Under the pieces are notes generated by a model. That model was not told the DNA's origin. It made no database searches and saw nothing but the letters and a program-made list of their open reading frames with translations. Positions 1 to 41,163 of a stretch of DNA of 41,163 nt are shown here, one piece after another (positions within the stretch are counted from its first letter, which is position 1; every line of letters begins with the position of its first letter). The translations under genes were made by a program, and so were the position numbers. Source of the stretch: a virus; the IMG/VR virus record IMGVR_UViG_3300036852_000130, positions 1 through 41,163 of that record; one strand, 5' to 3'.

Positions 1-127
1 GACCATCGGCGGGGTGACCTATCGATTGGAGCAATGCACTTCGAGTACCACGCTCTCGGGCGACATTCTGATCCGCGTCAGCAATGCCACGGTCACGCCG
101 CCGAACACTGACGCGTGCTTTACGTTC
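1..127. repeat. Terminal direct repeat, left copy
   Basis: These 127 bases are identical to the last 127 bases of the window (41037-41163). The reading frame of the tail gene runs through the repeat without interruption when the ends are joined. An exact 127-bp overlap is what an assembler with a k-mer of 127 leaves on a circular contig, so I read it as closure of a circular or circularly permuted genome rather than a biological terminal repeat. Confidence 0.95.
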
Positions 128-307
128 GTCAGACTCACGGGAGACTTCGTTGGGGCTAACGACACCCCCAAGGTCTTCCTGCGCTCCGCCAACTACGTCA
201 CCAACACCGGCACCACGCCGAACGGCAGGCCGATGCGACTGTGGCAGATCAATGTGGCGGGTTCGGAAATGGTCAACGGGAACAATTACGGGTTTGAACT
301 TGGCTAA
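2..307 (+). CDS. C-terminal part of distal tail protein (N-terminus at 40702-41163)
   Basis: This is the 3' portion of a gene that starts at 40702 and crosses the contig join. The joined protein has 213 residues. The stop TAA is at 305-307, and the next gene starts 16 bases later at 324. The part here is rich in T, N, V and G and looks like a beta-structured domain, as in distal tail or fibre-tip proteins. Its place directly after the long fibre gene supports a host-contact or fibre-associated role. I do not recognise the family, so the role comes from position and composition. Confidence 0.7.
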   Translation, partial: TIGGVTYRLEQCTSSTTLSGDILIRVSNATVTPPNTDACFTFVRLTGDFVGANDTPKVFLRSANYVTNTGTTPNGRPMRLWQINVAGSEMVNGNNYGFELG

Positions 308-323
308 CTAGAGAGGAATCCTT

Positions 324-578
324 ATGCAAAACGGTCACGATCACGCGCGCGCGGCCGGCGCGCCAATGCAGATGCAGGTAAACCCGCAGCAGGCGGCGCA
401 GTTCGCGTTGACGTTCCTGGCGCGGGCCGACATGAAGCCCGCCGAACGCGACGCCTACGCGGTCGCGGAAGGCTTGCTCAACGCGATTCTTTCCGGGCAA
501 GTAGTGCTCGCCCCGCCGGCCCCGCCCGCCGTCGCGTCCGAGGCTCCCGGGCCCGAAAGCGCTGCGCCGGCTCAGTGA
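324..578 (+). CDS. Small hypothetical protein at the end of the late operon
   Basis: An 84-residue protein preceded by GAGAGGAA, a good ribosome binding site 8 bases before the ATG. It begins with a Q/M-rich stretch (MQMQVNPQQAAQ), continues as one predicted amphipathic helix with acidic residues (about 25-58) and ends in a Pro/Ala-rich tail. No membrane segment or known domain is seen. It is the last gene of the rightward structural operon and overlaps the convergent leftward gene at 572-883 by 7 bases. A small virion or fibre-accessory protein is possible but unproven. Confidence 0.6.
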   Translation: MQNGHDHARAAGAPMQMQVNPQQAAQFALTFLARADMKPAERDAYAVAEGLLNAILSGQVVLAPPAPPAVASEAPGPESAAPAQ

Positions 579-883
579 TCGGAACGGATCGCGTGCAGTG
601 ACGGCGGGGCCGCTGGCCATTCGGCCCGTGCCGCGATGTCGCCGAGCGCCAGAGCCGCGCGCTCGTCGCGAACCTGCGGCAGCGCGGCGATGGCGCGGCG
701 GCGGATCATTTCGAGACGCAGCCTGCCGGCGCGGGCCTCGGCTCGCGCCGCGCGTAGCTCGATCAGCAAGCGATCCACGGACGCACGCACGGCCCGCGCT
801 TCGGCCGCTGCGGCGTCCGCGCGCGCGCGCTGCGCGATCTCTCGCCCGTTGTCGTTCGTGATGTTCACTGCAGTTCGGGACAT
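572..883 (-). CDS. Ala/Arg-rich helical small protein
   Basis: A 103-residue protein beginning MSRTAVNITND. Residues 15-75 are almost wholly A, R, E and L in a heptad-like pattern, suggesting one long coiled coil. No catalytic motif is seen. No clear Shine-Dalgarno precedes the ATG at 883, and a leftward terminator ends only 16 bases upstream, so expression would need antitermination, readthrough or an unseen promoter. The opposite strand also carries open frames, but they are arginine-rich and look like shadows. It converges on the late operon, so it could be antisense to its end. Function unknown. Confidence 0.5.
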   Translation of the reverse strand: MSRTAVNITNDNGREIAQRARADAAAAEARAVRASVDRLLIELRAARAEARAGRLRLEMIRRRAIAALPQVRDERAALALGDIAARAEWPAAPPSLHAIRSDH

Positions 884-898
884 GGGTCCGCCTGTGCC

Positions 899-927
899 AA
901 AAAAAACCCGCGCCTTTCGACGCGGGT
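899..927 (-). terminator. Rho-independent terminator of the leftward operon
   Basis: On the minus strand ACCCGCG pairs with CGCGGGT (7 bp, 8-base loop), followed directly by an eight-base T tract (A tract at 899-906 on the plus strand). It lies after the secreted-protein gene that ends at 992 and before the gene at 883. Only about 6 bases separate it from the 934-950 operator. Confidence 0.85.
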
Positions 928-933
928 GGATAG

Positions 934-950
934 TAGGACAGATTGTCCTA
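934..950. promoter_or_regulatory. Operator copy 1, TAGGACA-N3-TGTCCTA
   Basis: This 17-bp palindrome reads TAGGACAGATTGTCCTA and matches the copies at 3855 and 17862 except for the central three bases. On the minus strand its final TA continues into TACTAT, a fair -10 hexamer, matching TAAAAT at the second copy. That is the arrangement expected if a dimeric repressor covers the promoter spacer. Confidence 0.75.
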
Positions 951-991
951 TTTTCGCCAGTCAGCCCATTCCGCCGACCGCATTAGGCGCC

Positions 992-1546
992 CTACGGGCG
1001 GTTTTCAGCGGCAGGCCCTTGCGTGGATGCCACCCCTGTTTCGGCGGGCAGCGCGAGCGGGGCTGTGGCGTCGCGCAGTAGTTTCCACTCCGCGAACGTC
1101 ACCTTGCACCCGACGCGCTCGGGCACGCGCGCCCCGGCGACGTTTTTTTCCAGCGTCTTGTGGCACCACTCGACCCGCACCGCGCCGCCCGTCGACTGGG
1201 ACAGCCGCATGACGCGACGCTTAAACCAAACGTGGCCGTTGCTGGCCGTCATGGTCTCGCGGATGTGCCCGACGATTAACCCATCATCGCTGTGCGCGAC
1301 GCCGAACGGCGTGCGCGCTTCGATCTCTCCGGCGATCTCGCGGACAATCTCCGAATCCTGCTCGACGAGAAACGCGCGCAGGCGCCGCTGCGCCTCGGCG
1401 AGCGTCACGCCCGCCGGCATTTCCGTCACCAGCACGCCGCGCGCGGCTTTGTAGTCGCGTTGCAGGGATACGTCGGTCTCTCCCGCGTTCGCGCAGTTCA
1501 TGAAAATCACCGCGACCAGCGCGGCGAAAAGTTTTTGAGTCGTCAT
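992..1546 (-). CDS. Exported protein of the early leftward operon
   Basis: A 184-residue protein. ATG 1546 follows AGGAGACAGGAC, the same leader sequence as the first gene of the operon (3803). Residues 1-22 form a Sec signal peptide (MTTQKLFAALVAVIFMNCANA then GETD), with an Ala-x-Ala cleavage site after ANA. The mature part is soluble and has two cysteines (WCHKT, GCKVTF) that could form a disulfide, so I expect it in the periplasm. No known domain is recognised. A secreted protein in an early or lysogenic operon may be a lysogenic-conversion or superinfection-exclusion factor; that is inference. Confidence 0.75.
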   Translation of the reverse strand: MTTQKLFAALVAVIFMNCANAGETDVSLQRDYKAARGVLVTEMPAGVTLAEAQRRLRAFLVEQDSEIVREIAGEIEARTPFGVAHSDDGLIVGHIRETMTASNGHVWFKRRVMRLSQSTGGAVRVEWCHKTLEKNVAGARVPERVGCKVTFAEWKLLRDATAPLALPAETGVASTQGPAAENRP

Positions 1547-1575
1547 AGTCCTGTCTCCTGAGGTAGATAGAAAAG

Positions 1576-1956
1576 TCATTTGCCGTTGCTGCGGCGTTTC
1601 ACTTCGCGTTCCACGCGACGCAGCGTTTTCATGGTCCGTCGATAGGCCGCCGAAGTTGGCGCGAGGGTCTGCAGTTCAAGGGTTGCCTCGCCCGCCATGC
1701 GCTGCAGCGCACGGGTGGGGATATCGCGGAAATGATTCGCGGGAATCGCCTCCGCTTCCACGGCGCGCGTCACACATTCCACCGCGAATTGCACCGGGTA
1801 GGCGAACCCTGACTCTCCGGTGACGTAGCGGCGAAACGTGCGGGCGTCCACGCCGATGCGTTCGGCCATTTCCGCCTGGGCGAGCTGCGCGCGTTCGACC
1901 AGCGCGCGCAGGTAGGCGGGATCATTCTTGAACTGCGCGGGGTTAGGCGTGCTCAC
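1576..1956 (-). CDS. XRE-like helix-turn-helix DNA-binding protein
   Basis: A 126-residue protein. I chose GTG 1956 because it overlaps the stop of the upstream gene as GTGA, as most neighbours do; longer readings only translate that gene in another frame. Residues 16-45 (ERAQLAQAEMAERIGVDART then FRRYVTGES) fit a lambda-repressor/XRE helix-turn-helix. The rest is helical and ends in basic residues. It has no protease or dimerisation domain like CI. As the fifth gene of the leftward operon it could be a Cro-like autoregulator. Binding to the TAGGACA operators is possible but not shown. Confidence 0.75.
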   Translation of the reverse strand: MSTPNPAQFKNDPAYLRALVERAQLAQAEMAERIGVDARTFRRYVTGESGFAYPVQFAVECVTRAVEAEAIPANHFRDIPTRALQRMAGEATLELQTLAPTSAAYRRTMKTLRRVEREVKRRSNGK

Positions 1957-2498
1957 GACTGCACCGCCTGCGCCTTTTCCAGTCGCTTGAGCGCCGCGCG
2001 AATCTTGCGCATTGCCGTCCGCGCGCGCTTCTCTCGCGTCTGCCAGCGCGCGAGCCGTGCCGTCAGATTCGCGCGGCGTGCCTCGCGCTTCTCCGATAGC
2101 GTGAGACTGGCGGGCTCGGCGGGCTTGAGTCTCCCGCCGAGCCACCCCTGCGCGAGCACATACGCCGCCATTTCGCGTTCAAGCCGCGCGTGGGAGGGAT
2201 GATGCGGGGTCAATTTCGGGTGCCGATGGCGGAACACGGCATGCGAAACGTCATGCACCAATCGCTCCCAGCCCCTGTGCAGCGTGATATCGCCGCGACG
2301 CGACGCCCAGCAGCGGCGCGCCTTGGTCGGCATCTTCGCCGGCACGAGCTGATGCGGGGCGCCATGCTTCACGGCGCCGAAGTGGCGCGTAAGTCGCCGC
2401 GCCGCGCGCAGCGCTTCGACCATCGAGAGCGGCGGGCGCGAAACGCCCGCCCATATCTCGCCCACGGACTGATAGTTGCCTGTGTGCGCGTCCGCCAT
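1953..2498 (-). CDS. Putative metallopeptidase-like protein with HDxxH motif
   Basis: A 181-residue protein. ATG 2498 is preceded by GGAGGA (minus strand), 7-12 bases upstream. The middle holds WERLVHDVSHAVFRHRHP, followed by a second His cluster and HARLEREMA. The HDVSH element with a downstream E resembles the HExxH zinc site of metallopeptidases, but with D for the usual E. The C-terminal 60 residues are strongly basic and helical (ARWQTREKRARTAMRKIR), probably binding nucleic acid. The gene starts two bases after the previous stop. Peptidase activity is inference, since the HExxH glutamate is absent. Confidence 0.65.
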   Translation of the reverse strand: MADAHTGNYQSVGEIWAGVSRPPLSMVEALRAARRLTRHFGAVKHGAPHQLVPAKMPTKARRCWASRRGDITLHRGWERLVHDVSHAVFRHRHPKLTPHHPSHARLEREMAAYVLAQGWLGGRLKPAEPASLTLSEKREARRANLTARLARWQTREKRARTAMRKIRAALKRLEKAQAVQS

Positions 2499-2500
2499 GA

Positions 2501-2929
2501 TCAGTCCTCCCCCGGCAGCATGATCGTGAGCACGGGCTCGCCCGCGTCGCCCGGCCCCACGTGCAGGCACAGTTCCGTTTTCACGGGCTTGCGGGCGCGC
2601 CCCTCGGGGGGCGTGCGCATCACATGGAACACCAGACGCACGTTAGAGCCTTGCCGCCCGTCTCGGGCTGCGGCGCGCATGCGATAGAAGGCCATGTTAA
2701 CCACGTCACTGAGCCGTCCTCCCTCGTCCTGGCCCGTGCCCTTGGTCTTGTTGTGCGCGTCGGTCCACGCGATGCAATCCGACCACGCCGCCGCCGTCAT
2801 GGCGACGGGCCAGCGGAAGCCCGCTTCACGCGCGCGCTCCGTGACATCGATCAGAAAGCCGTCCGCGATTCCCTGCGCGCGGGTGTAGACCGAAATCGGC
2901 TCGCCGAAAAACTCGGTGGCGTCGTTCAT
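2501..2929 (-). CDS. DUF6573-like protein
   Basis: A 142-residue protein whose ATG 2929 overlaps the upstream stop as ATGA. The N-terminus (ISVYTRAQGIADGFLIDVTE, then REAGFRWPVAMTAAAW) matches the widespread plasmid and phage family I know as DUF6573, whose members share YTRAQAIxDG and DVTxxAREAG blocks. The C-terminal half (VRLVFHVMRTPP, LHVGPGDAGEPVLTIMLPGED) is a likely beta sheet. The family has no established biochemical role and is common among early or anti-defence genes of mobile elements. Third gene of the operon starting at 3803. Confidence 0.75.
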   Translation of the reverse strand: MNDATEFFGEPISVYTRAQGIADGFLIDVTERAREAGFRWPVAMTAAAWSDCIAWTDAHNKTKGTGQDEGGRLSDVVNMAFYRMRAAARDGRQGSNVRLVFHVMRTPPEGRARKPVKTELCLHVGPGDAGEPVLTIMLPGED

Positions 2930-3387
2930 GACTTCACCGCCTTGCCGGCGAGAATTGCGCGCATGCGGATCGTCATCGGCAGTAGCTGTCTCTCCATGCC
3001 GCGCAAGTGCGCGACCGATTCCAGGGCAAAGCATGCCGAGGGGATCAGAATGGCCAGCTCGTCAGCGTGCGCGTGGATGTGTTCGATCATCGCGCGCAAC
3101 TTTTCCGCCATCGCCGCATCCTCGCCCGCCTGCGACCCGACCCGCGCCAGCAGCGTCTTGGCGTCGTCATTCAGCGTGCCGCCGCGCGCGATGATGCGCG
3201 CGCAGCGTTCGCGAATTTCCACCGCGTGGGGCGCCAAGTCGCCGCCCTCCTGATGCACGTTGAAAATGCGGGCGATCTCCCAGCATTCATCGCACAGTCC
3301 GATGGTGTCGGCGCCGCCGTAAGGCGTGCGATGTCCGCAGGCCGTGCATACGTACACGCCGCGCCCGCCACGTTTCGCGCGACTCAT
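2926..3387 (-). CDS. Zinc-ribbon protein of the early leftward operon
   Basis: A 153-residue protein starting MSRAKRGGRGVYV; ATG 3387 overlaps the upstream stop as ATGA. CTACGHRTP with CDECWE about 18 residues later gives a CxxC-x(n)-CxxC zinc ribbon at residues 13-38. The remainder is helical, with a long alpha stretch (ERCARIIARGGTLNDDAKT, then AEKLRAMIEHIHAHADELAI) that may dimerise. The basic N-terminus and zinc ribbon suggest nucleic-acid or protein binding. It shares operon and likely regulation with its neighbours. The precise function is unknown. Confidence 0.75.
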   Translation of the reverse strand: MSRAKRGGRGVYVCTACGHRTPYGGADTIGLCDECWEIARIFNVHQEGGDLAPHAVEIRERCARIIARGGTLNDDAKTLLARVGSQAGEDAAMAEKLRAMIEHIHAHADELAILIPSACFALESVAHLRGMERQLLPMTIRMRAILAGKAVKS

Positions 3388-3803
3388 GAGCGCACCTTGA
3401 CGATGCGCCGCTGTTCGGCGCTCCACGCGCCCAGCAACTTGTCGGCGATCTCAGCATCGGTCAGCGCGTCCAGGTCCACCGAGCACGTGCCACCCGCGCG
3501 CAGAATCAAAACGCACTTGTCACTGCCGCCCGTGGCGAAGTTGCGCCCGCGAAAATCGCGGTGGGTGTGACGCCAAATAATTTTCAGCGCCTCCTTGCGC
3601 GTCATCGTCGCGGCGGGATTCGCCACCGCGAATGACGCCGCCTGGGCGGGTTCGGCTTCGATGATCTCGGGCACGTCGACTGTCAGCAGTTCGACCGTAT
3701 AGCCTCGAATTCGCCACTCCGTGCGCGTGCGCTCCGCGCGCGCCTCATCCTCGCCGTTGTAAACGGTTGATCCGTTCGCAGTCACTTCGTAAAGGGTTCG
3801 CAT
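3384..3803 (-). CDS. First gene of the early leftward operon, unknown function
   Basis: A 139-residue protein. ATG 3803 is preceded by GGAGACAGGACAA, giving a clear ribosome binding site. The N-terminus (MRTLYEVTANGSTVYNGEDE, then RTEWRIRGYTVELL) looks like a small alpha/beta domain that grasps variable names or arguments in many phage hypotheticals. The second half, from TRKEALKIIWRHTHRDFRGR to SVDLDALTDAEI, is also compact. No known motif is found. It is the first gene after the operator at 3855 and so would be the first expressed when repression is lifted. Confidence 0.7.
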   Translation of the reverse strand: MRTLYEVTANGSTVYNGEDEARAERTRTEWRIRGYTVELLTVDVPEIIEAEPAQAASFAVANPAATMTRKEALKIIWRHTHRDFRGRNFATGGSDKCVLILRAGGTCSVDLDALTDAEIADKLLGAWSAEQRRIVKVRS

Positions 3804-3822
3804 TTGTCCTGTCTCCGTTGAG

Positions 3823-3843
3823 TGTCGGAAAGGATTTCCGACA
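3823..3843. promoter_or_regulatory. Perfect 9-bp inverted repeat in the leftward leader
   Basis: TGTCGGAAA-GGA-TTTCCGACA lies between the operator at 3855 and the ATG at 3803. In the leftward mRNA it would be a 9-bp hairpin with a 3-base loop, ending about 11 bases before the GGAGACAGG ribosome binding region. It could be an RNA hairpin that shapes translation of the first gene or a second protein operator. No T tract follows, so it is not a terminator. Confidence 0.7.
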
Positions 3844-3854
3844 GACAGCTATTT

Positions 3855-3871
3855 TAGGACAAATTGTCCTA
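3855..3871 (-). promoter_or_regulatory. Leftward early promoter with operator copy 2
   Basis: The palindrome TAGGACAAATTGTCCTA is identical to the copy at 17862 and differs from the one at 934 by one base. Read leftward it continues as TGTCCTAAAAT, placing a -10-like TAAAAT at the operator edge. The -35 is weak, so an activator may be needed; a CRP-like palindrome lies about 80 bp further upstream at 3949-3964. This promoter should drive the six genes from 3803 to 992. Confidence 0.75.
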
Positions 3872-3948
3872 TGACCCGTGACTGAAAGCCATGGTCCCTC
3901 AGTGAGTTAGGCGCGCGAAAATGCGAAAAATGCAGGGTTTTCGAGGGG

Positions 3949-3964
3949 TGTGACGCTCGTCACA
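3949..3964. promoter_or_regulatory. CRP-like palindrome TGTGA-N6-TCACA
   Basis: TGTGACGCTCGTCACA fits the CRP/Vfr core TGTGA-N6-TCACA exactly. It overlaps the end of the excisionase gene and lies upstream of the leftward promoter at 3855. It could alternatively be a hairpin behind the excisionase gene, but no T tract follows on the minus strand. Confidence 0.4.
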
Positions 3965-4274
3965 TCGGGGGCGGGCTTGAGACGTTGCTAGGCATCGCGC
4001 GCGGCTGACGTTTGCGCGCGCGTTTCGGACCCATCTCTAGCAAGGCACGAATCTGTCTGGCTGTCCAAAAATTGGTGTGCCCAACTTTGTGAGGCGCGGG
4101 CAACTGACCGGAAGCGATGCCGCGATACCAGTGCGAGCGCGACATGGGCACGTATTGCAATACCTCGGCGAGTGTCAGCCAAGTGATCCCGGGTAGATCG
4201 GGCGGGAAGGATCGAACCTGCAGCGACACGCGCGAACGCGGCGCACGCTTGGGGGAAGTCTTGGCGGGTGTCAT
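3960..4274 (-). CDS. AlpA/Xis-like helix-turn-helix protein (candidate excisionase)
   Basis: A 104-residue protein. I chose ATG 4274 because GGAG lies 9 bases upstream. An earlier in-frame ATG at 4283 has no such site. Residues 27-75 (TWLTLAEVLQYVPMSRSHWY, RGIASGQLPAPHKVG, then FWTARQIRALLE) are a classic AlpA/winged helix-turn-helix of the kind used by excisionases and prophage regulators. The C-terminus is basic. It lies immediately downstream of the integrase on the same strand, as recombination directionality factors often do, but a terminator separates them. Confidence 0.75.
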   Translation of the reverse strand: MTPAKTSPKRAPRSRVSLQVRSFPPDLPGITWLTLAEVLQYVPMSRSHWYRGIASGQLPAPHKVGHTNFWTARQIRALLEMGPKRARKRQPRAMPSNVSSPPPM

Positions 4275-4343
4275 GGCGGCCATCTCCGTGTCAGGCGGTG
4301 CCAGTGGGACGCTGGTTGTACCCGCCAATCCCAGAAAAGGAAA

Positions 4344-4363
4344 GGGGGCGCACATGCGCCCCC
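4344..4363 (-). terminator. Terminator after the integrase gene
   Basis: GGGGGCGCA-CA-TGCGCCCCC is a perfect 9-bp stem with a 2-base loop. Leftward transcripts from the integrase run into it and then into TTTCCTTTTC, a T-rich tail. It overlaps a CTATCTA heptamer at 4363. It should uncouple integrase expression from the excisionase candidate downstream. Confidence 0.75.
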
Positions 4364-4394
4364 TATCTATCTCAATACGTATTGCTCTTGAGCG

Positions 4395-5819
4395 TTACCC
4401 ATTCATGTGTGCGGGGTGACGATTGACCTGCGCGGTGGCGAATGCCGCCGCCATGTCCACGCGCGAGGCCGGCAACTGCGCCGCGTTTCCAGCCGCGAGC
4501 ACCGCGTCAATCTCATCCGCCCACCACTGCATCAGGCGCGCGCGTTCCGCCAAGAGCAGCCCACGGTGGGAGCCGTCTTTATCGCGCGTGTAGTGCGCGC
4601 GCACGCCCTCGGTTAGCTTGTGATCCTGCTGGAATTCAAGCGCGTGCTCCTCGGCGCGCGTGACGATATAGCGCGTGTATGCCGTGGTGGCGAACAGCGC
4701 GCGGAACCCGTGCACGGTGATGGCGCCGCGTTCGGCTGTCGTGCCGTCCCAGCCCAGCGCGCGCAGCCGCTGCAGCCACGTCCCCTCGCTGATCGGGTGG
4801 CACTCAGTGTGCCCGCGACCCATGAACCCGGGGAAAAGTAGCGGCGTCTGGCCCGTCACGGACTGCAGTTCGCGCAGTAGCTTGACGACGGTCGACGCCA
4901 GCGGCACGCGATACGGGGCATATGCCTTGCCGCGCATGTCCGCGCGCTTCTCGGTCGTGCGTTGCTTCGTGCCCTCGGTGAACGCTGGCACGATCATCGT
5001 GGCGCCGTGCGGGCCTTCCCACTGAATCCAGTCCCAGCGCGCGGTGCGCAGAATCGACGGGCGGACGGTGAGATACGGCAGCATTTGCAGCGCGAGCTGG
5101 GTGGCGCGTTCGCCCTGACGAACTGCGCGCATGCTCGACACGTCCGCGAAGTACAGCGGCAACTGATCGAGCTGCAGCGCTTCCCAGTGCTGCGAATCGC
5201 GCGGCGTCAGTTTCTCCACCACGCGATGCGCGGGATTCTCGCCACGGTGATGACCCTCGGCGCGCGCGTATTCGTAAAGTTTTTCCAGCGCGTGGGCGAT
5301 CTCGCGGGCGAATGATGGGCTCCGCGTGATCTCAAGGCCCCGGCAGAATTTCAGGACCGCCGGCATATCGAGCGCGTTCAACTTCTCGCGCATCAGCGGG
5401 CGCAAGTCATCGCTGGTCAGGATGCTGTGCGTCCGCGCGCCGTAGGCAGGGCCGACGCGCTGCGCGAACACGGGGAACCAGAGCAGGAATTCCGCGCCCA
5501 GCGTCGCCGAATTCTCGGCGCGGCGTTTCAGTTGCGCCTTGCGAATGCACTGGCCTTGGGCGAGCTGTGACTGCGCGACCTCGAATGCCGCCCACGCCTG
5601 CGCCAGCGTCAACTTGCCGAACTTGCCCAGGGTGTGCGTCTTGGCGACGCCTGCGGCGTTGCGGTAGTTGAATCGAAACGACTTGGCCCCCGTGGGCGAC
5701 ACGAACACGAACAGACCCCGCCCGAGAAAGTTGCGCCATGGCTTGTGGCGCGTCTCAAGGGCGCGGATGTCCTGATCGGTCAGGCAGGGAACGGACTTGC
5801 GAACACTTGCGGATGTCAT
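4395..5819 (-). CDS. int: Tyrosine site-specific integrase, P4-like
   Basis: A 474-residue protein. ATG 5819 has GAGGAG 9 bases upstream; the frame stays open to 5957 but without a site there. Residues 10-85 form the arm-type DNA-binding domain (DUF4102-like: FVFVSPTGAKSFRFNYR, then HTLGKFGKLTLAQA). The catalytic domain spans about 210-435, with Arg at TVRPSIL (R253), the box II H370-x-x-R373 (HGFRALFA), nucleophile Tyr410 in AHYTR, and the C-terminal RLMQWWADEID typical of this family. It integrates and, with a directionality factor, excises the prophage, usually at a tRNA or similar site. All key residues are present, so it should be active. Confidence 0.95.
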   Translation of the reverse strand: MTSASVRKSVPCLTDQDIRALETRHKPWRNFLGRGLFVFVSPTGAKSFRFNYRNAAGVAKTHTLGKFGKLTLAQAWAAFEVAQSQLAQGQCIRKAQLKRRAENSATLGAEFLLWFPVFAQRVGPAYGARTHSILTSDDLRPLMREKLNALDMPAVLKFCRGLEITRSPSFAREIAHALEKLYEYARAEGHHRGENPAHRVVEKLTPRDSQHWEALQLDQLPLYFADVSSMRAVRQGERATQLALQMLPYLTVRPSILRTARWDWIQWEGPHGATMIVPAFTEGTKQRTTEKRADMRGKAYAPYRVPLASTVVKLLRELQSVTGQTPLLFPGFMGRGHTECHPISEGTWLQRLRALGWDGTTAERGAITVHGFRALFATTAYTRYIVTRAEEHALEFQQDHKLTEGVRAHYTRDKDGSHRGLLLAERARLMQWWADEIDAVLAAGNAAQLPASRVDMAAAFATAQVNRHPAHMNG

Positions 5820-6334
5820 TGTCGAAATCTCCTCGGTATGGGTATCGGGGCTCCGGGAATTCCTACTTTTCGTGGGATTCCCAGAGTACGAAACAGCTAC
5901 GCGGGGGACCAACTGACACTCAAGACTGACGTAAGTCACTGAGGGCGTTACAATCAACCGCGTGGCTGATCGAACGCATAGGATGACGATTGCTTATGGG
6001 GATTGCAATCATTTGTCCGGGTAGTGTAGACGGATCAACTGGTTAGCCGACCCTCAGTAGGAATCCCCACGCCCCCCGATTCCTATTCTTATGAGACTCA
6101 CTGAGACGCGCTGAGATTCAGCAAGACTCAGGGACACATTATATATGGCGCAGGCGTCGGCTGGCAGTTACGATCCGACCCGCCCCCCCAGCATCGCCCG
6201 CGTGCTGCGCACTGCGGGAAGCGTCGGGGGTGCGCGTCAAACGATCTCAGAACGCACGTGGGCGACGATGCCCGCCACCCCCGACTTCCGCGCTGGGGTC
6301 GTTCTGACGCGCCCTAAAACGCGAGGGACTGCCA
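5820..6334. promoter_or_regulatory. Regulatory and possible attachment region between integrase and rightward genes
   Basis: A 515-bp stretch with no convincing gene. It holds the integrase ribosome binding site (5829-5834), a GATTGCAATC palindrome (6001-6010), the inverted sequences GTGGGATTCC (near 5872) and GGAATCCCCAC (near 6061) that could be integrase arm sites, and the CTGAGAC iterons at 6093-6130. An AT-rich TATATAT (6140-6146) would suit a rightward -10. I see no tRNA 3' end that would mark attP. Frames open from 6145 to 6330 lack a ribosome binding site. Confidence 0.55.
6093..6130. repeat. CTGAGAC-type iterons, about 10-bp period, site 1
   Basis: Four direct units, GAGACTCA, CTGAGACGCG, CTGAGATTCA and AAGACTCA, are spaced by about 10 bases (starts at 6093, 6101, 6111, 6123), one helical turn. 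They end 10 bases before a TATATAT element. A matching array is at 12181-12210. Confidence 0.65.
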
Positions 6335-6625
6335 TTGACGCCCGAGAACTGCGAACACTGCGGCGAGCCCGTCCTGCCGGCCGAACGCGCCGACAATTCC
6401 CAGCCGTTCCACCACGAATGCATGTTCCGCGTGCTGATGGGATCGGTCGCGCACGTGCTGCGCCGCTGCTCGTGTTTCGTCCCGGGCTCCGAAGAATCGG
6501 ACCCGCCCTTCATGAGCAAACGCAACGCGGCACGCGCCGCGATCCAGACCCAGCGGCTGGTGGATGCGCTGCTCGATCACAACGCGGCAAACCGTGAGGA
6601 ACCCACATGCCCGAAGTCCCATTGA
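6335..6625 (+). CDS. Cys/His-rich phage hypothetical protein
   Basis: A 96-residue protein. The start is TTG 6335 with GAGGG 8 bases upstream. CEHCGEPVLP, FHHEC and the CSCF segment form a probable zinc-binding fold over residues 6-50, followed by a conserved-looking DPPFMSKRNAARAAI. This pattern (CxHCGEPVLP, then HHEC, then CSCxxGxEEDPP) occurs in many unrelated temperate phages as a protein of unknown role. It overlaps the next gene by 19 bases and is first in the rightward cluster behind the iteron region. Confidence 0.7.
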   Translation: MTPENCEHCGEPVLPAERADNSQPFHHECMFRVLMGSVAHVLRRCSCFVPGSEESDPPFMSKRNAARAAIQTQRLVDALLDHNAANREEPTCPKSH

Positions 6626-6810
6626 CGACCGACGAGGCGCGGCGCCACCGCGAATTCTGCGAAGCGGCGATCCTGCGCCAGTTGCACGAGCTGCAGAAAA
6701 TCACCGGGCTCGACATCGCCCGCGTGGAAGTGCTGGTGATCGTGGAAGCCGAATTGCACGAGGAACCGAAGCGCGTGCCGTTCTCCGTGCGCATCGATCT
6801 CGCCGTATGA
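6607..6810 (+). CDS. Small hypothetical protein upstream of HigA-like regulator
   Basis: A 67-residue protein with GAGGAA before ATG 6607. It is helix then strand: an acidic helix (EARRHREFCEAAILRQLHEL) followed by beta-like VEVLVIVEAELHEEPKRVPF. It stops in an ATGA overlap with the HigA-like gene, the position where a HigB or RelE toxin would normally be. It is too short for HigB (about 90 residues) and lacks its basic catalytic residues. I do not recognise it; a novel partner of the antitoxin-like protein is possible. Confidence 0.6.
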   Translation: MPEVPLTTDEARRHREFCEAAILRQLHELQKITGLDIARVEVLVIVEAELHEEPKRVPFSVRIDLAV

Positions 6811-7136
6811 CCAGCCCGAAGCGTGACCCACGGCGGCGCCCGACACATCCGGGCGAGATTCTGCGCGAGGACATGCTGCCCGCGCTCGGGTGGACGCAAG
6901 AACAATTCGCCGCACGTCTCGGGGTTACGCGCGTCACCGTCGCGCGGCTGCTGCTGGAACACGCGGCGATGAGCCCGACGATGGCACTGCGGCTGAATCG
7001 GTTGCTGGGCACGCCCGCCGAAGTGTGGATGGCAATGCAATCCGAGTGCGACATGTGGGACGCACGCCAGAGCGCCGCGACGTTGAACGCCATTCGTCCG
7101 CTGACGGCGCGCGAGCGCGGGCGCCTCCGAAAGTGA
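6807..7136 (+). CDS. HigA/VapI-family XRE regulator (solitary antitoxin-like)
   Basis: A 109-residue protein; ATG 6807 overlaps the upstream stop. RRRPTHPGEILREDMLPALG followed by WTQEQFAARLGVTRVTVARL is the signature of HigA-type antitoxins (HPGEIL, then an XRE helix-turn-helix), at residues 8-50. The following GTPAEVWMAMQSECDMWDA also fits the family. In HigBA modules HigA neutralises the toxin and represses its own promoter. No HigB-like toxin is adjacent, so this copy may act as a regulator or neutralise host toxins. Family assignment is firm; the role is inference. Confidence 0.85.
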   Translation: MTSPKRDPRRRPTHPGEILREDMLPALGWTQEQFAARLGVTRVTVARLLLEHAAMSPTMALRLNRLLGTPAEVWMAMQSECDMWDARQSAATLNAIRPLTARERGRLRK

Positions 7137-7417
7137 ACACCAGGGATTGTATTGCGCGTCGGCGCGCCGCGCCTGTGGATATCTTGCGGGCGTCCCGTGA
7201 GCTGTTTAACGCAACCAGAATTTGCAGTCTTGTTAGGCGTACTCTCTAGCTCTTACGCGCGCGGAGAAAAAGGTTCCCGCGCGCGCGCGCCCGGAGTCTC
7301 AGGGAATACTCCGTAGATACCTCTCACGTATGTAAATACCTGTAGTAGCGGACGCACTTTCGGTGGACAACCGCGAAACGTGCGGCGATGCACACACAAG
7401 ATATGGGGGTAGATAGC
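7137..7417 (+). promoter_or_regulatory. Intergenic regulatory stretch
   Basis: A 281-bp stretch without a convincing gene. It contains an alternating GC run at 7278-7291, GGAGT/ACTCC arms (7293-7312) around a GAGTCTCAG that mirrors the iteron sequence, and an imperfect hairpin (about 7352-7384, CGCAC-TTTCG paired with CGAAA-C-GTGCG). It ends in the CTATCTA-class heptamer TAGATAG at 7410, between the GGGGG ribosome binding site and the start codon of the next gene. Promoters are likely here but none is clear. Confidence 0.45.
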
Positions 7418-7672
7418 ATGCAGCAGCCCGCACTGATGACGCTCGACGAGGCGCGCAAGAAGTTTCCGCCGATATGGACGATCTACGAGAACCCACGCGA
7501 CTACCCGGGCAAGTGGGTCGTGCGAATGTGGTGGGGTGAAAACCCGGAGCCCGATGCGGGCGTATGCGATTCGCTGGAGCTGGCGCGCGAGCTGATCCAG
7601 CGCGCGGGCGGATGTTTCTGCCTCAATCGCAGCCCGGCCGACGATCCGGCCATCGCCGAGAGCTGGATTTAG
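7418..7672 (+). CDS. Phage hypothetical protein (WTIYENPRDYP family)
   Basis: An 84-residue protein. ATG 7418 lies 8 bases after GGGGG; upstream ATGs at 7388 and 7403 are possible but poorly spaced. The core IWTIYENPRDYPGKWVVRMW followed by LELARELIQRAGGCFCLNR is a compact alpha/beta domain seen in many phages and prophages as a conserved protein of unknown role. The TAGATAG heptamer occupies the space between ribosome binding site and start, so a protein bound there could block translation signals or the transcript start. Confidence 0.7.
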   Translation: MQQPALMTLDEARKKFPPIWTIYENPRDYPGKWVVRMWWGENPEPDAGVCDSLELARELIQRAGGCFCLNRSPADDPAIAESWI

Positions 7673-7755
7673 CGGAGCCTATCTCTGTCACGTGCCGGCA
7701 TTTCATGACATCGGCTACACTCCCGGGGCCGCAGTCGGGGTGGTGAAGGTTTCGT
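7620..7755 (-). CDS. Possible short leftward gene with duplicated leader
   Basis: GTG 7755 is preceded by GGAGACAGGACAA, identical to the leader of the gene at 3803, and a similar CACTC lies before it in both. The frame gives 45 residues (begins VSRNLHHPDCGPG, contains CRHVTEIG) and runs antisense into the end of the 7418-7672 gene. The identical leader is the only strong evidence; the protein itself is unremarkable. It may be a remnant or a regulatory duplication rather than a working gene. Confidence 0.3.
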
Positions 7756-8017
7756 GACACTTGTCCTGTCTCCGAGTGCCGACACTGCCCCGGCTGCTGC
7801 TCATCCACGCCTTAAGGCTTCTCCCGATTGTTAGCTAGCTAGTCCTGTGCACCCACGACAGTCATCGACTTTGACGGTTAAACAATCACTCCTAACTGCT
7901 TGAGTATCGCCGTAAAGTCTTTACGGCACGTTCATTCACCTGTAAGAATCCTCCCGCTCTGGGTGGCTACTCGCTTGCTTCGCCACCCTTTGAGACAAGG
8001 ACAAGGGGAAGTCTCGC
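7673..8017 (+). promoter_or_regulatory. Promoter region of the 8018-11192 operon
   Basis: A 345-bp gap. It includes a TAGCTAGCTA palindrome (7833-7842), a plausible sigma70-type promoter with TTGACG at 7871 and TAACTG 16 bases later, and the palindrome GCCGTAAA-GTC-TTTACGGC (7909-7927), suited to a dimeric regulator just downstream of the promoter. Ribosome binding site AAGGGGA precedes GTG 8018. No rightward gene is seen in it. Confidence 0.55.
7909..7927. promoter_or_regulatory. Palindromic operator candidate GCCGTAAA-N3-TTTACGGC
   Basis: A perfect 8-bp inverted repeat with a 3-base centre, about 90 bp before the 8018 gene. In RNA it would be a stable hairpin, but no T tract follows, so I favour a protein operator. 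The helix-turn-helix product of the next gene is a natural candidate autoregulator. Confidence 0.55.
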
Positions 8018-8464
8018 GTGCCATTTTCCGAGCGGATGCTCGCGCAGCTACGCGCCAAGGGCGATAAACGACTCCTGACCACCGCCGAGGTGCGGTCGCT
8101 CACCGGAATTTCGCGCCAAAAGTGGCAGCGATTCGGGCGCAACCCAGACTTTCCCGTGCGTCGTCATGTCGGCCGGCAGTGGTGCGTCAACGCCCACGAG
8201 CTGGCGCAGTTCCTTGAAAATCTGAACTCCATTCACCGGGCCATGACGATCAGCGAAATTGCCATCTTCGCGCGCATGACTACCTACACGCTCAACGATC
8301 TCATCGCCAACGGCGGCTTTCCCAAGCCCATTGGCATGCTCAACGGTCGACAGCGATACGCGCGCGCCGACATCGAGGCGTGGCAGACCGAACGACTTGG
8401 CGGGCTCGCGCCACCGGATAGCGGCGGGCCCAAGAAGGCCAAAAAAAAAAATGACGCGGGGTAA
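8018..8464 (+). CDS. Protein with two tandem AlpA-like helix-turn-helix domains
   Basis: A 148-residue protein; GTG 8018 follows AAGGGGA by 8 bases. Residues 18-66 (LLTTAEVRSLTGISRQKWQR, then NPDFPVRRHVGRQWCVNAHE) and 74-124 (MTISEIAIFARMTTYTLNDL, then GGFPKPIGMLNGRQRYARAD) each look like an AlpA/MerR-type winged helix-turn-helix. The C-terminus is Lys-rich. A single chain with two such domains could bind an inverted repeat as a monomer, for example at 7909-7927. It opens the operon running to 11192, suggesting an early transcription activator or repressor. Confidence 0.8.
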   Translation: MPFSERMLAQLRAKGDKRLLTTAEVRSLTGISRQKWQRFGRNPDFPVRRHVGRQWCVNAHELAQFLENLNSIHRAMTISEIAIFARMTTYTLNDLIANGGFPKPIGMLNGRQRYARADIEAWQTERLGGLAPPDSGGPKKAKKKNDAG

Positions 8465-8481
8465 CCCGCACGGGGAACGAC

Positions 8482-8676
8482 ATGGCGAAGCGACACCGAG
8501 CGCCGAGGCGGCGTAAAACCCAGGTCCTGCGACTGAATCTGCCGCGCGACGTGTGGAAGATCATCACTGCGGCGGCGAGTCTGGCGATGATGAAACCCGA
8601 GCAGATGGCGGGAGCGATCCTCGCGCTGGGTCTCGTCAAAGAACGCCTCCCCATAGCGCCGAAGGAGCGCTCATGA
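8482..8676 (+). CDS. Small basic ribbon-helix-helix-like protein
   Basis: A 64-residue protein with GGGGAA before ATG 8482. After a basic leader (MAKRHRAPRRRKT) comes VLRLNLPRDVWKIITAAASL then KPEQMAGAILALGL, a strand followed by two helices as in Arc/CopG DNA-binding dimers. The residues are consistent with the fold but not diagnostic. Its ATGA overlap with the next gene ties it to the operon. It is a plausible small regulator. Confidence 0.6.
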   Translation: MAKRHRAPRRRKTQVLRLNLPRDVWKIITAAASLAMMKPEQMAGAILALGLVKERLPIAPKERS

Positions 8677-8909
8677 CGCCCGGCGACGAACTGCGCCTCG
8701 CGCGAGCCAAAGCGCGCTGCGAACAGGCCGGCAAGTTGCTGCGCCGTTCAATGCACTTCGCCGCCGCGTCCGCCGTGTTCGGCCTCACGGCCGGCGCGCT
8801 GATGGTCTGGCGCCGTGACATCGAGGGCGCGTGGCTGCTGATCGGCGGCGCGTTCTGGTTGAACTTCGCGAGCGCGCGCTACAGCCGCCGCGCGCGGGAG
8901 CTGCTGTGA
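8673..8909 (+). CDS. Small membrane protein with two predicted helices
   Basis: A 78-residue protein beginning MTPGDELRLARAKARCEQ. Two hydrophobic segments, residues 29-45 (AAASAVFGLTAGALMV) and 53-67 (AWLLIGGAFWLNFAS), are joined by a short charged loop (WRRDIEG), with basic ends, so both termini should lie in the cytoplasm. Size and topology resemble a class II holin, but the position in an early operon far from any lysin makes that doubtful. Overlaps both neighbours by 4 bases. Confidence 0.65.
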   Translation: MTPGDELRLARAKARCEQAGKLLRRSMHFAAASAVFGLTAGALMVWRRDIEGAWLLIGGAFWLNFASARYSRRARELL

Positions 8910-9577
8910 CTCGCCAGTGTCTGCGGCCGGAACTCGCCGCCATCGTGCCGCCGCGCATGTGCCAGCGGCCCGTCGACCATCGCGGCTACACGGTGCCGTG
9001 GTTCGTCGAATGGATCGACGGCAAGCCCGACTTCCGCGTGATGGACCGCCGCAAATTTTTCCTCGCGCTCAAGAATCGGCTTTGCTGGCTGTGCGGCGAA
9101 AAACTCGGCGTGTTCATGACGTTTTGCATCGGGCCGATGTGCGTGGTGAATCGGATCACCAGCGAGCCGCCGTGCCACCTGGAATGCGCCGAGTACGCCG
9201 CGAAGGGCTGCCCGTTTCTCACGATCCCCACCGCGAAGTACCGCACGCCGAATCTGCCGGAAGGCTGGTCTGAAACGCCGGGCATGCTGCAACACAACCC
9301 CACTGCCTGCGCGCTCTACACCACGCGGAAATACACCGCGCAGCGCGTGCACGATGGCGAAAATGAGGGCGTGCTGCTCCAGCTCGGCGAACCCGAGACG
9401 ATCACCTTTTGGCACCGGGGACGCCTCGCGACGCGCGAGGAAACTCTCGCCGCGATGAACGTCGGGCTTCCGCACTTGCGGGCCGCTGCTGAATCGGACG
9501 GGCCGGACGCCGTGGAGCTGCTGGAAAAACGACTGCAGTACGCGCAGCGCTATCTGCCGGCGGAAGTGCCGGCATGA
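8906..9577 (+). CDS. Cys-rich conserved phage protein
   Basis: A 223-residue protein from GTG 8906, overlapping the previous stop as GTGA. Residues 50-115 carry a cluster of Cys/His pairs (CWLCGEKLG, CIGPMCVVNRIT, CHLECAEYAAKGCPFL), probably binding two zinc ions. The C-terminal part (TITFWHRGRLATREETLAAM and ELLEKRLQYAQRYLP) is helical. This arrangement occurs in many temperate phages as a conserved protein of unknown function within early operons. Related proteins are sometimes located near replication genes, but none are recognisable here. Confidence 0.75.
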   Translation: MTRQCLRPELAAIVPPRMCQRPVDHRGYTVPWFVEWIDGKPDFRVMDRRKFFLALKNRLCWLCGEKLGVFMTFCIGPMCVVNRITSEPPCHLECAEYAAKGCPFLTIPTAKYRTPNLPEGWSETPGMLQHNPTACALYTTRKYTAQRVHDGENEGVLLQLGEPETITFWHRGRLATREETLAAMNVGLPHLRAAAESDGPDAVELLEKRLQYAQRYLPAEVPA

Positions 9578-9858
9578 ATCCCGTGGCCGTCAATCCTACG
9601 CTCGCGCACCTGCTGGAAGTGCAAGCCGCGCTGCTCGACGCCTATCTATCGCAGAACCTCGGCAAGCGCTTCGCGTATGTCATCTACGTGGTGCCGACCG
9701 ATCTCTCCGGGCCCGTGGCCGGCGTCAGCAACTGCCACGCCCCCCTCGTTGAAGAAGGCGCGGACTTCGCCGTGCGCCAGCTCGCGCAACTGACGCCGGG
9801 CGCCGTGATCGAGGTCGACGCCACGCCGCGCACCGTGCAAGGACTGCCCCGTGCCTGA
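9574..9858 (+). CDS. Hypothetical protein
   Basis: A 94-residue protein whose ATG overlaps the previous stop. It starts with a helix (LAHLLEVQAALLDAYLSQNL) and continues with beta-like FAYVIYVVPTDLSGPVAG and a C-terminal VIEVDATPRTVQG. The stretch Y-L-S near residue 24 is encoded TAT CTA TCG and contains one of the dispersed heptamers (9642). I do not recognise a family. It overlaps the next gene by 8 bases. Confidence 0.65.
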   Translation: MNPVAVNPTLAHLLEVQAALLDAYLSQNLGKRFAYVIYVVPTDLSGPVAGVSNCHAPLVEEGADFAVRQLAQLTPGAVIEVDATPRTVQGLPRA

Positions 9859-10126
9859 TATCCCCACTGACGCTGACGCTGACGCCATCCTGCGGCGCGC
9901 CATCGATCTCGCGGCGCGCATCAAGCCGCTCATGACCGGTCAAGGCCCGGACGTGCAAGGCGCCGTGCTGGTCGAATTGGTCGCGCGACACTTGGCCGGC
10001 CATGCGAAGCGCGAGCGGAGCTATCTGCTGGCACTGCATATCAAATCGGTGCGGGACATGATTCCCGTCGTCGAGGAGGAACTATTCGGCACGGCCGGCC
10101 ACCCGGGAAATCGCAATGACTCCTAA
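9851..10126 (+). CDS. Conserved phage helical protein
   Basis: A 91-residue protein from GTG 9851. The pattern IKPLMTGQGPDVQGAVLVEL, VARHLAGHAKR, LLALHIKSVRDMIPVVEEEL and FGTAGHP is similar to a small helical protein common in phages of high-GC bacteria, where it is annotated only as hypothetical. All-alpha, acidic, no cysteines. It overlaps both neighbours (8 and 11 bases), so translation is probably coupled. Confidence 0.65.
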   Translation: MPDIPTDADADAILRRAIDLAARIKPLMTGQGPDVQGAVLVELVARHLAGHAKRERSYLLALHIKSVRDMIPVVEEELFGTAGHPGNRNDS

Positions 10127-10370
10127 CATCGTCTCCGACGCCGAGGAAGGCGCCGTCCGCCGCGTCATGACCGCCACGGCGAAAGTCTTGCAGCGCGAGC
10201 TGCGCGAGATTAGTGAGGGAGACCGCGTGGTGCTGCTGATCACGCTGCCACCTGGGCGGCAGGGTCGCGTGCACGCACTCGGCGACTTCTCGGACGCCTA
10301 CGAGCTGCGCAACTTCCTCGAATACGTGCTCAAGAACATGGACGGTGAAAAAACCGTGTGGACGCCATGA
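10116..10370 (+). CDS. Hypothetical protein
   Basis: An 84-residue alpha/beta protein: an N-terminal helix (EEGAVRRVMTATAKVLQREL), a strand (RVVLLITLPPG) and a C-terminal helix (YELRNFLEYVLKNMDG). No known motif. It overlaps the previous gene by 11 bases and the next by 4. Function unknown; the composition matches its neighbours, so it is a genuine operon member. Confidence 0.6.
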   Translation: MTPNIVSDAEEGAVRRVMTATAKVLQRELREISEGDRVVLLITLPPGRQGRVHALGDFSDAYELRNFLEYVLKNMDGEKTVWTP

Positions 10371-10561
10371 GACGAGACCGCGAAGCCCAAGAGCCCGAGA
10401 CGCGCGTCGGCATTTGCTGGGGCTGCCAGTCTGACGCCATGGCGCTGTTCAAGGTGCCATCTATCTACCGCTACCGCTGCGCCGATTGCTTCGAGCGGGA
10501 GACCGGCTTCCGTCACCACCTCTCACCGCCGCGCGAACATCCGCGCATTGTGTTGCCATGA
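10367..10561 (+). CDS. Small zinc-ribbon protein
   Basis: A 64-residue protein starting MRRDREAQEPE, ATG overlapping the previous stop. CWGC at residues 17-20 and CADC at 37-40 form a two-knuckle zinc ribbon separated by a short loop (FKVPSIYRYR). The CTATCTA heptamer at 10461 falls in the S-I-Y codons. The ribbon may bind nucleic acid or RNA polymerase, but no partner can be named. Confidence 0.65.
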   Translation: MRRDREAQEPETRVGICWGCQSDAMALFKVPSIYRYRCADCFERETGFRHHLSPPREHPRIVLP

Positions 10562-10779
10562 GCACGTATTCCACCAGCAAGTACAAGATTGCGCGCAACG
10601 ATTACGTCTGCCTCGATTGCAATGCCGCGATCCCGAGCGGGACGGAGCATCTAGCTTTCCAAATCGGCCAGCGGCACACCTCGCGCATCTGCCTCGGTTG
10701 CAGCGTGAAGCGCGGCGCGAGCGGCGCGCCACTGTGGTACTGCGCGGCGACTCTCGCACGCTGCGGCGTCAGCCCATGA
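10558..10779 (+). CDS. Small zinc-ribbon protein
   Basis: A 73-residue protein (MSTYSTSKYKIARNDYVCLD). CLDC and CLGC knuckles, about 30 residues apart, with a His-containing linker (EHLAFQIGQRHTSR), suggest one zinc site; the layout resembles PARP-type or treble-clef ribbons in phage proteins of unknown role. It overlaps its neighbours by 4 bases on both sides. The second of two consecutive zinc-ribbon genes, though the two sequences are not close copies. Confidence 0.65.
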   Translation: MSTYSTSKYKIARNDYVCLDCNAAIPSGTEHLAFQIGQRHTSRICLGCSVKRGASGAPLWYCAATLARCGVSP

Positions 10780-11192
10780 GCCGCGCGCGGGTGTACGCGG
10801 AACGCACCGACGTTCCCGTAGATCGTTCCAAGGCAGAGATTGAGCGATTGCTGCAGCGGGCGGGCGCCACGCAATTCGCCACGCTGATGAGCCCGGTGGG
10901 TGCTGCCATCGCGTTCACTATCGGGGGACGTAACTACCGCTTCCACGTAACGATGCCGGAGGAACGCGCGCAAGCGGCGGCGGATCAGAAACGACGGCAA
11001 CGCTGGCGCGCGCTGTCGCTGGTGATCAAGGCGAAACTGGAAGCGGGCCGCAGCGGCATCACCACGCTTGAAACTGAATTGCTGCCCTATGCCGTGCTGC
11101 CCGGCGGGCGCACGGTCGCGGACGAAGCGCTGCCCGCCTTGAAGCGGGCTTACGAATCCGGCCGCGACGTGCCGTTACTTCCCGGAGTCTAA
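10776..11192 (+). CDS. Conserved phage protein (YAERTDVPV family)
   Basis: A 138-residue protein. VYAERTDVPVDRSKAEIERL followed by QRAGATQFATLMSPVGAAIA and NYRFHVTMP matches a family widespread in siphoviruses, usually near replication or recombination genes and without an assigned activity. The C-terminal half has the helical WRALSLVIKAKLEAG and LLPYAVLPGGRTVADEALPA segments typical of it. Last gene of the 8018-11192 operon, converging with a slight overlap on the leftward regulator at 11189. Confidence 0.75.
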   Translation: MSRARVYAERTDVPVDRSKAEIERLLQRAGATQFATLMSPVGAAIAFTIGGRNYRFHVTMPEERAQAAADQKRRQRWRALSLVIKAKLEAGRSGITTLETELLPYAVLPGGRTVADEALPALKRAYESGRDVPLLPGV

Positions 11193-11851
11193 CGATGCTC
11201 CGGGTGAATCATCGCCACCAAAGCGAGCGCGCGGTCCACTGGCAACGTGCCCGTGATGTTCACGGTCATGAAACGCGGATCGCCCGCGAAGGATTCGAGC
11301 TTCACGAGCGCGGGAGTGGCCCCTTCCGGCAATGGAAGGGGCGGCGGCGGTACTTCTGTCACCCTAACTACCCCCGTAGCCTTCTTCTTAGGCTTCTTTG
11401 CGACCGCCGCCGCCCCATGATCGTGCCCGTTGCCGGTCTTAGCGTGCGCCTTTTTCTGCTTCGCAGTCATGCGCAGCAGCGGCATCGCCTGCAGTTCGCC
11501 CTTGGGCTTGAGCAAATCCGCCGTGCTGATCTTGAAATACCCGGCGAGTCCATTCGCCGCGCCGGCGGTCGGGAAACTTTTCCCGAACACCCAGTTGCGC
11601 GCCGCCGCCGGCATGCGCGGGACAACATGCCCGTTTTTCCGCCGCACTTCGCCGTGCGCGAGGATCGCCAAATCCTTGTGATTCATGCCGCGCGCCAGCA
11701 GTTCTTCCGTAAGGCGCGCGCGAAACTTGAGTTTCGTGGCCTCGTCGACCGCGCGTGGATTCGGCCACTCGAAATCACCCGGCGCCTTCTTTGGTCGCGG
11801 GACCCGTTCGCCCATCAGGAAACCAGTCCTGATCACTTCGCCATTCGCCAT
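11189..11851 (-). CDS. XRE-like regulator, candidate phage repressor
   Basis: A 220-residue protein. Residues 40-115 (LKFRARLTEELLARGMNHKD, LAILAHGEVRRKNGHVVPR, AARNWVFGKSFPTAGAANGL, FKISTADLL) form an extended helix-turn-helix with an insertion, seen in repressor-like proteins of proteobacterial phages. A Lys/Ala linker (AKTGNGHDHGAAAVAKKPKK) leads to a C-terminal domain (ALVKLESFAGDPRFMTVNIT) that may dimerise; no LexA-type Ser-Lys protease site is visible. It is read against the surrounding early genes, as lysogeny repressors often are. Binding of the TAGGACA palindromes or CTGAGAC iterons is untested inference. Confidence 0.7.
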   Translation of the reverse strand: MANGEVIRTGFLMGERVPRPKKAPGDFEWPNPRAVDEATKLKFRARLTEELLARGMNHKDLAILAHGEVRRKNGHVVPRMPAAARNWVFGKSFPTAGAANGLAGYFKISTADLLKPKGELQAMPLLRMTAKQKKAHAKTGNGHDHGAAAVAKKPKKKATGVVRVTEVPPPPLPLPEGATPALVKLESFAGDPRFMTVNITGTLPVDRALALVAMIHPEHR

Positions 11852-11882
11852 GTCAATCTACTCCCGCCCGTGTCTCGGGCTA

Positions 11883-12167
11883 TCAGTGTCGCAAAACCTT
11901 TTCCGTGGACCCCGCACGCTTACGAGCCGCGCTCACGCGCTCGCGCGCGTCGCTCAACATTTCGCGGATGCGCGGCGATAGATAGTCAAAGCGGCTATCC
12001 CAGAAGTGGAGCTTTTCGCGACGCGTCTTTATCGCTTCGAGTCCCTGCGACTTCCAGTAGTAGCTGGCACTGCGGCACTTGTCGCAGATGGGCAGCCCGC
12101 CCTTGCTGCCGCGTCCCTCTGGAATTTCCTCTCCGCATTCGGCCACGTCGCACACATGCTTTGCCAT
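11883..12167 (-). CDS. Zinc-ribbon protein upstream of the regulator
   Basis: A 94-residue protein; ATG 12167 has GGAGAG 8 bases upstream. CDVAECGEEIPEGRGSKGGL with ICDKCRSASYYW gives a Cys4 zinc ribbon at residues 6-31, followed by a basic helical tail (REMLSDARERVSAARKRAG). It is the first gene of a two-gene leftward unit with the regulator 31 bases downstream. The leader contains the CTGAGAC iterons, so its mRNA start probably lies within or just beyond them. D-Y-L-S is coded with the heptamer at 11979. Confidence 0.7.
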   Translation of the reverse strand: MAKHVCDVAECGEEIPEGRGSKGGLPICDKCRSASYYWKSQGLEAIKTRREKLHFWDSRFDYLSPRIREMLSDARERVSAARKRAGSTEKVLRH

Positions 12168-12337
12168 GTCATATCTCTCCTTGAGACTGTCTGAGACGAA
12201 CTGAGACTACCTAACTTCGGAAGATACCCCCAACCAACTGAGAGTCAAGCAATTCGTGCCCTAGCTAGGCAAATGGATAAACGTAGTTTGGTGATCGCCT
12301 ACACGCCCCTAAGGACCGCAGGGGTCGGAGCATTCCT
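12168..12337. promoter_or_regulatory. Divergent control region between the regulator unit and the VRR-NUC gene
   Basis: A 170-bp region carrying three CTGAGAC iterons (12182-12208), CCAACTGAGAGTCAAG (12233-12248) that closely resembles CCAACTGACACTCAAG at 5909-5924, and the palindrome CCTAGCTAGG (12260-12269). A GGAG site (12327-12330) precedes TTG 12338. Both flanking operons start here, so it is a likely genetic-switch region. Confidence 0.6.
12182..12208. repeat. CTGAGAC iterons, 10-bp period, site 2
   Basis: TTGAGACTGT, CTGAGACGAA and CTGAGACTAC follow one another with exact 10-base spacing from 12181. They share the core (C/T)TGAGAC with the array at 6093-6130. They lie in the leader of the leftward regulator unit, next to its ribosome binding site. 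Confidence 0.65.
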
Positions 12338-12805
12338 TTGCGCTTTAATGACGCACAACTTCGGGAATTCGTCGCGCGCGGTGCCATCGCGCAGGCGGAC
12401 GTAAACGCCATCGCGTCTAACAAGAAAAAGCGCGCGCACCCCGAGGACGACATCCAGCGGGCGTGCTGTCAGTTCTGGGAGCTGTGCTATCCCGCGACGT
12501 GGAACATGACGTTCCACCCGCCGAACGGGCTCGCGGCGAAAAATAAGAAGCTGGCCGCGATATTTGCGGGGCTCGGCGTAAAGCCGGGTGTGTTCGACCT
12601 CATTTGCTTGGCGCGGCGCGGGCCGTTCTCGGGCTTCGCGCTGGAACTGAAAGCGCCAGGGAGAGGCACCACCACCGCGCAGGACGAATGGCGGGCGCGC
12701 TTCATAGCCGAGGGCTGGTTCGCTGCCGTCGCCGACAGCGTGGACAAGGCGCTGCAGATCATTCGCGAATATAACGAGCTACCCCCGAGGCGCGACACGC
12801 GATGA
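12338..12805 (+). CDS. VRR-NUC domain nuclease
   Basis: A 155-residue protein from TTG 12338 with GGAG 7 bases upstream. After a 35-residue leader, EDDIQRACCQFW, the G-x-KPGVFDLICLA segment (about residues 80-93) and FALELKAPG (about 100-108) give the E, D and E-x-K residues of the PD-(D/E)xK VRR-NUC fold, followed by a helix (ADSVDKALQIIREY). Stand-alone phage VRR-NUC proteins act as structure-specific or Holliday-junction nucleases in recombination. It is the only recognisable DNA-metabolism enzyme of the early region and starts the rightward operon. Confidence 0.85.
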   Translation: MRFNDAQLREFVARGAIAQADVNAIASNKKKRAHPEDDIQRACCQFWELCYPATWNMTFHPPNGLAAKNKKLAAIFAGLGVKPGVFDLICLARRGPFSGFALELKAPGRGTTTAQDEWRARFIAEGWFAAVADSVDKALQIIREYNELPPRRDTR

Positions 12806-13023
12806 GAACCGTGGGCCAGCAAATCGCGCTGATGCGTTACAACGCCGAGCGTTGCGAGAAGTCGAAATACCCGCGTTGCGCGTGCGCGTGCGGCGGCACA
12901 AAACACGGACAGCCGCACGGGGCCGACTGGATCAGGGAACAGGAGACGCGCATCCGCGAGCTGATTTCCGACGACCTGCGGGCGAAGGAAACGGCGGAAG
13001 GCCGGCCGGGGCTATTCCCGTGA
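12802..13023 (+). CDS. Small Cys/His-rich phage protein
   Basis: A 73-residue protein, ATG overlapping the previous stop. CACACGGTKHGQPHG is a compact Cys-Gly-His motif known from short phage proteins of unknown role (often written CxCxCGGxxHG). The rest is helical and charged (WIREQETRIRELISDDLRAK). It ends in a GTGA overlap with the next gene. Zinc binding is likely; function unknown. Confidence 0.65.
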   Translation: MRTVGQQIALMRYNAERCEKSKYPRCACACGGTKHGQPHGADWIREQETRIRELISDDLRAKETAEGRPGLFP

Positions 13024-13442
13024 ATAAGCGCCGCTTCGATCTACTCGACCAGAAAGGCAAGACCGTGATCTCGCTCGATCTCGTGCGCGAAAGCATGGTG
13101 ACGCGCAACGCGACGGACGGCGGCGGGTGCGCGCACATCGGCGTGGAGGTGGACCCGATCAAGGCCACGCTCGAATGCGTTGCATGCAAGGCGCAACTGT
13201 CGCCAACGCAGTGGATTTATCAGCTCATCGAATACTGGGATCACGTCGTGCACATGCACGACAGCGCGAACCGAAGCCGACGCGCAATGGAAATGCAGGC
13301 ACAGATGTTAGAGAGGAAGTCGCGCTGCAAGTGCGATCACTGTGGGCGGGTGACGCGCGTGCGCCTGCCTCGTTTGAACTACGCGCAGTTGCGGTCGCTC
13401 GACCAGCCAGCCGAGCGACCGCCCACAAACCCCAAGGAGTGA
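13020..13442 (+). CDS. Phage zinc-finger protein with two Cys clusters
   Basis: A 140-residue protein from GTG 13020 (GTGA overlap). CAHIGVEVDPIKATLECVAC forms the first metal site and CKCDHCGRV (residue 107 onward) the second. Between them lies a helical region (QWIYQLIEYWDHVVHMHDSA). The layout, a histidine-bearing finger, long helix and a terminal CxCxxC, recurs in many phages near recombination nucleases. It probably binds nucleic acid; the activity is not known. Confidence 0.7.
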   Translation: MNKRRFDLLDQKGKTVISLDLVRESMVTRNATDGGGCAHIGVEVDPIKATLECVACKAQLSPTQWIYQLIEYWDHVVHMHDSANRSRRAMEMQAQMLERKSRCKCDHCGRVTRVRLPRLNYAQLRSLDQPAERPPTNPKE

Positions 13443-13446
13443 ATTT

Positions 13447-14142
13447 ATGGACTCGTCAGCACCGAGCAGCGCGAAGCGTACCAGACCAGCCGCCGACGCG
13501 GCAGACCGCATCGCACCATCACGAGTGAAGATCGAACCGCCGAAGCTGCAGACCGTCACGCTCAATATCCTCGGCACGTCGCAGCTCGTGCAAAACCGTT
13601 TCAGCGCCAAGGCACGCGCCAAGATGGAAGCGACCCAGCGCCAGGGCTCGACCGCCAAGGCCCGCAAGGCGCGCCCGCCGCGCGAATTCGAGGCGGACTA
13701 CAAAGCCGCCATGTACGTGAGCGAGAAAGGCTGGCACGGCATGCCGTGCACGGCATTCAAGGCGGCGATGGTCAGCGCCTGCCGGCTAACCGATGCATCG
13801 ATGGAACTCGGCAAAATCAGTTTGTTTGTTGAGCCAGATGGGCTCGACGCCACGGACGGCACGGAACTGGTGAAGATCGAAGGCAAGCCGACGCAGCGCA
13901 TCGACCACGTGCGCCACATGATGACCACCAACCTCGCGGTGCGCGCCGCGTTCTGGCCGTGGAAGGCGAAGCTCCGTATCACGTTCGATTCCGAGCGCTT
14001 CCAACTGTCCGACGTGATCAATCTACTGATGCGCGCGGGACTGCAGGTTGGCATCGGCGAAGGCCGCCCGGGCTCCAAGCGTAGTGTCGGCATGGGCTGG
14101 GGGCGCTTCTCCGTCGAAACCAAGGGAGTCGTCGCCGCATGA
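13447..14142 (+). CDS. Conserved phage protein with RAMP-like glycine loop
   Basis: A 231-residue protein with AAGGAG 8 bases before the ATG. Residues 36-60 (TVTLNILGTSQLVQNRFSAK) begin an alpha/beta fold; residues 96-118 include GMPCTAFKAAMVSACRL. Near the C-terminus VGIGEGRPGSKRSVGMGWGR (201-220) is a Gly-rich loop of the GxGxxxxxG(x)nGxGx type found in RAMP/Cas5-Cas7 RNA-binding proteins. The family is common in phages, but no activity is settled as far as I know. Nucleic-acid binding is a fair inference given the VRR-NUC neighbour; a CRISPR link is not claimed. Confidence 0.75.
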   Translation: MDSSAPSSAKRTRPAADAADRIAPSRVKIEPPKLQTVTLNILGTSQLVQNRFSAKARAKMEATQRQGSTAKARKARPPREFEADYKAAMYVSEKGWHGMPCTAFKAAMVSACRLTDASMELGKISLFVEPDGLDATDGTELVKIEGKPTQRIDHVRHMMTTNLAVRAAFWPWKAKLRITFDSERFQLSDVINLLMRAGLQVGIGEGRPGSKRSVGMGWGRFSVETKGVVAA

Positions 14143-14639
14143 AAGCGCTGAGCCGCCGCGCGCAAGCGAGATTGACGGAGCTGGAAAGCATCCGGGAGAA
14201 AAACCCGCGCGGCGTGCTCACACCTCGTGCCGTGGTCGACGCCGCGCGTTCGCGCACCAGTCACTTGCACGATTGTTTTCAGTGGGACGATACGCGCGCG
14301 GCCGATGAGTATCGGCTATATCAGGCGCGCCACGTCATCGCAGAATTCGTGGTGTACCTGGACGGCGGCACCAAGGGTGATCCGGTGGTGCCGTTCTATC
14401 TATCGCTGCCGAATGATCGAAAGATAGCCGGCGGCGGCTATCGGCCCACGACCACCGTCATGAACAACCGGCAACTAAGGAGGCAACTACTTCAAGAGAT
14501 TCGCACCGACTTCGATTCGTTTCATTCGCGCTGGGCCGGGGTCTCGATTCTCATGCGAGAACTGTCGCCGGTGCTCAAGGCGCACGAGACATTTCGCCAA
14601 GAATATCTGGACCCGCTGCCGATGAGAAAGAGTAGATAG
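14139..14639 (+). CDS. Conserved phage hypothetical (HDCFQWDD family)
   Basis: A 166-residue protein, ATG overlapping the previous stop. VLTPRAVVDAARSRTSHLHD, FQWDDTRAADEYRLYQARHV and a downstream QEIRTDFDSFHSRWAGV resemble a family seen in phages of Actinobacteria and Proteobacteria. All members lack an assigned role. F-Y-L-S is coded with the heptamer at 14396, and its stop TAG is the end of another heptamer (14633-14639). The CGGCAGGCA array begins right after it. Confidence 0.7.
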   Translation: MKALSRRAQARLTELESIREKNPRGVLTPRAVVDAARSRTSHLHDCFQWDDTRAADEYRLYQARHVIAEFVVYLDGGTKGDPVVPFYLSLPNDRKIAGGGYRPTTTVMNNRQLRRQLLQEIRTDFDSFHSRWAGVSILMRELSPVLKAHETFRQEYLDPLPMRKSR

Positions 14640-15473
14640 ATGACACAAGGCGTGGCACCGTGGACGTCGTTCGGCCTGCCATCGCGCGTCGCAGCGCGGC
14701 AGGCATGGCGGCGTTCGGCTTTCCCGGATATGCGACGCTCGGTGAACTTCGGACGCGCATGGTACGGCAGGCAAGGTGGCGTATGGTTCTCTCCGTTCGT
14801 CAATCCTCCGCGCACAGCGGCGGGGTGTCGCACGGCAGGCGCCATCAGGTTGCGTGCGGCTGGGTTGGTCAGGCGAATTAAGGTCCGCTTGGGCCCGGCA
14901 GGCATCGTTTGGCAAGACACCGCCCGGTCAGTTGATTCCCGGCAAGGCAGGCAAAGTCAGGCCCAGCCATCGAGGCAAGACGTGGTGGTGCAAGGCGAGG
15001 TCACGTATGGCGTTGCCCGGCAGGCAGCGTCCGATCTCGCATGGTGCGGCCAATCTCGGTCGGGTAGCGCGCGACCTGATAGCGCACGGCATAGCAGGCA
15101 CGTTCAGGGGCGTTGCGGTATGACAAGGAAAGGCGCGGAACGACGTGGCCCGGCGAGGTCTGGCAGGCGCGGATTCACCCGGCTTGGTCGGGCTTCGATA
15201 TGCACGACTGGGCATGGCACTGGGCAGTTAGGCCCGGCAGGCACGATTCGGCATCGCCCAGCACGATTCGTCATCGATAGGCGGGGTACGGCAGGCAACG
15301 CAGCGCACGGCTCGATCAGGCAAGGCGTGGTCTCGTTCGCAGGCACGGCTAGTTCGGGTCGAGCTTTGACGGGCAGTGCATCACCCGGCACGGCAGGCTT
15401 GGTGTGGTGTTCTTGGTCATGCACGGCAGCCCACGCCTTGGTGTGGTGTAGTTCGGCACAGCAGGCACGGTGA
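14640..15473 (+). CDS. Open frame over the CGGCAGGCA array (doubtful gene)
   Basis: The frame is open for 277 codons. Its ATG follows the previous stop directly (TAG-ATG) and its TGA overlaps GTG 15470, a possible start of the ParB-like gene, so its limits look gene-like. AGAAAGAG lies 8 bases before the ATG. The product is of low complexity (R, G, A, S, W and Q rich) and the repeated motif falls in all three frames (CGG-CAG-GCA, GGC-AGG-CA, ACG-GCA-GGC), so the repeat is conserved as nucleic acid, not as protein. I favour a DNA or RNA element; a translated low-complexity protein cannot be excluded. Confidence 0.25.
   Translation: MTQGVAPWTSFGLPSRVAARQAWRRSAFPDMRRSVNFGRAWYGRQGGVWFSPFVNPPRTAAGCRTAGAIRLRAAGLVRRIKVRLGPAGIVWQDTARSVDSRQGRQSQAQPSRQDVVVQGEVTYGVARQAASDLAWCGQSRSGSARPDSARHSRHVQGRCGMTRKGAERRGPARSGRRGFTRLGRASICTTGHGTGQLGPAGTIRHRPARFVIDRRGTAGNAAHGSIRQGVVSFAGTASSGRALTGSASPGTAGLVWCSWSCTAAHALVWCSSAQQAR
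14697..15467 (+). repeat. Array of 13 degenerate CGGCAGGCA units
   Basis: Units start at 14697, 14765, 14833, 14896, 14945, 15018, 15092, 15161, 15235, 15289, 15337, 15391 and 15459, spaced 48-74 bases apart (often 68-74). The consensus is CGGCAGGCA, most often followed by a further [A/C/T][A/C]G; GGCATGG, GGCAAGG and GTTCGG words recur between units. The intervening sequences are not copies of each other, so this is neither a simple tandem repeat nor CRISPR. The last unit ends next to the ParB-like start codon. Confidence 0.75.
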
Positions 15474-15478
15474 ACACA

Positions 15479-16180
15479 ATGACCACTGAGATTCGCAAAC
15501 CCGAAAAGCGCCCGCCGGCTCCCGGCGGGCGCGGCGCCCCGATGCCGACCAATCGCCGCGTGAAGATGCGAAAGCAGCCACCCACGCCTGCCACGCGTGA
15601 GAAGTTCCGCGAACGGTCGGCGGAAGAAACCAGTTGGCCCGCCTCGGAGACCGAGCTACGCGATATCAACGCAATCGCCCCTTACCCGCGAAACCCTCGG
15701 CTGCATGGTGAGGGGCAAATCGAGCAAATCGCTTCGAGCATCAAACGGTGGGGCTTTACGATTCCGCTGCTCGTGGATGAGGCGGGCCAATTGATCGCAG
15801 GCCACGCACGGCACGAGGCCGCGAAACGTCTCGACCTGAAACGCGTGCCCGTGATGGTCGCGCGCGGATGGAGCGAGGCGCAGAAGCGCGCCTATGTGAT
15901 CGCCGACAACCAGCTCGCCAGCCTAAGTTCGTGGGACCGGGAGTCGCTGGCCTACCACATGCAGCTCATGGACGATTCCGAACTAGCCAAGGCCATCGGT
16001 TTCAGCGACGCGGACCTCAAGTCGCTGTGCGACGCCGATGCCGTGATGAACGAACGGCAGAACGAGACCGTGGGCGGCAGCCGTTTCATGCTGCTGCTCG
16101 AATTCGACGATGAGCCAACCTTGCAAGCGCACTTTGACGAGCTGCGCGGGCGCGGGCTGCGCGTCAAGGTGATGACGTGA
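15479..16180 (+). CDS. ParB/Srx-fold phage protein
   Basis: A 233-residue protein. ATG 15479 has GGTGA 5 bases upstream; GTG 15470 is an alternative start. After a basic Pro-rich leader (residues 1-55), INAIAPYPRNPRLHGEGQIE, SIKRWGFTIPLLVDEAGQLI and GHARHEAA (108-115) are the conserved boxes of the ParB N-terminal domain, which binds CTP or other nucleotides. The following WSEAQKRAYVIADNQLA is typical of phage ParB-like proteins that precede DNA methylases. No KorB/ParB helix-turn-helix is seen. It ends in a GTGA overlap with the ABC-GNAT gene, so the two probably act together. Confidence 0.9.
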   Translation: MTTEIRKPEKRPPAPGGRGAPMPTNRRVKMRKQPPTPATREKFRERSAEETSWPASETELRDINAIAPYPRNPRLHGEGQIEQIASSIKRWGFTIPLLVDEAGQLIAGHARHEAAKRLDLKRVPVMVARGWSEAQKRAYVIADNQLASLSSWDRESLAYHMQLMDDSELAKAIGFSDADLKSLCDADAVMNERQNETVGGSRFMLLLEFDDEPTLQAHFDELRGRGLRVKVMT

Positions 16181-17334
16181 CGGCCGCGCCGCTCAAGGCG
16201 TACCGCGTCCGCCTGGAATCGCCGGTAGCCGATTCGTTCCGGTGCACGTGCGCGGCGAATGCGCTCGACATCGACCAGAAGAAAAAGTCCGTGCACCAGC
16301 TCGACGTGCGGGCCGACATTGAAAGCCCGTTCAACGTGGGCGCGATTGTCGGCGCCTCGGGATCGGGCAAGAGCACGCTGGCCCGTTCGATCTATGGCGC
16401 GGACGCGCTGAGTACGCGACTCGATCCCGCGCGCCCGATCATCGACCAACTACCGAAGGAATGGACCTACGACCAGTGCGCCGCCGCGCTTTCGGGCGTC
16501 GGGCTTACCTCCGTGCCGTGCTGGATTCGACCGGCTCACACACTGTCGACCGGGCAGGCAGCGCGCGCGGAGGCAGCCCTGCAGATGGCGCACCTTGTCG
16601 ATGGCGTGACCGTCATTGACGAATGGACCAGCGTGGTTGATCGCACCGTGGCCAAGGTCATGAGCCATTGCGTGCAGAAGTTCGCACGCTCGGCTAACAA
16701 ACAGGTGGTGCTCATTTGCTGCCACTATGACGTGCTCGACTGGCTCAACCCCGATTGGGTCATCGACTGCAATAAGCAGGCGTTCACCGACCGGAGGGAA
16801 CTTCGTCGGGGCTTCGAGCGCGCAGAGCGATTGCGCTTCGACATCCGGCGCGTTGACCGGCGAACCTGGGCCTATTTCAGTAAGTATCACTATCTAACCG
16901 ATTCGCTACCCGGCGGCAGCATCGAATGCTTCGGCGTGTTCCACGGTCGGGATCAGGTCGGCTTTCAGTGTTTCGCTCACTACGTGCCGCATCGCCGTGG
17001 CACGGTGCGACGCAAGCAAATGCACAGCAATCGAATCGTCATCCACCCCGACTATGCGGGGCTCGGGCTGGGCATCCGCGTGGTCAATGCCACATCGTGG
17101 CTGATGGCCCAGCGTGGGTTCGATGTGCGCATCAAGTACAGCTCGGTCCCCGTGCACCTCGCCATGCGCAAGTATCGGTGCTGGGAATTGCTCGACGTGA
17201 GCCGGGCCACGCATCAGATATTCGGGGCCAAGATGGAGAGGCGCACGGGCTTTCGCCTCGACGTAAAGACCTACAGCTACCGCTTCCGCCCTCAGGCGTA
17301 TGATCCCGTGGCCGATGGTGCCACGCTGCAGTAG
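16177..17334 (+). CDS. ABC-type ATPase fused to a GNAT-like acyltransferase
   Basis: A 385-residue protein from GTG 16177. Residues 59-67 (GASGSGKST) are Walker A, LSTGQ (123-127) the ABC signature, GVTVIDE (143-149) Walker B with catalytic Glu, and CCHYD (181-185) the switch histidine region. No membrane segments, so it is a soluble ABC ATPase. Residues 225-365 form a GNAT fold, with SNRIVIHPDYAGLGLGIRVV (284-303) as the acyl-CoA loop. The pairing with ParB recalls phage cassettes proposed to modify DNA bases (compare the GNAT-like Mom of phage Mu). Substrate and target are unknown; base modification is inference. All ATPase motifs are intact. Confidence 0.85.
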   Translation: MTAAPLKAYRVRLESPVADSFRCTCAANALDIDQKKKSVHQLDVRADIESPFNVGAIVGASGSGKSTLARSIYGADALSTRLDPARPIIDQLPKEWTYDQCAAALSGVGLTSVPCWIRPAHTLSTGQAARAEAALQMAHLVDGVTVIDEWTSVVDRTVAKVMSHCVQKFARSANKQVVLICCHYDVLDWLNPDWVIDCNKQAFTDRRELRRGFERAERLRFDIRRVDRRTWAYFSKYHYLTDSLPGGSIECFGVFHGRDQVGFQCFAHYVPHRRGTVRRKQMHSNRIVIHPDYAGLGLGIRVVNATSWLMAQRGFDVRIKYSSVPVHLAMRKYRCWELLDVSRATHQIFGAKMERRTGFRLDVKTYSYRFRPQAYDPVADGATLQ

Positions 17335-17344
17335 GAGTACCGCC

Positions 17345-17788
17345 ATGTCCGTACCCATGCGCACGCGACTAACTAACCGGGTACACCGGCCCAGCTTCCT
17401 GAATCACAGCGAACGATTCAAGGCTGAGCGTGCGAAGGCACAGCAGGCCAAGCGCGACCCTGCAGTGCAGGCGCTTTATGCCACGCGTGAGTGGAAGCAA
17501 CTGCGCGCGCAGGTATTGCGAGAAGCGAATGGGCGCTGCGCTACAAAGAATTGCGCGCGCCCCGCGTGCATCGTTGACCACGTGCGCCCGCATCGTGGAA
17601 GCAATTCGCTTTTCTTTGATCGCGACAACCTGCAGGCCCTGTGCAAGCGATGTCATGATCGCAAGACGGCGCGCTATGACGGGGCCTTCGGTCGTGCCCC
17701 CCGCGCAGCGTACCCTCGCGAGAACTCAGCCCATAAAGCGTCTCAGCCAGCCACGCGCTGGGGGGACGGGGATGCGGGGGGGACGTGA
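17345..17788 (+). CDS. HNH endonuclease next to terminase
   Basis: A 147-residue protein; AGGAG precedes ATG 17345. CATKNCARPACIVDHVRPHR, FFDRDNLQALCKRCHDRKTA give the HNH core (His in VDHV, Asn in RDNL, His in KRCHDRK) with Cys pairs binding a structural zinc. HNH proteins beside P27-type TerS and TerL genes, as here, stimulate cos cleavage and packaging in HK97-like phages. This suggests cohesive-end packaging with cos nearby, probably in the following gap. The C-terminal tail is basic and Gly-rich. Confidence 0.9.
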   Translation: MSVPMRTRLTNRVHRPSFLNHSERFKAERAKAQQAKRDPAVQALYATREWKQLRAQVLREANGRCATKNCARPACIVDHVRPHRGSNSLFFDRDNLQALCKRCHDRKTARYDGAFGRAPRAAYPRENSAHKASQPATRWGDGDAGGT

Positions 17789-18128
17789 AAATTCCCGGGC
17801 GCCAACTTCCCCAGCGACGCGTTTGCGCGAATTTTCGCGCCTCCGAATGGGGTTTTTCAGTTAGGACAAATTGTCCTAGAACCGGAACCGGGTTCGGGTC
17901 CGGGCCCGAGTTTCCGGCCGCCCGCCGGAACTCGACGGCGGGGCCCACGCGGACATGGCCCACGCACGCTCTACGCCCGGCCCGTAGACGCGCCGCCGCT
18001 GCGCAAGCTAACTTCCGCCCGCGACCTCTCATGACTCGCTGCCGCGTCGCCGCCACCTCCGCGTGTTTCGCCATGCGCCGGAACGTGGCTCGACGCGGCG
18101 GCGCGTCTCCCGATAGATAGGCTCACGT
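17789..18128 (+). promoter_or_regulatory. Late promoter/possible cos region between HNH and TerS
   Basis: A 340-bp gap. It contains GCGCGAA-TT-TTCGCGC (17825-17840), operator copy 3 (17862-17878), a GC-rich run with GGGTTCGGG and CCGGGCCCG blocks just after it, and a heptamer at 18114. An open frame from GTG 17785 to 18120 gives an Arg/Pro-rich product without family features, so I do not call it. By analogy with HK97-type phages cos should be here, but no staggered-cut site can be fixed. Confidence 0.5.
17862..17878. promoter_or_regulatory. Operator copy 3, upstream of the late genes
   Basis: TAGGACAAATTGTCCTA, identical to 3855-3871. Read rightward it continues as TGTCCTAGAAC, a weaker -10 match than in the other two copies. 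It lies 250 bases before TerS, so the same regulator may control the structural operon and the leftward early operon. Confidence 0.7.
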
Positions 18129-18590
18129 ATGTCCCGCCGACCAACCGCCACCGTGTTGAAACTGATCCGAGGTGACGCGCACCCGGAGCGGCACCGCGAC
18201 GACCGACCGAAGATCAACGCGGCGCCGATAATTCCGCCGGGCGTCGTGTTTACTCCCGAGGAACAGAAGGTCTGGGACCACCTGATGGAACACGTGGTGA
18301 TCCCCGGCGTGCACGGCACGGGCGACGGCGGCTTGTTCGCACAGATCGCCAAATTGCAGGTGCGCGTCAATCAAGCCGATGCGAAGTGCGCGCAGCTCGG
18401 GCTGGTGATGCGGGCGCCCTCGGGCAAGCCAGAGCTGCAGCCCTACGCGCGTTTGAGTAAAGACCTCTGGAATCAGTTGCGTCTCGCCTACGCGGAAGTT
18501 GGGGCGTCGCCGGCAGGCCGCGTTTCGATTTCCGGGCCGCGCGTGTCGGGACTGCCGGGCGGCGAAACCTCATGGGACGAAATCAATTGA
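18129..18590 (+). CDS. terS: Terminase small subunit, P27 family
   Basis: A 153-residue protein starting MSRRPTATVLKLIRGDAHPE. The N-terminal LxLxxG-like block with basic residues, FTPEEQKVWDHLMEHVVIPG, and the helical RLSKDLWNQLRLAYAEVGAS match the P27/Terminase_4 family. TerS recognises the packaging site and feeds DNA to TerL. The heptamer at 18114 lies between the previous region and its start. No strong Shine-Dalgarno is visible immediately upstream (GGCTCACGT). Confidence 0.9.
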   Translation: MSRRPTATVLKLIRGDAHPERHRDDRPKINAAPIIPPGVVFTPEEQKVWDHLMEHVVIPGVHGTGDGGLFAQIAKLQVRVNQADAKCAQLGLVMRAPSGKPELQPYARLSKDLWNQLRLAYAEVGASPAGRVSISGPRVSGLPGGETSWDEIN

Positions 18591-18597
18591 GGAGCCA

Positions 18598-18804
18598 ATG
18601 AGCAGCAACGCGCTCCACGAGCAGGAAATCGAACTGAAACGCCGCGACCCGGCTGCCATCGAGCATCACCGCGTCGCGGTGTACGTGGACCTGGGCGATC
18701 TCGCGCGACGCTACGGGCCGCGCGCAGCGGCGAGCATCACGGGCCGCGTCCGATTGTTGGAGGGCGCGATCATCATCGAGAAGCTAGAGGCACTCGACCA
18801 ATGA
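18598..18804 (+). CDS. Small hypothetical protein between terminase genes
   Basis: A 68-residue protein; GAGGAG lies 5 bases before ATG 18598. Charged helical start (ALHEQEIELKRRDPAAIEHH) and a second part RVAVYVDLGDLARRYGPRAA. No recognised domain. It overlaps the HigA-like gene by 4 bases, so the two may work as a pair. It does not resemble HigB or RelE toxins. Confidence 0.6.
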   Translation: MSSNALHEQEIELKRRDPAAIEHHRVAVYVDLGDLARRYGPRAAASITGRVRLLEGAIIIEKLEALDQ

Positions 18805-19022
18805 ACCACCCAGAAATCGAGGCCATCGAAACCATGGCGCAGTATCACGCCTACATCGGCGAGCTGGATGGGCTCATGCGCCTGGACCCGGAGACCGATA
18901 CGCCCGAAGGCCGGCGCCTGCTGACACTGGTGGATGCAATCGAAGCCTTCGAGCGCAAGGCGTGGCCGAGCATGTTCCCGGAGATGTCCCCCGAGGACGC
19001 GCGGCAGTTGATCGGCGATTGA
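18801..19022 (+). CDS. HigA N-domain-like small protein
   Basis: A 73-residue protein. IETMAQYHAYIGELDGLMRL followed by DPETDTPEGRRLLTLVDAIE and AFERKAWP matches the helical N-terminal module of HigA-type antitoxins (pattern: I-E-x-L, x-x-EPGTPEGDRL, LVTLVEAYE). In full-length HigA this part contacts the toxin and a helix-turn-helix follows; here the chain stops before one. A toxin-binding domain without DNA-binding domain, inside the terminase operon, might neutralise host HigB/RelE toxins during late infection. That idea is inference; family resemblance is moderate. Confidence 0.6.
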   Translation: MNHPEIEAIETMAQYHAYIGELDGLMRLDPETDTPEGRRLLTLVDAIEAFERKAWPSMFPEMSPEDARQLIGD

Positions 19023-19039
19023 CGAACAACGGTTAGACG

Positions 19040-19064
19040 CGGGCGACGGTTCATCCGGTCCCGC
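19040..19064. repeat. 25-bp hairpin element, copy 1
   Basis: CGGGCGACGGTTCA then TCCGGTCCCGC. GCGGG and CCCGC form the base of a stem and CGG/CCG an inner stem around TTCAT. Located 18 bases before the TerL start. Copies 2 and 3 are at 21152 and 21308. Confidence 0.75.
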
Positions 19065-19081
19065 GCGCAAGGTGCGCGCGC

Positions 19082-21022
19082 GTGGATCAGATCGAAATCC
19101 CGGGAACAGAGAAGTCACCGCCCAGCGGCAAGCGCGGGCGCCCGCGCAAGTGGGCCACTCAAGCCGAGCGACGGCAACACGAAAAAGAGAAGCGCGCCGC
19201 GCGGGCGAAAAAACGCCGCGCGGAAATCGACACTGATCCGAAAGCGCGGCGACAGCGCGCCATTGCGCTGCATATGGCGGCGATCTCCGGCCCACCGCCC
19301 GCATTGCAGGTCCGTGACGATGATCTAGCGGAGCTGGCGACCGACTTCCCGAACGTCGCCGAGGCGCTGCAATACGCGCGTGACGTGCTGACTTCGCACG
19401 TGATCGCATGCGAATGGGTGCGCCGCGCCTGCAAGCGCCACGAGCACGATCTCGCGCGCATCGAGGCGGCGGACTGGCCCTACACGTTCAACGCCCAGAA
19501 GGCCGAGCGTGCGCTGCGCGCCATTCAGATGTTCCGCGAGGTGCGCGGGCCGCGCGCGGGCAAGCGATTCCGATTCGGCCCGTGGCAAAAGTTCATCGTG
19601 GGCAGCCTGTTCGGCTGGGTCGATAAGACCACGGGCCTACGTAGATTCCACTATGCGTTCGTCGCCGTGCCGCGCGGCAACGGCAAGTCATCGCTCGCCG
19701 CCGCGCTGTGCCTGCTGATGCTGGCGCTCGACGGCGAAGGCGGCGCCGAGGTCTACGCAGCGGCGGTCACGCGCGATCAGGCGCGCATCGTGTTCAACCT
19801 CGCGCAGCACATGGCCCGCACGGACGCCGCCTTCCGCGCGAAGTACGGCGTTTCCATTCACGCGCACGCGGTCGTGCAGGACGCCACCGCGAGCACGTTC
19901 CGTTCGCTGTCGCGCGATGCGAACGCCCTGGACGGGCTCAACGTGCACTTCGCGGTGCTCGACGAGCTGGCCGCTCACAAGACCCGGGAAATCCATGACG
20001 TGCTGGTGACCGCGACCGGCAAGCGTTCGCAGCCGCTGCTGTTCTCGATCACCACGGCGGGCGCGAATCAATCGGGCATCGGCTACGAACAGTGGAAGTA
20101 CGCCATGAAGGTGCTGCGCGGCGAGTCGGAGGACGAAGCCTTCTTCGGCATCGTCTACACGCTCGACGATGCCGACGACTGGCAAGACCCCGCGAGCTGG
20201 GCGAAAGCCAACCCGAATTTCGGCAGTTCAGTGAACCCGGACACCATCGCGACGCTGGCGCATCGCGCGCGGCAGATCGCGAGCCAGCAAACCGCTTTCA
20301 AGCAAAAGCACCTGAATATCTGGACGAATGCCGCTGTTTCCTGGATGAACATGCTGCAGTGGGACGCGTGCGCCGACGCGCCGCCCGAGGCGGAATTCAA
20401 CGGCGAGGAATGCGTCATCGGCCTGGACCTCGCGGCGAAGATTGACTTGGCGGCGCGCGTCAAGGTGTTCGCACGGGTGCTGGATGGCGTCACCCACTAC
20501 TACGTGTTCGCGCACTTCTATCTACCGGAAGCCGCCATCGTGGACGGGCGCAACGCGAGCTATCAAACGTGGGAAGCCGAGAACTGGATCACGGCAACCC
20601 CGGGCGAAGTCATCGACTTCGATGCGATCCAGCTCGACCTGCAGACCGACGCCACGCACCATCGCTTGTTAGACGTGGCATATGATCCGTGGCAGGCGTT
20701 GAAGCTCGCCGCCGATCTCGCGGCGTTCGATATCCCGGTGATCGAATACCGGCCGACCGTCGCGAACTTCTCCCCGGCGATGAAAGAGATTGACGCGCTT
20801 GTTAGGCAGGGCCGACTGCACCACAACGGAAACCCCGTGCTGCGCTGGAACGTCGCGTGCGTGGAAGTCATGGAAGATTTCAAGGGCAATATCTACCCGC
20901 GCAAGGATCGGGATGATCCGCTGCAGAAAATCGATGGGCTGGTCGCGCTGCTGATGGCGATGGGCCGGCGCATGGCGCTTGAAGCGTCCCCCGAGTCGGC
21001 CCCCACACTGACGTTCGTCTGA
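19082..21022 (+). CDS. terL: Terminase large subunit (Terminase_1/HK97-like)
   Basis: A 646-residue protein from GTG 19082 (AAGGTG 7 bases upstream). A basic coiled extension (residues 15-60, GKRGRPRKWATQAERRQHEK) precedes the ATPase. Walker A is PRGNGKSS (197-204) and Walker B AVLDE (291-295) with the coupling motif ITTAG nearby. The RNase H-like nuclease begins with IGLDLAAK (D449); a later VAYDPWQA and a C-terminal KIDGLVALLMAMGR fit the Terminase_1 family. It pumps DNA into proheads and makes the packaging cuts. F-Y-L-P at 20518 uses the heptamer. The basic N-terminal tail is longer than usual. Confidence 0.95.
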   Translation: MDQIEIPGTEKSPPSGKRGRPRKWATQAERRQHEKEKRAARAKKRRAEIDTDPKARRQRAIALHMAAISGPPPALQVRDDDLAELATDFPNVAEALQYARDVLTSHVIACEWVRRACKRHEHDLARIEAADWPYTFNAQKAERALRAIQMFREVRGPRAGKRFRFGPWQKFIVGSLFGWVDKTTGLRRFHYAFVAVPRGNGKSSLAAALCLLMLALDGEGGAEVYAAAVTRDQARIVFNLAQHMARTDAAFRAKYGVSIHAHAVVQDATASTFRSLSRDANALDGLNVHFAVLDELAAHKTREIHDVLVTATGKRSQPLLFSITTAGANQSGIGYEQWKYAMKVLRGESEDEAFFGIVYTLDDADDWQDPASWAKANPNFGSSVNPDTIATLAHRARQIASQQTAFKQKHLNIWTNAAVSWMNMLQWDACADAPPEAEFNGEECVIGLDLAAKIDLAARVKVFARVLDGVTHYYVFAHFYLPEAAIVDGRNASYQTWEAENWITATPGEVIDFDAIQLDLQTDATHHRLLDVAYDPWQALKLAADLAAFDIPVIEYRPTVANFSPAMKEIDALVRQGRLHHNGNPVLRWNVACVEVMEDFKGNIYPRKDRDDPLQKIDGLVALLMAMGRRMALEASPESAPTLTFV

Positions 21023-21151
21023 TCCAGACCGCATAGTCATCGCGCAAGATCAATACGCATCGCGCTGCGCTGGGCCTCTAACTATACGCGGCGATGCGTT
21101 TCACGTGGAACGTTGACGCTGCACCAGCACGCGCCTACATTCGCGCGCATT

Positions 21152-21176
21152 CGGGCGACGGTTCATCCGGTCCCGC
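21152..21176. repeat. 25-bp hairpin element, copy 2
   Basis: Identical over 25 bases to copy 1 (CGGGCGACGGTTCA then TCCGGTCCCGC). It lies in the gap after TerL, 20 bases before the possible small gene at 21197. Confidence 0.75.
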
Positions 21177-21196
21177 TACCTCGGCTGAGGAACGCG

Positions 21197-21292
21197 ATGC
21201 CTGAATCCCTGTCAACGGCTTCCCGCCATCGTCCGTCTCGCGCGACACGCGAGCGTGTTCCGAAGCCCGCTCCCGCTCCCCCCAAAACGTAA
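21197..21292 (+). CDS. Possible 31-residue protein after TerL
   Basis: ATG 21197 has GAGGAA 4 bases upstream. The product is MPESLSTASRHRPSRATRER followed by a Pro/Ala/Lys tail ending PPKT. It lies between copies 2 and 3 of the 25-bp element, each of which precedes a gene start, and this favours translation. The composition is basic and unstructured. It could be a small virion or scaffold peptide, or chance. I am unsure it is expressed. Confidence 0.35.
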   Translation: MPESLSTASRHRPSRATRERVPKPAPAPPKT

Positions 21293-21307
21293 CTCTCCGC
21301 ACTCTCG

Positions 21308-21332
21308 CGGGCGACGGTTCACCCGGTCCCGC
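21308..21332. repeat. 25-bp hairpin element, copy 3
   Basis: Differs from copies 1 and 2 by one base (TTCACCC instead of TTCATCC, which adds a C in the loop-proximal strand). Located 22 bases before the ATG of the protease gene; the ribosome binding site TTAGGAG is just after it. Confidence 0.75.
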
Positions 21333-21354
21333 GCAACTCGTTAGGAGCTGCGCA

Positions 21355-21981
21355 ATGGATCGGACCATCGCCGACTTCCCGCACGTCATCCACCGCACCG
21401 CGTCGCTCGATATCGACGAGACGCAGGAACGCACGGTCCGCTTTGTCGCGAGCGATGAGACGGTCGACCGCTACGGCGACGTGATCATGGCGGACGGCTG
21501 GCAGCTCGAACAGTTCGCGCGCAACCCGATTTTCCTGTGGATGCACAGCCACGCGGCGCCCATCGGCACCGTGCCCGAAATCAAGGTCTGGGGCCAACGC
21601 CTGCTGGCGCGCGTGAAGTTCGCCGCGCCCGGCGTCTCTGAGCTTGCCGACTCGCTCTGGGCGCTGGTGAAGGCCCAGGTGCTGCGCGCGGTCTCGGTGG
21701 GATTCACCGTCAATTCTGAAAAGGATTACGAGCCGATCCGCGACGACAACGACCGCGTGACAGGCTTCCGCTATCTGCGGCAAGAATTGTTAGAGCTGTC
21801 GCTGGTCTCCGTGCCGGCGAACCCGAATGCGCTCGCGCTCGCCCGCTCGCTCAAACTTTCCGAACCCCTGATCGCCACCGCTCTCCCGCTGGACGCGTCT
21901 GTCATCGCGCGGCAGGGCGAGGCACGCCGCCGCATTCAACGGCTGCGCGTGCGTGGCTATCAACTCTCCGCGCCGCGTTAG
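21355..21981 (+). CDS. Prohead protease, HK97 U35-like
   Basis: A 208-residue protein with TTAGGAG 8 bases upstream. VRFVASDETVDRYGDVIMAD then FARNPIFLWMHSHAAPIGTV and VLRAVSVGFTVNSE carry the catalytic His (in MHSH, 64-66) and Ser (S114 in AVSVGF) of the herpes-like serine protease fold. ELLELSLVSVPANPNALALA is the typical end of the catalytic core. It cleaves the capsid delta domain during head maturation. It precedes the capsid gene as usual, but the portal is missing from its normal place upstream. Confidence 0.93.
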   Translation: MDRTIADFPHVIHRTASLDIDETQERTVRFVASDETVDRYGDVIMADGWQLEQFARNPIFLWMHSHAAPIGTVPEIKVWGQRLLARVKFAAPGVSELADSLWALVKAQVLRAVSVGFTVNSEKDYEPIRDDNDRVTGFRYLRQELLELSLVSVPANPNALALARSLKLSEPLIATALPLDASVIARQGEARRRIQRLRVRGYQLSAPR

Positions 21982-22012
21982 GCCCGTCGCCCTCTCACTT
22001 GGAATCAAAACC

Positions 22013-23353
22013 ATGACTGTCTCCGAACGCATTGCCGAACTGCTCAAGCAGCGCGCGGCAAAGGTGAAGGCGCTGGAGGAACTCTCGGAGAAATCCGAGA
22101 AAGAAAACCGCGCCATGAATGACGAAGAAAACGCCGCCTCCGACGAAGTGGAGAAGGCCATCGAGGACCTGGACGCCACCATCGAGCGGCTGAAAAAGCA
22201 GGAAGCGATCATCGCGCGAGGCTCGGCGCCGGCCGCTGCGCCGCGCATCACCATCGCCGCCGCGCCGAAGGGCATCCGCTTCGCGCGCATGTGTCTGGCA
22301 ATTGCCGCCTCGCGCGGCAACTTCATGCAGGCGCAGGAAATCGCCAAGATGCACTGGCCCGACGACACCGAAATGAATTCGATCCTGCGCGCGCAATCGA
22401 TGGGCATCACGCGCGCCGCCGTCGACGTGGGGAGCACCACGAACCCGGCGTGGGCCGGCGCGTTGGTGAACGCGGAAATCCTCTCGAATGAAATCATCGA
22501 ACTGGTGATGGCCGACGCGATCATCGGCAAGTTGACCCAGGTGCGCCGCGTCCCGTTCAACGTGCGCATCCCGCGAGAAATCGCGGCGATTGCTGCGGTG
22601 AAATGGGTCGGTCAGGGTCTCTCCAAGCCGGCCGGCAGAGGGGCCTATGACCTCGTGACCGTTCCATGGTCGAAAGTGTCGATCATCGTCGCCATCACCG
22701 AGGAGCTGGCGCGCTTCTCGAATCCGGCCGCCGAACAACTGATGCGCGATTCGTTGGTGCGATCCGTCAGCGGCTTCCTCGACGATCAGTTTGTAGATAG
22801 CACGATGGCGCCGGTCGCGAACGTTTCGCCCGGCGGTATCACGAACGGGCTGCCCGGTGGTCAGACGTTTGTGAGCGCCGGCAGCAGCGTGGAGGCCATT
22901 CAGCAGGACCTCGCGACCGCCGTTGGCATCTTGAACGCTGTCAGTGCACCGCGCGTGCCGACGTGGATCATGAACCCGCAGACGGCGATTGCCGTGGCGG
23001 CGAAGATCAACGCCTTCGGTCAGCCGGCGTTCCAGACGATGACGCTGAACCCGCCGACGCTGTTCGGTTACCCGGTGATTGTCAGTGCGTACTTGCCATC
23101 CACGCAGATCATCCTGCTCGACCAGCAGGGCGTGCTGCTGGCGATGGACAACACCGTCACGGTGGATGTGTCGCGCGAGGCGTCTGTGCAGATGGACGAC
23201 ACCCCGACCACCCCGCCGGCTCCGCTCGTGTCGTTCTGGCAGCAGAACCTGATCGGCCTCAAAGCCGAGCAGTTCGCCTACTGGCTGCGCGCGCGCGACA
23301 CCGACGTGGTGCTGATCACGGGTGTCGATTACGTCACCCCCACGCCGATCTAG
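22013..23353 (+). CDS. Major capsid protein, HK97 fold
   Basis: A 446-residue protein. I chose ATG 22013 (TVSERIAELLKQ) over an earlier in-frame start because the longer form only re-reads the end of the protease gene. Residues 1-70 are a highly charged coiled delta domain (KVKALEELSEKSEKENRAMN) that should be removed by the protease, probably in the Ala-rich APAAAPRITIAAAP stretch. The main HK97 fold follows (ALVNAEILSNEIIELVMADA to VDVSREASVQMDDTPTTPPA, then FAYWLRARDTDVVLITGVDY). The FVDS codons at 22794 carry the heptamer TAGATAG in the only stop-free frame. Confidence 0.95.
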   Translation: MTVSERIAELLKQRAAKVKALEELSEKSEKENRAMNDEENAASDEVEKAIEDLDATIERLKKQEAIIARGSAPAAAPRITIAAAPKGIRFARMCLAIAASRGNFMQAQEIAKMHWPDDTEMNSILRAQSMGITRAAVDVGSTTNPAWAGALVNAEILSNEIIELVMADAIIGKLTQVRRVPFNVRIPREIAAIAAVKWVGQGLSKPAGRGAYDLVTVPWSKVSIIVAITEELARFSNPAAEQLMRDSLVRSVSGFLDDQFVDSTMAPVANVSPGGITNGLPGGQTFVSAGSSVEAIQQDLATAVGILNAVSAPRVPTWIMNPQTAIAVAAKINAFGQPAFQTMTLNPPTLFGYPVIVSAYLPSTQIILLDQQGVLLAMDNTVTVDVSREASVQMDDTPTTPPAPLVSFWQQNLIGLKAEQFAYWLRARDTDVVLITGVDYVTPTPI

Positions 23354-23359
23354 GCGGCC

Positions 23360-23397
23360 TCGAATCCCGGCGCGCAGCGTTGCGCGCCGGGACTCGA
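23360..23397 (+). terminator. Strong hairpin after the capsid gene (attenuator or mRNA stabiliser)
   Basis: TCCCGGCGCGCA-GCGT-TGCGCGCCGGGA is a perfect 12-bp stem with a 4-base loop, extended by TCGA/TCGA beyond one mismatch. It starts 6 bases after the capsid stop. No T tract follows, so it is not a standard rho-independent terminator; it may reduce downstream transcription or protect the abundant capsid mRNA. Confidence 0.75.
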
Positions 23398-23410
23398 CCC
23401 ACGCGCCGCC

Positions 23411-24844
23411 GTGAACTACTTCGATAAAGCATTAGTTGGGCTGGTGAACTGGCGTACCAAACAAGCCTTCACCTCTCTGCCCGCGCCGCCCGGTTTCGGC
23501 GGCAACTCGCTCCCGCCGCTCTCGCACGGCTACGTACACGAGCCATTCCCCGGCGCGTGGCAGCAGAACAAAGAATGCTGGGGCCCCCAGGGCGTGTTCT
23601 CGGCGGTGTTCGCCTGCATCACGATCATTGCGGGCGATATTGCGAAACTTCCGCCGCTGATCTATCGCACGCTGCCGAATGGCGCGCGCGAGCCGGCCCC
23701 GGGTCATCCCGCACAGCGCGTGCTCGAAAAGCCGAACGCCTACCAGACACGCGTGGACTTCTGGGGCCAGTTCATGTCCTGCGCATTGTTCGCGGGCAAT
23801 ACGTACGTGCTCCTGGTGCGCGACGAACGCGGCGTGGTCGTGCAGATGCACATCCTCGACCCGCGTCGCGTCACCGTGAACGTCGCGCCGGACGGCAGCG
23901 TGTTCTATTACATCGGCGGAATTGAACAGCTCGCCCAACTACTCAAAACCGAGTACATCCCGGCGCGCGACATCATGCATCACCGGCTGCTGACGCTGAA
24001 TCACCCGATGATCGGCATCACGCCGCTGTATGCGGCCGGCATCTCCGCGATGACCGGGCAGACCATTCAGCAGAATTCTTTAGCCTTCTTCGCGAACATG
24101 AGCCGCGCGTCGGGTGTCCTCACGGCGCCGGGCAAGATTTCCCCCGATCTCGCCACGCGTCTCAAGAGCGAATGGGATCAGAACTTCAAGGGCGGACAGA
24201 TGGGCCGCACCGCCGTTCTCGGCGAAGGCATGAAGTGGGAGCCGCTGACCATTTCCGCCGCCGACGCACAGCTCATCGAGCAGTTGCGCTGGAACGTGGA
24301 GGACGTTGCGCGATGCTTCCGCGTCCCGAGCTACATGCTCACCGACGCGAACCGAATCTCTTTCAAGAATGCCGAACAGCTCGCGCGCCAGTATTACGCG
24401 CAGACCCTGCAGTACCACATTGAAAGCATCGAGACGCGGATCGATGCCGCCTTCGATCTCACGGGCGATGTGTATTGCGAGTTCGATCTCTCGGCGCTGC
24501 TGCGCATGGAATTCGACGCGCGCATGGCCGCGTACCAGACCGCCATTCAATCTGGCGTCCTCGCGATAAATGAGGCGCGCAAGTTAGAGCAACTTCCGCC
24601 CGCCGAGGGCGGCGAAGAACCGCTGGTGCAGATGCAGTACCGGCCGCTCTCAATGGCCGGTGATCCGGTGGACGCGTCTGTCAGCACGTCGCCAGCACCG
24701 CCACCGCCACCGCCGCCACCCGCCGACGATCCCGACCCCGACGAGCCGACGCCCGACGATGAGCAGACGCAGGCGGAGGAAGCCGCCGCGCTCGCCATTC
24801 TCGCGCGCGCGCGGGCGCTCCGTGGAATTCCGGCTCCCGCATGA
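23411..24844 (+). CDS. Portal protein, HK97 family
   Basis: A 477-residue protein from GTG 23411. VFACITIIAGDIAKLPPLIY, FWGQFMSCALFAGNTYVLLV, ILDPRRVTVNVAPDGSVFYY, GMKWEPLTISAADAQLIEQL and VARCFRVPSYMLTDANRISF are the conserved portal blocks. The last 60 residues are an unusual acidic, proline-rich tail (TSPAPPPPPPPPADDPDPDE). Twelve copies form the ring at the head vertex through which TerL pumps DNA. It lies after protease and capsid, whereas most HK97-type phages place it before them. Confidence 0.93.
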   Translation: MNYFDKALVGLVNWRTKQAFTSLPAPPGFGGNSLPPLSHGYVHEPFPGAWQQNKECWGPQGVFSAVFACITIIAGDIAKLPPLIYRTLPNGAREPAPGHPAQRVLEKPNAYQTRVDFWGQFMSCALFAGNTYVLLVRDERGVVVQMHILDPRRVTVNVAPDGSVFYYIGGIEQLAQLLKTEYIPARDIMHHRLLTLNHPMIGITPLYAAGISAMTGQTIQQNSLAFFANMSRASGVLTAPGKISPDLATRLKSEWDQNFKGGQMGRTAVLGEGMKWEPLTISAADAQLIEQLRWNVEDVARCFRVPSYMLTDANRISFKNAEQLARQYYAQTLQYHIESIETRIDAAFDLTGDVYCEFDLSALLRMEFDARMAAYQTAIQSGVLAINEARKLEQLPPAEGGEEPLVQMQYRPLSMAGDPVDASVSTSPAPPPPPPPPADDPDPDEPTPDDEQTQAEEAAALAILARARALRGIPAPA

Positions 24845-25956
24845 AGCCCGATCACTTACTGCTGGTGGTCGACGCGGTTTGCGAAGCCGTCAACCTACGG
24901 CTGCCCGCGCTCATCGAGGCGGCGGTGCGCGGAAGCCTCGCGCCGGCCGTGGCGCCGGCCGCTGTCGCCGCGATTCGCGAGCTGCAGCAAGCATTCGTGG
25001 CTGCCGCCGTCGCCGAGACCATGCAGGCGCAGGAAGCGCGCGTCAGCGAATTCCGCCACATCGATGAAACGACGCTCGCCCAGGTGCGCGAGGAATTGGC
25101 GCGAGCCAAGGGCGAATTCGAGGATCGGCTGCGCACGACCGCCGCCGCCGTCATCGCCGAACAGCGTCCGGCACTGCTCGCGTCCGCCGTGGCCGAGACC
25201 ATGCAGGCGCACGAGACACGCATCGGCGAATTCCGGCGCTTTGATGAAACAGTGCTCACCAAGATGCGCGAGGAATTGGACCGCCTGCGAGTCGAATTCG
25301 ACGACGGCTTGCAGAAGCATTACGCGGAAGTCCGCCGCGAGCTGAGTCACGAGACCGCGACCACGCTGACCGGCGCGCTCGCCAATCGAATGCAGGGCCC
25401 GCCGGGCCCGCCGGGCCGGGACGGCACGCTCGCGCCCTCGATTCATTGGAAGGAAGGCTTGCACGTGACGGCTGGCGCATGCGTGCAGCATCGCGGCGGT
25501 TTGTGGTTCGCGAATGCCGATTCCGACGTGGAGCCGGGCGCCGCGTGCTCGGGCTATTCGCTGCTGCTCGACGGGTGCGAACCATCGTCCATCGAACCGG
25601 ACGAGCGCGGGTTCCTGTTTGTCGTCTATCGCTTCGCGAGCGGCTTGGAGAAGCGGCTCCCGCTCAACTACCGGCCGATGCAGGACGCGGGCGTATGGGA
25701 TGCCGACCGCGACTATCTTCCCAACGACCTCGTGAGCTACGGCGGTTCTCTGTGGATCGCACGCGTCGGGCACTTCGCGCGCCGTCCTGGCACCGATACG
25801 GGCGGCGCGGCGTGGCGACTGGCCGTGAAGTGCGGCAAGGATGGCAAAGACGGCGAGCCGGGGCCGCCCGGTCCGGCTGGTGAACGCGGCCCGCCCGGCG
25901 AAGCGCCGCCACCCCCGCCGCGCAAGCGTGTCGTCGCGAACGGTGGCGCCTCATGA
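24841..25956 (+). CDS. Coiled-coil/collagen-like protein with carbohydrate-binding-like repeats
   Basis: A 371-residue protein, ATG overlapping the portal stop. Residues 54-105 and 115-165 are two copies of one coiled-coil unit (AVAETMQAQEARVSEFR, then AVAETMQAHETRIGEFR). GPPGPPGRDG (about 187) and GKDGKDGEPGPPGPAGERGP (about 335) are collagen triplets. Between them are two Trp-rich segments (HWKEGLHVTAG, then VWDADRDYLPNDLVSYGGSL) like chitin/carbohydrate-binding modules. The trimer-forming elements suggest a fibre on the capsid or head-tail joint that attaches to cell-surface sugars. It lies between portal and connector, not with tail fibres. Confidence 0.8.
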   Translation: MKPDHLLLVVDAVCEAVNLRLPALIEAAVRGSLAPAVAPAAVAAIRELQQAFVAAAVAETMQAQEARVSEFRHIDETTLAQVREELARAKGEFEDRLRTTAAAVIAEQRPALLASAVAETMQAHETRIGEFRRFDETVLTKMREELDRLRVEFDDGLQKHYAEVRRELSHETATTLTGALANRMQGPPGPPGRDGTLAPSIHWKEGLHVTAGACVQHRGGLWFANADSDVEPGAACSGYSLLLDGCEPSSIEPDERGFLFVVYRFASGLEKRLPLNYRPMQDAGVWDADRDYLPNDLVSYGGSLWIARVGHFARRPGTDTGGAAWRLAVKCGKDGKDGEPGPPGPAGERGPPGEAPPPPPRKRVVANGGAS

Positions 25957-26615
25957 GCGTCCCGGCCGCCTTTCTCCCGGCGGGAACATTCCCGACGATG
26001 GCGCAGCTCAAGGCGATGCTCGGCATTCCGCCCGAGGACACCTCGAAAGACGCCGCGATCCAGCAGCAGTTCAGCACGGTCGTCACGGAAATCGAGGACT
26101 ACCTGGGGCGCGGCATCAAGGAACTTGATCAGGGCGAACGCTTCGAGCCGCCGGACACGAGGGATCAGCGCCTTTTCCTTTGGCGCTTCCCGATCATCAC
26201 CGTGAACATCGTTCAGGTGAATTTTGTCCCGATCACCGGCTATCGAATTTTCCAGGCACAAGGGGTGATCGAACTACCGAACGCGTGCTGCAACTGGCCG
26301 CGCTACGGATGCGCCGAAGCCCCGAAGATTGAGGTCAGTTATCGCGGCGGCTACGCCGACAATTCATTCCCGTGGCCGCTGTGGGACGCGATTGTCCGCA
26401 CGTTCAACGCGCGTTGGGCGCAGACCAACGGCTCCGGCACCACGCCGCCGGTCGCCACGCCGGTCAGAGGCTGGAGCGCGGACGGCCTGTCGATCCAGCT
26501 AAACGACACGGTGCAGGGTCAAGGGTCTCTCAGCGATGACGTGATCCCGCCCGAGCTGATGCCCGTGGCGGCGCAGCTCGATCCGTTCCGCAGGCGCTTC
26601 GTGACGGGCGTATGA
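25953..26615 (+). CDS. Head-tail connector, gp6-like
   Basis: A 220-residue protein. AAFLPAGTFPTMAQLKAMLG and VVTEIEDYLGRGIKELDQGE start an all-helical adaptor domain. VIELPNACCNWP, ISYRGGYADNSFPWPLWDAI and VRTFNARWAQ match the HK97 gp6 / lambda gpW-FII type adaptor family (Phage_connect_1). It forms a ring under the portal. ATG overlaps the previous gene by 4 bases. The long acidic C-terminal part (GSLSDDVIPPELMPVAAQLD) is usual. Confidence 0.85.
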   Translation: MSVPAAFLPAGTFPTMAQLKAMLGIPPEDTSKDAAIQQQFSTVVTEIEDYLGRGIKELDQGERFEPPDTRDQRLFLWRFPIITVNIVQVNFVPITGYRIFQAQGVIELPNACCNWPRYGCAEAPKIEVSYRGGYADNSFPWPLWDAIVRTFNARWAQTNGSGTTPPVATPVRGWSADGLSIQLNDTVQGQGSLSDDVIPPELMPVAAQLDPFRRRFVTGV

Positions 26616-26618
26616 CGC

Positions 26619-26954
26619 ATGAGCTTCACACCCGTGCCCGCCGAAATGATTCGCATGTGGCAGGACAGCCTGTCTATCTACGGGCGCCACATCGATTACG
26701 TGGAGGAATCGGTAAACCCGGCCATTGGCCGTCCCATGCGCGCGCGGGTGCACTACCTCACCGCCGCCGAGCTGATCAACAGCATCGAGCAATACGCCAT
26801 CCGCGTGACGGTGGATGCGCGGCAGTTCGTGATACGAGCACCGCAGAAAGGCGACACGGTGATTGTCGACAACGGGCGGCGCGGCGTCATGAGCGTGTCT
26901 CCCATCTCGGTCGGGCCCACGATATTTGCCTATTCGCTCGGGGTGCAGGGATGA
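26619..26954 (+). CDS. Head-closure (stopper) protein candidate
   Basis: A 111-residue mostly beta protein: MWQDSLSIYGRHIDYVEESV, TAAELINSIEQYAIRVTVDA and RQFVIRAPQKGDTVIVDNGR resemble SPP1 gp16/HK97 gp7-type stoppers and other head-closure proteins that bind below the adaptor ring. Position, size and fold pattern are the basis. S-I-Y codons at 26674 contain a heptamer. It ends in ATGA with the next gene. Confidence 0.65.
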   Translation: MSFTPVPAEMIRMWQDSLSIYGRHIDYVEESVNPAIGRPMRARVHYLTAAELINSIEQYAIRVTVDARQFVIRAPQKGDTVIVDNGRRGVMSVSPISVGPTIFAYSLGVQG

Positions 26955-27385
26955 GCGCGGACTACGTTCGCACTCAGCTCACGGCCGCGATTGCGCCGAT
27001 CTTGGTGCCGCTCGGCTTTACGTTTTTCGAGACGATCAATCGCGCGCATCGGGCCGCCGAACTGCCGAAGCCGGGCTGGTACACGGTCGACTTCGTGCCT
27101 GCCACGGCCCCGCCGATCTCACTCGGCACGCCGCAACTGTTCCGCGAAACCGGCTCTTGCGTGGTCGTCATTTTCACCGCCCAGGACATCACCGACACCG
27201 ACGCCGTTGACGCCGCCGAAGTAGTTAGGGACGCAATGGTGCATTTTCAGGTGGCGGACGTGGCCGGAAATTCACTTCGCGTGCTCGACTGCGGGCCGCC
27301 CAACGACGCGGACGGCGGCGATTTTCGTGGCGCTTGGTACGCCATCACCGTCGACATCGCCTACCAATACGACCGTTTGCGCTAA
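26951..27385 (+). CDS. Tail terminator candidate (gpU-like)
   Basis: A 144-residue protein starting MSADYVRTQLTAAIAPILVP. A helix, then strands (YTVDFVPATAPPISLGTPQL, GSCVVVIFTAQDITDTDAVD), then a C-terminal strand (AWYAITVDIAYQYDRL) match the small alpha/beta fold of lambda gpU and HK97 gp10. The place just before the tube protein is where such genes lie. It should cap the tail tube and join it to the head. Sequence similarity within this family is low, so structure comparison would decide. Confidence 0.65.
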   Translation: MSADYVRTQLTAAIAPILVPLGFTFFETINRAHRAAELPKPGWYTVDFVPATAPPISLGTPQLFRETGSCVVVIFTAQDITDTDAVDAAEVVRDAMVHFQVADVAGNSLRVLDCGPPNDADGGDFRGAWYAITVDIAYQYDRLR

Positions 27386-27397
27386 GGAGTAACGACC

Positions 27398-28396
27398 ATG
27401 GCCTCTTCTGCTGATCTCTTACAACTGGCGATGGTGCCGGAAGCGACTCCCGGCGTAACGCCTGCGACCCCGGCCTTTCAACTCATTCGCCCGACCAGCG
27501 AATCGCTGGCCTATCAACCCGAAACGCAGCTCAGCAATGAGCTGAATCCCGACCGCCAGCTCTCTGACGTGATCGTGTCGGGTGGTCAGTCGGGCGGCGA
27601 CATCGCGTTTGAAATTTCGAGCAACCCGGCATTCGAGATGATGTTAGAGGGCGCGTTCGGCAACAACTGGGCGACCGACGTGCTCAACGTCGGCAATCTG
27701 CTCAAGACGTACACGGTGGAAATGCGCTTCGCGCTCGACCCGGCGAGCGCCGTCCCCGCCGACCAGTACGACTACAACCGCGTCAATCGCGCGCTCATGG
27801 ATGCGATGACGCTGACCTTTACGCCGGGCGGCCCGGCGACCGGCAGCGTGACGGTCCTGGGCGGCGCCTACACGCGCACGGACCTGGCTCTCGCGGGCGC
27901 GACCTACATCACCGCCGGGCAGTTGCCGGTGATGACGGGCTCCGGCGTTTTCCCGGTGGTGTTCACCATCGGCGGCGTCGACTACACGGCGTGGTGCGTC
28001 TCGAATCTCGTGGTGAATTTCCGCAACAACGGTCGCGCGATTGCCTGCTTGGGGCAGGAGACCGCGAGCGAAGTGGCGCTCGGTCGTTTCGAGTGCGACA
28101 TGGCGGCGTCTATCTACATCAACAAAGAAACCGAACAGTTAATGGACGCCTTTCTCAACAAGGAGGAAATGGAATTCCACTTCGCCGCCGAGGATTCGCT
28201 CGGCAATAAATACGATTTCCTGTTCCCGCGCGTGCGCGTCTCGCAGTGCTCGCAGCCCGCCGCCGGCACCAATCAGGACGTGATCATGGAAGTGACCATG
28301 CAGGCGCTGGTCACTGAGCTGACCGGCCCGCCGGTCGTCGATACCTGTGTGCAGATCACGCGCACGCACGTCACCACCCCGTGGCCGACAGGCTGA
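27398..28396 (+). CDS. Major tail tube protein (Phage_tube_2 type)
   Basis: A 332-residue protein with AAGGAG 9 bases upstream. LLQLAMVPEATPGVTPATPA, LIRPTSESLAYQPETQLSNE and RQLSDVIVSGGQSGGDIAFE followed by FEMMLEGAFG are diagnostic of the Phage_tube_2 family. Stacked hexamers make the non-contractile tube. Second half (NFRNNGRAIACLGQETASEV, EVTMQALVTELTGP) fits too. S-I-Y codons at 28110 carry the heptamer. Confidence 0.92.
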   Translation: MASSADLLQLAMVPEATPGVTPATPAFQLIRPTSESLAYQPETQLSNELNPDRQLSDVIVSGGQSGGDIAFEISSNPAFEMMLEGAFGNNWATDVLNVGNLLKTYTVEMRFALDPASAVPADQYDYNRVNRALMDAMTLTFTPGGPATGSVTVLGGAYTRTDLALAGATYITAGQLPVMTGSGVFPVVFTIGGVDYTAWCVSNLVVNFRNNGRAIACLGQETASEVALGRFECDMAASIYINKETEQLMDAFLNKEEMEFHFAAEDSLGNKYDFLFPRVRVSQCSQPAAGTNQDVIMEVTMQALVTELTGPPVVDTCVQITRTHVTTPWPTG

Positions 28397-28411
28397 TAGT
28401 TAGGAGGACCG

Positions 28412-28846
28412 ATGGACTTTGGCAATCTCGACGATTGGAAAACGGACCCGCGCGCGTACACCACGGGCGTCCCGCTCGATCTCGGCAACGGTCGCGCGCT
28501 GCACATCAAGCGCGCCGGCACCGTCAGCCGGGAATTCGTGGCCGCGTGCGCCGCGCGGCAAAAGGCCGGCCTCGACCCGGACGATCCCGACGAGCAGATG
28601 TCGCTGTATGCGCGCGTGGTGGTGGCCGGCTGGTCGGGCATCGTGAACAGCAAGGGCGAAGCCGTGCCGTTTTCCGCCGAGGCGTGCATCGAACTCTTCC
28701 GCGCGTACCCGGAAATCTGGGCGGCGGTCTGGCCGTTCGCGAACAGCCGCTCGAACTTCCGCGTGGAGGAAATGGATGAGGACAAAGCGCAGGTAAAACT
28801 GCCGCTCGGTGGCGCGAAGGCGCGGGCGAATACTCAGGCGCATTGA
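28412..28846 (+). CDS. Tail assembly chaperone (G-like)
   Basis: A 144-residue protein; TTAGGAGG precedes ATG 28412. FVAACAARQKAGLDPDDPDE, LYARVVVAGWSGIVNSKGEA and CIELFRAYPEIWAAVWPFAN fit the helical chaperones between tube and tape measure genes (lambda gpG, DUF-type). They coat the tape measure during tail assembly. The next gene lies in the -1 frame and its TTG overlaps this stop, the arrangement in which many phages make a fused G-T protein by frameshift. Confidence 0.8.
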   Translation: MDFGNLDDWKTDPRAYTTGVPLDLGNGRALHIKRAGTVSREFVAACAARQKAGLDPDDPDEQMSLYARVVVAGWSGIVNSKGEAVPFSAEACIELFRAYPEIWAAVWPFANSRSNFRVEEMDEDKAQVKLPLGGAKARANTQAH

Positions 28847-29148
28847 GGGCGCTTGAGGCCGCCGGGGTGGCAGTTCCGATCCTGCGCGATGAGCCGAAGC
28901 TGACGCATTTTCAAAGCCTCGCGTTTACCGCGTGGCGCGACTTGTGCGGCGAGCGCGCCGTGGGCCTGTCGCTCGGGCCCATTCCGTGGCGCGCCATCGT
29001 CGCGTGGTGCGACCGCTACCGGGTGCTCGACGCGGAGGCGCTGATCGAACTCGTGCAATGCATCGATACGGAGTGGCTGAGCAGTGCTTCTACCCGGTCT
29101 CAACATTCAGGCGATCCCGCCGCAACGCAAGGTCAGAAACGACACTGA
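28843..29148 (+). CDS. Second tail assembly chaperone frame (GT-like)
   Basis: A 101-residue frame from TTG 28843, overlapping the G-like stop (TTGA) in the -1 frame. It may be translated by reinitiation or as a -1 frameshift extension of the G-like gene. The frames allow a slip only after the GAT GAG codons near 28777; GTAAAAC (28793-28799) is a possible but non-canonical slip site. LAFTAWRDLCGERAVGLSLG and VAWCDRYRVLDAEALIELVQ are helical. The 3' end overlaps the next gene by 65 bases, so the true end may differ. Confidence 0.6.
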   Translation: MRALEAAGVAVPILRDEPKLTHFQSLAFTAWRDLCGERAVGLSLGPIPWRAIVAWCDRYRVLDAEALIELVQCIDTEWLSSASTRSQHSGDPAATQGQKRH

Positions 29149-29887
29149 GCTGCAGCAGTTCCTGCTCGCCGACCGGGAAGCCTTCATCAAGTCCGCCCAC
29201 ATCTGGGTACGGCAAACGGCTACACGCGCGCTGGACGAGGCCCTACGAGCTGGCAACCCGAAGGACTACGTTGTCGGCATCGACGGCGAGACGCGCGGCG
29301 CGAACATCCGCACGGGCTTTCGTGGCGGCAGCATCGAGCAGGCCACCCAGTCCGTGCGCATTGAATTCGTCGGCGGCGCGCTCGCGGATGTCGCCAACGG
29401 GCTGCGCCCGATTCTCGCCGACGTGATCCGCGAGACGTTCCCGAATTCGCGGACCAAGGCGCTACAGACGCAATGGTCCTGGTGGATTCAGCGCGGGCGC
29501 TATGCGGGCGGCAGCAAGAGCACCACGTCGGTACGGCTGGGTAGTTCGGTGCCCGACAGCGTGACGATTTACGACGTGCTCTGGCTCGCGCCCGATCTCG
29601 GGCCGGCCAAATATGCGTGGTTCGCGAATCACAACGCGATCAAGTCGGGCGGCAGCAATTACAACCTGATCAAGCGCAAGGGCGGGCAGTTCCGCCTGCG
29701 CAAACGGCTGCGCGGCTACCTCGCCGAGTCCACGCGACGCATGCGCGGACGAAAGGTTCCGGGCGTGACCATTCAAGGCTGGATCGTCAAGAAGGCAATG
29801 ACCGGGCCGGGCGCCGTCTCGCGCTACGGCGTGCCGGTGATTCGCGTCGCCTTCAAGTCCGGTCTCACCCGCGCCGTGATCAATTGA
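29084..29887 (+). CDS. Minor tail protein near tape measure
   Basis: A 267-residue protein from GTG 29084. It overlaps the previous frame by 65 bases, which is long for this genome, so an internal start is possible. FIKSAHIWVRQTATRALDEA, then a beta-rich middle (TTSVRLGSSVPDSVTIYDVL) and a basic C-terminal part (FRLRKRLRGYLAESTRRMRG) are seen. I do not recognise the family. Placement between the chaperones and tape measure suggests a tail assembly or completion protein. Confidence 0.65.
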   Translation: MLLPGLNIQAIPPQRKVRNDTELQQFLLADREAFIKSAHIWVRQTATRALDEALRAGNPKDYVVGIDGETRGANIRTGFRGGSIEQATQSVRIEFVGGALADVANGLRPILADVIRETFPNSRTKALQTQWSWWIQRGRYAGGSKSTTSVRLGSSVPDSVTIYDVLWLAPDLGPAKYAWFANHNAIKSGGSNYNLIKRKGGQFRLRKRLRGYLAESTRRMRGRKVPGVTIQGWIVKKAMTGPGAVSRYGVPVIRVAFKSGLTRAVIN

Positions 29888-29897
29888 GGGGAACCGC

Positions 29898-31823
29898 ATG
29901 GCCGACGAACGCCGAAAACTGATTTACGAAATTCTGGTCGAGGCCAAGCAGATCAAGCAGGAGGCCGGCGCCGCCCAGAAGGTCATGGGCGACCTCGGCA
30001 AGACCATCAAGGGCGTGACGGCGGCGCTCGGCGTGGGCCTGTCCCTCAAGGGCATCGGCGACGCACTTGGGGAAGTGCAGAAGTTCAATGAGCAACTGAA
30101 AACGCTCGGCATCGAGGGCACCGCCGCCACGGCTGGCCTTCACGATGTGCAGGACATCGCCTTCACCACCGGGCAGTCGATCAAAGACGTGGCGGGCGTG
30201 TATCAGGAAGCCATTGAGGCAACCCAGCAGTTAGGCGGCTCCCAGCAGGACGCGGCGAAGCTGGCCGAGGCGTTCACGCGCGCGGCCGTCGCCGAGGGCA
30301 AGTCCGCCGCCGACGCCGCGCAGCAACTGCAAACGCTGCAATTCGCGCTCGACGCGAACAACGTCAAGAGCAAGGAATTTATCGGCCTGCTGAAATCGAG
30401 CGAGACCTTCCAGACCGCCGCGCAGCAGGCGACCGGCAAGACCACCGCCGAGCTGGTCAAGATGGCGCAGGCTGGTGAAATCACCCGCGAGCAATTGGCC
30501 GGCATCGTTCAAGAATTCCAGAACATCGGCGAAGCGACCGAGGTGGGCGTGACGCTGGATCGCGTCATCGAATCGGCCGCCACACTCGGCAAGACTTTCG
30601 TGGCGGCCATTGCCGACGCGAGCGGTCTGTCGTCCACACTCGCGCGCGCGGTCAACAGCGGCGGCCTCAAGGATTTCCTCGATTGGGTGCGTCGCGCCGG
30701 AGAGATGTTAGGCGGCTTGCTGCGCATCATTTTCAATCTGGTGGAGGCCATCGGGCAGTTCGGCATTCTGCTCTCGCAGATCATTTTGAACCCCACCGAA
30801 ATCGGCGAATTGTTTGACGTGTTCGTGGAGCAGCAGAAAGAAAATATCGCCGACCTGAAAGACTCGCTGGAGGCCATCAAGCGCGGCGCGACTGGCGAGG
30901 GCCGCATCGAAACGCCCGACGTGGCGTTGCGCAGCTCGGCGGACTTGGCCGCCGATCAAGCGGCCCGCGATGCGCTCGACAAGGCGAAGGCCGACGAGGA
31001 AGCCGCCAAGCGCGCGCGCGAGGCGGAACGGCTGGCGCGCGAGGATCAGCGCGAAATGATCCGCGAAGCCGAACGCGCTGGCCGAGAGCGCATCGAGGCA
31101 GCGGAGGAAGTCGCGCGCCAGGAAAAGCTGATTTCCGATTACATCGAGGAGACGCGCGAGAACACCGAGAAGTGGATCGAAGCGATGGAAGCGCCGGAGA
31201 TTCCCGGCCTCACCGAGCAGATGGAGGAGCAGGCGCGGCTCGCCGAAGAGATGGCGGGCACGTTGACCGGCGCATTTGCCGACCTGTTCACCGGTGGCAT
31301 TCACAACGCGCGCGAATTCTTCCGGCAGGTGCTGCAGGGTCTGGCGCAGATCGCCATTCAGCAGGCGGTCATCAAGGCGACCAGCTTTTTCAAAGACAGC
31401 GGCTTCTTTCAGGGGCTGGCCGGTGCGTTCGGCGCCGCGAAGGGAGCGGTATTCAAGGGCGGCAGTGTCGTGCCATTCGCTCAAGGTGGCGTGGTGACCG
31501 CGCCCACTGTCTTTCCGATGCGGGGCGGCCGGACTGGCCTCATGGGCGAAGCCGGTGCCGAAGCGGTCATGCCTTTGCGCCGCCTGCGGGACGGGCGCCT
31601 TGGGGTCGGTACGGTCGCCCCCTCTGTGCAGATTGTGAATAACACGGGCGTTGCCGCCAAGGCGACCGCCGGCATGCGAAACGACCGTCTATCTATCGTG
31701 CTGGAAGCCGCGCAGCTCGGCGCCACGATGGCTGAGGACCGATTCAACCGCAGTGTGCGAAGCGGCTACGGTTCGGCCGCGCAGGCGGTGCAAGGCACGT
31801 ATGGCCTGCGGAGACGCGTGTAG
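29898..31823 (+). CDS. Tail tape measure protein
   Basis: A 641-residue protein with GAGGGG 8 bases upstream. It is mainly long helices rich in A, Q, E and K, with a hydrophobic segment around 280 (LLRIIFNLVEAIGQFGILLS). The end AQGGVVTAPTVFPMRGGRTG followed by LMGEAGAEAVMPLRR is the hallmark of lambda-type tape measures. It sets tail length and leaves during DNA injection; at about 0.15 nm per residue the tail would be near 95 nm. R-L-S-I codons at 31689 carry the heptamer. Shorter than lambda gpH (853 residues). Confidence 0.93.
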   Translation: MADERRKLIYEILVEAKQIKQEAGAAQKVMGDLGKTIKGVTAALGVGLSLKGIGDALGEVQKFNEQLKTLGIEGTAATAGLHDVQDIAFTTGQSIKDVAGVYQEAIEATQQLGGSQQDAAKLAEAFTRAAVAEGKSAADAAQQLQTLQFALDANNVKSKEFIGLLKSSETFQTAAQQATGKTTAELVKMAQAGEITREQLAGIVQEFQNIGEATEVGVTLDRVIESAATLGKTFVAAIADASGLSSTLARAVNSGGLKDFLDWVRRAGEMLGGLLRIIFNLVEAIGQFGILLSQIILNPTEIGELFDVFVEQQKENIADLKDSLEAIKRGATGEGRIETPDVALRSSADLAADQAARDALDKAKADEEAAKRAREAERLAREDQREMIREAERAGRERIEAAEEVARQEKLISDYIEETRENTEKWIEAMEAPEIPGLTEQMEEQARLAEEMAGTLTGAFADLFTGGIHNAREFFRQVLQGLAQIAIQQAVIKATSFFKDSGFFQGLAGAFGAAKGAVFKGGSVVPFAQGGVVTAPTVFPMRGGRTGLMGEAGAEAVMPLRRLRDGRLGVGTVAPSVQIVNNTGVAAKATAGMRNDRLSIVLEAAQLGATMAEDRFNRSVRSGYGSAAQAVQGTYGLRRRV

Positions 31824-32224
31824 TGGCCGCCGTACCGCCATGGTTGGAGGCGCAGTTCGGTTGCATCCTGCGCGACAGCGCCGCATTTCAATCGCTGTTG
31901 CGGACGCAGCTCTCGGCGACTCTCCCGTCGCCGTTGGTCTCGCGCAAGGCCGACACCTCGGCGGCGGTGCAAATCAATTTTGAACTCGACATGGACAACG
32001 TGCAGATCACGGCGTGGCAGCAGTGGACTACCTACGACCTGTTTGACGCGTCGCTGCCGTTCGTGATCCCGATCCCGTGGGGCACCGTGATTGTGGGCGC
32101 GCACGCGCGGCTGCTGGAAGCGTGGCAGGCGACGCGTGTCGATTCGTTCCGCTGGAGTGTCACGGGCGTCATGGAAATCGAGCGCGCGTCTCTGCCGCCG
32201 TTCTCGGGAGGCGTCGGTGCCTGA
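31823..32224 (+). CDS. Minor tail protein
   Basis: A 133-residue protein from GTG 31823, which shares its first base with the tape measure stop. VPPWLEAQFGCILRDSAAFQ opens a helical segment; the rest is beta-rich with many Trp and Tyr (VQITAWQQWTTYDLFDASLP). No family recognised. Its position between tape measure and tail-tip genes, with overlaps at both ends, suggests a distal tail or tip component. Confidence 0.65.
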   Translation: MAAVPPWLEAQFGCILRDSAAFQSLLRTQLSATLPSPLVSRKADTSAAVQINFELDMDNVQITAWQQWTTYDLFDASLPFVIPIPWGTVIVGAHARLLEAWQATRVDSFRWSVTGVMEIERASLPPFSGGVGA

Positions 32225-32744
32225 ACCGGCGGCCAGCGCGCTCGCAGTCCCGCCGCCGCTGTGGCCGGCGACGCTGCCCGATCCGCAGGCGGGGTTCACC
32301 GTCTCGCAGGGCGTGCGGACCGAATCCGCCGAGGTGATGTTCGGCGTGACGCGACTGGTCGTGAAGGGCCGCACGGCCCCGGCCACGTTTTCGTTTACGT
32401 GCTGGCTAACCGCCGCGCAAATGCAGGAATTCGAGGAGTTTTACCGCAATGTCATCGAACAGCACGAGGGCGAATTCTACGCGCGATGGATCGGTGGCAG
32501 CCGTATCGTCGCCTTTGCGCAGGCTTATCAGTACAGCGCGCTCGGCACGGGCTACGTACTTACAGGGACTCTCGTCCGCACGCGCATCGACGAAACGGCC
32601 TGCGACGACTTCATCAACTCCGTTTTCGGAAACATCTACCGCGCCTATCTCCCGGCCATTGACCGGTACATCGCCGACCTCGCGGCCGTCGACATCTACA
32701 AAGACGATTTCTCCCTCCAAGAAATCGCGGACAACGAGTGCTAG
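32217..32744 (+). CDS. Distal tail-like protein
   Basis: A 175-residue protein from GTG 32217 (8-base overlap). FTVSQGVRTESAEVMFGVTR, VVKGRTAPATFSFTCWLTAA and EFYRNVIEQHEGEFYARWIG resemble small distal tail proteins with a beta-sandwich (lambda gpM/gpL neighbourhood, HK97 Dit-like). Similar sequences occur just before DUF1833 and NlpC genes in Burkholderia and Pseudomonas siphophages. The assignment rests on position and moderate sequence pattern. Confidence 0.65.
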   Translation: MPEPAASALAVPPPLWPATLPDPQAGFTVSQGVRTESAEVMFGVTRLVVKGRTAPATFSFTCWLTAAQMQEFEEFYRNVIEQHEGEFYARWIGGSRIVAFAQAYQYSALGTGYVLTGTLVRTRIDETACDDFINSVFGNIYRAYLPAIDRYIADLAAVDIYKDDFSLQEIADNEC

Positions 32745-32747
32745 CTG

Positions 32748-33254
32748 ATGCCCGCGAACTTTGACAGCGCCTTCAATCTCTGGCTGACGCAACACGGCAG
32801 CGAGCGCTCGGCCGCTGTCAACGTGCTCGACTTCCGACACCCGAAGTGGGGTTCCGTCATCGTCAGCGATTACGGCGAGCCGTTTCGCGCGCGCGATGAA
32901 CTGGGCGTGGAATTCGTCGCCGAGCCGCTCGCGTTCACTATCGACGTGGCGGCCGACAACGTGACCACCGAACAGCGCGTGCTCATCAAGCTAGACAACG
33001 TGAACGGCGCCGTGGCGAACAAGCTGCGCGAGCTGACGGACGAGGATTTACAGACTGCCGTGCAAGTCATCTACACCGTGTACCTCGACACCGAGGCGCA
33101 GGCGCCGCAAATCGATCCGCTGCTGCTGTACGTGACGGGCGTCGGCCTATCTAGACTCATCGCCGAAGTGGAAGCGTCCGCCGACCTGCTGCCGAACGTC
33201 AGCTCGGGCATTCGCTACACCATCGACAACTTCCAACCGCTGCTGTACCTATGA
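32748..33254 (+). CDS. DUF1833 family tail protein
   Basis: A 168-residue protein. VNVLDFRHPKWGSVIVSDYG, VEFVAEPLAFTIDVAADNVT and QPLLYL fit DUF1833, a tail-tip family always found before the NlpC/P60 and J-like genes. It is probably the equivalent of lambda gpL in the tip complex. G-L-S-R codons at 33147 (GGC CTA TCT AGA) are extremely rare codons here and hold a heptamer. It overlaps the next gene by 4 bases. Confidence 0.85.
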   Translation: MPANFDSAFNLWLTQHGSERSAAVNVLDFRHPKWGSVIVSDYGEPFRARDELGVEFVAEPLAFTIDVAADNVTTEQRVLIKLDNVNGAVANKLRELTDEDLQTAVQVIYTVYLDTEAQAPQIDPLLLYVTGVGLSRLIAEVEASADLLPNVSSGIRYTIDNFQPLLYL

Positions 33255-33682
33255 CCGAAGATCCCAGCAACGCCATGATCTTGATCGGCGTGCGATACAC
33301 GCGCGGCGGCGAGACGCCGGCTGACGGCTTCGACTGCTTCACGCTGATGCAGTACGTGCGCCGCCGATATTTCAATCGTTCCACACCCATCGTCGGCATC
33401 CCGGCGACCGCCATGCCGAGTGCGCGCGCCGCCGCGTTCGCGATCTATCGCACGCTCGGCGGAAAAGAGCGCATCGAAAGCGACTGGCACGAATCCGCGC
33501 CCGTGCAAGGCGCAGCGGTCGCCATGGGTCAGTGGAAAGTCTCACGGCTTCACCACTGCGGCGTGGTGATCAACGACGGCGTTTTGCACGCGCTCGAACA
33601 CGCGGGCGTGGTCTGGACGCCGTTTCCCCGCCTGATTTCCCTGTACGCCCGCGTGGAGTGTTTCGAGTGCGCCAGCTCATAG
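33251..33682 (+). CDS. NlpC/P60 tail assembly peptidase (K-like)
   Basis: A 143-residue protein. DGFDCFTLMQYV gives the catalytic Cys (C29) and HHCGVVINDGVLHALEH the His (H102) and downstream polar residue of the NlpC/P60 fold. It corresponds to lambda gpK C-terminal domain and helps tail tip assembly and local peptidoglycan opening during infection. No separate JAB domain is fused. It overlaps the tail-tip gene by 16 bases. Confidence 0.88.
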   Translation: MTEDPSNAMILIGVRYTRGGETPADGFDCFTLMQYVRRRYFNRSTPIVGIPATAMPSARAAAFAIYRTLGGKERIESDWHESAPVQGAAVAMGQWKVSRLHHCGVVINDGVLHALEHAGVVWTPFPRLISLYARVECFECASS

Positions 33683-36600
33683 TCATCAGCGACCCGTTCA
33701 AGCGCGAGCGCCACGAATACGAGCTGCGCGCGGGCGAGACGTTGGCGAACGCGCTCATGCGCATATGGCCGGGCGGGCTGCGCGGCTCTTGGCGCGTCTA
33801 TCGGGGAGAAGTCAACGAGGACAACGAAATCGCGGCGGTCGATCTCCCGTATGTGATGGTGCTGCCGAATGACAGCTATTTCATTGTGCGCACGCCGGAA
33901 GGCGCCGCCTTCTTCGCGGACTTCGCCATTGCGCTGTTTTTCTCGCTCGCGACGCAAGCGCTGGCGCCGAAACCGCCGCGCATTCGCCCGTCCGACCCGG
34001 ACCTGATCTCGCCTAACAACCAGATTGCGGGCCAGAGCAATACGCTGCGCCCAGGGGCGCGCGTGCCGGACATCATGGGACGCGTGCGCGCCTTCCCGGA
34101 CTTGCTGTGTCATCCGGTCGACGTTTACAACGAAAGCAACCAGACCATCGGGCAAATGTTCGTGTTAGGCGTCGGTGGCTACGCTGTCACGGAAGCCAAG
34201 CTCGGCGAGACGCCCATCAGCAGCATTCAAGGCGCTGACCTGGAGGTGTACCTGCCCGGCGAGGAAGTGCCGCCGTTTTTCGTGGTCAAGTCGTCGCGCG
34301 AAGTTCTCGACGTGTCGCTGCTGTCCGGGGAAACGGGCGCCGTGCCGATCTCTGGCGAAGTGGACTTCGCCGCTGGCCCCAAGACGATGACCACGGAGGA
34401 AATTCTTCCCATCGCGCCGGGCGCCCCGATCACGATCACCGGCACGTTTTTCAATAACGCCGTGTTCTGGGTCGACGGCGTGCCGCCGGCCTCGCAGCTC
34501 ACGCCGCCTTTCGTGTATCAGCTCGACGGCCCCGTGGTCGACGAGCTGGGCGCCAATCCTTCGCTCGCGCAGGCGACCGAAGCGTTGCAGTTGCAGCTAA
34601 ATATCTACTACGGCAACGGCGGCCCGTTCGCATGGACGACACCGGGCGGCGACGAGAAACAGGTGCAATTCGGGTATGGCTGGCCTGGAAAAGACCTCAT
34701 CCCGAAAGTCGGTCAGTTGCTGGAACTGACCATCATCGCCACGGGGCAGCGCTGGCGCGGACGAATCTCTCAGGTGCAGTGGCCGCTCGGTGGTCGTGCG
34801 GCCTTCTGGGGCCTCACGATGCAAGACCTGTACGGCAATTCGCAGTCCTTCCCCACGCTCTCGAAAAAGAAGTCTACCTACCTCGCGTTTGACGAATCGA
34901 GCCCAGCCGGTGGCACAGCGCCGCCTCCGCCGGGAGGTTTGAGCAATTCGCCGACGACTTGGTACGCGGTTCCGATGGCGGACCCCGAAGAGATATGGGT
35001 CGACATCGCCTTCCCGCAGGGCTTGGCCTTCTACGATCAAGGTTCGCGGCGCCCGTTGGATATCGAGATAAAGGCGGAATTTCGCCGCGCGGGCGTGATC
35101 GACGCGCAGGCCAGCCTGCTGGTGCATTTTTTCTACGCCACATCCTCGCCGATGCGCTTCACTCGCCGCGTCAGCGTGGCACTTCTCGCGCTGCCGCCGG
35201 GTTCCCCCACCATCGAAATCCGCTTGACGCGCACCACGCCGTTTTTAGTGGACACGGCGAGCAAAAACTACGTGCAGGAGACCCGCTGGGTGCGGCTCGC
35301 TGGCGTGCGGCAACTGGTCGGGCAGACCTACCCGACATCGACCGTGATGGCGTACACGATGAGCAACAGCCGTGGCACCAGTGCTGTCGGTGACATGGCG
35401 CTCAACGTCATCGCGACGCGCATCCTGCCGAGCTGGAACGGCTCGGGCTGGGACCCGCCCGCGCCGACCACGCGCTGGGCGGACAATTTCGTCGCGCGCT
35501 GCAAAGCGGTCGACGGCGCGAACCGCACCGACGCGGAACTTGACCTTGACGGCATTTACGCGCTGCAGGCGGAACTCGATTCTTTCGACGAGGGGGCGCA
35601 AGGCATGATCAGCCTGACCCTCGATCAGATGCAGGATATCGACTCGGAGCTGGCGCAGCTCGGCGACATCGTGCGGGCCGTGGTCTCACGCGTCGGGCGA
35701 AAGCTATTCGTCACGCGCGACCAGACTAACAACAACACCATCGCACTTTTCAATCCGCGCACCAAGGCGCCGGACGGCGAGACCATCAAGATGCGCATGA
35801 CCGGTGACGCGGACAACGATTGCGTCATCGTCACGTGGGTTGATTCGCAGATGGCGTGGAAGCAGCGCGACTACAAATATCCCGAAGAGTCACTCGCGTT
35901 CAACCCGCTGCGCATCAGCGCCATTCAGGCCAATTGGCAGATGGCGTACCGCCGGGCGCTGTTTGAGTGGAACCGCCTCAAATATCGCCGCGAGCAACTG
36001 TCCTGCCAAGTCACCGAGGACGGGCGAATCTGCCGACCGGGTGACGTGGTGAACTTCACCGATGACACGGCGAACCTCGCCCAGACGGCGGGCGAAGTCG
36101 TGATCGTTGCCGACAATTTGCTCACGCTGGATCGCAACGTGCTGTTCCTGCCGGGCGAGACGTACTCGATTCTGCTGCGCGACGTGCAAGGCATCGCCAT
36201 CGATACAGTGCCGTGCATCGAAGTGCCGGGCTCGCCCGACATGGTGCAGTTAGAGCGCTCGCCAACCGTGCAGATTCAAGGCCGCAGCACCGTGCGCGGC
36301 ACGCTGTTCGCCTTCTTCCGCGATTCAGCCGCGAACGTGCGTCCGTGGCTCGTCACGGCGACCACGCTCAACGGCCCGTATGTGCAGATTTCCGCCGTCA
36401 ACTATTCCACGAAGGTCTACGCGGGCGACTCGGCGCCGATGCCGGGTCCGCCGCCTGTCGAGGGAGTCACACCACCGCCGACGCCGCCGCCCGGGCCTCC
36501 TGAAACCATCAGCCTGAGTTCCTTGTCGGTAATGAATTTTGATCCCGGCATGGTGAGCGTGGTCTATCGTCTAACTAGCACCGGCAACGTTGAAGGGAAT

Positions 36601-36864
36601 GACGGCACGTCGGCCGTCATTGACCGGGGCGATTGGATCAGCCCGCAGCAAAATTTCGGCGCGTACTCGGTGCGCGCGTATCCGAACGCTGGCACGGCGC
36701 CGGACGGCTCGCCCTTGGGCGTATGGCTACCCTTGGATGTCACGCGAGAGTGGTCCCTAACTTCTAGCACCTTCAATTACTCGGGCCTTCTCGTCCAGAT
36801 TCAATACAACCCGACGGGCGCCATTGTGGCCTCGGCGACCGTTGGCTTCACGCTGCACTCATGA
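33667..36864 (+). CDS. Tail tip/host-specificity protein (J-like)
   Basis: A 1065-residue protein. GTG 33667 has GGAG 8 bases upstream and overlaps the NlpC gene; I rejected the start at 33532, which only re-reads that gene. A small beta-grasp domain (RERHEYELRAGETLANALMR, residues 9-60) like gpI fused to the N-terminus precedes the hub. A hydrophobic stretch (FFADFAIALFFSLATQALA) follows, then the central hub region (HKLT-like folds, residues 300-850) and fibronectin-like/Pro-rich C-terminal segments (GPPPVEGVTPPPTPPPGPPE). It forms the central tail fibre hub and contributes to receptor binding. Confidence 0.88.
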   Translation: MRQLIVISDPFKRERHEYELRAGETLANALMRIWPGGLRGSWRVYRGEVNEDNEIAAVDLPYVMVLPNDSYFIVRTPEGAAFFADFAIALFFSLATQALAPKPPRIRPSDPDLISPNNQIAGQSNTLRPGARVPDIMGRVRAFPDLLCHPVDVYNESNQTIGQMFVLGVGGYAVTEAKLGETPISSIQGADLEVYLPGEEVPPFFVVKSSREVLDVSLLSGETGAVPISGEVDFAAGPKTMTTEEILPIAPGAPITITGTFFNNAVFWVDGVPPASQLTPPFVYQLDGPVVDELGANPSLAQATEALQLQLNIYYGNGGPFAWTTPGGDEKQVQFGYGWPGKDLIPKVGQLLELTIIATGQRWRGRISQVQWPLGGRAAFWGLTMQDLYGNSQSFPTLSKKKSTYLAFDESSPAGGTAPPPPGGLSNSPTTWYAVPMADPEEIWVDIAFPQGLAFYDQGSRRPLDIEIKAEFRRAGVIDAQASLLVHFFYATSSPMRFTRRVSVALLALPPGSPTIEIRLTRTTPFLVDTASKNYVQETRWVRLAGVRQLVGQTYPTSTVMAYTMSNSRGTSAVGDMALNVIATRILPSWNGSGWDPPAPTTRWADNFVARCKAVDGANRTDAELDLDGIYALQAELDSFDEGAQGMISLTLDQMQDIDSELAQLGDIVRAVVSRVGRKLFVTRDQTNNNTIALFNPRTKAPDGETIKMRMTGDADNDCVIVTWVDSQMAWKQRDYKYPEESLAFNPLRISAIQANWQMAYRRALFEWNRLKYRREQLSCQVTEDGRICRPGDVVNFTDDTANLAQTAGEVVIVADNLLTLDRNVLFLPGETYSILLRDVQGIAIDTVPCIEVPGSPDMVQLERSPTVQIQGRSTVRGTLFAFFRDSAANVRPWLVTATTLNGPYVQISAVNYSTKVYAGDSAPMPGPPPVEGVTPPPTPPPGPPETISLSSLSVMNFDPGMVSVVYRLTSTGNVEGNDGTSAVIDRGDWISPQQNFGAYSVRAYPNAGTAPDGSPLGVWLPLDVTREWSLTSSTFNYSGLLVQIQYNPTGAIVASATVGFTLHS

Positions 36865-36873
36865 GGATTCGCC

Positions 36874-37083
36874 ATGAATGAACTTCAAATCCAGCGCGCT
36901 CCGGGTGCCCAAACGTGCTGCGACCCCGCCGGCAGATTGTGCGGGCTGGCGGTGCAGCCCGTGCCGCTCTCGCAACTCGTCCGCGTCGCTGTCGCGCGCG
37001 GCGAAGGCACCGAGCCGCAAATCCGCGAGCGCATCGAGGACATGATCGCGGGCGGCCTGCTCATCGAAATTGAAGGGAGCTAA
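36874..37083 (+). CDS. Small hypothetical protein between tail tip and fibre
   Basis: A 69-residue protein; GAGGATTC precedes ATG 36874 at 5-10 bases. Contains CCDPAGRLCGLA and a C-terminal acidic helix (IRERIEDMIAGGLLIEIEGS). Three cysteines near the N-terminus. Not recognised. Small genes at this site in related siphophages are often tail components or assembly chaperones; no direct evidence here. Confidence 0.55.
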   Translation: MNELQIQRAPGAQTCCDPAGRLCGLAVQPVPLSQLVRVAVARGEGTEPQIRERIEDMIAGGLLIEIEGS

Positions 37084-37086
37084 CGC

Positions 37087-40000
37087 ATGGCTACCTACCT
37101 CGGTCGATTTCAGATTCTCGCCAAGCCGGAGAGTGAATGGTCCTCGGCAAACCCGGTCCTGCTCAACGGCGAATTCGGCGTTGCCGACACGGGCTCGAGT
37201 TTCCCCGTGCTCAAAGTGGGCGACGGCGTGCGACCGTGGACCGTGCTGCCGGCCATCGTGGGCGGCGGTGGTGCGCCACAAGGCATGTACGTCGTCGGCA
37301 CCACCACGACATTGCCGCCCGGCTCGTTCGCCACCGTCGTCATCGATAACGGCGTATCGCCGCCCACGATCAGCTTCGGCATTCCGGCCGGGCCTGCGGG
37401 TCCGCCCAACACGCTGAGCATTGGCACGACCACGACCGGCGCGCCGGGCACGCCCGCGAGCGCGACCATCACGGGCACGGCACCGAATCAGACGTTGAAC
37501 TTGGTGATCCCGCGTGGCGACCCGGGTATTCCCGGCGAACAGGGCGCGGACGGCGCGACGGGTCCTGTGGGGCCTCCCGGCCCGCCGAACACACTGACCA
37601 TTGGCACGGTGACGGCGAGCCCTCCCGGCGATCCCGCTGATGCGTCGATCACCGGCACAGCGCCGAATCAGGTGCTCAACCTCGTTCTGCCGCGCGGCGA
37701 TCCGGGCCCGCCGGGGCCTCCGGGCTCCGTGAGCTTTGCAAACCCGACTGCGCTTGTCGGTCTCGCTGCTGTCAACGGATCGAGCACGGACGCGATGCGC
37801 TCGGACGCCGCGCCCGCACTGTCGCAGGCGATCATTCCGACATGGACCGGGGCGCATACGTTCAACGCCGCCGTGAACTTCGCCAGCCTGTTCCTGCTCG
37901 CGGGCGCCGCAGGCATCGCCGGGCAGGTGCTCGCATCGCAGGGCACGGGATTGCCAGCTCAGTGGATAACTCCGTCGACGGGAACACCGGGCGGAGCGAA
38001 CACGCAGATTCAGTACAACAATGCCGGGGCCTTCGCGGGCAGCGCGTTGTTCACCTGGAACGATGGCGCCGCCACGCTTTCGGTCGGCAGCTCGGCGGTG
38101 CCGCCGTTCATCACCACGCCGTCGACCGCTGGCGCCGGCACTACGTTGACCTTGCAGGCGGGCGCCGCCACGGGCGCGGGCAACGCGGGAGGCATGACCG
38201 ACATTCAGGGAGGCGTGCCGGCCGATGGCAACGGCGGACATGTGCGGATCAATGCGCGTCCTGGCGTTGGCACGAATCGGGGCGGCGGCGATCTCTATCT
38301 CAATTCCGGTGCGAACACGGGCACGGGCGTCGCCGGCAGCGTGATCATCACCGTGGGAGGCATCGCCACTGGCACGCAGGGCGCTTTCAACGTGCGTACG
38401 GGCACGGGTGCAGTAGATAGACTTTTCATCAACGGCAACGGGTCTTGGGGCCTCGGCGCGGCGGCGACGGTGGGCACCTCGGGGCAAGTGCTGACTTCGC
38501 AGGGAGCCGCGCCGCCCATCTGGTCAACGCCAGCGGGTGGTGCCCCGGGCGGCTCCAACACTCAGGTTCAATACAACGCCTCGGGGGCTTTCGCAGGCAG
38601 TGCGGGTCTGACGTATGACGCGGGCACCTCGACGTTGCAGATTCAGGGAAATAGCAACGTCTGGGGCACCGAGATATGGCCCAACGGCTCGCAGGCCACG
38701 CCGACCACCGGGCAGACGCTCAACATGGCGGCCAACAAGCGCTACCTGTATCTCGTGCCTGCCGGTACACTCGCCACGCTCACGGTGAATCTACCGGCGA
38801 GCCCCGTTGACGGCCAAGTCGCCGGCATCCTAACTACACAGACCATCACAGCGATCACCATCGGTGCGCAAGGCGGCGGCTCTGTCACAACCTCCGTCAC
38901 CTCGCTGCCGGCGAATACCGCCGTGCACTTCATGGCCTTTTCGGGAGTTTGGCGGCAATGGAGCGGAGTCGTCGCGGGCGGCGGCGGCGGCACGCCGGGC
39001 GGCGCCAACACGCAGATTCAATACAACAGCGCGGGCGCGTTCGCCGGCAGCGCGAAATTCACGTGGGACAACACAGGTGGCGGCACGCTGACGTTCGGTA
39101 ACGCGGGCAATCAGACGATGGTCACCGCCGTTACCGGCGCCGATTTTCGCATTCAGGGCGCGAACGGTGCTCCGGGCAGTGCTCTGGTGCTGCTCGGCGG
39201 GCAAGGGACTGGCTCCGGAAATGGCGGGTTGTTAGACCTGCGCGGCGGCGCCGTCGCCGGAGCCACCGCAGTTCCTGGCGGCGTGTCGATCAGGGGCGGC
39301 GGGAGCGCCTCCAACGCGACCGGTGGCGTCGTTACCATCCAGGGTGGCGACGGCGAAGGTGCCGGCAACAATGGCGGTGCTGTCACGATCAGTGGCGGAC
39401 AATGCAACGGCGTGGGCGGTGGCGGCGGCGCGCTCACTTTGCAGGGTGGCGCGCCGGCCGCCGACGCTAACGGTGGCATCGTCCTAATCAATGGGCGCGC
39501 GGGCGTTGGCACGAATCGCAACGGTGGCGCCGTCAGCATTTCGGGCGGCGTGAACACCGGCACCGGCATTGGGGGCAACGTAACTATTACGGCTGGCGCC
39601 GCCGCGACCGGCACGAATGGCTATCTACTGTTCCGCACCGGCAATGGATCGCCGGACAGGCTCTACATCAATGGCAACGGATCGTGGGGTCTTGGGGCCG
39701 CCGCCACGGTCGGCACATCCGGGCAAGTGTTGACCTCGCAGGGCGCCGCGCCGCCAATCTGGACCACGCCATCGGGGGGCGTCACGCCCGCCGCGCTCAC
39801 GCGAGTCGACGACACCAACGTCACGCTGACGCTCGGCGGCACGCCTGCCACGGCGCTCCTACAGGCAACGTCGCTCACGCTGGGCTGGACTGGCACGTTG
39901 GCGGTCGCACGCGGTGGAACGGGCGCGGGCACGTTGACGGGGTACGTGAGGGGCAACGGCACTTCCGCGTTCACGGCGGTCGCCACCATCCCATATTCCG

Positions 40001-40686
40001 ACATCACGGGCGGGCCAGCCGCTGTAACGGGCGCGAACCCCACGGCCACGATTGGTCTTGCTGCCGTCAACGGCAGCGCCGGGACGTTCATGCGCAGCGA
40101 CGCGGCTCCGCCGCTGTCGCAGGCCATCGCGCCGACGTGGACGGGCGCTCATCAGTGGACGGGGAATGCAAACCCGGTTCGCATGGCTCACGACACCGCA
40201 TTTATCTCGTTTTACAACTCCGCCAATAGCACGCGCACCGGCTATCTACAGTTGAACGTGGGCGCGGCTTCCGTGCTTGCCATCGAACAGAATCAGGCGA
40301 TGCAATTTCATTTGAACGGCGCCCTTCGGTTCACGTTCTCCGCCGCAGGCGCGTTCACGGCTACGGCGGGCATTGTCGCTACTACGGGCTCGTTCAGCAG
40401 CACGGGGTCGTTCGGCGGTCAGTGCAGCGCCGGGAGTTTCCAGACCACCTCGCAGCGCGCTCTCAAGCGCGAGACCGGCCGGCTGTCCGGAGTCGCGGAT
40501 GTGCTCGCGCGCCTGCGGCCGCTGCTCTATCGACTGCTGGATGGCGATGACCGTGAACAATTAGGGCTCATCGCGGAGGAAGTACATGAGGTATGCCCGC
40601 AGCTCTCGGACGGAAAAACCGTTGCCTATGATCGGCTGGCGCTGCTGCTGCTGGCCGATTGGCAGGCGCAGCGTGCTGCGGCTTGA
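37087..40686 (+). CDS. Long tail fibre with Mtd_N-like start and S74 chaperone end
   Basis: A 1199-residue protein. Residues 1-55 (WSSANPVLLNGEFGVADTGS, then LKVGDGVRPW) resemble the Mtd_N attachment domain. Residues 90-220 have collagen-like GPP and PGIP segments. The shaft holds repeated blocks, including three copies of GANTQIQYN-AGAFAGSA and two of NGNGSWGLGAAATVGTSGQV. The last 90 residues (SQRALKRETGRL, then LGLIAEEVHEVCPQL) form a peptidase S74 intramolecular chaperone, whose Ser-Lys dyad (SQRALK) would cleave itself after trimer folding. Two heptamers (39621, 40242) and one in reverse (38414) lie within. Confidence 0.9.
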   Translation: MATYLGRFQILAKPESEWSSANPVLLNGEFGVADTGSSFPVLKVGDGVRPWTVLPAIVGGGGAPQGMYVVGTTTTLPPGSFATVVIDNGVSPPTISFGIPAGPAGPPNTLSIGTTTTGAPGTPASATITGTAPNQTLNLVIPRGDPGIPGEQGADGATGPVGPPGPPNTLTIGTVTASPPGDPADASITGTAPNQVLNLVLPRGDPGPPGPPGSVSFANPTALVGLAAVNGSSTDAMRSDAAPALSQAIIPTWTGAHTFNAAVNFASLFLLAGAAGIAGQVLASQGTGLPAQWITPSTGTPGGANTQIQYNNAGAFAGSALFTWNDGAATLSVGSSAVPPFITTPSTAGAGTTLTLQAGAATGAGNAGGMTDIQGGVPADGNGGHVRINARPGVGTNRGGGDLYLNSGANTGTGVAGSVIITVGGIATGTQGAFNVRTGTGAVDRLFINGNGSWGLGAAATVGTSGQVLTSQGAAPPIWSTPAGGAPGGSNTQVQYNASGAFAGSAGLTYDAGTSTLQIQGNSNVWGTEIWPNGSQATPTTGQTLNMAANKRYLYLVPAGTLATLTVNLPASPVDGQVAGILTTQTITAITIGAQGGGSVTTSVTSLPANTAVHFMAFSGVWRQWSGVVAGGGGGTPGGANTQIQYNSAGAFAGSAKFTWDNTGGGTLTFGNAGNQTMVTAVTGADFRIQGANGAPGSALVLLGGQGTGSGNGGLLDLRGGAVAGATAVPGGVSIRGGGSASNATGGVVTIQGGDGEGAGNNGGAVTISGGQCNGVGGGGGALTLQGGAPAADANGGIVLINGRAGVGTNRNGGAVSISGGVNTGTGIGGNVTITAGAAATGTNGYLLFRTGNGSPDRLYINGNGSWGLGAAATVGTSGQVLTSQGAAPPIWTTPSGGVTPAALTRVDDTNVTLTLGGTPATALLQATSLTLGWTGTLAVARGGTGAGTLTGYVRGNGTSAFTAVATIPYSDITGGPAAVTGANPTATIGLAAVNGSAGTFMRSDAAPPLSQAIAPTWTGAHQWTGNANPVRMAHDTAFISFYNSANSTRTGYLQLNVGAASVLAIEQNQAMQFHLNGALRFTFSAAGAFTATAGIVATTGSFSSTGSFGGQCSAGSFQTTSQRALKRETGRLSGVADVLARLRPLLYRLLDGDDREQLGLIAEEVHEVCPQLSDGKTVAYDRLALLLLADWQAQRAAA

Positions 40687-40701
40687 GAGGAGACCGAAGC
40701 C

Positions 40702-41163
40702 ATGACGGTCAACTACAGGAATTCAGCCGGCGTCGATCTCGACCTGTTGTTCAAGCCGCGCACGAGCGCCGCCGCCGCGAACACCGAATTTCTCGACTCA
40801 GCGGGGGTCGACTTGAGCCAACGATACGAACCGATTGGCTCGACCACCGCGCGCCCGAACGTCAACTATCGCAACACGGCGGCGGTTGATCTCTCGCAGG
40901 TGTTCATGGACATCAATACGGCGCCGATCCAGATCAATCAAACTCTGGGCGCCGCCAACTCCGGGACACTCACCGGCTATCGCAACAGCGCGAGCGGCTA
41001 TGGGGCCATCGGCAGTCTGACGGGGACTGCGGAGTGGACCATCGGCGGGGTGACCTATCGATTGGAGCAATGCACTTCGAGTACCACGCTCTCGGGCGAC
41101 ATTCTGATCCGCGTCAGCAATGCCACGGTCACGCCGCCGAACACTGACGCGTGCTTTACGTTC
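40702..41163 (+). CDS. N-terminal part of distal tail protein (continues at 2-307)
   Basis: ATG 40702 follows GAGAGGAGA. The 154 codons here join in frame with positions 128-307 to give 213 residues. Three copies of a short unit (VNYRNSAGVDLDLLFKP, EFLDSAGVDLSQRYEP, VNYRNTAAVDLSQVF) lie in residues 3-70, perhaps forming a trimeric shaft. The gene directly follows the fibre gene, supporting a fibre-tip or fibre-connected role. No known domain is certain. Confidence 0.7.
   Translation, partial: MTVNYRNSAGVDLDLLFKPRTSAAAANTEFLDSAGVDLSQRYEPIGSTTARPNVNYRNTAAVDLSQVFMDINTAPIQINQTLGAANSGTLTGYRNSASGYGAIGSLTGTAEWTIGGVTYRLEQCTSSTTLSGDILIRVSNATVTPPNTDACFTF
41037..41163. repeat. Terminal direct repeat, right copy
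   Basis: Exact copy of 1-127; see the left copy. It shows that the contig is circular. Confidence 0.95.

Follow-up and report, generated by a model that had tools for sequence, protein, structure and literature searches.

The window, that is the whole 41,163-nucleotide stretch of viral DNA analysed here, carries the heptamer CTATCTA or its complement TAGATAG at 19 exact sites spanning positions 1564 to 40242; on the plus strand, 12 read CTATCTA and seven TAGATAG. An order-2 Markov model predicts 0.44 sites (z ~28), and the word is the top-ranked, most over-represented 7-mer of the window. The excess over composition claimed in an earlier note on this DNA is thus borne out, as is the scarcity of near misses: TATCTA is preceded by another base three times, and CTATCTG, CTATCTC and CTATCTT occur 3, 4 and 2 times, respectively. 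Synonymous-codon shuffles, which preserve protein and codon usage, gave a mean of 0.73 sites (maximum 4, 500 shuffles), and shuffles made gene by gene a mean of 1.38 (maximum 6), versus 17 in the real genes; both maxima stay below the ten sites that the earlier note would have taken as evidence against its claim.

CTATCTA is a member of a broader, asymmetric word family, 5'-T[AT]G-N-TAG-3', which the earlier note overlooked. The window hosts 47 strict sites on both strands (TAGATAG 19, TTGTTAG 10, TAGTTAG 8, TAGCTAG 5, TAGGTAG 5). The excess of TAG pairs is confined to a gap of 1 bp, at which 37 pairs are found versus 2.3 at other gaps; the corresponding values in six other phages are 28/2.9, 28/1.6, 74/11.5, 23/3.8, 12/1.9 and 25/2.9. 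The word is not palindromic. An inverted CTA-NN-TAG was rejected as a second arrangement, because CTANNTAG cases are mostly accounted for by TAGNTAG following a C. A tetranucleotide microsatellite was also rejected, the triple TAGNTAGNTAG being nearly missing. The flanks of the 7-mer, compared at 363 sites, feature no fixed positions.

TAGATAG sites kept in the sister phage G001 are located at 1564..1570 (+, within gene 992-1579, minus strand), 4363..4369 (-, between genes 3960-4355 and 4395-5957), 10461..10467 (-, gene 10358-10561), 11979..11985 (+, gene 11883-12167, minus strand), 16890..16896 (-, gene 16177-17334), 18114..18120 (+, just upstream of 18129-18590, by position the probable terminase small subunit gene), 28110..28116 (-, gene 27398-28396), 31689..31695 (-, tape-measure gene) and 33147..33153 (-, gene 32748-33254). 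The site at 9642..9648 (-, gene 9574-9858) is absent in G001, and that at 22794..22800 (+), read GTA-GAT-AG in the major capsid gene, is replaced there by GTG-GAC-AG. In the large terminase gene, the site at 20518..20524 (-) is shared, word and codon position alike, by 8 of the 13 aligned clade sequences, window included. Further copies lie at 7410..7416 (+, gene 7388-7672), in gene 14139-14639 at 14396..14402 (-) and, at its end, 14633..14639 (+), at 26674..26680 (-, gene 26612-27385) and, in gene 37087-40686, at 38414..38420 (+), 39621..39627 (-) and 40242..40248 (-).

TAGTTAG is kept in G001 at 304..310 (-, upstream of gene 324-578), 17369..17375 (-, gene 17300-17788), 21078..21084 (-, intergenic), 27222..27228 (+, gene 26612-27385), 28397..28403 (+, directly 3' of gene 27398-28396), 36571..36577 (-, tail protein gene 33679-36864) and 38830..38836 (-, gene 37087-40686); one more copy is found at 11364..11370 (-, gene 11189-11851, minus strand). 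TTGTTAG is kept at 12417..12423 (-, gene 12338-12805), 16694..16700 (-, gene 16177-17334), 21787..21793 (+, gene 21355-21981) and, within the tail protein gene, 34013..34019 and 35726..35732 (both -). Two copies reside in the large terminase gene: that at 20666..20672 (+) is common to L003/L017, G001 and L019, and that at 20799..20805 (+) has TAGTTAG at the same place in L023, L024, L026, L028 and G002. Others are at 7230..7236 (+, intergenic) and 39229..39235 (+, gene 37087-40686). TAGGTAG units, all on the minus strand, map at 8280..8286 (gene 8018-8464), 12207..12213 (intergenic), 32028..32034 (gene 31823-32224), 34874..34880 (tail protein gene) and 37091..37097 (gene 37087-40686). The cluster TTGTTAGCTAGCTAG at 7828..7842 results from four overlapping family words, and G001 has TAGTTAG at the same place; the intergenic CTAGCTAG at 12261..12268 reads TAGCTAG on both strands.

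T[AT]GNTAG is used in every codon phase that stops allow. Outside genes the two orientations are in the ratio 7:6, hence unbiased, and within genes both forms occur in stop-permitted phases. The codon frames described earlier, TAT-CTA and GTA-GAT-AG, are found as claimed, but the tallies need amendment, since TAT-CTA is used 8 times rather than 7, and S-I-Y-type readings are 2 rather than 3. Similarly, the even spacing proposed for the 19 sites is weakly supported (CV 0.57, P ~0.01), but does not extend to the whole word family (P = 0.75).

Sister siphophages of 66-97% identity feature the same word excess, with densities reaching 4 sites per kb, and a portal tree places the word in a single siphophage clade. 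No excess is found in 63 more distant contigs (769 kb), where TAG pairs at the 1-bp gap number 99 versus 103 at the average other gap, and the siphophage G011, which has 70% terminase identity, is word-free. Compared site by site with G001, 27 of 42 sites match (64%), not significantly more than the background of ~54%, and several are unlike their sister-phage counterparts at two positions within the word. Word density persists while individual sites turn over. The word recurs in the podoviruses G1239, G1240, G1241 and L248, whose backbone is unrelated to that of the siphophages; gene sharing is limited to tail fibres and a few accessory genes. As in the siphophages, a close relative is word-free, the podovirus G1243 (85% terminase identity). 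Tail-fibre segments common to the two word-bearing lineages suggest a shared host, but are alone no proof of it, because G1243 has related segments too. The earlier conclusion that selection acts on the DNA is sustained by the use of all permitted phases on both strands, by a count ~20-fold over the codon-shuffle null, by retention of the word in sister phages and by its presence in an unrelated phage lineage.

A phage-encoded DNA-binding protein, such as a stoperator-like repressor, a partition protein or a nucleoid-like organiser, would be a rather unlikely genome-wide reader of the word. Among siphophages the word does follow one phage clade, and the window encodes HTH proteins (8018-8464, 6804-7136 and, by inspection, 11189-11851), a ParB-like protein (15470-16180) and, encountered in word-bearing phages only, a small Cys-rich product (13020-13442) that probably binds zinc. 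However, the word has no orientation bias, and no gene was detected that all well-covered phages with the word possess and that G1243 and G011, both word-free, lack. The ParB-like protein, suggested earlier as a factor, is rejected as a necessary reader because the word-bearing G002 has no detectable homologue, in which the word also departs from parS/ParB systems. The gene pair 11189-11851 and 11883-12167 is present in both word-free phages, and follows the phage lineage, not the word; the HTH-like 11189-11851 product is 29% identical to its counterpart in word-bearing G002 and 32% to that in word-free G011. No clear relative of 13020-13442 was found in podoviruses. Three more genes were rejected: 324-578, whose homologues L235-L238 are all word-bearing, but which occurs also in word-free L249/G1243 and G011; 8831-9577, which has homologues in word-free phages; and 7388-7672, whose homologue loci L143 and L144 lack a clear word excess. 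Since none of the detectable phage genes tracks the word, a host-encoded, polarity-reading factor is favoured; a phage gene too diverged to be detected, or one with altered specificity, could also be the reader. The stoperators of cluster A mycobacteriophages such as L5 have a 13-bp core, are mainly in one orientation to transcription and are bound by a co-evolving repressor (PMC6550527). They are similarly dispersed, asymmetric and found in a temperate phage genome, at ~30 per genome. The analogy made in the earlier note nonetheless finds no support, because the word is 7 bp long without conserved flanks, mostly intragenic, orientation-neutral and as dense as 4 sites per kb in some phages, is tracked by no detected repressor, and is found also in an unrelated phage lineage.

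It is extremely improbable that composition alone inflates the count through clustered AT-rich stretches, TAG/CTA being rare in high-GC coding DNA. Expected values are indeed tiny, and gaps are denser than genes in broad T[AT]GNTAG sites (13 in 5.6 kb versus 40 in 35.6 kb), but this artefact is rejected on the codon shuffles, on the excess at the 1-bp gap only, and on the 63 related contigs without excess. A mutational or repair bias peculiar to the host, methyltransferase-linked for instance, as proposed for cyanobacterial HIP1, would make the word in all DNA replicating there. Its presence in unrelated phages, in genes and gaps and on both strands, and the high turnover fit such a bias, which is however improbable: one-mismatch neighbours of the word are mostly near expectation and several sites are two positions off the sister phage, so that a simple mutational bias would need to build whole 7-mers. 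In addition, no word-bearing host genome was found among those sampled. HIP1 is a palindrome of host chromosomes linked to methyltransferases (PMC4390886). It is a very dense word dispersed in genes and gaps, as the present one, which is in contrast asymmetric and so far seen only in phages. Quite improbable also is that a modification system marking phage DNA (a host methyltransferase or anti-restriction mark) recognises the word, sites being gained since modification protects. Type III and BREX-like methylation targets are typically short asymmetric words, and the heptamer would fit. However, phages normally avoid such sites rather than gain them, and the window proteins scanned yielded no recognisable methyltransferase domain, the sole match named 'DNA methyltransferase' falling on the N-terminal domain of the ParB-like protein.

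No word excess was found among ~300 Pseudomonadota, 200 Burkholderiales and 32 genomes of the nearest-prophage family. Searching by terminase, no host was found: the best identity in 399 Burkholderiales genomes was 51%, the order to which G005, a Xanthomonas, belongs gave no match passing 1e-150 in 250 genomes, and among 321 genomes of the class of G006 the seed genome alone was retrieved (48%); in an earlier genome scan the best identity was 50% among the matches listed. The window hosts no detected tRNA gene, tRNA-type attachment site or Rfam family, and no report of the word was found in the literature searched.

The Chi sequences known so far are rich in G and in excess in their hosts, at ~1 per 3-5 kb, with one every ~4.5 kb in E. 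coli (PMC5959072). The word resembles these signals of RecBCD/AddAB in being a short, asymmetric word scattered over genes and gaps alike, on either strand and free of flank requirements, density counting more than position. It differs because A+T-rich (TAGATAG, TAGTTAG and TTGTTAG have 2 G per 7 bases), much denser in phages, and not in excess in any sampled bacterial genome. DNA uptake sequences of Neisseria and Haemophilus are likewise short dispersed words kept by selection, at ~1 per kb, but are longer and chromosomal, and no chromosome over-using T[AT]GNTAG was found among those sampled.

Two unrelated lineages are packed with the word, and sampled bacteria and other phage relatives are not, which points to a DNA-reading machine, probably in a shared host, to whose demands the phages would have to conform. 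The best explanation, advanced tentatively, is that the asymmetric word is read by a factor of this host, not encoded by the phage, Chi-like action being the most specific form proposed. A host recombination or segregation motif, one of the options of the earlier note, is still the best fit, even if no sampled host genome over-uses the word. The genome would hold many copies of a 7-bp recognition word whose density is maintained by selection on DNA, single sites appearing and vanishing, and the likeliest reader would be encoded by a host common to several unrelated phages. In the Chi-like form, a polarity-reading machine, such as a RecBCD/AddAB-type helicase-nuclease, would meet the word on linear phage DNA, and switch from destroying to sparing or recombining it. 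It is possible, though doubtful, that unrelated soil phages sharing a host have independently accumulated, all along their genomes, a heptamer that tells a host machine 'self' or 'spare this DNA', which would make it a new A+T-rich Chi-like or licensing signal built as a TAG direct repeat.

Where selection maintains dispersed recognition words, a genome-wide machine usually lies behind them, as known for RecBCD/Chi, FtsK/KOPS and uptake receptors. Here phage genomes suffice to reveal such a word, which is present in two unrelated lineages, and close word-free relatives provide natural controls. The word is a direct handle for finding the host and the reading protein, and offers a test of the idea that a phage's entire genome sequence is adapted to a single DNA-processing enzyme of the host.

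CTATCTA/TAGATAG occurs 19 times in the window (12 CTATCTA and 7 TAGATAG on the + strand), as counted in the earlier note, against 0.44 copies expected under an order-2 Markov model, and is the furthest above expectation of all 7-mers. Synonymous codons were shuffled across 49 genes, listed by hand from the ORF list (one of them with an out-of-frame start in this test), preserving proteins and codon usage. The 500 runs gave a mean of 0.73 and a maximum of 4 copies, against 17 present in genes, and stayed far from the 10 or more sites that the earlier note had held to speak against selection. The even spread that it described survives weakly for the 19 sites (P ~0.01), and is not seen for the full word family. 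The heptamer is in fact one member of a wider family, T[AT]G-N-TAG. When single positions were changed, TAGATAG (19), TTGTTAG (10), TAGTTAG (8), TAGCTAG (5) and TAGGTAG (5) were in excess, and most other one-letter variants were near expectation. Same-strand TAG pairs are in excess only at a 1-bp gap (37 versus a mean of 2.3 at gaps of 2 to 30), flanks are not fixed (363 sites from eleven phage sequences), and inverted CTA-NN-TAG motifs are nearly all TAGNTAG preceded by C. The signal is thus a sharp asymmetric 7-bp word.

The word works at the DNA level. Within genes, its CTA form occupies all three phases (6, 10 and 8 sites) and the TAG-sense form is nearly confined to stop-free phases; outside genes the orientations are split 7 to 6. 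This supports the selection on DNA previously proposed. That genes favour the CTA form follows from the limits that stop codons set on phases, and no transcript-level explanation is needed.

The word was found, as the earlier note had suggested checking, in related siphophages: 28 TAGNTAG and 12 TTGTTAG in the sister G001 (DNA ~90% identical where the two align), 28 and 16 in G002 (66-79% protein identity for capsid, terminase and portal), 74 and 19 in the 23 kb of L025/G012. In a portal tree, the 11 word-bearing siphophages fall into a single group (82/88 support). L171 and L164 are not counted among them: both pass a simple density cut-off, but L171 has 7 TAG pairs at the 1-bp gap against 21 at the 3-bp gap, and L164 just 3 at the 1-bp gap. 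The word is absent in neighbours at 62-70% portal identity, and the 32 kb of G011, a relative at 70% terminase identity, contain no TAGNTAG. No 1-bp-gap excess was seen in 63 contigs at portal identity of 50% or less (769 kb; 99 pairs, against a mean of 103 for the other gaps).

In regions aligned to G001, 27 of 42 window sites are unchanged (64%, not significantly different from the 53-55% of matched control 7-mers), 14 are lost and one is swapped for another family word; conversely, 7 G001 sites are lost in the window. Word density is thus maintained in spite of site turnover. Certain sites are nevertheless old: the terminase word at 20518, read as Tyr-Leu with the rare CTA codon, recurs at the same codon position in 8 of the 13 clade sequences aligned, counting the window; most of these terminases are 70-76% identical to the window's own. 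At 20799, in the same gene, TTGTTAG is replaced by TAGTTAG in five relatives, an interchange supporting the treatment of the two as one word.

A search with the 84-aa protein 324-578 retrieved L235-L238, all featuring a word excess. L235 groups with siphophages by tail genes. The G1239 (48 kb), G1240 (30 kb) and G1241 (49 kb) contigs have no relative of the window terminase, portal or capsid, and would be podoviruses, as indicated by a giant 2,400-2,800-aa protein and the overall layout; the best identity of the G1239 terminase is 44%, to phages of Microcystis and Rhizobium. TAG pairs at the 1-bp gap number 23 versus 3.8 at other gaps in G1239, 12 versus 1.9 in G1240 and 25 versus 2.9 in G1241, and in two of the three TAGATAG ranks first among 7-mers. 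Shared between this lineage and the siphophages are segments of the tail fibre, the 324-578 protein, a nuclease and, in part, the pair 11189-11851/11883-12167. A 567-aa protein (G1239, L239 9653-11353, - strand) is also encoded by G1240, G002 and G012 (59-71% identity), and has no match in Pfam, PHROG or the phage collection. The word is missing in Rhizobium phage RHph_N65 and in L249/G1243 (85% terminase identity to G1239; 4 pairs, same as other gaps), though the latter encodes the 324-578 protein and has tail-fibre segments. The GC content of L249/G1243 is 54%, versus 62% in G1239, as if the host had recently changed.

Additional features were noticed. The perfect palindrome TAGGACAAATTGTCCTA is found at 3855-3871 and 17862-17878, and is matched in part near 943. 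The core of the palindrome is present twice in G001 too, and is not found in G002 or the podoviruses. The palindrome is a better candidate than the word for a true repressor operator. GAGCTC is strongly over-represented in G002 (L014-L016; ~102 sites in 41.6 kb) and L041, probably reflecting the frequent Glu-Leu codon pair GAG-CTC. Region 6145-7136 likely encodes a HigBA-type toxin-antitoxin pair, given an HTH antitoxin match; a relative is present in G1241. A ParB-like protein adjoins an ATPase (phrog_11143) at 15470-17334, the nearest relative of the latter being in Pasteurella phage Pmp13 (56%).

No detected gene is shared by every well-covered word-bearing phage and lacking in word-free ones, a comparison limited by fragmentary contigs. 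The ParB-like protein, earlier put forward as a candidate binder, is discounted as a necessary factor by G002, which has the word and no detectable homologue; word-free phages have the 324-578 protein and the 11189-12167 gene pair as well, and no clear podovirus relative of protein 13020-13442 was found. A factor of a shared host would fit better than a phage factor, because the word has been gained in two unrelated backbones that trade segments of their tail fibres, each with word-free near relatives. The exchange of these segments suggests a common host, though word-free G1243 has related ones too. A host-encoded reader has a little less than an even chance. In the bacteria sampled, TAGWTAG is less frequent than its reversed control, or at best about as frequent (299 Pseudomonadota genomes), and less frequent in 32 genomes of the family holding the nearest prophage; TAGTTAG is rarer than control in 200 Burkholderiales genomes. 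Among the matches listed, no prophage relative exceeds 51% terminase identity.

Asymmetric, dispersed, flank-free words are read by DNA-travelling machines or by asymmetric binders. The word may be read by a host machine in a Chi-like manner, Chi being the nearest known system in behaviour, but Chi-like action specifically is rather doubtful: its density is too high, its sequence is A+T-rich, and the sampled bacteria do not over-use it. Among the genes tested, PHROG and Pfam scans recognised no Gam- or Exo/Beta-like one, many small genes being matchless; this would weakly fit a phage needing Chi-like protection. The likeness to L5 stoperators proposed earlier is made unlikely by length, orientation and phylogeny (PMC6550527). 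A mutational origin of the word would have to build complete heptamers without also making most near-miss variants commoner. Nothing relevant to the word was found in the literature searched. Dispersed selected words are already known as a kind; as far as that literature goes, what is new is the word itself, its presence in two lineages and the fact that it is apparently confined to phages.

Follow-up and report, generated by a model that had tools for sequence, protein, structure and literature searches.

The stretch of viral DNA analysed here, called the window throughout (41,163 nucleotides, IMG/VR record IMGVR_UViG_3300036852_000130), carries between positions 14640 and 15473 an array in which one short word keeps recurring, and this raises the question of what such an array is for. 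A first-pass annotation made from the letters alone had considered a ParB-like loading array, a structured RNA, a diversified protein-coding repeat or a DNA modification target, and had added that no function was settled, which was correct until April 2026. It was then that a single preprint (PMC13142463; bioRxiv 2026.04.26.720920) described VIPR (Viral Interference Programmable Repeat), made of a phage-borne RAMP protein, a vap gene and vrRNAs, and put it forward as a possible ancestor of CRISPR. We propose, with high confidence, that the array in the window is the guide-RNA bank of such a phage-borne VIPR system, holding about 13 guides.

A degenerate five-base grammar in the array

The word [G/A/C]GCAGGC was found at 13 sites (14698, 14766, 14834, 14897, 14946, 15019, 15093, 15162, 15236, 15290, 15338, 15392 and 15460) that are spaced 48-74 nt apart, just as first described, and GGCAGGCA occurred seven times in the array versus once in the remaining window on that strand. 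The bases between the words had been taken for unrelated sequence, but this view had to be abandoned: autocorrelation in the array stood 6.3 sd (lag 5) and 6.7 sd (lag 10) above that of the remaining window, with no lag-3 (codon-like) periodicity, and a degenerate pentanucleotide repeat, GGYNN, was found to underlie the whole array on the + strand. A register model that allows GGYNN repeats and, now and then, a 4-nt unit gave the + strand of the array a score of 161, whereas its dinucleotide shuffles scored 41 +/- 8 (z = 14), which bears out the earlier impression that the array is too regular for chance; the opposite strand scored 28 and the best window elsewhere 56. Over 147 five-base repeats, position 1 was G in 67% and position 2 was G in 76%, position 3 was C or T in 93%, and positions 4-5 were close to even.

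Parsing the array with this model gave 13 units of 48-74 nt with 10-15 repeats each. A unit ends with a 4-nt slip that is followed by GGC, forming a GGCA/GGC junction (the stroke marks the unit boundary) in which GGCA is replaced twice by AGCA and once by CGCA; CGGCAGGCA is punctuation only, the junction that joins consecutive guides. About half of the units contain an additional one-base slip. Repeat starts are distributed equally over the three codon phases (58/56/53), in agreement with the earlier remark that the word moves through all three frames. The limits of the array are exact, since it sets in at the upstream stop codon (14639) and, as had been noticed, ends against the start of the ParB-like gene (15470). 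The array and its proposed guide units, which all come from the unit parse, are listed below.

14640-15473, + strand: probable vrRNA (guide RNA) array, GGYNN, 13 units punctuated by GGCA/GGC (register z = 14, position frequencies, unit parse)
14649-14701, + strand: guide unit 1, 53 nt, 11 repeats, 1 internal slip
14702-14769, + strand: guide unit 2, 68 nt, 14 repeats, 1 internal slip
14770-14837, + strand: guide unit 3, 68 nt, 1 internal slip
14838-14900, + strand: guide unit 4, 63 nt, 1 internal slip
14901-14949, + strand: guide unit 5, 49 nt
14950-15022, + strand: guide unit 6, 73 nt, 1 internal slip; convincing target not found
15023-15096, + strand: guide unit 7, 74 nt, 14 NN plus AGCA; predicted target, once decoded, in recT of contig L360, 26/28, 1-nt skip
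15097-15165, + strand: guide unit 8, 69 nt; convincing target not found
15166-15239, + strand: guide unit 9, 74 nt; target not found
15240-15293, + strand: guide unit 10, 54 nt; convincing target not found
15294-15341, + strand: guide unit 11, 48 nt, extra slip at the unit end
15342-15395, + strand: guide unit 12, 54 nt
15396-15463, + strand: guide unit 13, 68 nt, 1 internal slip

A promoter/terminator scan returned nothing on the array strand, and blastn with the array region of the window gave zero matches in phages because this array is too degenerate. Among the functions first suggested, the structured RNA came closest, in that a functional RNA is indeed what we propose, but this RNA would act as a guide and not through its fold, and no Rfam family was found for the array. 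For a DNA-modification target, no association was found in its support.

A Vipr homologue and a candidate accessory gene beside the array

Two genes precede the array in the window.

13447-14142, + strand: vipr gene, phrog_4652, 231 aa, RAMP/Cas7-like (profile match to PDB 36pp; Csm3/Cas7 fold)
14139-14639, + strand: vap (vipr-accessory) candidate, phrog_15946, 166 aa (homologue at 71 of 80 Vipr loci)

The two families to which they belong (E = 5.8e-21 for phrog_4652 and E = 2e-19 for phrog_15946) are unannotated in PHROGs; here they are tied to Vipr and to a vap candidate. A profile of 44 phrog_4652 relatives matched one PDB sequence, that of 36pp, the "SUSP1 Vipr protein" (E = 7.9e-26). Since the window protein alone gave only a weak match to 36pp in a single-sequence search (E = 0.2), its identification as Vipr comes from the profile. 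The AlphaFold model of this protein (pLDDT 88.9, pTM 0.80) was matched by Foldseek to Csm3/Cas7 RAMP subunits (best E = 5.3e-6, probability 1.0), and 36pp was not among the Foldseek matches listed for it (structure library up to April 2026). A C-terminal glycine-rich loop, AGxQVGIGEGRP...GMGWGxF, is conserved with invariant G/R residues, and the vipr frame of the window is intact, with every core residue present; the published Vipr is RAMP-like with an RRM core and a glycine-rich loop (PMC13142463). The RAMP fold and the 36pp match therefore place the locus in VIPR, and the phrog_4652 protein is expected to bind guide RNAs. For the phrog_15946 model (pLDDT 89.0), the best Foldseek matches were forkhead winged-helix domains; because all of them had E >= 0.29, this likeness is not significant, and the protein may at most weakly resemble winged-helix/DNA-binding folds.

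The association between the array and these genes was then found to extend well beyond the window. When viral contigs were scanned for six GGCAN units in a row, 111 stretches were returned, many of which comprise several arrays that are intergenic, on the strand of the genes and often 3-15 bases past a stop codon. A phrog_4652 homologue was found at 50 of these 111 stretches (many being truncated contigs), usually directly beside the array, and nearly all the arrays at those 50 stretches share the strand of the phrog_4652 gene. In a set of 50,697 phage records, blastn with a clean array retrieved 32 records, while tblastn with phrog_4652 retrieved 33, namely the same 32 Mycobacterium and Gordonia records plus Cyanophage Cy-LDV1, in which inspection by eye revealed two arrays flanking its phrog_15946 gene on both sides. 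Similarly, at 80 loci found by the Vipr protein alone, an adjacent array was present in 78 and phrog_15946 in 71. Both array-less exceptions look technical: at L317 the strand-specific call failed and the near-identical locus L316 has an array at the same place, and at L348 the contig ends directly past vipr. Altogether, the array goes with its two upstream genes, phrog_4652 and phrog_15946. In the clean arrays of other phages, the distance from one GGCAGGC word to the next was 5n+4 in 255 of 265 intervals.

A few arrays outside this pattern were also seen. (GGCAN)n arrays are frequent in bacterial genomes (Streptomyces and others; L153-L272), with a Vipr homologue in only 2 of 120, and these are mostly something other than VIPR. 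One viral contig (L070) carries five GGCAN arrays within 10 kb, lacks a recognisable Vipr homologue and possibly represents a divergent system. In another (L116, positions 4557-7387), several arrays alternate with copies of a GGGATACTTTGTG... sequence that resembles the 3' tail of guides in other VIPR types.

In published VIPR systems, vrRNAs consist of 9-16 tandem YNNGG repeats in which GGY is conserved and NN is variable; the NN dinucleotides read double-stranded DNA by base pairing and pass over one nucleotide between them (the 1-nt skip), in most cases a codon wobble position. The system represses competing phages and satellites (PMC13142463). The locus is minimal, with two genes and a guide array in the noncoding space flanking vipr, and seven types have been published that differ in array architecture, with accessory genes vap1-6 (PMC13142463). 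The window shares with these systems a RAMP-like Vipr homologue, a small adjacent gene that is a candidate accessory gene, GGY/NN units of the published size and a phage-borne location, the array flanking vipr in the order vipr-vap-array. It also shares the NN code with a 1-nt skip, which we recovered for one unit (unit 7) of the five searched, as a decoded target that is wobble-aligned and sits in a phage-like, probably competing element. In contrast, the guides of the window stand head to tail and tail-less, with a 4-nt junction, and the GG positions are looser than in the other arrays examined. In type II VIPR (SUSP1 / P. fulva), every repeat tract is followed by a structured 3' tail that does not vary (PMC13142463); since this tail is absent from the window, where GGCA alone separates consecutive units, we did not file the array as type II. 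The tail-less punctuated array, the loose GG positions, the predicted target and the fully open frame described below are new details.

With class 1 CRISPR-Cas (type III Csm3/Cas7), the locus has the protein fold and the RNA-guided principle in common, whereas its code is noncontiguous and no repeat-spacer array, cas1/cas2 or other subunit was seen in the window. CRISPR-Cas itself, with near-identical repeats, unique spacers and cas genes beyond one RAMP, does not fit: a repeat-spacer structure is absent, and no cas gene was detected among the nine window proteins scanned, the direct PADLOC scan covering the Vipr family.

By analogy with the published systems, the vipr-vap-array operon would be read in one direction and the array transcript would be cut into about 13 vrRNAs of 48-74 nt (PMC13142463). 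Each vrRNA would then be coated by the RAMP-like Vipr, the protein holding the GGY triplets and leaving the NN dinucleotides exposed, and these may pair with double-stranded DNA with one target base between dinucleotides left unread (PMC13142463). Such bound complexes could block the transcription of genes from competing phages or satellites, presumably with help from the accessory protein (PMC13142463). This proposed member of VIPR was reached independently, from an oddity in raw sequence. The array-RAMP gene linkage is seen in the same 32 phage records from either side, and what the window contributes is a tail-less bank of guides arranged head to tail, in which the junctions follow a simple rule.

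Guide decoding and a predicted target in recT

The cores of five units (6, 7, 8, 9 and 10) were decoded with a 1-nt skip and searched in viral contigs. The core of unit 7 (NN series AG CC CT AT GC CA TC CG AG GC CT AG AC AT) gave six matches, one of them in the contig L360 (IMGVR_UViG_3300018476_000382), where the flanking bases also matched at 10 of 12 positions, bringing the total to 26/28 with two mismatches. Counted empirically, flanks matching at 10/12 or better turn up at 2e-5 per position, the second-highest total for unit 7 over 6.4 million positions was 20/28, and versions of unit 7 with a 0-, 2- or 3-nt skip reached only 16-18/28 in L360. The site lies inside the RecT gene of L360 (Pfam E = 3.4e-23), on the antisense strand, over the codons for SVLRALRECAMSGL, and all the skipped bases fall at third codon (wobble) positions of recT, as published for other guides (PMC13142463).

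L360 (positions 1-4087) is a compact 4-kb soil contig that carries an integrase, an AlpA-like gene, recT and a prohead protease with no terminase genes between them, and its integrase and prohead protease are 64% and 67% identical, respectively, to those of the window phage. This fragment resembles part of a satellite element related to the window phage, and it comes from a related phage or phage-like element that probably competes with it. We thus predict, from the match in sequence, that the target of unit 7 is recT of L360, which would be a natural target in a related phage-like element and would lie outside the clades for which the main text of PMC13142463 describes targets.

The other searches returned nothing comparable. 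In viral contigs, unit 9 had zero matches, unit 8 had one core match with mismatched flanks that we took as chance, and units 6 and 10 had 22 and 18 core matches, respectively, with flanks at chance level. Unit 7 had no match in 399 genomes of one order, with up to 3 mismatches allowed. An all-against-all decoding of 426 guides versus the collected loci gave an excess at no skip length; loci without vipr contribute simple repeats that dominated one such decoding.

A first alternative to a working guide bank, which we consider rather unlikely, is that the array is a decayed remnant, in other words a VIPR guide bank that is non-functional in this phage and whose sequence is drifting. Such a remnant would fit the scaffold, which has only 67-76% G at the GG positions and in which about half of the units carry an additional one-base slip, when the clean arrays of other phages hold the 5n+4 rule almost throughout (255/265); on these grounds some of the array may be in decay. 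However, unit 7 decodes at 26/28 even with GG missing from about half of its triplets, so that the code positions have not drifted along with the scaffold; position 3 is still 93% pyrimidine, and the vipr frame is unbroken and retains every core residue.

It appears more improbable still that, in a true VIPR guide bank, the recT match of unit 7 arose by chance and the guides aim elsewhere or at nothing. The two mismatches in the site would fit such a view, as would the fact that a single match came from five units searched while the other core matches were chance-like. It would nevertheless require a flank with a frequency of 2e-5 per candidate to have turned up among only six unit 7 candidates, and the codon-wobble alignment and the kinship between L360 and the window phage to be independent coincidences on top of it. 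If the array is read as a VIPR guide bank with a unit directed at recT, it offers a second kind of system in which the code of the guides, their junction and the idea of inter-phage warfare can be tested directly.

The open frame across the array and the neighbouring cassette

A 277-codon open frame runs across the array; it begins with an ATG right past the vap stop and extends as far as the ParB start, with 5 and 9 stops in the remaining two frames. When the NN pairs were shuffled within the scaffold, this frame was open in only 0.2% of the trials (P = 0.002), with 5.9 stops expected. Four of 56 other arrays stand out likewise (L295, L297, L300 and L308), and in two of them (L295, 2746-3315; L297, 4622-5320) a continuous frame starts from an ATG just past the vipr stop; several homologous arrays have stops in every frame. 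With all arrays pooled, 76 minimum stops were seen versus 99 expected, and since this deficit is modest, we regard the open frame as a lead and not as a result. A tentative and on balance unlikely idea is that some VIPR banks are continuous translatable frames, in which ribosomes would cross the array from the accessory gene (or vipr) to the next gene, the RNA doubling as guide precursor, and in which the GG scaffold would be relaxed with only the pyrimidine and the NN code held. VIPR guide arrays would account for many low-complexity hypothetical frames in phage genomes.

The diversified protein-coding repeat of the first-pass annotation goes further, in that it takes the 277-codon frame for a genuine gene, encoding a low-complexity protein, and the repeat for a coding one. 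We regard this as very improbable. It would explain why the frame is open throughout in the window, which only 0.2% of the shuffles reproduced, and why L295 and L297 have similar frames, but GC by codon position is flat in the array (0.63/0.69/0.65, versus about 0.6/0.5/0.8 in the neighbouring genes), the repeats use all three phases and no lag-3 signal accompanies them. Moreover, the product of the frame has no family in Pfam or PHROGs, and what is common to the relatives is the five-base grammar, not a peptide. We therefore rejected the coding repeat, one frame being open nonetheless.

The gene at the other end of the array was examined through its own relatives. Two contigs (L002 and L003) carry the ParB/ABC-GNAT cassette with 94% nucleotide identity to the window, and their blastn blocks end at 13384 and restart at 15524, with about 327 other bp between, which shows that the array and its two preceding genes form a module that is absent from near relatives.

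13385-15523, + strand: vipr-vap-array module, present in the window and replaced by about 327 bp in L002 and L003 (blastn block ends)

These two are among 40 viral contigs with an ABC-GNAT gene, 37 of which also have a ParB-like gene, and the co-occurrence check proposed with the loading idea found the array in none of the 40; a ParB relative is present at only 5 of the 111 array loci and 3 of the 80 Vipr loci. A binding or loading site of the parS kind for the adjacent ParB-like protein is thus hardly credible: ParB adjoins the array in this single genome, but the array does not accompany it in relatives (0/40 loci), and near relatives retain ParB without the array. ParB and ABC-GNAT are mere neighbours of the array.

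The ParB-like gene overlapping the ABC-ATPase/GNAT fusion (phrog_11143; window 15470-17334) is a widespread conserved cassette in its own right, parts of which are annotated in Streptococcus and Oenococcus phages, probably wrongly, as siderophore transporter and DNA methylase. Elsewhere in the window, two short arrays of near-identical 10-mers (TGAGACTCAC / TGAGACTAAC), with about 2.8 copies each, lie 6 kb apart at 6092-6120 and 12182-12209 and are possible operator or iteron sites.
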